From positions 1 to 30,803 of the IMG/VR virus record IMGVR_UViG_3300046003_001999: a stretch of 30,803 nt of DNA; one strand, written 5' to 3'. The translations under genes were made by a program, and so were the position numbers. A model generated the notes under the pieces. That model had not been told where the DNA came from, did no database searches, and worked only from the letters and a program-made list of their open reading frames with translations. This document shows positions 1-30,803 of the stretch, piece by piece. This DNA comes from a virus. The stretch's first letter is position 1. Each line of letters starts with the position of its first letter.

Positions 1-93
1 AGCATTAAAGTCAGAAGAAATTAAACTTGCTCAAGTAGATAGCGAAAAACGTATTTTAATGGGTGCGGTTTTAATTCCTGAAAAACCTATTTA
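1..93. repeat. Terminal overlap, copy 1
   Basis: Bases 1-93 match 30711-30803 with three substitutions, at window positions 4, 13 and 91. The protease reading frame continues across the join, so the window is a circular or circularly permuted genome cut inside that gene. All three substitutions are at third codon positions and synonymous (Ala, Ser, Ile), which suggests true strain variation rather than sequencing error. Confidence 0.9.
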
Positions 94-496
94 CAGAAAA
101 AATAAAGAAGATGAATATTATATCTATTTCTCAAAAGATACCGTAAACAAAGCAAGTCAATTATTCTTTAAAAATGGTAATCAAAACAATTGGACTTTAG
201 AACACAACAAAGAAATTAAAGGATTGACAGTTGTTGAAAGTTGGATTGTAGAAGATACGCAAAAAGATAAATCAGCAATTTACAATTTATCAGTTCCTGT
301 TGGTTCGTGGATGGCTTCGGTAAAAGTTGAAGATGACAATATTTGGAATGACTACGTTAAAACAGGAAAAGTAAAAGGGTTTTCTTTAGAAGGTTACTTC
401 GCTGACAAGTTAGAAGAAAAGAAACAATTATCTAAACAACCGAGTGTTATCGAACAAATAAAACAAATAATAAATAAATATGAAAACAAAAAGTAA
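2..496 (+). CDS. Prohead protease, XkdF-like (C-terminal part)
   Basis: Partial gene open from base 2; its N-terminus is at 30613-30803, and the joined protein is 197 residues. Resembles the XkdF-like phage peptidase family (S78_2 type), which cleaves the scaffold and capsid precursor during head maturation. Visible landmarks are the LEHN histidine segment after the first third, the VESWIVED strand, the PVGSW turn, and the GFSLEGYF segment whose serine is the likely nucleophile. Length fits the family. The next gene starts inside its last codons. The position before the scaffold-like and capsid genes supports the call. A start at 59 is possible on sequence alone but would discard conserved N-terminal residues that the other window end supplies. 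Confidence 0.85.
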   Translation, partial: ALKSEEIKLAQVDSEKRILMGAVLIPEKPIYRKNKEDEYYIYFSKDTVNKASQLFFKNGNQNNWTLEHNKEIKGLTVVESWIVEDTQKDKSAIYNLSVPVGSWMASVKVEDDNIWNDYVKTGKVKGFSLEGYFADKLEEKKQLSKQPSVIEQIKQIINKYENKK

Positions 497-668
497 AACA
501 AGTCCGAAAGGTGGTAAGCGTGGTTGTCTATGTGATGACAATACTTATAGTAAAGAATGTTGCAATGGTGATTTGCAAAATCAAGGCATTGGTAAAACCA
601 CAGGAGTAGATAACGTAACCATTACAGAAAATAACGGAGTAAGAGTAATAACAAGAGTAAACGGATAA
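480..668 (+). CDS. Small Cys-rich protein
   Basis: 62 residues, start ATG overlapping the protease end by 17 bases, so translation is probably coupled. The N-terminus is Lys-rich (five Lys in the first 13 residues) followed by a compact cysteine cluster (C16, C18, C27, C28) in a GCLCDDNTYSKECC context. This looks like a small metal-binding or disulfide motif that I associate with Bacteroidota phage head clusters, but no function is known to me. The C-terminal half is polar, with short beta-like repeats of Val and Thr. It may be a minor head protein or a protease accessory; both are guesses from position. Confidence 0.75.
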   Translation: MKTKSKTSPKGGKRGCLCDDNTYSKECCNGDLQNQGIGKTTGVDNVTITENNGVRVITRVNG

Positions 669-674
669 AAATAC

Positions 675-702
675 AACAACATTAAATAATTAGTGTTTTA
701 AT
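675..702 (+). promoter_or_regulatory. Putative late promoter, copy 1
   Basis: AACAA at 675-679 and GTGTTTTAAT at 693-702, separated by 13 bases; the scaffold-like gene starts at 719. The same two-part arrangement with the same spacing occurs at 2876, 22667 and 30574, each time just before a structural transcription unit. It does not match the TAnnTTTG host-type box seen before early genes. Confidence 0.65.
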
Positions 703-718
703 TTAAAATAATATTAAT

Positions 719-1267
719 ATGTCAAACGTACTAACAGAAATCAAAAGGCTTTTAGGGATGGAAATCCAATTAGAGCAAATGACTTTAGACAATGGGACTG
801 TTATCGAAGCGGAAATGTTCGAAGCAGGTCAACCAGTGTTTATTGTTAATGGTGAAGATAGAGTTGCCTTGCCAGTTGGCGAGTATATTCTTGATAACGA
901 AATGATTTTAGTTGTTGCAGTTGAGGGGGAAATTGCTGAAATCAAAGAAGCTGCACCTGCTGAAGAGGAAACTCCTGAAGTAGAAGTAGAAGTTGAACAA
1001 GCTGCTGAACCTACTGCACCTAAAAAAGTAATCGAATCAACTGTTAAAGAGTCGCATTTTTCAAAAGAAGATGTTGATGCTTTAAAGTCTGAAATCGAAG
1101 CATTGAAAACAGAATTAGCGTCTATGAAAGAAGTTAAAGAAGTAGAATTATCTGCACAACCTTTAACGCATAATCCTGATGCAAGACCAAACGTTGAAAA
1201 AATCTTATACTCACAAAATAGAGTATTGACAACTTTCGACAAAGTAATGAGTAAAATTGCTAACTAA
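719..1267 (+). CDS. Putative capsid scaffold protein
   Basis: 182 residues between the prohead protease and the major capsid gene, the usual scaffold position. The first ~75 residues look like a small beta-rich domain (ALPVGEYIL, MILVVAVEGEI). Residues ~75-105 are a low-complexity acidic Glu/Val/Ala/Pro stretch, and ~118-140 form a heptad-like coiled coil (DVDALKSEIEALKTELASMK). The C-terminus is basic and polar. Acidic linker plus coiled coil is typical of scaffolds, which are removed by the protease once the shell forms. I do not recognise a specific family. A capsid decoration protein is the alternative. A weak antisense reading frame over it is a shadow. Confidence 0.6.
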   Translation: MSNVLTEIKRLLGMEIQLEQMTLDNGTVIEAEMFEAGQPVFIVNGEDRVALPVGEYILDNEMILVVAVEGEIAEIKEAAPAEEETPEVEVEVEQAAEPTAPKKVIESTVKESHFSKEDVDALKSEIEALKTELASMKEVKEVELSAQPLTHNPDARPNVEKILYSQNRVLTTFDKVMSKIAN

Positions 1268-1285
1268 ATAAATTAATAAAAAAAA

Positions 1286-2218
1286 ATGGCTACTACAACA
1301 AGTATCACAACAACTTATGCAGGTGAGTTTTCAAAGAAATACATATCTGCTGCATTATTATCAGCACCTACTATCGACAATGGTGGGATTGAAGTAATGC
1401 CAAACGTAAAGTACAAATCAGTTATCCAACGTTTAGCAACGGATGGAATCGTTAAAAACGCTACTTGTGCTTTCGACCCAACTTCTACAATTACTTTAAC
1501 CGAAAGAGTTATTACTCCTGAGGAATTTCAAGTAAATTTAGAATTATGTAAAAAAGACCTTGCAAGTACATGGCAAAGTATTGAAATGGGAATGTCTGCT
1601 TTTTCAGATTTACCAAAATCATTTGCTGATTATTTAATCGGACACGTTTCAGCTAAAGTTGCTGAATCAATGGAGATTTCAATTTGGAGAGGTGCTAACG
1701 CTACTGCAGGTCAATTTGATGGATTTGTGCCTTTAGCTACTGCTGATGCAACTGTAGTTGATGTAGTAGGTACAACTGTTACTGCTTCAAACGTTATTGC
1801 TGAATTAGGAAAAGTAGTAGATGCTATTCCTGCTGCACTTTACGGAAAAGAAGATTTATACATCTACGTTTCTCAAAATGTTGCAAGAGCTTATGTTCGT
1901 GCTTTAGGCGGATTCGGAGCTTCAGGTTTAGGAGCAAACGGAACAAACGCACAAGGAACACAATGGTTCAACAATGGTTCATTATCTTTTGACGGAGTTA
2001 AATTATTCGTTGCAAACGGATTAGCTAATAACTATATGATGGCTGCTCAAAAATCAAACTTATACTTTGGTACAGGTTTACTAAATGATATGAATGAGGT
2101 AAGATTAATTGACCAAGCAGAAGTTACAGGAGCGCAAACTGTAAATGTAATTATGAGATTTACAGCAGGTGTTCAATATGGTATCGGTTCAGAAATCGTA
2201 TTATATACTCCAGCATAA
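1286..2218 (+). CDS. Major capsid protein
   Basis: 310 residues, placed 18 bases after the scaffold-like gene behind an A-rich leader. Composition and layout fit an HK97-fold shell protein: Thr-rich N-terminus, a long helix-rich segment around residues 95-135 (NLELCKKDLASTWQSIEMG, SFADYLIGHVSAKVAESME), then the SIWRG and FDGF turns, and a beta-rich C-terminal half with the YIYVSQNVARAYVRALGG segment. Codon use is regular and the gene is followed at once by a strong terminator, as expected for the most abundant structural transcript. Protease and scaffold-like neighbours support the call. Family-level homology was not tested. Confidence 0.85.
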   Translation: MATTTSITTTYAGEFSKKYISAALLSAPTIDNGGIEVMPNVKYKSVIQRLATDGIVKNATCAFDPTSTITLTERVITPEEFQVNLELCKKDLASTWQSIEMGMSAFSDLPKSFADYLIGHVSAKVAESMEISIWRGANATAGQFDGFVPLATADATVVDVVGTTVTASNVIAELGKVVDAIPAALYGKEDLYIYVSQNVARAYVRALGGFGASGLGANGTNAQGTQWFNNGSLSFDGVKLFVANGLANNYMMAAQKSNLYFGTGLLNDMNEVRLIDQAEVTGAQTVNVIMRFTAGVQYGIGSEIVLYTPA

Positions 2219-2235
2219 TTAATTTAATAACTAAT

Positions 2236-2269
2236 AAAAAAGGTGGTGCAATAAACACCGCCTTTTTTT
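2236..2269 (+). terminator. Intrinsic terminator after the capsid gene
   Basis: A-tract plus GGTGGTG at 2242-2248 pairs with CACCGCC at 2256-2262 (one G-T pair), 7-base loop, then seven T. The stem can extend through the A/T tract to 13 pairs. It lies between the capsid gene and the tail-tube candidate, with no recognisable promoter before the latter. Confidence 0.9.
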
Positions 2270-2287
2270 ATAAAACAAATATATACT

Positions 2288-2815
2288 ATGGCTTGTGATT
2301 TAACATACGGCAGAAAAGAAGTTTGTAAAGATTCAGTAGGTGGCTTAAAAGCGGTTTATTTCGTAAATTATGGCGATGCTACTGGATATACATACGACGT
2401 AACAAATACAGATGTAATTGATGCGGTTGCAGGTACTCCATCTGCATACAAATACGAGTTAAAAGGTGCTTCAACCTTTACTCAAAACGTGAATAGTTCA
2501 CGTGAAAATGGAACTACTTTTTGGGAACAAGTTTTAGAATTGACTTTCAAAAAATTAACTGTTAAAGACCATAAAGAATTAAAACTTATGGCTTATGGAA
2601 GACCGCAAGTTATCGTAGAAGATAACAATGGTAATTTCTTTTATGCAGGTTTAGAACACGGTTGCGATGTAACGGGTGGTACTATTGTAACGGGTGGTGC
2701 AATGGGCGATTTAAGTGGATATACTTTAACTTTAACAGGTCAAGAAAAAGCACCTGCTAACTTTATAGGAGATACTTTAACTGCTGCAGGTTTCACAATT
2801 GTATCAGGTACTTAA
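2288..2815 (+). CDS. Putative major tail tube or other abundant virion protein
   Basis: 175 residues, isolated between two intrinsic terminators. The sequence is beta-rich: GGLKAVYFVNYGDATGY, then YKYELKGASTFTQNV, FWEQVLELTFKKL, a helix DHKELKLMAYG, then VIVEDNNGNFFYAG and DLSGYTLTLTGQE. This pattern is like a Bacteroidota-phage structural protein family placed right after the capsid gene, for which a tail-tube role is plausible because no other tube candidate occurs in the tail operon. I see no promoter between it and the upstream terminator, so it may depend on read-through. A head decoration protein is an alternative. Confidence 0.6.
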   Translation: MACDLTYGRKEVCKDSVGGLKAVYFVNYGDATGYTYDVTNTDVIDAVAGTPSAYKYELKGASTFTQNVNSSRENGTTFWEQVLELTFKKLTVKDHKELKLMAYGRPQVIVEDNNGNFFYAGLEHGCDVTGGTIVTGGAMGDLSGYTLTLTGQEKAPANFIGDTLTAAGFTIVSGT

Positions 2816-2836
2816 TTTTTGAACACTAATATTTTT

Positions 2837-2868
2837 AAAAGCCACTTCTTATCGGAGTGGCTTTTTTT
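2837..2868 (+). terminator. Intrinsic terminator
   Basis: AAAAGCCACT at 2837-2846 pairs with AGTGGCTTTT starting at 2856, and seven T follow the stem. It closes the tail-tube unit; the next late promoter begins eight bases later. Confidence 0.9.
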
Positions 2869-2875
2869 GTTTAAA

Positions 2876-2903
2876 AACAATTTTACAAGAATTGTGTTTT
2901 AAT
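2876..2903 (+). promoter_or_regulatory. Putative late promoter, copy 2
   Basis: AACAA at 2876-2880, 13 bases, GTGTTTTAAT at 2894-2903. It sits directly between a terminator and the portal unit (ATG at 2917), exactly where a new promoter is needed. Confidence 0.7.
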
Positions 2904-2916
2904 ATAAATAACTATT

Positions 2917-3255
2917 ATGATTATTTTAAGAGAGCAAGAAACCGCACAAACATTAAACGCTATAATATATGGTAGCAATGCCGATACTATTGTTTTAAGA
3001 GATGAAGAAACAAATATTGAAACTGAAATTGAATGCGTATTTTCTATTTATAAATACTACGCAATTACTTCGGTTATTTTACCTATAAAAGAAAACAAAT
3101 ATTATACTTTAACTATTAAAGATTCAACAAGGAATGATAATGTAGTTTATAGAGATAAAATTTTTTGTACAAATCAAAATTTACAAAGGTATAGCATAAA
3201 CAAAGATGCTTACGTTGAACATAGAACAACAAACGAATATAAAATATTTGAATAA
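2917..3255 (+). CDS. Hypothetical protein before the portal
   Basis: 112 residues, first gene of the portal unit, ending two bases before the portal ATG. It appears all-beta: alternating hydrophobic strands (NAIIYGSNADTIVLRDEE, EIECVFSIYKYYAITSVIL, YYTLTIKDS) and no cysteine pairs, signal peptide or membrane segment. I do not recognise the family. The fold-like pattern and position suggest a small virion or neck protein. The start is set by the only ATG after the promoter motif. Confidence 0.7.
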   Translation: MIILREQETAQTLNAIIYGSNADTIVLRDEETNIETEIECVFSIYKYYAITSVILPIKENKYYTLTIKDSTRNDNVVYRDKIFCTNQNLQRYSINKDAYVEHRTTNEYKIFE

Positions 3256-3257
3256 TT

Positions 3258-5033
3258 ATGTATGTATTAAATTTAAGTGCTTATACAAGTCCGCAAATTA
3301 ATGAAAGTAAAAAAGGTGATTTTGTGGAATATGGAGCAGATAATAACTACTTTCAATTTTTAATTGATAGATATTTATATAGCACAACAAATAACGCTAT
3401 TATTACTGGTTGTAGTAATATGATTTACGGAAAAGGTATTAGTGCTTTAGACGCTAATAAAAAGCCTGATGAGTACGCTAAAATGATTTCTATTATAAAG
3501 CCAAACGCATTAAAGAAAGTGGCTTTAGAACGTAAACTTTTAGGAATGGCTGCTATGCAAGTTGTTTATGAAAAAGGCGAAGTAAAATTTATTGAACATT
3601 TTCCAATGCATACTTTACGTGCTGAAAAATGCAACGATAAAGGAGAAATAGAAGCTTGGTATTATCACCCTGATTGGGCAAATAAAAAACCAAGCGATGA
3701 ATTAAAAAGAATTCCTGCTTTTGGTTTTGGTAATAAAAAAGAAGTTGAACTTTATATCATAAGACCATATATAAGCGGTTACCATTATTATACACCGATT
3801 GATTATTCGGGTGCTTTACCTTATGCAAAGTTAGAAGAAGAAATTTCTGATTACTTAATTAACGATGTAATGAATGGTTTTAGTGGTACTAAAGTTGTAA
3901 ACTTTAATAATAATATACCGCCTGAAGAAAAAAGAGAAGAAATATCTGCCGATGTAAAAAGAAAATTAACAGGTGCTAAAGGGCAAAAGGTAATTGTATC
4001 GTTTAATAGTAGCAAAGAAAATGCAACAGAAGTTATTGATATTCCATTAAATGATGCACCGCAACATTATGAGTATTTAGCAAAAGAATGTTTTGAAAAA
4101 TTAGTTGTAGGGCATAGAGTTACTTCACCAATGCTTTTAGGAGTTCGTGATACAGGCGGTGGATTTTCAAACAATGCAGATGAAATTAAAACTGCAACTT
4201 TATTATATGATAATTTAGTAATCAAACCTTATCAAATTGAAATTATTGAAGCTTTAGATACTGTTTTAGCGGTTAACAATATCAAATTAAAATTATACTT
4301 TAAAACGATACAACCTTTAGAGTTTACAGATTTAGAAAATGCACAAACAGCGGAGCAAGTAGCGGAAGAAACAGGAGTTACTTTGTCGGCACACACACAC
4401 CCTGATTTAGCAGATGCATTAATTGACAAAGGCGAAGTTTTAAGTGATGAATGGCACTTAATAGATGAAAACGAAGTTGATTATGAACTTGAAGATGAAT
4501 TAGATTCTGAAATTGAAAAGCTAAATAAGAAAAAAGAACAAAGTTTATTTTCTAAAATAGTAAATTTAGTAAGTACAGGAACTGCAAAACCGAGAACAAA
4601 ATCAGAAGATGACAAAGAAATTGACGGAGTTAACTTTATTACTCGATATGTTTATAGTGGCGATACAAAAGGCGAAAGAGATTTTTGTAATAAAATGATA
4701 AGTGCTGAAAAAGTATATAGAAAAGAAGATATTTTAGCAATGGATGACTTATCAGTTAACGCTGGATTCGGTAAAAATGGTGCTGATACTTATTCTATAT
4801 GGTTATACAAAGGCGGGGCAAGATGCAATCATAAATGGCTTCGTAGAACTTATGCAAGTTTTGACACTAAAATAGACCCTACAAATCCAAACGCAAAACC
4901 TTTATCTATTGCAAAAGCTGAAAAGTATGGTTATCGTTTAAGAAATCCAAAAGAGGTTGCAATGAAACCTAAAGATATGCCATACAAAGGTTATACTAAA
5001 GAGTATTGGGAAAAAAAAGGATTTAAAAACTAA
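3258..5033 (+). CDS. Portal protein with extra C-terminal domain
   Basis: 591 residues. The first ~370 look like a phage portal: early GDFVEYG, the NMIYGKGISAL segment, a beta-rich wing (LYIIRPYISGYHYYTPIDY), a helix of conserved acids (KLEEEISDYLINDVMNGFSGT), GQKVIVSFNSS, and SPMLLGVRDTGGGFSNNADEI. The portal forms the dodecameric DNA channel at one capsid vertex. An acidic linker (DYELEDELDSEIEKL, ~410-430) leads to a separate domain at ~458-591 with ERDFCNKMISAEKVYRKEDI and the GGARCNHKWLRR segment. That domain is not part of a basic portal and is recalled from Bacteroidota phages. A short antisense frame inside it is a shadow. Confidence 0.85.
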   Translation: MYVLNLSAYTSPQINESKKGDFVEYGADNNYFQFLIDRYLYSTTNNAIITGCSNMIYGKGISALDANKKPDEYAKMISIIKPNALKKVALERKLLGMAAMQVVYEKGEVKFIEHFPMHTLRAEKCNDKGEIEAWYYHPDWANKKPSDELKRIPAFGFGNKKEVELYIIRPYISGYHYYTPIDYSGALPYAKLEEEISDYLINDVMNGFSGTKVVNFNNNIPPEEKREEISADVKRKLTGAKGQKVIVSFNSSKENATEVIDIPLNDAPQHYEYLAKECFEKLVVGHRVTSPMLLGVRDTGGGFSNNADEIKTATLLYDNLVIKPYQIEIIEALDTVLAVNNIKLKLYFKTIQPLEFTDLENAQTAEQVAEETGVTLSAHTHPDLADALIDKGEVLSDEWHLIDENEVDYELEDELDSEIEKLNKKKEQSLFSKIVNLVSTGTAKPRTKSEDDKEIDGVNFITRYVYSGDTKGERDFCNKMISAEKVYRKEDILAMDDLSVNAGFGKNGADTYSIWLYKGGARCNHKWLRRTYASFDTKIDPTNPNAKPLSIAKAEKYGYRLRNPKEVAMKPKDMPYKGYTKEYWEKKGFKN

Positions 5034-5040
5034 TTAAGCT

Positions 5041-5553
5041 ATGGCATACGCATTATTAATAAGCACAGAGGATGTAAAGAAATTTACTATTACAAATGGT
5101 AATTTAGATGCTGACGATTTTATCGAATACATAAAAATTAGTCAAGATATAACTATACAAAACTATTTAGGTACTAAACTTTACGAAAAGTTACAAGAAT
5201 TGATTTTAAACGACGAAATAAATAACAATGAGTATTTAGCTTATAAAACTTTATTAACGACTTATATCAAACCTATGCTTATTCATTGGGCTATGGTTTA
5301 TTATTTGCCTTTCGCAGCATATACTTTAAGTAATAAAGGTTTGTTTAAGCATACTTCTGAAAACTCTACAAACGTAGAAAAAGCCGAAGTAGATTTTTTA
5401 GTTGAAAAAGAAAGGGATATTGCAGAAAGTTATACTCAAAGATTTATAGATTTTATGTGTTTTAATCAAAATACGTATCCTGAATATAATTCAAATTCAA
5501 ACGATGACGTTAACCCAGATACAAATAATTTTTATGGTGGCTGGCAGATATAA
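5041..5553 (+). CDS. Head-tail connector-like protein (DUF6712 type)
   Basis: 170 residues following the portal after 7 bases. The N-terminal half carries the pattern I associate with the DUF6712 family of Bacteroidota phages: DDFIEYIKISQDITIQNYLGTKLYEKLQELI, then an aromatic helix IKPMLIHWAMVYYLPFAAYTLSNKGLF. The tail is Asn/Asp-rich and probably flexible. Location after the portal and helical content suggest an adaptor ring between portal and tail. Function is inferred from position and family memory. Confidence 0.65.
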   Translation: MAYALLISTEDVKKFTITNGNLDADDFIEYIKISQDITIQNYLGTKLYEKLQELILNDEINNNEYLAYKTLLTTYIKPMLIHWAMVYYLPFAAYTLSNKGLFKHTSENSTNVEKAEVDFLVEKERDIAESYTQRFIDFMCFNQNTYPEYNSNSNDDVNPDTNNFYGGWQI

Positions 5554-5557
5554 TAAA

Positions 5558-5613
5558 CCAAAAGTTGAAAATTTTAAAAAGCTAAATTTATATTTGGCCA
5601 AAGTTGAACAATT
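5558..5613 (+). repeat. Imperfect direct repeat before the fibre-like gene
   Basis: CCAAAAGTTGAAAATTTTAA beginning at 5559 and a close copy, CCAAAGTTGAACAATTAAAA, beginning at 5598, about 39 bases apart. They flank the -7 box and the first copy carries the proposed -33 TTG. It could be a protein-binding site or a chance duplication. Confidence 0.4.
5565..5596 (+). promoter_or_regulatory. Host-type promoter candidate
   Basis: TTG at 5565-5567, 21 bases, TATATTTG at 5589-5596, matching the Bacteroidota pattern TTTG...TAnnTTTG. The fibre-like gene starts at 5628. It may give this gene expression separate from the late promoters. Confidence 0.5.
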
Positions 5614-5627
5614 AAAAAAGATACAAA

Positions 5628-6506
5628 ATGAGCGATTGGGGACAAGGAGCGAAAAATAATAATATAGGTTGGGGGCAAGGAGCAGTTAATAATAATATTA
5701 GTTGGGGTTCTGTTCACGCTAATAGTTGGGCAGGTGATACTAATATAGTTGGTTTTGCTTATGATGCAGATTATCAAGCTGTATTAGATAGAGCTGTTGC
5801 ACTTGGTTATACTTTACCAAATGATGCACAACAAATTGTACAAAATCAGTTAGTTTTAGATTTAAAAGCAGGCGGTGTTTGGTCTGAACTTGATGTTTTT
5901 TATGTTTTTGCAACTGGTACAGGTGCTACAAATACATTTGCTTCATTGAATTGGAAAGCTCCCACATCATATCAAGCTACATTAAACAATCCATTAGCTT
6001 TTGCCACAAACAATGGATTGACAGCTTCAAGCACAGGGAACGTTTCAACCAACTTTATTCCTTCAACTAATGGGGTAAAATATATATTAAATAATGCGAG
6101 TAGGTTTGCTTGGGTACACACTGCTGGTACAGGAACTATCGATGGTGTGGGTGGTAGTGCAGCGAATAGATTTACTTTTGATGGAACTATACCGCAAAAT
6201 ATCAACAACGGAACAACAAGTAATGCTATTGGTGCTTTATCAGGAACAGGTTTGAAATCAATTAACAGACCAGCTAATAACCAAATAAGAGTCTTTCAAA
6301 ATACAAATTTAAGTGTAAGTGGAACTAGTAATAGTTCAGCATTAACTACAACACCTCAATTAGTTTTTAGGTCATTAGGAGCTTACGCAACTCATACAAT
6401 TTCTGTTTATGGTATGGGTGCTTCTTTAGTTACAGCAGGAGGAAATGCAACTTTGAACACAAATTTATACAATGCAATTAATACTTATATGACAAATTTA
6501 GTTTAA
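5628..6506 (+). CDS. Putative tail fibre or receptor-binding structural protein
   Basis: 292 residues. The N-terminus has a repeat built on WGQGA-NNNI-WG (three WG units within 27 residues), a pattern used in Bacteroidota phage structural proteins. The rest is Asn/Thr/Ser/Gly-rich, with low charge and predicted beta character, typical of fibres and exposed adhesins. Residues ~42-85 contain a helix (YQAVLDRAVALGYTLPN) and QLVLDLKAGGVWSELDVFYV. The Leu-rich C-terminal end resembles an assembly segment. Gene-specific promoter candidate and direct repeat lie upstream. Receptor binding is inferred from composition and is not shown. Confidence 0.5.
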   Translation: MSDWGQGAKNNNIGWGQGAVNNNISWGSVHANSWAGDTNIVGFAYDADYQAVLDRAVALGYTLPNDAQQIVQNQLVLDLKAGGVWSELDVFYVFATGTGATNTFASLNWKAPTSYQATLNNPLAFATNNGLTASSTGNVSTNFIPSTNGVKYILNNASRFAWVHTAGTGTIDGVGGSAANRFTFDGTIPQNINNGTTSNAIGALSGTGLKSINRPANNQIRVFQNTNLSVSGTSNSSALTTTPQLVFRSLGAYATHTISVYGMGASLVTAGGNATLNTNLYNAINTYMTNLV

Positions 6507-6507
6507 T

Positions 6508-6711
6508 ATGATAGTTTTACATCCAAATATAGAACAATACAATGCTTTAAATGGGTATACAAATGGCGTTTGCCGATTAGAGTTTGTAAAAGATGGAGCA
6601 AATAAATGGTATATCGGTCTTGATGCACTTACATACGAACCATTTCAGCCAATCCATAACCAATTAAATGAGTTAGAAAGGATTGAATATACACCTTGTA
6701 TAGATGAGTAG
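6508..6711 (+). CDS. Hypothetical small protein
   Basis: 67 residues starting one base after the fibre-like gene stop. Soluble, with aromatic residues (YNALNGYTNG, NKWYIGLDAL) and a C-terminal acidic end. The family is not recognised by name, but small proteins like this often follow fibre genes as chaperones or attachments. It overlaps the start of the next membrane protein by 8 bases. Confidence 0.65.
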   Translation: MIVLHPNIEQYNALNGYTNGVCRLEFVKDGANKWYIGLDALTYEPFQPIHNQLNELERIEYTPCIDE

Positions 6712-6904
6712 AAAAGAAAAAATAGACTTATTCCTATCAAAATGGGTAAGTAGAAAATTGACTGTTTTCGTGGTGGCTTCTGTTGGTTTATTTAGCGGAG
6801 TTATTACGTCAACGGATTGGGTAATTATTGGAACTTCTTACATAACTATTGAAGGGGTTACTACTATTGTTGAACGCTTAATGAAAACAAAAAATGTCAA
6901 TTAA
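6704..6904 (+). CDS. Holin-like small membrane protein
   Basis: 66 residues with a basic N-terminus (SRKEKIDLFLSKWVSRK), a hydrophobic segment ~18-36 (LTVFVVASVGLFSGVI) and a second weaker one ~40-55 (VIIGTSYITIEGVTTI), ending in basic residues. Size and topology fit a holin, which would permeabilise the inner membrane at lysis. The endolysin gene follows after one more small membrane gene. Holins are too variable to assign by family here, so the role rests on context. Confidence 0.65.
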   Translation: MSRKEKIDLFLSKWVSRKLTVFVVASVGLFSGVITSTDWVIIGTSYITIEGVTTIVERLMKTKNVN

Positions 6905-7073
6905 CGATTTAAGATTATACTCATTGAATACACTTACAATGGCAATTAGCTTTTCAAATGTAGAGGCTACTTTAAAAATATTATTATTATGTGTTTCTAT
7001 TGTTTACACAATAATGAAAACTATTGAATTAATTAAAAATAAAAAAGATGGCAAAGATAACAAAGAACTTTAG
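6894..7073 (+). CDS. Second small membrane protein of the lysis cassette
   Basis: 59 residues. It overlaps the holin-like gene by 11 bases and the endolysin start by 26 bases, so all three are translationally linked. A hydrophobic segment at residues ~27-42 (LKILLLCVSIVYTIMK) is followed by a strongly basic tail (KNKKDGKDNK). The topology fits an antiholin, a second holin or a regulator. No cysteine or charge pattern distinguishes these. The tight overlaps make it a real gene despite its small size. Confidence 0.7.
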   Translation: MSINDLRLYSLNTLTMAISFSNVEATLKILLLCVSIVYTIMKTIELIKNKKDGKDNKEL

Positions 7074-7425
7074 TTTAGAAGAATTTAAGTGTAAAGATGG
7101 TTCAGATATTCCAAATACTGCACTTTTAAATATTGTTGAACTTGCACGCAATTTAGAAGTATTAAGAACTGCAATAAATAAACCTATTACAATTACAAGC
7201 GGTTATAGAAGTCCTAAATACAATGCTAAATTACCTGGAGCTGTTAAAGATAGCCAACATTTAAGAGGTACAGCTGCTGATATTAAAGTAGCAGGAATGA
7301 CACCTAAAGAAGTGGCTTTAGTTATTGAAGGACTTATTGAAAGTGGTAAAATGAAAGAGGGCGGTGTAGGTGTTTACCCTACGTTTACGCATTACGACCA
7401 TAGAGGAAGAAAAGCACGTTGGTAA
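7048..7425 (+). CDS. Endolysin, M15-type peptidase
   Basis: 125 residues, one domain of the Peptidase_M15_3 kind (zinc-dependent peptidoglycan peptidase). Seen in sequence: the SGYRSPKYN signature at 51-59, first zinc ligands in QHLRGTAAD (H71, D78), and the C-terminal THYDHRGRKARW segment supplying H115 and the D117 neighbour. This architecture cuts peptide cross-links of peptidoglycan at lysis. There is no signal peptide, so export would need the holin. It overlaps the upstream membrane gene by 26 bases. A very GC-rich small hairpin covers its stop codon. Confidence 0.9.
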   Translation: MAKITKNFSLEEFKCKDGSDIPNTALLNIVELARNLEVLRTAINKPITITSGYRSPKYNAKLPGAVKDSQHLRGTAADIKVAGMTPKEVALVIEGLIESGKMKEGGVGVYPTFTHYDHRGRKARW

Positions 7426-7441
7426 CGGCGATTATCGCCGT
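7425..7441. other. Short perfect hairpin at the endolysin stop
   Basis: ACGGCGA at 7425-7431 and TCGCCGT at 7435-7441, 3-base loop, overlapping the last base of the TAA stop. No T-tract follows, so it is not a canonical terminator on the plus strand. It could protect the 3' end of the lysis mRNA. Confidence 0.6.
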
Positions 7442-7461
7442 AAATGATTGTAATTATAAAC

Positions 7462-7531
7462 AAAAAAAACCGCTACGTTAATAGCGGTTAATTTTGCCAG
7501 ATTTCGAGTTGACCAACTTTTGTGTTGTTGT
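7462..7531 (-). ncRNA. Candidate small RNA on the minus strand
   Basis: A minus-strand promoter (TTTG, 18 bases, TATATTTG, plus-strand 7538-7567) is followed after ~40 bases without any ATG by a strong terminator: AACCGCTA/TAGCGGTT stem, 6-base loop, then eight T read on the minus strand. The predicted ~70-base transcript also carries an AGTT-GGTC-AACT hairpin. It lies between the endolysin and phosphoesterase genes and encodes no peptide. A host-targeting or lysis-timing RNA is possible; nothing in the sequence fixes its target. Confidence 0.6.
7468..7489 (-). terminator. Intrinsic terminator of the small RNA
   Basis: Eight-base perfect stem AACCGCTA/TAGCGGTT with a 6-base loop. On the minus strand it is followed by a run of eight T. 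On the plus strand the following tract is interrupted (TTAATTTT), so it is weaker for the lysis transcript. Confidence 0.8.
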
Positions 7532-7537
7532 GTGATG

Positions 7538-7567
7538 CAAATATATAAAAAAATATGATAGTACAAA
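7538..7567 (-). promoter_or_regulatory. Host-type promoter, minus strand
   Basis: Read on the minus strand: TTTG (plus 7564-7567), 18 bases, TATATTTG (plus 7538-7545). It is close to the Bacteroidota consensus. The downstream sequence has no open reading frame before the terminator at 7468-7489, so it drives the small RNA candidate. Confidence 0.6.
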
Positions 7568-8400
7568 AAAAAGCTCATAATTTTCATCGATACACTTTTG
7601 AGAATAATTCACGAAAAGCTACGTTTGAATTTCTACTTACTTCTGATTGGCACTTTGATAATCCAAAAGCAAATAGAGAATTATTGTTTCAACATCTTGA
7701 AGAAGCAAAACAACGCAACGCAAAGATTATAATTAATGGTGATATGCTTTGTTTAATGCAGGGCAAATACGACCCACGAAAAGCAAAAAATGCAATACGA
7801 CCAGAGCATAACGGAAATGATTATTTAGATTTGGTAATTAATGATACAGCTCAAAAAATGCTACCTTATGCCGAAAATATTTTGCAAATTAATACAGGAA
7901 ATCACGAGAGTAGCGTTTCTGAACGTGCGGAAACTAATATTTTAATGCGATTAGTTGAGAGAATAAACGCATTTGCAAAGACTGATATTCAATTAGGGGC
8001 GTATATGGGTTATATTAATCTTAATTTTAAAAGAGGTAACGGACATTATCCTTGCAATATAGCTTACGACCACGGACATTGGGGTGGGGTAATTACAAAA
8101 GGAGCTTTAGCAGTTAGCAGACACGCTTCTATTTTTCCAAATGCAGACGTTATAATGTCAGGACATACTCACGATGGATGGATAATGACACACAACAGAT
8201 ATATAATGAACCAACATAAGGGAATAATAGAAGTTAAAAAGCAATGGCACGTTAAAACAGGCACATATAAAGAAGAGTTTGATAGCGGTCAAGGTTGGGC
8301 AGTTGAAAAAATAGGAATGCCGAAACATTTGGGTAGTTGTTGGATGAAGGTATATATGACAAATGATGGATTAGAATATGAATTTACATTGACAAGATAA
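7555..8400 (+). CDS. Calcineurin-like metallophosphoesterase
   Basis: 281 residues with the full set of family motifs: SDWHFD (D31, H33), INGDM (D63), GNHES (N116, H117), an internal DHGHWGG (172-178) and SGHTHDG (H204, H206). These bind two metals and hydrolyse phosphodiesters or phosphomonoesters. The substrate is unknown; nuclease, cyclic-nucleotide and RNA-repair roles are all possible in phages. It stands between endolysin and spanin, an unusual place, and its 5' end overlaps the minus-strand promoter of the small RNA. No convincing plus-strand promoter was seen, so it probably comes from read-through of the lysis transcript. Confidence 0.85.
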   Translation: MIVQKKAHNFHRYTFENNSRKATFEFLLTSDWHFDNPKANRELLFQHLEEAKQRNAKIIINGDMLCLMQGKYDPRKAKNAIRPEHNGNDYLDLVINDTAQKMLPYAENILQINTGNHESSVSERAETNILMRLVERINAFAKTDIQLGAYMGYINLNFKRGNGHYPCNIAYDHGHWGGVITKGALAVSRHASIFPNADVIMSGHTHDGWIMTHNRYIMNQHKGIIEVKKQWHVKTGTYKEEFDSGQGWAVEKIGMPKHLGSCWMKVYMTNDGLEYEFTLTR

Positions 8401-8403
8401 ATT

Positions 8404-8553
8404 ATGAAAATACAAATAGAGGCACACAAAAAAAAGCATACTTTTGAATGTGATTATGATGACTTAACAACAGAAGAAATAATAGAAATAATTACTAACT
8501 TACTTATTAGTGCGGGTTATGATTATCAAAATATTAAAGATGAATTACAATGA
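8404..8553 (+). CDS. Hypothetical small protein
   Basis: 49 residues, start three bases after the phosphoesterase stop and stop overlapping the next ATG (ATGA). Composition: basic N-terminal strand (KIQIEAHKKKHTFECDY), an acidic helix (LTTEEIIEIITNLLIS), and a polar end. No membrane segment. It is the kind of 50-residue protein frequent in Bacteroidota phage lysis regions; the function is unknown. The overlapping stop-start and clean A-rich leader support expression. Confidence 0.7.
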   Translation: MKIQIEAHKKKHTFECDYDDLTTEEIIEIITNLLISAGYDYQNIKDELQ

Positions 8554-9107
8554 GTGATATAACAAAATGTAGCGGTTTTAATTGCCCATTAAAAGACAAT
8601 TGCAAAAGGTATAAGGCAATAGATGGAATGTGGCAAAGTTATTTTACAGAACCGCCTTATAAAGATGGCAAATGTGATATGTTTTGGGGTTCAGAAAGTG
8701 AAAGTATTTTAAATCAATTAAAGAAAATTACTTTAGGTTGTTTAGCTTTACTTTTTGTTTCTTGCGGAACTATAAAAAAGTCAAGTTCAGTTATCGAGGA
8801 AAACACAACAACTGAAACTGATATAACAAAGTTTAGTAATAGCTTTACTTTAGAGCCTGTAAATCTTGACAAACCGATACTTTTAGGAAAAGATACAATT
8901 TATAATACACGTGTTATTTATAACAATTCTAAAGAAGTAATCAAAGAAAAGCAAAACGTCGATTTTAAAGAAGAAAAAAAAGAAAAGCAAGTTGACTATT
9001 CGGAAACTATTAAAATAGTCGCAAATCGTTTTATTTGGCTTATAGGGATACTATTTGTGCTAATGTTTGTACTGAACTGGATAAAAAATAAAACCACTCT
9101 ATTTTGA
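8550..9107 (+). CDS. Cys-rich domain fused to a u-spanin-like lipoprotein
   Basis: 185 residues with two parts. Residues 1-45 are a small domain with C7, C12, C18 and C42 and the SYFTEPPYKDGKCDMFW pattern, like a stand-alone phage mini-protein. Residues 58-72 are a lipoprotein signal ending in LLFVSC (lipid on C72), followed by a Lys/Glu-rich periplasmic stretch and a C-terminal membrane helix (~161-178, FIWLIGILFVLMFVL). Lipid anchor plus inner-membrane anchor is the u-spanin layout, which joins both membranes at the last lysis step. ATG at 8679 (M44) would give a spanin with an ordinary signal, so two products may be made. Confidence 0.7.
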   Translation: MSDITKCSGFNCPLKDNCKRYKAIDGMWQSYFTEPPYKDGKCDMFWGSESESILNQLKKITLGCLALLFVSCGTIKKSSSVIEENTTTETDITKFSNSFTLEPVNLDKPILLGKDTIYNTRVIYNNSKEVIKEKQNVDFKEEKKEKQVDYSETIKIVANRFIWLIGILFVLMFVLNWIKNKTTLF

Positions 9108-9118
9108 GTGGTTTTTTT
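9091..9118. terminator. Bidirectional terminator between convergent genes
   Basis: AAACCACTC at 9091-9099 and GAGTGGTTT at 9106-9114 with a 6-base loop, then T-run on the plus strand and T-rich sequence on the minus strand. It includes the spanin stop codon. It separates the plus-strand lysis genes from the minus-strand block. Confidence 0.9.
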
Positions 9119-9146
9119 GTTAGAAATTTGTAGGAGTGAAATAATA

Positions 9147-9359
9147 TTATTGTGGATAATGAATAAAATATTCTGTTAAACAATCAAATTGTAATTTTTC
9201 TTTTTGTTCCTCATTTGGATTTCTTAATGATTTTTTTAAAAATGGAGCAATCCCGCTTTCATAAACTCCAACCAAATAAATACCATCTTCAAAATCATCT
9301 ATAATAAAATGCATTTTTAAAGGTAGCTTGTTTTTTAATTCTTTAATTTGTTCTTTCAT
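9147..9359 (-). CDS. Hypothetical small protein
   Basis: 70 residues, last gene of the minus-strand block. The N-terminus is Lys-rich (KEQIKELKNKL), then a strand-turn-strand (MHFIIDDFEDGIYLVGVYESG) and a polar end. No cysteine, signal or membrane segment. I do not recognise it. It ends 33 bases from the shared terminator. The strand and spacing match neighbours, and base composition is not different from them. Confidence 0.65.
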   Translation of the reverse strand: MKEQIKELKNKLPLKMHFIIDDFEDGIYLVGVYESGIAPFLKKSLRNPNEEQKEKLQFDCLTEYFIHYPQ

Positions 9360-9382
9360 ATTTATTTATTTAAGTTTTTTTT

Positions 9383-9408
9383 AAAACCACCTTGTTATAG
9401 GTGGTTTT
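9383..9408. other. Hairpin at the end of the 9395-9595 gene
   Basis: AAAACCACC at 9383-9391 pairs with GGTGGTTTT at 9400-9408. On the minus strand only four T remain in the stem and then A-rich sequence follows, so termination there is doubtful. On the plus strand five T follow. Confidence 0.5.
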
Positions 9409-9595
9409 TAATTATATGTAATCTTCTTTTTTTATCATAAATTACATTTTCTTTATCTATTATTTTAACCTCGCTAATTAATATTTTACAAGGCTCGTCT
9501 AAATACCAAATGTAATCGGGGTCAGTTTCTGAAATCATACCAACTTCACAATATTGAGGGTTAATTCCTGGTGGTTGAAAGTATATTGTATTCAT
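9395..9595 (-). CDS. Hypothetical small protein
   Basis: 66 residues. N-terminal aromatic/proline stretch (TIYFQPPGINPQYCEVG), acidic middle (SETDPDYIWYLDEP) and a basic C-terminal end (KKRRLHIIKNHL). The ATG is preceded by an A/T leader that matches the neighbouring genes (ATTATTTAAA style). No known domain. The two ends differ in charge, so it could bind nucleic acid, but that is only a guess. The stop lies inside the downstream hairpin. Confidence 0.6.
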   Translation of the reverse strand: MNTIYFQPPGINPQYCEVGMISETDPDYIWYLDEPCKILISEVKIIDKENVIYDKKRRLHIIKNHL

Positions 9596-9606
9596 ATTTA
9601 TTTAAT

Positions 9607-9789
9607 TTAAAAAGGACATTTACTTACTTCCTTTGGTTTTACTATTTCGTGTTTATCACGTTCTAATTTTTCTTGAATTGATAATCTTATGAAGTTCCCA
9701 ACATCAACATTTAAAGTTTTCATTTTTTGTAACGTTTTGTGTTGCGTTTCTGTTATGCGAATTACCTTTGTTTTTGTATATTTTTGCAT
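9607..9789 (-). CDS. Ribbon-helix-helix-like small protein
   Basis: 60 residues from the ATG at 9789. A start at 9819 would need TTG and is less likely. The core KTKVIRITETQHKTLQKMKTLNVDVGNFIRLSIQEKLERD has the basic beta strand followed by two helices expected of a ribbon-helix-helix DNA-binding protein. A Pro/Lys-rich tail ends in KCPF. Such proteins act as small repressors or antitoxins. No toxin-like neighbour is obvious. Its leader contains TTGGCTAACCG, akin to the repeats at 10414 and 10851. Confidence 0.6.
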   Translation of the reverse strand: MQKYTKTKVIRITETQHKTLQKMKTLNVDVGNFIRLSIQEKLERDKHEIVKPKEVSKCPF

Positions 9790-9822
9790 AATTGTAATAC
9801 ATTTATATCGGTTAGCCAATAG

Positions 9823-10095
9823 TTATGCGAGATTGCGAAGACGCAGTTCACACGACCTTTTGACTTCTGCAAAATCATCCATTCTCCACCATTGATAAGT
9901 CTTTTCTATTCTGTGGAATACTCGACCTAAAGTATCTCTTACACTCATAACACAAATATATTTTTCATTTGGTTTTTGGTTCTCTTTTACCCATTCATCA
10001 AATTTTTGACGATAAGCAGAAAGTACAGCAACCTCGCATAACACGGGTTTTGTGCCATTGGCGGTTTCGTTTTTCAATTCATCTTTTGTACTCAT
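9823..10095 (-). CDS. Hypothetical protein
   Basis: 90 residues. The first 15 are polar; then a helical part (VAVLSAYRQKFDEWVKEN), a strand (EKYICVMSVRD) and the basic end RIEKTYQWWRMDDFAEVKRSCELRLRNLA. The two tryptophans and Arg-rich end suggest a nucleic-acid or protein-binding surface. Family unknown. A TATATTTG-like run inside the reading frame at 9953-9960 (minus strand) could give a shorter product from MSVRDTLGR, but this may be chance. Confidence 0.6.
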   Translation of the reverse strand: MSTKDELKNETANGTKPVLCEVAVLSAYRQKFDEWVKENQKPNEKYICVMSVRDTLGRVFHRIEKTYQWWRMDDFAEVKRSCELRLRNLA

Positions 10096-10169
10096 ATCAA
10101 GTTTTGTTTTTCAATTTAACATTTATATTTTAAGTCGCCAACTGACACAAAGCCCGAAAACGTTAACCG

Positions 10170-10340
10170 CTATTTAAACTCAACTTTGTGTATAATTGAA
10201 TCTTTGTAAGTTATCGGAAATTTTAACCTTGCTAAAGTATGGTAAGGAAAACCAAACTCTAAACATAGCTTTTTAAAATTACCTCTAACTATTGGCGGTT
10301 CGTTTTGTTGCAGAAGTACTATTGTGTTTTTTCGTTGCAT
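10170..10340 (-). CDS. Small HTH-like protein of a Bacteroidota phage family
   Basis: 56 residues, ATG at 10340, TAG at 10170-10172. The pattern NFKKLCLEFGFPYHTLARLKFPITYKDSIIHKVEF matches a small family I know from Bacteroidota prophages, where a helix-turn-helix-like core is followed by a beta hairpin. A DNA-binding role is probable, but no motif proves it. It is flanked by the ATAGCG/CGCTAT motifs described as cassette-like junctions. Confidence 0.65.
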   Translation of the reverse strand: MQRKNTIVLLQQNEPPIVRGNFKKLCLEFGFPYHTLARLKFPITYKDSIIHKVEFK

Positions 10341-10400
10341 AATTATTTATTCATTTCTATTGCGGTAAGTCAGGGTTCAGTACTTCTAATTCCCCACCTT

Positions 10401-10426
10401 CGTATAGCGTCAGCCGTTAGCAAACA
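10401..10426. repeat. Cassette-junction motif, copy 1
   Basis: CGTATAGC at 10401-10408 and CCGTTAGCAAACA at 10414-10426 recur together at 10835-10842 and 10849-10861. They lie just after the stop of the gene at 10441-10689 (minus strand). A matching half, GTTAACCGCTAT, is at 10162-10173 beyond the next gene. Confidence 0.55.
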
Positions 10427-10440
10427 TTGTTACTATCCGT

Positions 10441-10689
10441 TTACATAATATCGTCTAAATCCATTGGAGTATTAGATAATCCCAATTGTTCACGATATTT
10501 TTTGTTTAAATTCTCAAGTACTCTATTTCTATTTTTCACTGCTTCATAATCTTTTCTAAAAAAATTCATGCCAAATTCTACTCCTTTTAAAATAAAATTT
10601 GCCATCCTTCTTGTTTCTGCCATACTGAAATAAAATTTTAATTCTTCTTCAATAAATATCTTCGCTAATTTTTCTTCACTTGGTTTCAT
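10441..10689 (-). CDS. Hypothetical protein
   Basis: 82 residues, mainly helical and charged (KIFIEEELKFYFSMAETRRMANFILKG, KDYEAVKNRNRVLENLNKKYREQLG), with a coiled-coil-like stretch at ~46-68 and an acidic end DLDDIM. No membrane segment. Family not recognised. It lies between two inverted-repeat junctions, one before its ATG and one after its stop, as a gene cassette would. Confidence 0.65.
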   Translation of the reverse strand: MKPSEEKLAKIFIEEELKFYFSMAETRRMANFILKGVEFGMNFFRKDYEAVKNRNRVLENLNKKYREQLGLSNTPMDLDDIM

Positions 10690-10718
10690 AATTATTTTTT
10701 ATTTTAAATTCCCACAAC

Positions 10719-10861
10719 GATTTGCTAACATCGGTTATACGCTATTGTGGTATTTGTTATTAATTTATACTTTGTTTTGTGTCTGTAAAATCAGTATTAG
10801 ACTGAATGGTTCGGCATTTCTTGACCACAACAGACGTATAGCCGAGAACCGTTAGCAAACA
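10719..10861. repeat. Inverted-repeat junction A, attC-like
   Basis: Outer arms TGCTAAC (10723-10729) and GTTAGCA (10851-10857), inner arms CGGTTATACG (10732-10741) and CGTATAGCCG (10835-10844), and TGTGG/CCACA (10746-10750/10825-10829) enclosing 74 bases. Nested boxes with unpaired spacers, 135 bases from outer arm to outer arm, resemble integron attC sites in layout. It lies between two minus-strand genes. Confidence 0.55.
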
Positions 10862-11028
10862 GTTTGTTTGTATTGTCCGCAATTCAAACAACCGTATGTG
10901 CTACATCTGTGTACCTCACATTCAATAAATTTTCTGTTAAGCAAACAAACCGATTTGCTAACATCAGGTATATGCAATTTTTGCTTTCTACCTGTAAATA
11001 ATTCTTCTAATTTTCTAAGTGTTATCAT
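10852..11028 (-). CDS. Small Cys-rich hypothetical protein
   Basis: 58 residues, ATG at 11028. The N-terminal part is basic (MITLRKLEELFTGRKQK). The C-terminal part has five Cys spaced closely (C37, C42, C47, C50, C58) with the CSTYGCLNCG motif, like a small zinc-binding loop. Its stop codon is inside the junction arm at 10851-10857. The ATG falls in the 75-base loop of the perfect inverted repeat 10964-10976/11052-11064. A longer plus-strand frame (10868-11074) covers the same bases; the minus one matches its neighbours in strand and spacing and is preferred. Confidence 0.5.
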   Translation of the reverse strand: MITLRKLEELFTGRKQKLHIPDVSKSVCLLNRKFIECEVHRCSTYGCLNCGQYKQTVC

Positions 11029-11076
11029 TTTATTTAATTTTAGTTTAAAACTGCATATACCTGAGTGCCGTTAAAC
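10952..11076. repeat. Inverted-repeat junction B
   Basis: TCAGGTATATGCA (10964-10976) and TGCATATACCTGA (11052-11064) are a perfect 13-base inverted repeat around a 75-base loop. The outer arms are TGCTAAC (10956-10962) and GTTAAAC (11070-11076). The 15 bases CGATTTGCTAACATC at 10952-10966 also occur at 10719-10733 in junction A. Confidence 0.6.
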
Positions 11077-11283
11077 CAACTCCCAGGCCTTAACTTCTAT
11101 TTGTTTAAAGTCTTTATCTAACTTTAATTGTAGATCTAAACATGCTTCTATAATTACTTTATTTTTTATAGGTATTTCAGTTCTAAAATAATACTCTATT
11201 GTAGTTGGTTTAACGTGCAACTTTCTTGCCATATTATCTACAAATGATTTTCGGTCGATTAGTTGTTGTAGTTTGTGTATCAT
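11071..11283 (-). CDS. HTH regulator-like protein
   Basis: 70 residues. Residues ~12-35 (KSFVDNMARKLHVKPTTIEYYFRTE) read as a helix-turn-helix; the remainder is a helical dimerisation-like part (NKVIIEACLDLQLKLDKDFKQIEV). Its start overlaps the stop of the gene at 11280-11462 (ATGA), and its stop TAA is inside the junction arm. Position next to the divergent control region suggests a repressor of the early plus-strand genes. This is inference. Confidence 0.6.
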   Translation of the reverse strand: MIHKLQQLIDRKSFVDNMARKLHVKPTTIEYYFRTEIPIKNKVIIEACLDLQLKLDKDFKQIEVKAWELV

Positions 11284-11462
11284 AGTTTATTTATTTCTTC
11301 TTTTACTTCTTGCCAATATTCGCATCTTTTAATGTCTGTTGGATAATTTTCTTTTATTAATTCATCAATTAATATTAATGCACATTGTTTGGCTGGTGCA
11401 TTTTCAGAAAAATACATTGATAATTTATCTAATAATTCTTCCGCTTTTTCTTTTGCTTCCAT
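11280..11462 (-). CDS. Hypothetical small protein, first gene of the minus block
   Basis: 60 residues, helical (AKEKAEELLDKLSMYFSEN) with an AKQCALILIDELIKEN segment, then a YWQEVKEEINKL end. I recall this pattern from short Bacteroidota phage proteins encoded near early regulators, but no function is attached to it. It starts 60 bases from a TATTTTTG minus-strand box. Confidence 0.65.
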   Translation of the reverse strand: MEAKEKAEELLDKLSMYFSENAPAKQCALILIDELIKENYPTDIKRCEYWQEVKEEINKL

Positions 11463-11522
11463 AATTTCAAGTTATACGTTTAAATTAATTTTTTATTTTA
11501 ATGTTATAGGTTTAAATTTTTA

Positions 11523-11530
11523 CAAAAATA
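11523..11530 (-). promoter_or_regulatory. Possible promoter of the minus-strand block
   Basis: TATTTTTG on the minus strand fits TAnnTTTG and lies 60 bases before the ATG at 11462. No well-spaced -33 TTG was seen, so this is weak. Confidence 0.35.
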
Positions 11531-11568
11531 CAAACTATTTTAATACAAATAACATACAAACGTTATTT

Positions 11569-11595
11569 ATAATGAATATAAATTAACTTCATTAT
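11569..11595. promoter_or_regulatory. Operator-like inverted repeat in the divergent control region
   Basis: ATAATGAA at 11569-11576 and TTCATTAT at 11588-11595 are a perfect 8-base inverted repeat with an 11-base spacer. They lie between the divergent minus block and the plus early genes, ending one base before the -33 TTG. A candidate repressor site. Confidence 0.5.
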
Positions 11596-11596
11596 G

Positions 11597-11626
11597 TTGT
11601 TTATCTAAAAAAAGATATTATATTTG
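11597..11626 (+). promoter_or_regulatory. Host-type early promoter
   Basis: TTG at 11597-11599, 19 bases, TATATTTG at 11619-11626, a close match to the Bacteroidota consensus in both boxes and spacing. It precedes the 11659 gene and likely the run of small early genes after it. The operator-like repeat ends next to the -33 box. Confidence 0.75.
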
Positions 11627-11658
11627 TACTCAGATAACAACAAATAAAAATACAAATT

Positions 11659-11844
11659 ATGAGAACAGCAAAAGATTTAAAAGTAGGAGATTCATTTAAA
11701 AAACAAGGTTTTAAATTTACAATAGCTACTTTAGAGGCAGATAAACAAAAAAACGGAATAGAATGTGTTAATATTACTTGTTATACAAATGATTCTAAAA
11801 TAGCAGACAGCCATTTTAATTTTAAATTAACTACTAAAGTGTAG
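11659..11844 (+). CDS. Small early protein
   Basis: 61 residues, first gene after the strongest early promoter. Lys-rich (16% or so) and beta-like (DLKVGDSFKKQGFKFTIATLE, NGIECVNITCYTNDSKI), with two Cys. No known domain. Being first behind a strong promoter suggests an early host-takeover or regulatory role, with no direct support. A small GC hairpin with a T-run follows it at 11888, so it may be partly separated from the next genes. Confidence 0.7.
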   Translation: MRTAKDLKVGDSFKKQGFKFTIATLEADKQKNGIECVNITCYTNDSKIADSHFNFKLTTKV

Positions 11845-11887
11845 TTAATTAATCTCAAAAATCCCACAGTATTCGTACAGGGTTGAC

Positions 11888-11912
11888 AAGCTGGAAAGAC
11901 AGCTATTTTTTT
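11888..11912 (+). terminator. Probable intrinsic terminator or attenuator
   Basis: AGCTG/CAGCT stem with a 6-base loop followed by A and eight T. It lies between the first early gene and the small membrane gene. A partial stem limits efficiency, so read-through to the following genes is likely. Confidence 0.7.
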
Positions 11913-11931
11913 TAACTTTAAATAACAAATT

Positions 11932-12048
11932 ATGAAAACAATTATCTTTTTATCAGTTGCAACTATCGGAATGAGTACCGATAATTTTTTAGTAATGACA
12001 GGCGCATTAATTATATGCGGAATATTAATCTTTAAAACTAAAAAATAA
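11932..12048 (+). CDS. Small membrane protein
   Basis: 38 residues with two hydrophobic runs (residues ~4-12 and ~19-34) and a basic end (KTKK). The stop overlaps the next start (TAATG). The family is unknown. Size and overlap fit an early membrane peptide. The short length makes coding assignment less secure, though the tight junction supports it. Confidence 0.55.
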   Translation: MKTIIFLSVATIGMSTDNFLVMTGALIICGILIFKTKK

Positions 12049-12269
12049 TGAAAACACTTTGGGAACGATTATCAGAAAAGCAACAATTAGTATTGCTTAA
12101 ACAACAAACTACTTATCCATCTTTGTATGGTAGTATTATTACTGATTTAAAAAACACTAATGGATGGCATACATTAAGCGTAGATACTGCAAATCATTTA
12201 ATTAATGATTTAACAAAAAATAGAACAGATTTTATAACAGATTTATATAACATATTTGATAATGAATAA
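12048..12269 (+). CDS. Hypothetical early protein
   Basis: 73 residues, soluble, helical (LWERLSEKQQLVLLKQQ, ANHLINDLTKNRTDFITDLYNIF) with a short loop. No known motif. It overlaps the previous and next starts by a few bases, as in a compact early operon. Confidence 0.65.
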   Translation: MKTLWERLSEKQQLVLLKQQTTYPSLYGSIITDLKNTNGWHTLSVDTANHLINDLTKNRTDFITDLYNIFDNE

Positions 12270-12414
12270 GTACATAGTATATTACTGGCGGTTTAAAAAT
12301 GACGATTGTGTCGATTGCGAAAAGATAATCGAAGCATTGAATTTCGACGCAGCATATAACCATTTTAGAAGTAACAACCCATTTGTAAAAATTAGAGAAA
12401 TAAAAGAATTATGA
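12262..12414 (+). CDS. Hypothetical early protein
   Basis: 50 residues. ATG overlaps the previous stop region; the stop overlaps the next ATG (ATGA). Sequence: KYIVYYWRFKNDDCVDCEKIIEALNF with a C-x-x-C pair (C16, C19), then AAYNHFRSNNPFVKIREIKEL. The pair could bind zinc, but only one pair is present. Not recognised. Confidence 0.6.
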   Translation: MNKYIVYYWRFKNDDCVDCEKIIEALNFDAAYNHFRSNNPFVKIREIKEL

Positions 12415-12527
12415 AATTAGTAATAGAAGTAATTAACGGCAAATGGCACGTTAACGGGAAACTTTTAAGCGAGTTAAATCCAAACGAAAAAAATGCTTTG
12501 GATCAATTTATAAAATCTTACGAATAA
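12411..12527 (+). CDS. Hypothetical small early protein
   Basis: 38 residues. Overlaps both neighbours (ATGA at the start, TAATG at the end). KLVIEVINGKWHVNGKLL is a beta hairpin-like N-terminus, then an acidic to basic helix. Not recognised; coding is supported by the junctions and strand. Confidence 0.55.
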   Translation: MKLVIEVINGKWHVNGKLLSELNPNEKNALDQFIKSYE

Positions 12528-12904
12528 TGGAAACTAAAAAATATATCTGTTTAGAAAACTACATAAATTATGATGGCGAAATATGTTTTAAAGAAGGCGA
12601 TATTTATACTTTTACAAAAAATGGCGATTGGTATAGAACTCAAATGAATAATCAAGGTTACGCACATAAAATAGAAGAAAGCGATATAAATTTATATTTT
12701 CATGAATATAAAAGAGAAAAAACAGACAAAGTAGTAGATGACGTAATAAACCAATTTAAAGTACGTTCTCAACGTGGAATTGAAAAATACGGAACTACAC
12801 TACAAGAAAATAATACAGATGATTTTCTGCAACATTTTAAAGAGGAATTAATGGACGCAATTTTATATATTCAAAAATTACAAAGTCAAAGAAATGATAA
12901 CTAA
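12527..12904 (+). CDS. MazG-like early protein
   Basis: 125 residues. Residues ~1-58 form a small beta domain (YICLENYINYDGEICFKEGDIYTF, DWYRTQM). Residues ~66-120 resemble the phage MazG-like all-alpha nucleotide pyrophosphohydrolase fold: GIEKYGTTL, then FLQHFKEELMDAILYIQKL, with EELMDA at 106-111 as the acidic metal-binding helix. The family hydrolyses nucleoside triphosphates to monophosphates, here perhaps sanitising dNTPs or lowering host alarmone. The two-domain form is unusual to me. Confidence in the C-terminal call is moderate. Confidence 0.55.
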   Translation: METKKYICLENYINYDGEICFKEGDIYTFTKNGDWYRTQMNNQGYAHKIEESDINLYFHEYKREKTDKVVDDVINQFKVRSQRGIEKYGTTLQENNTDDFLQHFKEELMDAILYIQKLQSQRNDN

Positions 12905-13121
12905 AGATTTACAACTTAAAACTATTGCGGTTTGCTCCGATTTACTTTTAGAAGCTATTGACGATGGCAGACCGCTTAACGAAAATGGTATACTTTTAAA
13001 AGAACTACTTGAAAAGCAATTAGAGGCTATTTACAGCCACGAAGTAGTAAGAAACAACGAAGCATACCAAGAAACAAAAAACAGGGTTTTATACAACATT
13101 AACGCACATTTTAAAATATGA
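12894..13121 (+). CDS. Hypothetical early protein
   Basis: 75 residues, start overlapping the MazG-like gene by 11 bases. All-helical pattern (ITKDLQLKTIAVCSDLLLEAI, ILLKELLEKQLEAIYSHEVV, NEAYQETKNRVLYNINAHFKI). Function unknown. Overlap by frame suggests it is expressed with the MazG-like protein. Confidence 0.6.
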   Translation: MITKDLQLKTIAVCSDLLLEAIDDGRPLNENGILLKELLEKQLEAIYSHEVVRNNEAYQETKNRVLYNINAHFKI

Positions 13122-13351
13122 AAATGACCTTATTAAGAATTTCTAACGAATTAGGAGTTGACAGAGTAACGCTAAAAGAAATAGCAAAAGCGTACAAATT
13201 AGAATATATTGAAAGGGATGGAATGAAATTTTACAATGCTTTTGACCTTCAAAGATTAGTAAAAAACACAACAGTTACAATTTATAGACCTGTTTACATT
13301 ACAGAAACATACCACATTTATGAATCAAAGATGAATTATGAAACTGAATGA
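13118..13351 (+). CDS. Putative DNA-binding protein, MerR/excisionase-like HTH
   Basis: 77 residues. MTLLRISNELGVDRVTLKEIAKAYKLEYIERDGMKFYNAFDLQRLV has the short helix-turn-helix followed by a strand and helix found in small MerR-like and Xis-like proteins. The C-terminal half (TVTIYRPVYITETYHIY) is strand-rich. No integrase is seen, so an excisionase role is not supported. A transcription regulator is more likely. It overlaps the next HTH gene by 14 bases. Confidence 0.55.
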   Translation: MKMTLLRISNELGVDRVTLKEIAKAYKLEYIERDGMKFYNAFDLQRLVKNTTVTIYRPVYITETYHIYESKMNYETE

Positions 13352-13535
13352 AATTATAAAAGAACTCCAGCAAAAAAGCGGAATGAATCAAAGGGATTTT
13401 GCTAAACATTACGGCATAAGTAACTCAACTTTAAACCACGTTATCACAAATGAGCAAAGATGCGGTATTGACTTTTTTGAAAAGGTATTAACTAAAATGG
13501 AATTAGATTATCATGTCGAAATTAAGCAAGCGTAA
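13338..13535 (+). CDS. Cro/CI-type HTH regulator
   Basis: 65 residues. Residues ~13-40 (KSGMNQRDFAKHYGISNSTLNHVITN) are a clear XRE-type helix-turn-helix. The remainder is a short helix (GIDFFEKVLTKMELDYH). It is the best candidate, with the HTH protein at 11071-11283, to bind the operator-like repeat at 11569. Size fits a Cro-like protein. Confidence 0.75.
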   Translation: MKLNEIIKELQQKSGMNQRDFAKHYGISNSTLNHVITNEQRCGIDFFEKVLTKMELDYHVEIKQA

Positions 13536-13680
13536 AAGTCCAGTATTAGTAGGAAAGCGAATACCAACAGCCTACGAAATTCAAAAAGAAACTACTTTAA
13601 AAGCTAAAGAAGTTTTAGAGAAAACAAAAGAAATGGATCATATAAAAAATAAACCGGTAAAGTATGACATTAAGAGATAA
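13513..13680 (+). CDS. Hypothetical basic small protein
   Basis: 55 residues, overlapping the HTH gene and the next gene (ATGACATTAAG begins before its stop). Very basic (SKLSKRKSPVLVGKR, KETTLKAKEVLEKTKEM). Probably nucleic-acid binding. Not recognised. Confidence 0.5.
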   Translation: MSKLSKRKSPVLVGKRIPTAYEIQKETTLKAKEVLEKTKEMDHIKNKPVKYDIKR

Positions 13681-13912
13681 GTTAAATGATACAATAATTA
13701 CAAATATTTTTATTACAGAATCTGAAAATAGAATGTATTATGAGTTTAATCATTTAGAATTAGCAATAGAATGTGAAAAAATAGCAGATGATTACGCTAT
13801 TGAAATTTTAGAACGTTATCACAATAGCCTTTTTATTATTCCGTTAAAAGAAGGCGAGGCAAAAGAAATATTAAAACATATAAAAAATGAAAACACCCGA
13901 ACAACGCTTTGA
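13664..13912 (+). CDS. Hypothetical early protein
   Basis: 82 residues, mixed helix/strand (LRDKLNDTIITNIFITESENRMYYEFNHLELAIECEKIADDYAIEILERYHNSLFII). No domain recognised. The start overlaps the previous gene by 17 bases and its end overlaps the next gene by 26 bases. Confidence 0.6.
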   Translation: MTLRDKLNDTIITNIFITESENRMYYEFNHLELAIECEKIADDYAIEILERYHNSLFIIPLKEGEAKEILKHIKNENTRTTL

Positions 13913-14012
13913 ACAAATAAAACGAATTATGCGTAAACTCGAAAAAAGAGGACAGAATAACGAAAAAATTAATAGTGAATATAAAAAACTTTTGAAAAAT
14001 AGTATTAATTAA
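13887..14012 (+). CDS. Hypothetical very small basic protein
   Basis: 41 residues; 13 Lys/Arg. KTPEQRFEQIKRIMRKLEKRGQNNEKINSEYKKLLKN is a single charged helix. It starts inside the previous gene and ends 12 bases before the next promoter. It could be coincidental; overlap and composition make it moderately credible. Confidence 0.45.
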   Translation: MKTPEQRFEQIKRIMRKLEKRGQNNEKINSEYKKLLKNSIN

Positions 14013-14023
14013 CGAAATAATGT

Positions 14024-14031
14024 TATATTTG
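14024..14031 (+). promoter_or_regulatory. Host-type -7 box
   Basis: TATATTTG followed by CATAAC, 23 bases before the ATG at 14054. No -33 TTG at the expected distance, so it matches only half of the consensus. Position after the end of the small-gene run makes it likely. Confidence 0.55.
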
Positions 14032-14053
14032 CATAACTTTAAAAATCAAAATT

Positions 14054-14503
14054 ATGGGAGCAAACTCAAACCTATTCCTGATGTTACAGGAGCAAAGCGT
14101 AGAAACTAACAATTTCTTACCAACTAAAAAAGAAATTCAACTTTCTGCAAAATCATTTGTTAGCAATCTTTTAGATGCTGGAGCAACTGATAAAATGGAA
14201 CTTTATGCACAAGCTGTAAGAATTAACGAGGCGTTACAAATCGTAACAGATGAGTTAAAAAATTCAATTCCGCAAGAAAACTTTGAAGCATTCGGAATCA
14301 AAGGAACTTACCGAAGTGGCGGAGAGTCTTTAAACTACAAAGAGGATTACGTTTATGCTGAATTAGAGCAAAAACTAAAAGAACGTGCTGAACTTATTAA
14401 AGTAGCCACAAAGTCAAAAGACACTATTTACGATAGTGAAGGAGTTGAAGTAACGAAAGTAAGCAGCACACAAAGAAAGTCAAGTTTGGCTATTAGTTTT
14501 TAG
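14054..14503 (+). CDS. Phage protein before the SSB-like gene
   Basis: 149 residues. Helical N-terminus (KKEIQLSAKSFVSNLLDAGATDKMELYAQAVRINEALQIV), then SGGESLNYKEDYVYAELEQKLKERAELIKVATKSKDTIYDSEGVEV and a C-terminal SSLAISF. I recognise the ending pattern from Bacteroidota phage proteins found beside recombination or single-strand binding genes, but cannot name the function. Role in replication or recombination is suggested by position. Confidence 0.65.
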   Translation: MGANSNLFLMLQEQSVETNNFLPTKKEIQLSAKSFVSNLLDAGATDKMELYAQAVRINEALQIVTDELKNSIPQENFEAFGIKGTYRSGGESLNYKEDYVYAELEQKLKERAELIKVATKSKDTIYDSEGVEVTKVSSTQRKSSLAISF

Positions 14504-14523
14504 TAAAATAAATTTTAATTTTG

Positions 14524-14531
14524 TATATTTG
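14524..14531 (+). promoter_or_regulatory. Host-type -7 box of the SSB-like gene
   Basis: TATATTTG 66 bases before the ATG at 14597. No good -33 TTG. It follows the previous gene's stop by ~20 bases, so it may be a separate promoter. Confidence 0.5.
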
Positions 14532-14543
14532 ATAAATAATATT

Positions 14544-14566
14544 AACCGATGCAAGGTTTGAGCATC
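14544..14566 (+). other. Leader hairpin before the SSB-like gene
   Basis: GATGC (14548-14552) pairs with GCATC (14562-14566) around AAGGTTTGA. AACC (14544-14547) could also pair with GGTT in that loop, giving a partial interleaved structure. It lies in the leader of a predicted single-strand-binding protein. Confidence 0.4.
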
Positions 14567-14596
14567 TTAATTTCAGACCATAAATAAATAAATATT

Positions 14597-15286
14597 ATGA
14601 GTAATCGCAGACAGGCGTTTCAAACGCCACAATCAAACCCAGCAACTAAATTCTTTGATTGGAAATCAAATGACAAATGTTTTTCTTACTACGACAAAGA
14701 AAAACAAGAAAATGTTTTAGTTCCGCTTCCTTTTAAATTTTTAGTTCTTGATGAACTTCACGCAATAAAAGGGTGGAACGATGCAACTTCAAGCGGAATT
14801 TTTTCAAATGAAGTTAAATTTATATCTAAAGAACCAATGACCGTTAAACCTTTTAAAGGTAACGAAATAGCAAAAGGACTTTACAAAGACATTAAAGATA
14901 AAGTTCAAGCTGCTGGAGGGCATTATGTGAAATCTATTTACATAATGTTAGAAGATGGTTCACTTGCTAACATTCAGTTAAAAGGTGCAGCAGTTCAAAA
15001 GTGGGGTGAATTTACAGCTAAAACAAGACAAAGACTTCCTGATGAGTGGGTAATTGTTGAAAGCGTAGTTGATGGCAAAAAGGGTGCAGTTAAATTCTAT
15101 ACGCCTGACTTTAAATTTGAGCGTTCAATTTCAGATACTGAAGCAGATTTAGCAGACGAAGCTTTTAATGTATTAGAAACGTATTTAAAAACGTATTTAG
15201 TAAAAGCAGAGCCATCTGTTATACTAAATGGGGATGCATCTCAAAATTTTAATGATATGCAAGACGAAGAAGATTTAGACTTCTAA
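14597..15286 (+). CDS. Single-strand DNA-binding-like protein
   Basis: 229 residues. Pattern matches a Bacteroidota-phage family that I take as SSB-like: NPATKFFDWKSNDKCFSYYDKE, VPLPFKFLVLDELHAIKGW, SGIFSNEVKFISKEP, then a beta-rich core and the acidic C-terminal tail ending DEEDLDF, which resembles the acidic tips that SSBs use to recruit partners. Function would be protecting single strands during replication. Evidence is the composition, acidic tip and position before the primase-helicase. The leader has a hairpin, as in some autogenously controlled SSB genes. Confidence 0.7.
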   Translation: MSNRRQAFQTPQSNPATKFFDWKSNDKCFSYYDKEKQENVLVPLPFKFLVLDELHAIKGWNDATSSGIFSNEVKFISKEPMTVKPFKGNEIAKGLYKDIKDKVQAAGGHYVKSIYIMLEDGSLANIQLKGAAVQKWGEFTAKTRQRLPDEWVIVESVVDGKKGAVKFYTPDFKFERSISDTEADLADEAFNVLETYLKTYLVKAEPSVILNGDASQNFNDMQDEEDLDF

Positions 15287-15302
15287 ACACACACAACTAA
15301 TT

Positions 15303-15331
15303 AAACCCACTTTATAGTGGGTTTTTTTATG
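15303..15331 (+). terminator. Intrinsic terminator after the SSB-like gene
   Basis: AAACCCACT (15303-15311) pairs with AGTGGGTTT (15316-15324), 4-base loop, then a T-run. Confidence 0.9.
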
Positions 15332-15479
15332 TTTTTAGCACACATTTAAAAAACATTTTAGCCTTTTCTATATACCCTTTATAGAAGTAAAAAAAAATAT
15401 TTATAGGGGGGGGTACTTTTGGGTAAAAAAAAGTAAAAATGTGTTGCGAAATAAATTTTTTATATTAAAATATTATTTA
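15332..15479. other. Gene-free region with structure, possible origin
   Basis: 148 bases without a gene. Contains GCACACATTT (15338-15347) nearly inverted to AAATGTGTTGC (15437-15447), a hairpin TTCTATA/TATAGAA (15366-15372/15380-15386), two TTTATAG copies (15378, 15400; a third is at 15311) and a run of eight G at 15406-15413, in otherwise very AT-rich sequence. Placed between the SSB-like and primase-helicase genes, it fits a replication origin, though nothing is proved. Confidence 0.4.
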
Positions 15480-15487
15480 TATATTTG
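15480..15487 (+). promoter_or_regulatory. Host-type -7 box before the primase-helicase
   Basis: TATATTTG followed by CATTTG. No -33 TTG at the expected distance. It begins a ~110-base structured leader ending at the ATG 15599. Confidence 0.6.
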
Positions 15488-15498
15488 CATTTGTAGAC

Positions 15499-15590
15499 GC
15501 TCAACCTACATTCAAAAGTTTAACGTTAATTTTTAACGTAACCGAGAAACCCATTAAAGAGTTGAGCCTTTGATGGGTTTTCTCTTTTTA
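15499..15590 (+). promoter_or_regulatory. Structured leader, possible pseudoknot attenuator
   Basis: Stem arms in order: GCTCAAC (15499-15505), a small hairpin ACGTTAA/TTAACGT (15523-15539), GAGAAACCCAT (15544-15554), GTTGAGC (15561-15567), ATGGGTTTTCTC (15573-15584), then a T-run. Arms one and four pair, and three and five pair with one bulge, so they interleave. The last stem plus T-run looks like a terminator just before the ATG. The same order of arms occurs in the leader at 30501-30559 (minus strand). Confidence 0.5.
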
Positions 15591-15598
15591 TAAAATTT

Positions 15599-17923
15599 AT
15601 GGTAGTATCAGTATTTAAAGACTTGTATAAGTCAAAAGACGTACCTTTTCACGTTCCAATAGAAAAGATTATCAAAAGAATAAAACAGGGAACTTCTAAA
15701 GAATTAGTAGAAAGCATTAGAAATGGAGCAAAAGAAAATAAAAACAAATTACCTTGTATTTTATTTTCAGGTATTTTTAATGAACGGAACTCTAATTCAT
15801 TAAAAGAGCATTCAGGTTTAATGGTTTTAGATTTTGATAAATATCCAAATGAAAAGGTAATGTTTGACCATTTGGAATTATTAAAACAAAATAAACACTT
15901 TGTACTTCTTTTTATTAGTCCTTCAGGAAATGGTATTAAAGGAGTAATAAAGGTAAGTAATGAATTAACAAAAGAAACACACCCTAAAGTATTTAAAGAG
16001 TTTCAAAAACAATTTGATTATGATTATTTTGATATTGTTAATTCAAATATAGATAGGGTTTGTTTTGAATCTTACGACCCAAATATATTTGTTAATTTAG
16101 AAGCTGATATCTTTGAACCAATATTAAAAGAAGAAGGTTTTTCTTTATCTGAACGTGTGCCTTTAATACCAATTACAGATGAGGATAAAATTATATCTAA
16201 AATAATGGATTGGAATTGGTCAAAAGATTTTAGAGAAGGAGAGCGAAATTCTTTTATATTTGATTTGGCTGGTGCATTTTGTGAGTATGGAGTTAGTCAA
16301 AATATGGCAGAAGGATATATTTTAAATAATGTTGTAATAGGAGATTTTTCAGAAACAGAAGCAAAAACAACTATTAAGAGTGCATATCGTAAAAGAAACT
16401 TTGATAGTAAATATTTTGAAGATTACCAAAGGATTGATAGTATTAAAACTGATTTAAAGAAAGGTAAAAAAGAAGTATTACAAAAGCATAGTATATCGGA
16501 GGATACTTTCAATGAAATAAAGGAAGCATTAGAACACGAAGACTTTTGGTTTTTAAATGATAAAAATAAAATACAAATTGATTTATTAAAATACAAGTTA
16601 TTTTTGGAGCGTAACGGATTTAAAAAACATTTTCCTTCAGAATCACAAAAACCAAACTGGCTTTTTATTCAATCAAATAAAGTAATTGAAACATCAGCAG
16701 AAAAGATAAAAGACTTTGTTTTAAACTATTTAATTGAAAGGCAAGAAATAGATGTTTGGAAATATTGTGCATCTTTTCAAAATTTGTTTTCTGAAAACCT
16801 TTTGTCTATGTTGGAAACAGTTGAACTTATGATGTTGAAGGATACTAAAACAACTTCTTATTTAGCTTTTCAAAATGGTATTTTAGAAGTAACTAAAAAC
16901 GATGTTAAACTAATTGATTATATTGATGTTGAAGGTTACGTTTGGGATAGTCAAATTATTCAAAGAAATTGGAATACATTAGAAAATTTTGAAAACGAAT
17001 ATAAAGTATTTATAAATAATATATCAAATAATGAACCAATAGCTATTGAATGCGTTATAGGGTACCTTTTAAGCAATTATAAAAATAAAATGAATAATCG
17101 TGCAGTCATTTTAAATGATGAGGTTATATCTGAAAATCCTGAAGGCGGAACTGGAAAAGGTTTATTTGTTCAAGGGTTAAGACAAATAAGAAGGGTATCG
17201 ATTTTAGATGGTAAAAGTTTTGATGATAAAAAAAGTTTTCCTTATCAAACCGTATCAACTGAAACGCAAGTATTGGTTTTTGATGATGTTAAACAAAACT
17301 TTGACTTTGAAAGTAAGTTTAGTTTGGTAACTGAAGGAATGACTTTAGAGCGTAAAAATAAAGATGCAATTCGTTTAAAGGTTGAGGATAGTCCAAAATT
17401 AGTTATAAGTACAAATTATGCAATTCGTGGCGAGGGTAACTCACACGATAGAAGAAGGTTTGAGTTAGAAATTGCACAATACTACGGGAAAAACTTAACG
17501 CCTTATGATGAATTTGGTAAGCAATTATTTGATGACTGGGATTTATCAGAATTTGAGAAGTTTGATAATTATATGGTATATTGTTTACAGGCATATTTAA
17601 AAAATGGACTTGTAAAACAAAATGCTAAAAATCTTAAAATGCGTAAGTTTATTGCGGAAACTTCAATGGAGTTTTACGAATGGGTTAAAGACAATGAAAA
17701 TTGTCCTATGGGTATTAGAAATGATAAAGTTCAATATTTTACTAAATTTACTGAAGAATATCAAGATTTCAAAAAATGGTTAAGCCGTAAGAAATTTAAT
17801 ATTTGGGTTCAAAAATATTGCTCTTTTATAAATGTTGAATATACAGATGGAAATACAAATGGTTTCAGATGGTTTATGTTGGGTAACGAAAATAATATTG
17901 AAGATGATGGAATCGATTTTTAA
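15599..17923 (+). CDS. Primase-helicase
   Basis: 774 residues. The N-terminal ~170 match the BT4734-like primase-type domain seen in Bacteroidota mobile elements (LMVLDFDKYPNE, then FISPSGNGIKGVIKV). Residues ~205-265 look like a PriCT module (EGERNSFIFDLAGAFCEYG...TTIKSAYRKR). The C-terminal half is an ATPase of the SF3/D5 kind: Walker A ENPEGGTGKGL at ~512, Walker B VLVFDDVK at ~558, and an NYAIRGEGNSHDRRRF sensor/arginine segment at ~605-620. It would open the origin, unwind DNA and prime synthesis. The end overlaps the next gene by 20 bases. Confidence 0.8.
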   Translation: MVVSVFKDLYKSKDVPFHVPIEKIIKRIKQGTSKELVESIRNGAKENKNKLPCILFSGIFNERNSNSLKEHSGLMVLDFDKYPNEKVMFDHLELLKQNKHFVLLFISPSGNGIKGVIKVSNELTKETHPKVFKEFQKQFDYDYFDIVNSNIDRVCFESYDPNIFVNLEADIFEPILKEEGFSLSERVPLIPITDEDKIISKIMDWNWSKDFREGERNSFIFDLAGAFCEYGVSQNMAEGYILNNVVIGDFSETEAKTTIKSAYRKRNFDSKYFEDYQRIDSIKTDLKKGKKEVLQKHSISEDTFNEIKEALEHEDFWFLNDKNKIQIDLLKYKLFLERNGFKKHFPSESQKPNWLFIQSNKVIETSAEKIKDFVLNYLIERQEIDVWKYCASFQNLFSENLLSMLETVELMMLKDTKTTSYLAFQNGILEVTKNDVKLIDYIDVEGYVWDSQIIQRNWNTLENFENEYKVFINNISNNEPIAIECVIGYLLSNYKNKMNNRAVILNDEVISENPEGGTGKGLFVQGLRQIRRVSILDGKSFDDKKSFPYQTVSTETQVLVFDDVKQNFDFESKFSLVTEGMTLERKNKDAIRLKVEDSPKLVISTNYAIRGEGNSHDRRRFELEIAQYYGKNLTPYDEFGKQLFDDWDLSEFEKFDNYMVYCLQAYLKNGLVKQNAKNLKMRKFIAETSMEFYEWVKDNENCPMGIRNDKVQYFTKFTEEYQDFKKWLSRKKFNIWVQKYCSFINVEYTDGNTNGFRWFMLGNENNIEDDGIDF

Positions 17924-19199
17924 ACTACGTTACTACCAAGAAAGACTTTCAAACGATGCAGCAGAAACGTTGCATCGTAAAAAGTTAGTATGTCTATTTA
18001 TGGAAGTGAGAACAGGAAAAACAATAACAGCTCTCGAAACTTGCAAAAAAGTAAACGCTAATCGTGTTTTATTTATAACTAAAATTAAAGCGTTTTCTTC
18101 TATTGAATCCGATTATAAAAACTTTGGTTATACTTATAACTTGACTATTATAAATCGTGAATCATTACATAAAGTAGAAACTAACGATTTTGATGTAGTT
18201 ATAATTGATGAGGTTCATGGATATAGTTCATACCCAAAGCCAAGTAAATACCACAAAGATATTAAGCAACGTTTTGGCAACATTCCTATGATAATGTTAA
18301 GCGGAACTCCAACGCCTGAAAGTTACTCACAATATTATCATTTGTTTACACTTTCAAATAACAATCCTTTTAAAGAATTTGCAAACTTTTATAAGTGGGC
18401 GAATAAATATGTAGATATTAAGCAAAGGAATTTAGGATATGCAAAAGTAAATGATTATTCAGAAGCAAGAAAAAAAGACTTTTGGCATTTGATTAGATAT
18501 AATATTCTAACATACACACAACAACAAGCTGGGTTTACAACCTCTATAAACGAAATTGTTTTAGAGTGCGAAATGAAACCTATTACCTACGAACTTGTAA
18601 AGAAATTACAAAAAGATTTAGTTTTAATTAGTAAAGATAATAAGCAAGTATTAGCAGATACAGGCGTTAAGCTACAACAAAAGACACACCAACTATTTAG
18701 CGGAACTATAAAGTTTGAAGATGGTTCTTATCGTGTTATTGACGACACGAAAGCGTGTTTTATAAAACACGAATTTAAAGGTAAAAAAATAGGAATATTT
18801 TATAAATTTGTTGCTGAACTTGAAATGCTTAAATCAGTATTTGGAAACGAACTAACAACGGATTTAAACGAATTCAATACTACCGATAAAAATATAGCAC
18901 TTCAAATAGTTTCAGGTCGTGAAGGTATTAGTTTATCAAAGGCAGATTATTTAATATTTATGAATATTGATTTTAGTGCAGTTAGTTACTTTCAGGCAAG
19001 GGATAGGCTAACAACTATGCAACGAAAAGAAAATACAATTTATTGGATATTTGCAAAGAATGGGATTGAAAAGAAAATTTATAAAGCAGTACAAAACAAA
19101 AAAGACTATACAAATGACACCTTTAAAAAAGACTTTAGAGTGCAAGATTCAAAGCAAGATTATAAAGAAATTAGAAGCAGAAGGTTATTACGTTCTTAA
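17904..19199 (+). CDS. SF2 helicase, SNF2/DEAD-like
   Basis: 431 residues from the ATG at 17904 (or 17907); an upstream ATG at 17832 would overlap the primase-helicase by 92 bases and is rejected. Motifs: LRYYQERLS (Q-like), FMEVRTGKTITAL (Walker A-like), VVIIDEVHGY (DEVH box), MLSGTPTP (motif III), LQIVSGREGISLSKADYLI (motif V-like), ARDRLTTMQR (motif VI-like). Overlap with the primase-helicase suggests coupled translation. A role in replication or recombination is inferred. Lys-rich C-terminal end. Confidence 0.85.
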   Translation: MMESIFKLRYYQERLSNDAAETLHRKKLVCLFMEVRTGKTITALETCKKVNANRVLFITKIKAFSSIESDYKNFGYTYNLTIINRESLHKVETNDFDVVIIDEVHGYSSYPKPSKYHKDIKQRFGNIPMIMLSGTPTPESYSQYYHLFTLSNNNPFKEFANFYKWANKYVDIKQRNLGYAKVNDYSEARKKDFWHLIRYNILTYTQQQAGFTTSINEIVLECEMKPITYELVKKLQKDLVLISKDNKQVLADTGVKLQQKTHQLFSGTIKFEDGSYRVIDDTKACFIKHEFKGKKIGIFYKFVAELEMLKSVFGNELTTDLNEFNTTDKNIALQIVSGREGISLSKADYLIFMNIDFSAVSYFQARDRLTTMQRKENTIYWIFAKNGIEKKIYKAVQNKKDYTNDTFKKDFRVQDSKQDYKEIRSRRLLRS

Positions 19200-19431
19200 A
19201 TTAATAAAAACAAATAAAAATGGAATTCCTGACTTAATAGCTATTAAAGAAAACGAAACTTTTTTTATAGAAGTAAAAAGACCAAATGGCAGACTTTCAG
19301 AAGTTCAGAAATTTAGAATAAAGGAATTACAAAGTAATAACATAAAAGTAAAAGTATGGCAAGATTACGAGCAGGAGTTCAAAGAATCGAAAATGGATTT
19401 GAAGTTCCAACAGGAGCAATCGAATTTTTAA
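19114..19431 (+). CDS. VRR-NUC nuclease
   Basis: 105 residues from the ATG at 19114; an upstream ATG at 19051 lies well inside the helicase. Motifs of the VRR-NUC fold: KIIKKLEAEGYYVLKLI, NKNGIPDLIAIKENETFFIEVKRPNGRLSEVQ with catalytic-like D and E-x-K residues. It is a PD-(D/E)XK type nuclease, often found beside phage helicases, acting on structured or flap DNA. It overlaps the helicase by 86 bases and the next gene by 76. Confidence 0.8.
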   Translation: MTPLKKTLECKIQSKIIKKLEAEGYYVLKLIKTNKNGIPDLIAIKENETFFIEVKRPNGRLSEVQKFRIKELQSNNIKVKVWQDYEQEFKESKMDLKFQQEQSNF

Positions 19432-19565
19432 GTAAGTCAGGGCGTAAATGTTATTTGTCAGGAGTTAAAAAAGAAACAAATAATTTTATTGCAACAATAC
19501 GATATTTAGATGATGGCACATATGTTGATGTGAATTATGAAAAAATATTATTGTATATTAAATAA
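19356..19565 (+). CDS. Hypothetical small protein
   Basis: 69 residues. MARLRAGVQRIENGFEVPTG then FLSKSGRKCYLSGVKKETNNFIATIRYLDDGTYVDVNYEKIL; beta-rich, basic. It overlaps the nuclease by 76 bases in another frame; no later start codon was found. I do not recognise it. Confidence 0.5.
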   Translation: MARLRAGVQRIENGFEVPTGAIEFLSKSGRKCYLSGVKKETNNFIATIRYLDDGTYVDVNYEKILLYIK

Positions 19566-19578
19566 ATTTGTATATTTA
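19551..19578 (+). promoter_or_regulatory. Weak host-type promoter before the sigma factor
   Basis: TTG at 19551-19553, 17 bases, TATATTTA at 19571-19578, a near match. The leader from here to the sigma gene at 19650 contains a hairpin and a short reading frame. Confidence 0.4.
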
Positions 19579-19600
19579 CAAAAACTTTCACGTTCTTATA

Positions 19601-19639
19601 ATGGCTTGTAAACCGCTTTTTTGTTAGTTTTAAGCGGTT
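19601..19639 (+). other. Leader hairpin and tiny reading frame before the sigma gene
   Basis: AACCGCTT (19611-19618) pairs with AAGCGGTT (19632-19639), loop of 13. An eight-codon frame (MACKPLFC, 19601-19627) ends inside the loop, so a ribosome translating it would melt the stem. No T-run follows. Confidence 0.4.
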
Positions 19640-19649
19640 ATTATTAAAT

Positions 19650-20159
19650 ATGTTAAACGAACTATACAAGTATCATAAAGAGCTTATTAAAATGGCTTCT
19701 GTATTCTCTAAACAAGATGCAGAGGACATAGTACAAGAAACTTATATAAAAATGCACTTGTATTCGAGTTATGACAAATGCTTTACAAACGACATTTTAA
19801 ATAAAAGTTATGTGTTTGTTTGTATTCGTTCCGTATTTATTAGGCACTTTTTAAAAAAGCAAAAAATTGAATCTTTTTATTATGAAGGTGATATTGATGA
19901 AGAATATTTAATAGTAGATGAATTTAACGAAGAAGAAGAAATTGATTGGTATAAGTTTAGAACCAAATGCGAAGCAGAAGTAAATAGTTGGGATGCATAC
20001 GATAAAAAATTATTCACGATTTATAGAGATAGCGGTTTAAGTATGCAAGAATTAGCAAACGAAACAAAGATAAGTAAAACGAGTATATTTCACTCACTAA
20101 AAGCACATAAGAAAAAATTAAGGGAGTTATTTCAAGAAGATTATAATAATTTAAAATAA
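19650..20159 (+). CDS. ECF-like RNA polymerase sigma factor
   Basis: 169 residues. Region 2: residues ~12-70 with DAEDIVQETYIKMHLYS and the aromatic/basic stretch SVFIRHFLKK; an acidic linker (EGDIDEEYLIVDEFNEEEEID); region 4: residues ~115-160 with the HTH SMQELANETKISKTSIFHSLKAHKKKL. Regions 2 and 4 without region 3 are the ECF layout. It would direct host RNA polymerase to phage promoters. Four copies of the two-part motif at 675, 2876, 22667 and 30574 before late units are its best candidate targets. Confidence 0.85.
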   Translation: MLNELYKYHKELIKMASVFSKQDAEDIVQETYIKMHLYSSYDKCFTNDILNKSYVFVCIRSVFIRHFLKKQKIESFYYEGDIDEEYLIVDEFNEEEEIDWYKFRTKCEAEVNSWDAYDKKLFTIYRDSGLSMQELANETKISKTSIFHSLKAHKKKLRELFQEDYNNLK

Positions 20160-20164
20160 AAAAT

Positions 20165-20446
20165 ATGATAAGTAAAAATATTATAAATTGTTGTAAAGCA
20201 GTAAAAGAACTATACGATAGTGAAGATGGTTCTGTAGGAGGTTATGGTCATATTGTTTTTGATGATGGAAATTTAGAAGATAAAAATATTAAGTATTGTA
20301 TTTCAGAAGCAATAAATAATAAATATAAATACGATATTTGCGATGATACAAGAATTAAAAGCATAATTGCATTAACATTGATGTTAAGTTTAAATTATGT
20401 TGAAAGAAATTTTGTTTATAATAATTACGAAAAATATAACGATTAA
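20165..20446 (+). CDS. Hypothetical protein
   Basis: 93 residues, six bases after the sigma gene stop. NIINCCKAVKELYDSEDGSVGGYGHIVFDDGN... DTRIKSIIALTLMLSLNYVERNFV. I recognise this as a small conserved Bacteroidota phage protein of unknown function that often sits near sigma or packaging genes. Cys pair at residues 9-10; no membrane segment long enough to be certain. Confidence 0.6.
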   Translation: MISKNIINCCKAVKELYDSEDGSVGGYGHIVFDDGNLEDKNIKYCISEAINNKYKYDICDDTRIKSIIALTLMLSLNYVERNFVYNNYEKYND

Positions 20447-20458
20447 AATAAAAAATAT

Positions 20459-20830
20459 ATGGCAAGAGGTAGAAAAGCCAAAGGACTTGGCGACACAATA
20501 GAACAAATCACAACAGCAACAGGTATAAAAGCAGTTGTAGATAAGATTTCAGAAGTAACAGGGATTGATTGCGGATGCGAAGAACGTAAAGAAGAACTTA
20601 ATAAACTATGGACTTATAAAAAAGTAAGTTGCATAAACGAAACGGATTTACTTTGGTTACAAGACTTTTTACCAAACAAACCAAATCAACTTACAATAAA
20701 AATGCAAGAACAATTAAAAGCAATTTACGAAAGAGTTTTCAATACTCCTTATCGTGGTTCAACTTGCGGAAGTTGTTGGCGTGATATGATAAACGAAATC
20801 GAAAAAGTTTATACTACTCAAATTAACTAA
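20459..20830 (+). CDS. Conserved protein before the terminase
   Basis: 123 residues. GLGDTIEQITTATGIKAVVDKISEVTGIDCGCEERKEELNKL, then LLWLQDFLP and TPYRGSTCGSCWRDMINEIEKVY. Cysteines in DCGC and CGSC give a possible metal-binding set (four Cys). The family is common in Bacteroidota phages next to the small terminase, but its job is not known to me. It may belong to the packaging complex. Confidence 0.65.
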   Translation: MARGRKAKGLGDTIEQITTATGIKAVVDKISEVTGIDCGCEERKEELNKLWTYKKVSCINETDLLWLQDFLPNKPNQLTIKMQEQLKAIYERVFNTPYRGSTCGSCWRDMINEIEKVYTTQIN

Positions 20831-20846
20831 TTAATTTATATTAATT

Positions 20847-21134
20847 ATGGATAATAGAAAAAACAACGGCGGACATAGTACAGCAGGAAAAGCTGGTAGA
20901 CCTTCACTTAAAAACGAATTGAAAGGCGTTGATTTAGCAAGTCCACACGTAGAAAATTCATTTGCAGTATTAGCTTCTATTATGATTAATAGTGATGAAA
21001 ATTCACGTGATAGAATTGCAGCGGCTAAATTGTTAATTGAGTATGGTTGTGGCAAACCAAAAGAAACAATTGAAACAACTCACAATTTAAACGATTTCAA
21101 TATAAAAGATATATTTAAATTAGATAAAAAATAA
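20847..21134 (+). CDS. Terminase small subunit
   Basis: 95 residues: GGHSTAGKAGRPSLKNELKGVDLASPHVENSFAVLASIMINSDENSRDRIAAAKLLIEYGCGKPKETIE. The final part (RDRIAAAKLLIEYGCGKPKET) is a recurrent signature of Bacteroidota phage small terminases; the basic N-terminus suits DNA binding. It recognises the packaging site and hands DNA to the large subunit. The large subunit follows after one small gene. Confidence 0.75.
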   Translation: MDNRKNNGGHSTAGKAGRPSLKNELKGVDLASPHVENSFAVLASIMINSDENSRDRIAAAKLLIEYGCGKPKETIETTHNLNDFNIKDIFKLDKK

Positions 21135-21137
21135 ACT

Positions 21138-21335
21138 ATGGGAAGATATTTAATTTTTACTTATAACACATATTACCCATGCGGTGGAATGGAAGATTTT
21201 GTTTGTAGTATAGATTCTTTAGATGAGTTGAAAGAAATATTAAAAGAATCAAAAGATGATATGTTTCACGTTTATGATATTTTAAAAAATGAATATGCAA
21301 TTAAAGAAATGTATATAAGTGATTACTTTAAATAA
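21138..21335 (+). CDS. Hypothetical small protein
   Basis: 65 residues: YLIFTYNTYYPCGGMEDFVCSIDSLDELKEILKESKDDMFHVYDILKNEYAI. Pattern known in Bacteroidota phages; function unknown. It overlaps the large terminase start by 17 bases. Confidence 0.65.
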   Translation: MGRYLIFTYNTYYPCGGMEDFVCSIDSLDELKEILKESKDDMFHVYDILKNEYAIKEMYISDYFK

Positions 21336-22521
21336 TAAATATAGTCTATTAGGTTCAGATAGTAGATACTTTGTAATTACAGGTGGAAGGGGTTCAGGGA
21401 AATCATATTCTCTTAACTCCTTTTTGCTATTGCTTACATACGAAGTAGGACATGTTATTTTGTTTACACGTTATACTTTGACTTCCGCCCACGTTTCTAT
21501 TATTCCTGAATTTATTGACAAGATTGAAACAGCTGATTTAAGCCACGATTTTTATATTACTAAAGACGAAATCATAAATAAAAGAACAGGCTCTAAAATC
21601 TTATTTAAAGGTATTAAAACAAGTAGCGGAACTCAAACCGCAAACTTAAAATCACTTGCAGGAGTTACGACGTGGGTATTAGATGAAGCAGAAGAACTAA
21701 CAGATGAAGATACATTTGACAAAATAGACTTTTCAATACGTGCAAAGGATATTCAAAACAGAGTTATATTAGTACTTAATCCAGCTACAAAAGAGCATTT
21801 TATTTATAAGCGTTTCTTTGAAAGTAAAGGCGTAAAAGATGGCAGTAATATTGTAAAAGAAGATACTACATATATCCATACTACCTATTTAGATAATTAC
21901 GAAAACCTTTCGAAATCTTTTATACTTCAAATTGAAGATATGAAGGCAAGACGTAAGCAAAAGTATGAGCATCAAATATTGGGCGGTTGGTTAGATAAAG
22001 CCGAAGGTGTTGTGTTTAATAATTGGAGTTACGGAAAATTCAATCCGAATGAATTACCAACTTCTTTTGGTTTAGACTTTGGTTTTAGTATTGACCCAGA
22101 TACTTTAATTGAAGTAGCTATTGATAAATCACATAAAAAGATTTATGTAAAAGAGCATTTATATCAGAATGGTTTACGAATGGAACAACTTGCAACCATT
22201 TGCTTAAACAAAGCTGATAATAAATTGATAATAGCTGATAGTGCAGAGGATAGGTTAATTGTAGATTTAAGGCATAAAGGTTTAAATATTGAACCAATTA
22301 AAAAGGGAACTATCGAAAGCGGTGTAACTATGATGTTAGACTTTGATATTATAGTTGATGAAAGTAGTACCAATATTGCAAAAGAATTAAATAACTACGC
22401 TTATCTAAATAAAGGCAGTAAATTATACATTGATAGTTTTAACCACGCTATTGATGCAATACGATACAATGTAACTTATCATTTAGACAATCCAAACAAA
22501 GGTAACTACTATGTCTACTAA
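21319..22521 (+). CDS. Terminase large subunit
   Basis: 400 residues, GTG start at 21319. PBSX-type packaging ATPase: Walker A GGRGSGKS at 22-29, Walker B WVLDEAEE at 119-126, then VILVLNP (coupling region). The nuclease part has acidic residues D253 (GLDFGFS), D307 (IADSAED) and D379 (HAIDAIRY), the usual three metal-binding acids. It translocates DNA into the head and cuts concatemers. ATG at 22511 of the next small gene overlaps its end. Confidence 0.95.
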   Translation: MITLNNKYSLLGSDSRYFVITGGRGSGKSYSLNSFLLLLTYEVGHVILFTRYTLTSAHVSIIPEFIDKIETADLSHDFYITKDEIINKRTGSKILFKGIKTSSGTQTANLKSLAGVTTWVLDEAEELTDEDTFDKIDFSIRAKDIQNRVILVLNPATKEHFIYKRFFESKGVKDGSNIVKEDTTYIHTTYLDNYENLSKSFILQIEDMKARRKQKYEHQILGGWLDKAEGVVFNNWSYGKFNPNELPTSFGLDFGFSIDPDTLIEVAIDKSHKKIYVKEHLYQNGLRMEQLATICLNKADNKLIIADSAEDRLIVDLRHKGLNIEPIKKGTIESGVTMMLDFDIIVDESSTNIAKELNNYAYLNKGSKLYIDSFNHAIDAIRYNVTYHLDNPNKGNYYVY

Positions 22522-22666
22522 TCAACCTACATACGGACAAATGATTGAAATGGTAGAAATACATATTTTAAAAAAGACAGGCAAAAATGTTACGATAAAT
22601 ATGCCTCGCAATGTAGGGGAAATAAAGAAATTAATTTACGCTTATAAAATAGCAACAAACACTTAA
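22511..22666 (+). CDS. Hypothetical small protein
   Basis: 51 residues, overlapping the terminase by 11 bases and stopping one base before the next late promoter. Helical and basic (YGQMIEMVEIHILKKTGKNVTINMPRNVGEIKKLIYAYKIATN). Not recognised. Confidence 0.6.
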   Translation: MSTNQPTYGQMIEMVEIHILKKTGKNVTINMPRNVGEIKKLIYAYKIATNT

Positions 22667-22694
22667 TACAAAAATACACTAATTGTGTTTTAAT
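22667..22694 (+). promoter_or_regulatory. Putative late promoter, copy 3
   Basis: TACAA at 22667-22671, 13 bases, GTGTTTTAAT at 22685-22694. It begins the tail unit; the ATG at 22701 is seven bases after the box, so the leader would be very short. Confidence 0.65.
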
Positions 22695-22700
22695 AATGAT

Positions 22701-22886
22701 ATGAATATAAAAGACATTGAAGATACTGATTGCTACTATTATGGCAAAATAGTGAAATACACTAAAGAAGAAATTATATATATTTTACAAGGTATTATAT
22801 GGGATGGGAAAGAAGATTTTGAAAACGAATTAATAGGAAAAGAAATAACGCCCCAATGGTGGAAAATAGAATTATATGAAGATTAA
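22701..22886 (+). CDS. Hypothetical small protein, first of the tail unit
   Basis: 61 residues from the ATG at 22701. A TTG start at 22683 falls inside the promoter motif and is rejected. NIKDIEDTDCYYYGKIVKYTKEEIIYILQGIIWDGKEDFENELIGK has no known domain. Overlaps the next gene by 11 bases. Confidence 0.65.
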   Translation: MNIKDIEDTDCYYYGKIVKYTKEEIIYILQGIIWDGKEDFENELIGKEITPQWWKIELYED

Positions 22887-23523
22887 TATAACTATACCTG
22901 AAAATCTAAACGAAATTACTCTTTACCAATATCAACGATTTGAAAAGTTGATAAAGGATAATGAGCCGAGTGAATTTGTAAATCAAAAGACGATTGAAAT
23001 ATTTTGTAACATTGAATTAAAAGATGTTGCAAGAATACGAATTGCAGAAGTAAGCGAAATACTAAAACATATTAACGGACTATTACAACAGAAACCTAAA
23101 CTTACACAAACTTTTAAATTAGGAGTTTATGACTTTGGATTTATTCCGAAGTTAGAAGATTTAAGTTCAGGGGAGTATATTGATATTGAAAGCTATTTAA
23201 GTGACACACAAACACTTCACAAAGCAATGGCGGTACTATTTAGACCGATTAAAACAAAAGTAAACAAACTTTATACTATTGAAGAATACGAAAGTTCAGA
23301 TAAGTATTCAGAGGTTTTAAAGTATATGCCTTTAGATGTTGCGTTAGGTTGTATGCTTTTTTTTTCGACTTTGCTAAACGATTGCGTGAGCGGTTTGACG
23401 GACTATATACAGAACGAAGCGGAACAATCGGAGCAAGTGAAGAAAATTTTGGAAAAAAATGGGGTTGGTATCAATCAATTTACGCAGCAGCTCAAGGAAA
23501 CATTCTCAACTTTGACGCAGTAA
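22876..23523 (+). CDS. Tail assembly chaperone, G-like
   Basis: 215 residues. N-terminal beta strands (KINITIPENLNEITLYQYQRFEKLI), a helical middle and the end KKILEKNGVGINQFTQQLKETFSTLTQ, a layout typical of gpG-like chaperones in siphoviruses, which coat the tape measure protein before tail assembly. A second open frame, in the -1 phase, overlaps its end and encodes a T-like domain, as expected for a G/GT pair. Position in the tail operon is right; the tape measure gene is unusually far downstream. Confidence 0.7.
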   Translation: MKINITIPENLNEITLYQYQRFEKLIKDNEPSEFVNQKTIEIFCNIELKDVARIRIAEVSEILKHINGLLQQKPKLTQTFKLGVYDFGFIPKLEDLSSGEYIDIESYLSDTQTLHKAMAVLFRPIKTKVNKLYTIEEYESSDKYSEVLKYMPLDVALGCMLFFSTLLNDCVSGLTDYIQNEAEQSEQVKKILEKNGVGINQFTQQLKETFSTLTQ

Positions 23524-23618
23524 CTAAATTACCGATAACAACCTTAATGACCTGGTTAGTATTTGAAAAGGAAAAAACACAAATAGAAATAAATAATATA
23601 AAACGAAATGGTTTATAG
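22876..23618 (+). CDS. Predicted -1 frameshift product (GT-like)
   Basis: The -1 frame is open across the end of the G-like gene to 23618 and encodes NFGKKWGWYQSIYAAAQGNILNFDAVTKLPITTLMTWLVFEKEKTQIE, which resembles T domains of Bacteroidota phages. Two slippery heptamers fit the zero frame: T TTT TTT at 23358-23364 (inside a nine-T run) and A AAA AAT at 23454-23460. The second would join almost the whole G protein to WGWYQSIYAA. A separate start at 23349 is also possible, but frameshifting is the known mechanism in this gene pair. Confidence 0.65.
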
Positions 23619-24030
23619 TTTAATAAATAAAATTAAGGAAGCGTTACTTGAAGAACCTTTTGTAAATACATCTACTGAAGGCGATATATTCGAGGTTGAT
23701 TTGGCCAAACGTACACTATTCCCTTTATCACATATTATGATTAACAGTGCAACGCATCAAGGTAATACTATACAATTCAATGTTACTATTTTAATGATGG
23801 ATTTGCTTAACCAAAAAGATGAAAGTAATAAGGTTGATATTTGGAATACTCAAATGGCTGTTGGAGTTCGAGTTTTAGATAGGTTAAATCGTGGGGATTT
23901 AAGAAGTGACTTTTGGGAGTTAATAGGTTCTCCAAGTTTTGAACCATTTACAGAAAGATTTGAAAATGATTTAGCAGGTTGGGCGGTTACATTTGATGTA
24001 TTAGTTCGAAATGATATGACTATATGTTAG
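23608..24030 (+). CDS. Putative tail completion or terminator protein
   Basis: 140 residues overlapping the end of the GT frame by 11 bases. YSLINKIKEALLEEPFVNTSTEGDIFEVDLAKRTLFPLSHIMINSATHQGNTIQFNVTILMMDLL and a C-terminal GWAVTFDVLVRNDM. The pattern resembles tail completion proteins of Bacteroidota phages that cap the tail at the head end. Assignment is by similarity memory and position. Confidence 0.6.
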   Translation: MVYSLINKIKEALLEEPFVNTSTEGDIFEVDLAKRTLFPLSHIMINSATHQGNTIQFNVTILMMDLLNQKDESNKVDIWNTQMAVGVRVLDRLNRGDLRSDFWELIGSPSFEPFTERFENDLAGWAVTFDVLVRNDMTIC

Positions 24031-24536
24031 ATAATAAAAATACAAAAGAGTATTTAAACGCATTTGCTAAATATGTTATTCAGCAGAGTAGAAGTAATTT
24101 AACTAAACAGAATAAAAATGTAGATAAGAAACTATATGATTCACTTGACAAAGAAATTGAAGTAGGTGCAAATAGTTTCAGAATGGCTTTCTTAATGGAA
24201 GATTACGGAGCGTTTCAAGACAAAGGAGTAAGCGGAACGCAAAAGAAATATAATACTCCATTTAGTTACAAAAGTAAAAAGCCACCATTAAAACCAATTA
24301 CGCAATGGGTAACAAAAAGACGTTTTCAATTTCGTAATAAAGAAACGGGAAAATTTATGTCTTATCAATCAACAGCGTTTTTAGTTCGTAATGGTATTTT
24401 TAAGAATGGTATTAAACCGAGTTTATTTTTTACAAAACCATTTGAAAAAGCATTTGAAAGGTTACCAGATGAATTAGTTGAAGCGTATGGTTTAGATGTT
24501 GAACAATTTTTAGAATTTACAATTAATAAGAAATGA
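24024..24536 (+). CDS. HK97 gp10-like tail or neck protein
   Basis: 170 residues. AKYVIQQSRSNLTKQNKNVDKKLYDSLDKEIE, then EDYGAFQDKGVSGTQKKYNTPFSYKSKKPPLKPITQWVTKR and a helical end. The AFQDKGVSGT pattern is the family hallmark as I remember it; such proteins sit at the head-tail junction. Strong basic middle. Order beside the tail terminator fits. Confidence 0.6.
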   Translation: MLDNKNTKEYLNAFAKYVIQQSRSNLTKQNKNVDKKLYDSLDKEIEVGANSFRMAFLMEDYGAFQDKGVSGTQKKYNTPFSYKSKKPPLKPITQWVTKRRFQFRNKETGKFMSYQSTAFLVRNGIFKNGIKPSLFFTKPFEKAFERLPDELVEAYGLDVEQFLEFTINKK

Positions 24537-25504
24537 AAAAGATATTTATAAGAAGTCCGTATTTTATAGAAGTTGATGAGGTGGGGCAAACTTCTGCAAA
24601 GATAGAAGTATTTTTGTGGAATAAGGGAACGACTGAACCGACAAATCCAAACTATACTTTTACAAAAGCGATACCAAGTCCGACACAAACTAAACTATAT
24701 TGGAACGTTTCTAATTTAGCACAAAGTTTTATTAAACCTATTGCACCTGTTAGCGTATCTGTACCTACTGAAGAAAATGTAAATACTTGGTGCTATATGC
24801 GTGTTATAAGCTATTCAGATGACGTTGAAATACTTGATGAGGTTTATGTTTGTTTAAACGGATATACTAATTATTTAGAGGGCTATAATCAAAGCAATAC
24901 AAATACTTTCTTACCGCTTTTCAATACTTCTATTAAAAACTACGTTAAGGATTTTGAAACTAATTACGTAAGTTTCTTTTTAGAAGAAGAAACCTATTCT
25001 ACTTCTTATGGCGATGTAGTTGTTAGTGATGCGGGAGTTTGGAAATTTCCAATATTAGATGAAACTGAAAATGTAGAAACAAGTTTCTTTTATGCGGAAG
25101 AACTATGCGAGCCTAAATATACTCCAGTTGTTTGTACTTTTATTAATCGTTATGGCGGTTGGCAGTATCTTACTTTCTTTAAAGCTAATTCGCAAGGCAT
25201 AGACGTAAAATCAAAAGACTATAATCTATTACCAAGTTCAATAGATTTCAATCCATTACAAGGTATTAAACAAAGATTTAATTTTCAAGGTACGCAAAAG
25301 ATAAAATGTAATACAGGATGGGTTGATGAAAATTACAGCGAGTTAATTCAGGATTTAATGTTAAGCGAGGTTGTTTTATTAGACAACAAACCCGCAATAG
25401 TTAAGAGTCAAAGTTTTGATATTAAAACGCATTTGAAAGATAAGAATATTAACTACGAAATTGAATTCGAATATAATTACGGACTAATAAACGATGTAAT
25501 ATAA
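24533..25504 (+). CDS. Tail structural protein (distal tail-like)
   Basis: 323 residues, beta-rich, no membrane segments. IFIRSPYFIEVDEVGQTSAKIEVFLWNKGTTEPTNPNYTFTK, then NTWCYMRVISYSDDVEILDEVYVCLNGYTNYLEG and a C-terminal FDIKTHLKDKNINYEIEFEYNYGLINDVI. Members of this Bacteroidota family precede the large tail-tip protein. Dit-like function is inferred from the neighbour to its right. Confidence 0.6.
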   Translation: MKKIFIRSPYFIEVDEVGQTSAKIEVFLWNKGTTEPTNPNYTFTKAIPSPTQTKLYWNVSNLAQSFIKPIAPVSVSVPTEENVNTWCYMRVISYSDDVEILDEVYVCLNGYTNYLEGYNQSNTNTFLPLFNTSIKNYVKDFETNYVSFFLEEETYSTSYGDVVVSDAGVWKFPILDETENVETSFFYAEELCEPKYTPVVCTFINRYGGWQYLTFFKANSQGIDVKSKDYNLLPSSIDFNPLQGIKQRFNFQGTQKIKCNTGWVDENYSELIQDLMLSEVVLLDNKPAIVKSQSFDIKTHLKDKNINYEIEFEYNYGLINDVI

Positions 25505-27747
25505 TGGTAGCACTTTACATTTATGTTGATGGAATAGCGAAACGCATTGAATTATTTGAAGATGAAAAGATTTCAGTTACTTCATCTGTTCAAGATATAG
25601 CCGATGTATCAAAAGCAAAGACTGATTTTACACAAAGTTTCACTATTCCCGCAAGTACTACCAACAATGAAATATTTAAGCATTGGTACGAAAGTAGTTT
25701 AGATGGCGGTTTTGACCATAGAGTTAAATACAACGGATATATTGAAATCGATACACGTACTTTTAGAGATGGTGCATTTGCTTTAAACGATGTAAAGTAC
25801 AAAGATAATATGGTTGATTCCTATTCGATTGTATTTTATGGCAAGGCAAAGAATATAAAAGATATTTTAAAAGAGGATAAACTTGCAAATTTAGATTTTA
25901 GTAGTTTAAACCATACGTTTACAAGTACGCAAGTAATCAATCGAATTACAAGTAACGCTTACGATGTATCTTATCCGTTATTTGCACACGATAGAATTTA
26001 CGATTATAATACGGGGGGTTCAAACGACATTACAATTAATGCGGGTTCTATTCATTGGAATAGTTTGTTTCCTGCAATACCTTTGTCTTTTATAATGCAA
26101 AAGATATCGGACACTTATGATTTAAATTTTACAGGTGCATTTTTAGATTATCCACAATTTACAAAGTTATGGATGTTGTTTAAAAACGCAGAAAGTTTTA
26201 GCCAAAAGTTAACACCTTTAAGAGTAAATTTTACTACTAAAAACGCAGCATTAACAAATGCCGAAGTAAATTTAACAACTGACGAGATAGGTTTTCAAGG
26301 TACAGGATATAGAAACGTAAGACTTCAAATAACAACTGCAAGCACTCAACCTTATGATATTTTAATTTATAAAAATGGTGCGTTACATGGAACGTATGCA
26401 GGTGTAATCGGTAATAGTAATGACATATTTATTAATGAATTTATAACTACTCAAAGCATAAACGACAAATTTACTTTAGCTATTCAAGGTCAAGCGGGTA
26501 TGTCGTTTACAAGTTTGCTAACTTATACACGTGGCTTCGGAAGTAGTGCAGTAAGTTATACTGCAAGTGGTACAAGTCAAACTATTGGAGCAACTATTGA
26601 TATTGGCGGTTATGCTCCTGACTTAAAATTGATTGATTTAATTACGGGACTAATTAAAATGTTTAATTTAGTTATAATTCCGCAAGATGAAACAACCTAC
26701 GAGTTGATTCCTTTAGAGTTATATTATAATGATGGGCGTTACAATGATATAAGTGCAAATGTAATAACTGATGAAATTGATTTAAAAAAGACTTCGATGT
26801 ATAAAAACATCAACTTCAAGTATCAAACTTCGGAAAATATATTAAATACAAAGTTCAACGATTTATTTTTATCAACTCGTAATTTTGCTTATGGTGATTT
26901 AGCATACGAGCAAATTGATAGTTTAGAAAGTGGCACTTTTGCGGTTGAATTACCTTTTGAAAATGCAATGTATGAACGTAAAACTAATAGCAACTTTCAA
27001 ACGATAACTTTTAAAAAGATTGATTTAGCTAATTACTTACCGAAACCTTTATTGATGTATGATAATGGGGTGCAGACAGTAACTCCAAATATTAGAATCG
27101 ATTTACTTACTGGTGGCCATCAGCATATAACCCAATACAGAAGATTTTCAAACGATTACGATAACGGAACTATACTTACTTTAAATTGGGGTGAAGAAAT
27201 ATCTACTTGGTTTTTATCAAACGTTTCAAACGGACTATATAAAAGACACTACGAAAACTATTTAGGTAATATATTCAATATAAAAAGTAGATTAGTAATT
27301 GTAAAGTGCTACTTCAATCCTGTTGAGTTGATTGATATTAAATTAAACGATAGAATTATTATTCGTGATAAAAGGTACACTATAAATAAAATGACTACCG
27401 ATTTAACAAGTGGAGAAACTACTATGGAATTACTTACTGATTATCGAGTTGGTGAAGTACCGATAGGTAATAGATACTCTTTAGAATCTTTTTACCAAGT
27501 TGATAATACAGCACAAACTATTGAAGCTATGCTTTTACTTTCGGATTGGGAAAAGATAATTTTAGAAACGCCAGATGATTCGTGGATAAGTTACACTTTA
27601 GGCACTAAATTCGATAACGAAACAATTAACGTTTCAATAAGTGCAAACGCAACAGGCTCTGAAAGGATAGGATATATCAAAGGCAAATGGGCATTAAATG
27701 ATGGCACAAGTGAAACAATACAAATACCAATTATACAAAATGCTTAA
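25504..27747 (+). CDS. Tail tip protein with BACON-like end
   Basis: 747 residues. The first ~450 contain beta-rich segments and the NIKDILKEDKLANLDFSSL, LSFIMQKISDTYDLNFTGAF and LKLIDLITGLIKMFNLVIIPQDETTYELIPLELYYN patterns known in Bacteroidota tail-associated proteins (Tal-like). Residues ~680-747 (WEKIILETPDDSWISYTLG ... ISANATGSERIGYIKGKW ... ETIQIPIIQNA) have the pattern of a BACON domain, which can bind carbohydrate or cell surface. It would contact the host. Start ATG overlaps the previous stop. Confidence 0.65.
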   Translation: MVALYIYVDGIAKRIELFEDEKISVTSSVQDIADVSKAKTDFTQSFTIPASTTNNEIFKHWYESSLDGGFDHRVKYNGYIEIDTRTFRDGAFALNDVKYKDNMVDSYSIVFYGKAKNIKDILKEDKLANLDFSSLNHTFTSTQVINRITSNAYDVSYPLFAHDRIYDYNTGGSNDITINAGSIHWNSLFPAIPLSFIMQKISDTYDLNFTGAFLDYPQFTKLWMLFKNAESFSQKLTPLRVNFTTKNAALTNAEVNLTTDEIGFQGTGYRNVRLQITTASTQPYDILIYKNGALHGTYAGVIGNSNDIFINEFITTQSINDKFTLAIQGQAGMSFTSLLTYTRGFGSSAVSYTASGTSQTIGATIDIGGYAPDLKLIDLITGLIKMFNLVIIPQDETTYELIPLELYYNDGRYNDISANVITDEIDLKKTSMYKNINFKYQTSENILNTKFNDLFLSTRNFAYGDLAYEQIDSLESGTFAVELPFENAMYERKTNSNFQTITFKKIDLANYLPKPLLMYDNGVQTVTPNIRIDLLTGGHQHITQYRRFSNDYDNGTILTLNWGEEISTWFLSNVSNGLYKRHYENYLGNIFNIKSRLVIVKCYFNPVELIDIKLNDRIIIRDKRYTINKMTTDLTSGETTMELLTDYRVGEVPIGNRYSLESFYQVDNTAQTIEAMLLLSDWEKIILETPDDSWISYTLGTKFDNETINVSISANATGSERIGYIKGKWALNDGTSETIQIPIIQNA

Positions 27748-27883
27748 ACTAATTATTGAAATGCTTGAATTCCAAAAGATAGGAACAAGCGAGAGTATAG
27801 ACATAGCGAAAGGAAAATATAAAATTCCTGATAATTTTAAAGAATTTAAAAACCAAATCAAATGGCAATTACAAAAACGATAG
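27740..27883 (+). CDS. Small protein between tail tip and tape measure
   Basis: 47 residues from the ATG at 27740, overlapping the tail tip gene by 8 bases; an upstream ATG at 27698 lies deeper in that gene and is less likely. LKLIIEMLEFQKIGTSESIDIAKGKYKIPDNFKEFKNQIKWQLQKR. Not recognised. It overlaps the tape measure start by 22 bases. Confidence 0.55.
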   Translation: MLKLIIEMLEFQKIGTSESIDIAKGKYKIPDNFKEFKNQIKWQLQKR

Positions 27884-29889
27884 AAATTGATGTTAACTCG
27901 CTTAAGGCAGTTGGTGGACTTGAAAATTTAGATAAGGCACTTAAACAAGTTGATAAGTCTGCAAAAAGTGTAGATGCTACATTTGAAGAAGTTTACGGAG
28001 ACTTGCAACCGCTAACATCAAGAATGGGCGAAGCTGAAGATAGGTTATACGAACTTGCTTTAGCTGGTCAAAGTGCTACTAAAGAATATCAAGACTTACT
28101 TCAAACCGTTGGTAATTATCGTAAGGTGCAAATGCAAACAGATATGGTTGTTGATGCTGCTGCAACTACATTTGACGCAAAGTTAGGCGGTGCTTTACAG
28201 GGTGTTACTTCAACTTTTGCAGGTGTTCAGGGTGCAATGGCTTTAACAGGTGGAGAGAGTCAAAAACTTGAAGAAGCACTTTTAAAAGTTCAGGGTGCAA
28301 TGGCATTAGCTGAAGGTGTACGAGGTATTCGTGAGGGTGCAGTAGCTTTCAAGGCATTAGGTATATCAGCAAGAATAGCCTTAAACGGAATTAAAACAGG
28401 AATAGCCGCTACGGGTGTCGGTGTTTTATTAATTGCTTTAGGTGCTATTGTAGCATATTGGGATGACATTAAAGAATTAGTAGGCGGTGTAAGTTCGGAG
28501 CAAGAAAAACTAAACGCACAAGCACAAGCTAATTTAGATTTGCAACAAGGTAAATTAGATGCAATCGGTGGGCAAGAAAATATTTTAAAGTTACAAGGAA
28601 AATCCGAAAAGGACATTTTAAAACTAAAGATTGCTCAAACCGATGAAGTAATAAAAGCAACTGAAAACCAAATTGCACAAAATGATATTACTGCAAAAGC
28701 ACAAATAGCAGCTTCGCAACGTAATAGGGATATATTAGCAGGAATTATTAAATTTATTCAAACACCTTTAACTTTATTATTAGAGGGTGTTGATATGGTC
28801 GGCAAGGCATTGGGGCAAAACTTTGGACTTGCTCAAGGCTTTAGTGATTTGGTAGATAAAGGTGCGAGTTTAATATTTGACCCTGAAGCGGAAAAAAAGA
28901 AAGCAGAAGAAACACGAAAAGAAAGTTTAAAAGGTTTAGAGAAATTAAAAAACGATAGAGCAGGTTTACAACTATCTATAAAAAATATTGATGACCAAGC
29001 TGCTAAAGATGCAGCAGCTAAACAAAAGGAAAAGAACGACAAAGCACTTGAGGCAGCAAAAGCACAAAAAGACGCTTTAAAAAATATCGAAGAAAATGCT
29101 TTAAAAGCTATTGAAGATTTAAAAGCTAAAACAGAAGTTGAAAAAGTAGCACTTCAAAAGCAAAGGGATTTAGCGGAATTAGATGCTTTAAAATTAACTG
29201 AAGAAGAAAAAGCAAAAGCACGTTTAGCAATATTAGAAAAATATAAAATTTTAGAAGGAGAAGCAAAAGTAAAAGATGCACAAACAGCTAAAGACGAAGC
29301 TCAAAAACAAAAAGATGAAGCGGAAAGACAAGCTAAAGAAAAGGAGGATATAGCACAAAAAGAAAGAGAATTTAAAGAGCAACAATATAGAGCTACTTAC
29401 GATAACCTACAAAATATTTTATCTTTAGGAGGTAAGAAATTAAATAAAGTTGCAAAGGCTTTAGCTATTGCTGATGTGGTTAGAACTGCTGCACAATCTG
29501 TTTCTTCAACTGTTTCAAGTATTGCAAAAGCAAATGCAGCCGCTGTAGCAGCTTCTCCATTGACAGGTGGTATGCCTTGGGTTGCTATAAATACTGCAAA
29601 AGGAGCTTTAGAAATTGGTTCAACTATTGCAAGTTCTGTGAAATCTATACAAGCTATTAAAGGCGATTCTACTTCTGCTCCAAGTGGTGGTTCTGGTGGC
29701 GGTGGTTCTGCTGGTGGAGGCGGTGGAGCTCCTGCTCCAAGTTTCAACGTAGTAGGTAATTCAGGAGTAAATCAAATTGCTCAAACGTTAGGAAGTCAGC
29801 AACCTGTTCAAGCGTATGTAGTCGCAAACAATGTAACTACTCAACAAAGTTTAGATAGGAATATAGTAAGTAACGCAAGTTTAGGATAA
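27862..29889 (+). CDS. Tape measure protein
   Basis: 675 residues. N-terminal helical part with LENLDKALKQVDKSAKSVDATFEEV, two VQGAMAL repeats at ~117-150, a hydrophobic segment at ~183-200 (GVLLIALGAIVAYW), long coiled coil at ~335-510 rich in Lys/Glu/Ala, a Gly-rich linker at ~607-625 and the conserved end with AYVVANNVTTQQSLDRNI. This sets tail length; a helical protein this long would span roughly 100 nm (rule of thumb). It is last in the tail unit, not upstream of the tail tip genes as is usual. Confidence 0.85.
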   Translation: MAITKTIEIDVNSLKAVGGLENLDKALKQVDKSAKSVDATFEEVYGDLQPLTSRMGEAEDRLYELALAGQSATKEYQDLLQTVGNYRKVQMQTDMVVDAAATTFDAKLGGALQGVTSTFAGVQGAMALTGGESQKLEEALLKVQGAMALAEGVRGIREGAVAFKALGISARIALNGIKTGIAATGVGVLLIALGAIVAYWDDIKELVGGVSSEQEKLNAQAQANLDLQQGKLDAIGGQENILKLQGKSEKDILKLKIAQTDEVIKATENQIAQNDITAKAQIAASQRNRDILAGIIKFIQTPLTLLLEGVDMVGKALGQNFGLAQGFSDLVDKGASLIFDPEAEKKKAEETRKESLKGLEKLKNDRAGLQLSIKNIDDQAAKDAAAKQKEKNDKALEAAKAQKDALKNIEENALKAIEDLKAKTEVEKVALQKQRDLAELDALKLTEEEKAKARLAILEKYKILEGEAKVKDAQTAKDEAQKQKDEAERQAKEKEDIAQKEREFKEQQYRATYDNLQNILSLGGKKLNKVAKALAIADVVRTAAQSVSSTVSSIAKANAAAVAASPLTGGMPWVAINTAKGALEIGSTIASSVKSIQAIKGDSTSAPSGGSGGGGSAGGGGGAPAPSFNVVGNSGVNQIAQTLGSQQPVQAYVVANNVTTQQSLDRNIVSNASLG

Positions 29890-29890
29890 T

Positions 29891-29920
29891 AAAAAAGCCA
29901 CTCCAAAAGGGTGGCTTTAA
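29891..29920. terminator. Terminator between tape measure and minus-strand unit
   Basis: GCCACTC (29897-29903) pairs with GGGTGGC (29909-29915), one G-T pair, with A-tract before and T-tract after. T-run is best on the minus strand (six T), and shorter on the plus strand (TTTAATT), so it ends both convergent transcripts. Confidence 0.9.
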
Positions 29921-29958
29921 TTATTAACTCAAAAAAATTAAACTTTATAGAAACAAAG
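29891..29958 (-). ncRNA. Weak candidate small RNA
   Basis: TATATTTG on the minus strand (plus 29965-29972) is followed after ~45 bases by the terminator at 29891-29920 and no reading frame. No -33 box fits. It might instead be the 3' UTR of the unit to its right. Confidence 0.3.
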
Positions 29959-29964
29959 ACAATG

Positions 29965-29972
29965 CAAATATA
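29965..29972 (-). promoter_or_regulatory. Possible -7 box, minus strand
   Basis: TATATTTG followed by CATTG, same as near 7538, but without a -33 TTG. It would drive only ~70 bases of RNA. Confidence 0.3.
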
Positions 29973-29979
29973 GTAAATT

Positions 29980-30075
29980 TTATTTACTAAAAAAATCTTT
30001 TATAAATTTACCAACTAACATATAAAATACTATAAGTATTGGTATTCCTACTAAAACTAAAACAAGTAATTTCAT
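29980..30075 (-). CDS. 31-residue membrane peptide
   Basis: ATG at 30075 overlaps the lipoprotein stop (TAATG), so it is translated from the same mRNA. One long hydrophobic run (residues ~3-21, LLVLVLVGIPILIVFYMLV) then basic end KFIKDFFSK. A single-pass membrane peptide. Possible partner of the lipoprotein; no family recognised. Confidence 0.55.
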   Translation of the reverse strand: MKLLVLVLVGIPILIVFYMLVGKFIKDFFSK

Positions 30076-30488
30076 TATTTTAAATTTATAATTGAACCTT
30101 GATTACCTAAAGTAGTAGTTGGTAATTTACCATTCCAACGATTAATTTTATTATATTCTAAAATCGTAGGAGTAATAGATTTATTTAGCATTTCATTTGC
30201 TTTAGCTTGACTTTCTGCATTCATAATTCTTGCTTGTGCATCTGCTTTAGCTTGTATTATTTTAGCTTCTGCGGTTGCATTTGCTTTTTCAATTTTTGTT
30301 TTTGCATCAAGTTTAGCACTTTCATAATTTGCTTTAGCTTGTTCAATGTCGGCTTTCTTTTCACTTTCTGCTTTTAGTAAAATAGATTTACCATCACTTT
30401 CTGCATCTAATTGGTTTTGTTGTCTTTGATAATCATTACAAGAAAATAACGAAATAGACAATCCCAAAATTAACAATACTTTTTTCAT
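30075..30488 (-). CDS. Lipoprotein with coiled coil and prohibitin-like tail
   Basis: 137 residues. Signal MKKVLLILGLSISLFSC with lipobox LFSC (lipid on C17). Residues ~25-100 are a long Ala/Lys/Glu coiled coil (AKANYESAKLDAKTKIEKA...). The end NKSITPTILEYNKINRWNGKLPTTTLGN resembles the C-terminal tail of SPFH/prohibitin-like proteins of Bacteroidota (LTPxLIEY...W.GKLP). The SPFH domain itself is missing. It has its own promoter, leader and terminator and is antisense to the late genes, a moron pattern. Superinfection exclusion or altering of the host surface is a possibility; no direct evidence. Confidence 0.7.
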   Translation of the reverse strand: MKKVLLILGLSISLFSCNDYQRQQNQLDAESDGKSILLKAESEKKADIEQAKANYESAKLDAKTKIEKANATAEAKIIQAKADAQARIMNAESQAKANEMLNKSITPTILEYNKINRWNGKLPTTTLGNQGSIINLK

Positions 30489-30500
30489 AATAAATTGTTT

Positions 30501-30559
30501 AAAAAAATCCCCAACACTCGCTACAAATGTCAGGGATTAAATATCTTATTGTTGTAGCG
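30501..30559 (-). promoter_or_regulatory. Structured leader of the lipoprotein gene, possible pseudoknot
   Basis: On the minus strand in order: CGCTACAA (plus 30552-30559), AATCCC (30533-30538), TTGTAGCG (30519-30526), GGGATT (30506-30511), then a T-run. Stems one and three, two and four pair perfectly (8 and 6 bases) and interleave with loops of 13, 6 and 7 bases, so a pseudoknot is sterically reasonable. The last stem with T-run resembles an attenuator. It lies between the promoter box at 30565 and the ATG at 30488. Confidence 0.55.
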
Positions 30560-30564
30560 AAGCA

Positions 30565-30572
30565 CAAATATA
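30565..30572 (-). promoter_or_regulatory. Host-type -7 box of the lipoprotein unit
   Basis: TATATTTG on the minus strand, 77 bases before the ATG at 30488, followed by the structured leader. No -33 TTG at the right place. It is back to back with the late promoter at 30574. Confidence 0.6.
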
Positions 30573-30573
30573 A

Positions 30574-30601
30574 AACAAATTTTTGATTATAGTGTTTTAA
30601 T
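30574..30601 (+). promoter_or_regulatory. Putative late promoter, copy 4
   Basis: AACAA at 30574-30578, 13 bases, GTGTTTTAAT at 30592-30601; the protease ATG is at 30613. With the following bases (TTTAAAA) it is almost identical to copy 1. It starts the head unit that runs across the window join. Confidence 0.7.
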
Positions 30602-30612
30602 TTAAAAAAGAT

Positions 30613-30803
30613 ATGAATTTAATTGAATTAATTATAGACGATAAAGATGAGTTAAGCGGTGTTGATGCTATTTCAGTAGTAGAAACTCCTGCAATAGAGT
30701 CAAATTTCGTAGCGTTAAAGTCCGAAGAAATTAAACTTGCTCAAGTAGATAGCGAAAAACGTATTTTAATGGGTGCGGTTTTAATTCCTGAAAAACCTAT
30801 CTA
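30613..30803 (+). CDS. Prohead protease, XkdF-like (N-terminal part)
   Basis: First 63 codons of the gene that continues at base 2 (in-frame across the join). Begins MNLIELIIDDKDELSGVDAIS, VVETPAIESNFVALKSEE: the pattern GVDAISVVETPAIE is the N-terminal signature of XkdF-like proteins, which supports this ATG. It begins 11 bases after the late motif at 30574-30601. Confidence 0.85.
   Translation, partial: MNLIELIIDDKDELSGVDAISVVETPAIESNFVALKSEEIKLAQVDSEKRILMGAVLIPEKPI
30711..30803. repeat. Terminal overlap, copy 2
   Basis: Same 93 bases as 1-93 with three synonymous changes (see the first entry). It shows the genome is circular or circularly permuted and about 30,710 bases long. Confidence 0.9.

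Follow-up and report, generated by a model that had tools for sequence, protein, structure and literature searches.

Phage-encoded sigma factors and late transcription

The described systems closest to the one considered here are those of the enterobacterial podophages phiEco32 and Salmonella phage 7-11, in which the phage sigma factors gp36 and gp47, respectively, serve late promoters (PMC8948821); the phiEco32 system also includes gp79. The window, by which is meant the whole 30,803-nt stretch of viral DNA analysed here, resembles them, as far as its sequence alone can tell, in combining a phage-encoded sigma factor with dedicated promoters ahead of the late units, in having early promoters of the host-sigma type and, as predicted for the window, in the use of the phage sigma factor together with host RNA polymerase. 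In both cases, too, relatives have diverged sigma factors and, at similar places in the genome, promoters of another consensus (PMC8948821). The enterobacterial phages differ from the window in their larger genomes (77 kb in the relative SU10) and in their promoter consensus, which is tAATGTAtA or GTAAtg-16-aCTA. A tblastn search with the window sigma factor gave no match in the phages collection at an E-value of 0.01, which argues only against close homology to gp36 or gp47.

The ECF sigma factors of Bacteroidota (TIGR02985, TIGR02937) share the two-domain, sigma2-sigma4 architecture of the window protein, but the latter is phage-borne, scores below the curated cut-offs and goes with the -10 element GTGTTTTAAT. 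Flavobacterium promoters of the SM6 motif have a CGT-containing -10 box (PMC9723704), as do those of the most distant phages in our comparison, Nonlabens phage P12024S and contig G036. P12024S and P12024L (Inhavirus) have genomes syntenic with the window, with 38% identity in the portal protein and 35-37% in the capsid, but the sigma gene of P12024S, although also syntenic, encodes a protein only 24% identical to the window sigma factor, and its -10 box is different. P12024S gp33 and P12024L gp35 are annotated merely as containing Sigma-70 region 2, and no description of late promoters in these two phages was found in the literature searched. Nor was a late switch in small Bacteroidota phages found described in the open-licence full-text literature on Bacteroidota and Flavobacterium phage sigma factors and late promoters; late-gene switching in such phages appears so far to be undescribed.

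We propose, with a probability that we put at about 0.88, that the early operon of the window supplies an ECF-type sigma factor, which associates with host RNA polymerase and brings it to a dedicated set of four late promoters. Host sigma-A would start the early operon at 11659 from the TATATTTG promoter just upstream of it; the operon would furnish the phage sigma factor; this, bound to host RNA polymerase, would read sites composed of WACAA, a 13-nt gap and GTGTTTTAAT; and the capsid, portal/lysis, tail and protease units would then be expressed late, from transcripts starting a few nucleotides upstream of the ATG. The sigma-linked change of promoter across related phages, set out below, strongly suggests a late-gene switch built by the phage itself.

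Four candidate late promoters and an early operon

The window is a circular genome with overlapping ends, positions 1-93 repeating 30711-30803 with a few mismatches, so that the protease gene behind the fourth site continues at 1-496. The features discussed are collected in Table 1.

Table 1. Coordinates of putative promoters and of selected genes in the window
Feature	Position	Strand	Remarks
Putative late promoter P1, AACAA-N13-GTGTTTTAAT	675..702	+	16 nt 5' of ATG 719; scaffold-like/major capsid unit (719-2815)
Putative late promoter P2	2876..2903	+	13 nt 5' of ATG 2917; portal / M15 peptidase (portal/lysis) unit; terminator hairpin immediately upstream
Putative early promoter of Bacteroidota host sigma-A type, TTG-N-TATATTTG	11597..11626	+	Head of early operon, just 5' of ATG 11659
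Phage sigma factor, 169 aa, ECF type, sigma2 + sigma4	19650..20159	+	Profile matches, AlphaFold2 model
Gene for 123-aa protein beside sigma gene	20459..20830	+	Sequence also divides the two promoter groups; cysteine-containing
Large terminase	21319..22521	+	Identity about 94% to several type B genomes; about 36%, where matched at all, to type A genomes
Putative late promoter P3, TACAA-N13-GTGTTTTAAT	22667..22694	+	6 nt 5' of ATG 22701; tail unit
Putative late promoter P4	30574..30601	+	11 nt 5' of ATG (about 30613); S78-like head protease gene

The pattern WACAA-N13-GTGTTTTAAT matches exactly four times in the window, always on the plus strand, and was absent from all of 100 dinucleotide-preserving shuffles; the four copies that the sequence-only reading had reported at 675, 2876, 22667 and 30574, and their common 13-base gap, are thus borne out. 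With a PWM trained only on relatives these sites scored 33.4-37.3 bits, no other position on the two strands exceeding 6.5 bits, and the scan of the whole window turned up no unplaced copy of the full motif. The bare 10-mer GTGTTTTAAT has a fifth copy, at 5457, which is intragenic and without a -35 element. The earlier reading had placed the sites 7-18 bases before the first ATG of structural units: the placing stands, but the range does not, the measured distances being 16, 13, 6 and 11 nt. It was right that the second and third copies follow a terminator or a stop codon, the hairpin upstream of P2 being followed by a T-run, and the first base of P3 coming directly after the TAA stop of gene 22511-22666. 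The tail unit behind P3 extends to the tape measure gene, which ends at 29889.

A sequence scan found the TAnnTTTG box at none of the four late sites, as had been claimed. The same box had been attributed to the early genes. It is indeed present at the start of the early operon, within which the sigma gene lies, in a promoter assigned by means of the published Bacteroidota sigma-A consensus (PMC6847099); the class as a whole, however, is just mildly enriched, with 19 exact matches to TTG-N17-23-TAnnTTTG in the window against 8.9 +/- 3.1 expected. For this reason the generic scan was dropped as evidence for early promoters, and only the promoter at 11597-11626 is relied on.

Since the late element stands just 5' of start codons, and Bacteroidota are without Shine-Dalgarno signals (PMC6847099), it might be supposed to act in the RNA, as a signal for translation initiation. 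We find this scarcely credible, because the element precedes only the four units, where it follows a terminator or the end of an operon, and is missing in front of operon-internal genes.

The phage sigma factor

The product of the sigma gene consists of a sigma2 and a sigma4 domain and lacks sigma1.1 and sigma3; this two-domain architecture is that of an ECF (group IV) sigma factor. It scores just below the Pfam cut-off for Sigma70_r2 (PF04542; 22.0 bits against 24) and below that for TIGR02937 (sigma70-ECF; 34.8 bits against 42.9), and is accordingly filed here as ECF-type and not as a curated member of the class. It also matches the ECF profile TIGR02985, again below cut-off, as well as phrog_1740 (RNA polymerase sigma factor), and TIGR02937 is matched by all 16 sigma homologues examined.

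The AlphaFold2 model of the protein (mean pLDDT 77.7) has helical N- and C-terminal parts joined by a low-confidence linker at residues 72-89. The best PDB matches of this model in Foldseek were the ECF sigma factors RpoE, SigH, SigL and AlgU, with E-values of about 1e-3 and whole-chain TM-scores of 0.3-0.4, which is weak support; these low values probably arise because the two sigma domains are placed differently relative to one another, and this fits a flexible linker. Matches to solved structures were likewise weak for a profile built from the closer sigma factors (set A2). The predicted fold is consistent with the initial description of the protein as an ECF-like sigma factor. No anti-sigma gene was recognised beside the sigma gene, and no protein directed against the host sigma factor came to light in a cursory look; sigma replacement, which the sequence-only reading had suggested, is in the strict sense of the term no more than a possibility.

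Sites and sigma genes in related phages

Searches for the capsid and the sigma factor among viral contigs gathered 124 loci. Every related contig of 29.6 kb or more, 25 in all, encodes a sigma homologue, and the 13 records from which it is absent are all shorter fragments. The genomes fall into two main promoter types, A and B, each genome having about four sites of a single type, on the late-gene strand and at the same four places. In assembled genomes, all 107 type A or B sites lie outside long ORFs, 3-24 nt 5' of a start codon, and all 107 are on the gene strand. Among the matches listed from a scan of the whole viral contig collection, multiple matches to the type A pattern occur solely in the phage family of the window, and those in unrelated contigs are mostly single chance matches; a lone match is therefore not diagnostic, and its use as a family marker was rejected.

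A host search with the capsid alignment matched only three metagenome bins, of which two bear the label Bacteroidetes/Bacteroidia and the third Woesearchaeota; with so few bins and mixed labels, the host can be assigned to a phylum at best. A record labelled a Woesearchaeota chromosome (L210; CP070803.1, 130686-151540) carries a capsid gene 57% identical to that of the window; the label is likely to be a binning or assembly error.

Promoter type changes with sigma clade

In type A genomes (the window, G004, G037, G038, G039 and G041), the sigma factor is 88-100% identical to that of the window and the -10 element is GTGTTTTAAT. In type B genomes (G002, G006-G009, G012-G015, G027, G040 and G042-G046), the sigma factor belongs to clades B or B2 and is 58-67% identical to that of the window, and the -10 element, at the same places, is TGTTTTTAA(ATAAA), mostly extended to TGTTTTTAAATAAA. 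The -35 element AACAA and the spacing are constant across both groups, so that by sequence comparison AACAA lies at a fixed distance from a clade-specific -10. Sigma clade and promoter type agree in 22 of the 22 genomes where both can be typed; in G045 and G046 the fourth site is weaker, at 16-17 bits. A lone type B site is also present in some contigs whose sigma factor has about 46% identity to clade E, which counts against the proposed reading.

Two contigs have unusual contents. G001 (L005), a fragment without a sigma gene, is the only mixed contig, with type A sites at 312, 7505 and 8708 and a type B site at 11358, and likewise counts against that reading. G015 (IMGVR_UViG_3300042311_000159, 37 kb) has sigma genes at 24211-24696 and at 13-468, the latter, contig-end copy being very different; the contig may be a chimera, or the phage may have two sigma factors.

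Such agreement might mean no more than shared ancestry within one clonal background, and would then be uninformative about recognition. There is a single A/B transition on the sigma tree, because A and B each form one sigma clade, and one change of label is likewise enough for the protease tree. On the other hand, the label has to change three times on the tree of the capsid and four times on that of tail gene 25504, which breaks up the grouping (these are quick trees, in which some long branches were flagged). The tail genes are shuffled between the groups, and the window has a capsid 98% identical to that of the type B genome G002 and a terminase and primase closest to those of B genomes, while its four dispersed sites still match its sigma factor. 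The identity of the terminase to that of genomes of the other promoter type (Table 1) points to recombination between the sigma gene and P3. At P1, a comparison of the window with G002 gives 94% identity in the -35/spacer stretch, 89% in the leader and 97% in the coding sequence, against 64% in the -10 block. Descent alone is thus an unlikely account of the agreement and, even if true, would not turn the sites into non-promoters. As judged from these genomes, promoter type tracks the sigma factor despite recombination of capsid, tail and terminase genes between the groups, and the link from sigma factor to promoters, which the sequence-only reading had offered as inference, is now well backed by comparison. 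The large terminase subunit is itself swapped among relatives as a module.

The same data bear on who reads the sites. They might be promoters for an ECF or other alternative sigma factor of the host, the phage protein doing something else: Flavobacteria have several ECF sigma factors, the SM6 motif places a CGT box at -10 (PMC9723704), and the boxes of P12024S and G036 contain CGTTA. We nevertheless hold this to be very unlikely, given that promoter type goes with the phage sigma clade even where genomes have recombined, that the sigma gene is found in all the long contigs, and that GTGTTTTAAT is unlike both the host sigma-A box and the described CGT box.

Alternatively, another phage regulator, such as the protein encoded by gene 20459, might bind at the motif, and the units might be transcribed with host sigma-A. 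That gene, like the promoter-flanking genes, does separate A from B genomes, but its close linkage to the sigma gene can explain this, and its product has no recognisable DNA-binding domain. Two blocks at a fixed spacing and a short distance from the ATG are moreover promoter-like, and the sites are without the TAnnTTTG box, all of which makes a separate regulator highly improbable. We therefore retain the phage sigma factor as the predicted reader of the four sites; the product of gene 20459 is possibly its partner in transcription, or is merely linked to it.

Possible basis of -10 specificity

Between A and B sigma factors sigma2 is 61% identical and sigma4 78%. In the model, the residues fixed specifically in clade A, Y41 and I/V49, lie in the stretch that separates a helix with its last residue at 38 from the final sigma2 helix, which begins at 52. 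In ECF sigma factors, the pocket that receives a flipped -10 base is formed by loop L3 of sigma2, which has been tied to -10 specificity (PMC6372665). We infer that the sigma2 loop before the last helix may set the -10 difference, and that the better conserved sigma4 may set the common -35. Overall divergence is no guide to specificity, because the sigma2 of clade B2 is as far from that of B (58%) as is that of A, and yet B2 genomes have type B promoters; it was accordingly rejected as a predictor of -10 type.

More tentatively, it may be that in a large group of Bacteroidota phages with heavy recombination the sigma factor evolves jointly with its scattered late promoters, to which it stays matched, the -35 remaining fixed and the -10 changing with sigma2. 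Phages with near-identical capsid genes could then belong to different transcriptional compatibility groups, and only some exchanges of genes would be viable. The coupled change of sigma factor and promoter across recombined genomes amounts to a natural specificity experiment, which names the residues and the bases to compare, and the A and B pairs are candidate orthogonal promoter/sigma pairs for Bacteroidota genetics. The isolated phage P12024S makes the idea testable.

The wider family and phage P12024S

Further -10 boxes are seen in more distant members of the family: (T/A)ATTTTTAAA in clade D, TTGTTTTTA in G032 and CGTTATCA in G036. In clade E the sites are too variable for one pattern, and a search with an exact consensus fails, giving 0-2 matches per genome.

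P12024S (JQ823122) has seven forward sites of the form AACA(A/C)-N14/15-CGTTA, spanning 146-26769 and lying 31-33 nt 5' of annotated genes, against one on the other strand. The CGTTA boxes end only a few nucleotides upstream of the ATG, so that the P12024S transcripts could be leaderless or nearly so.
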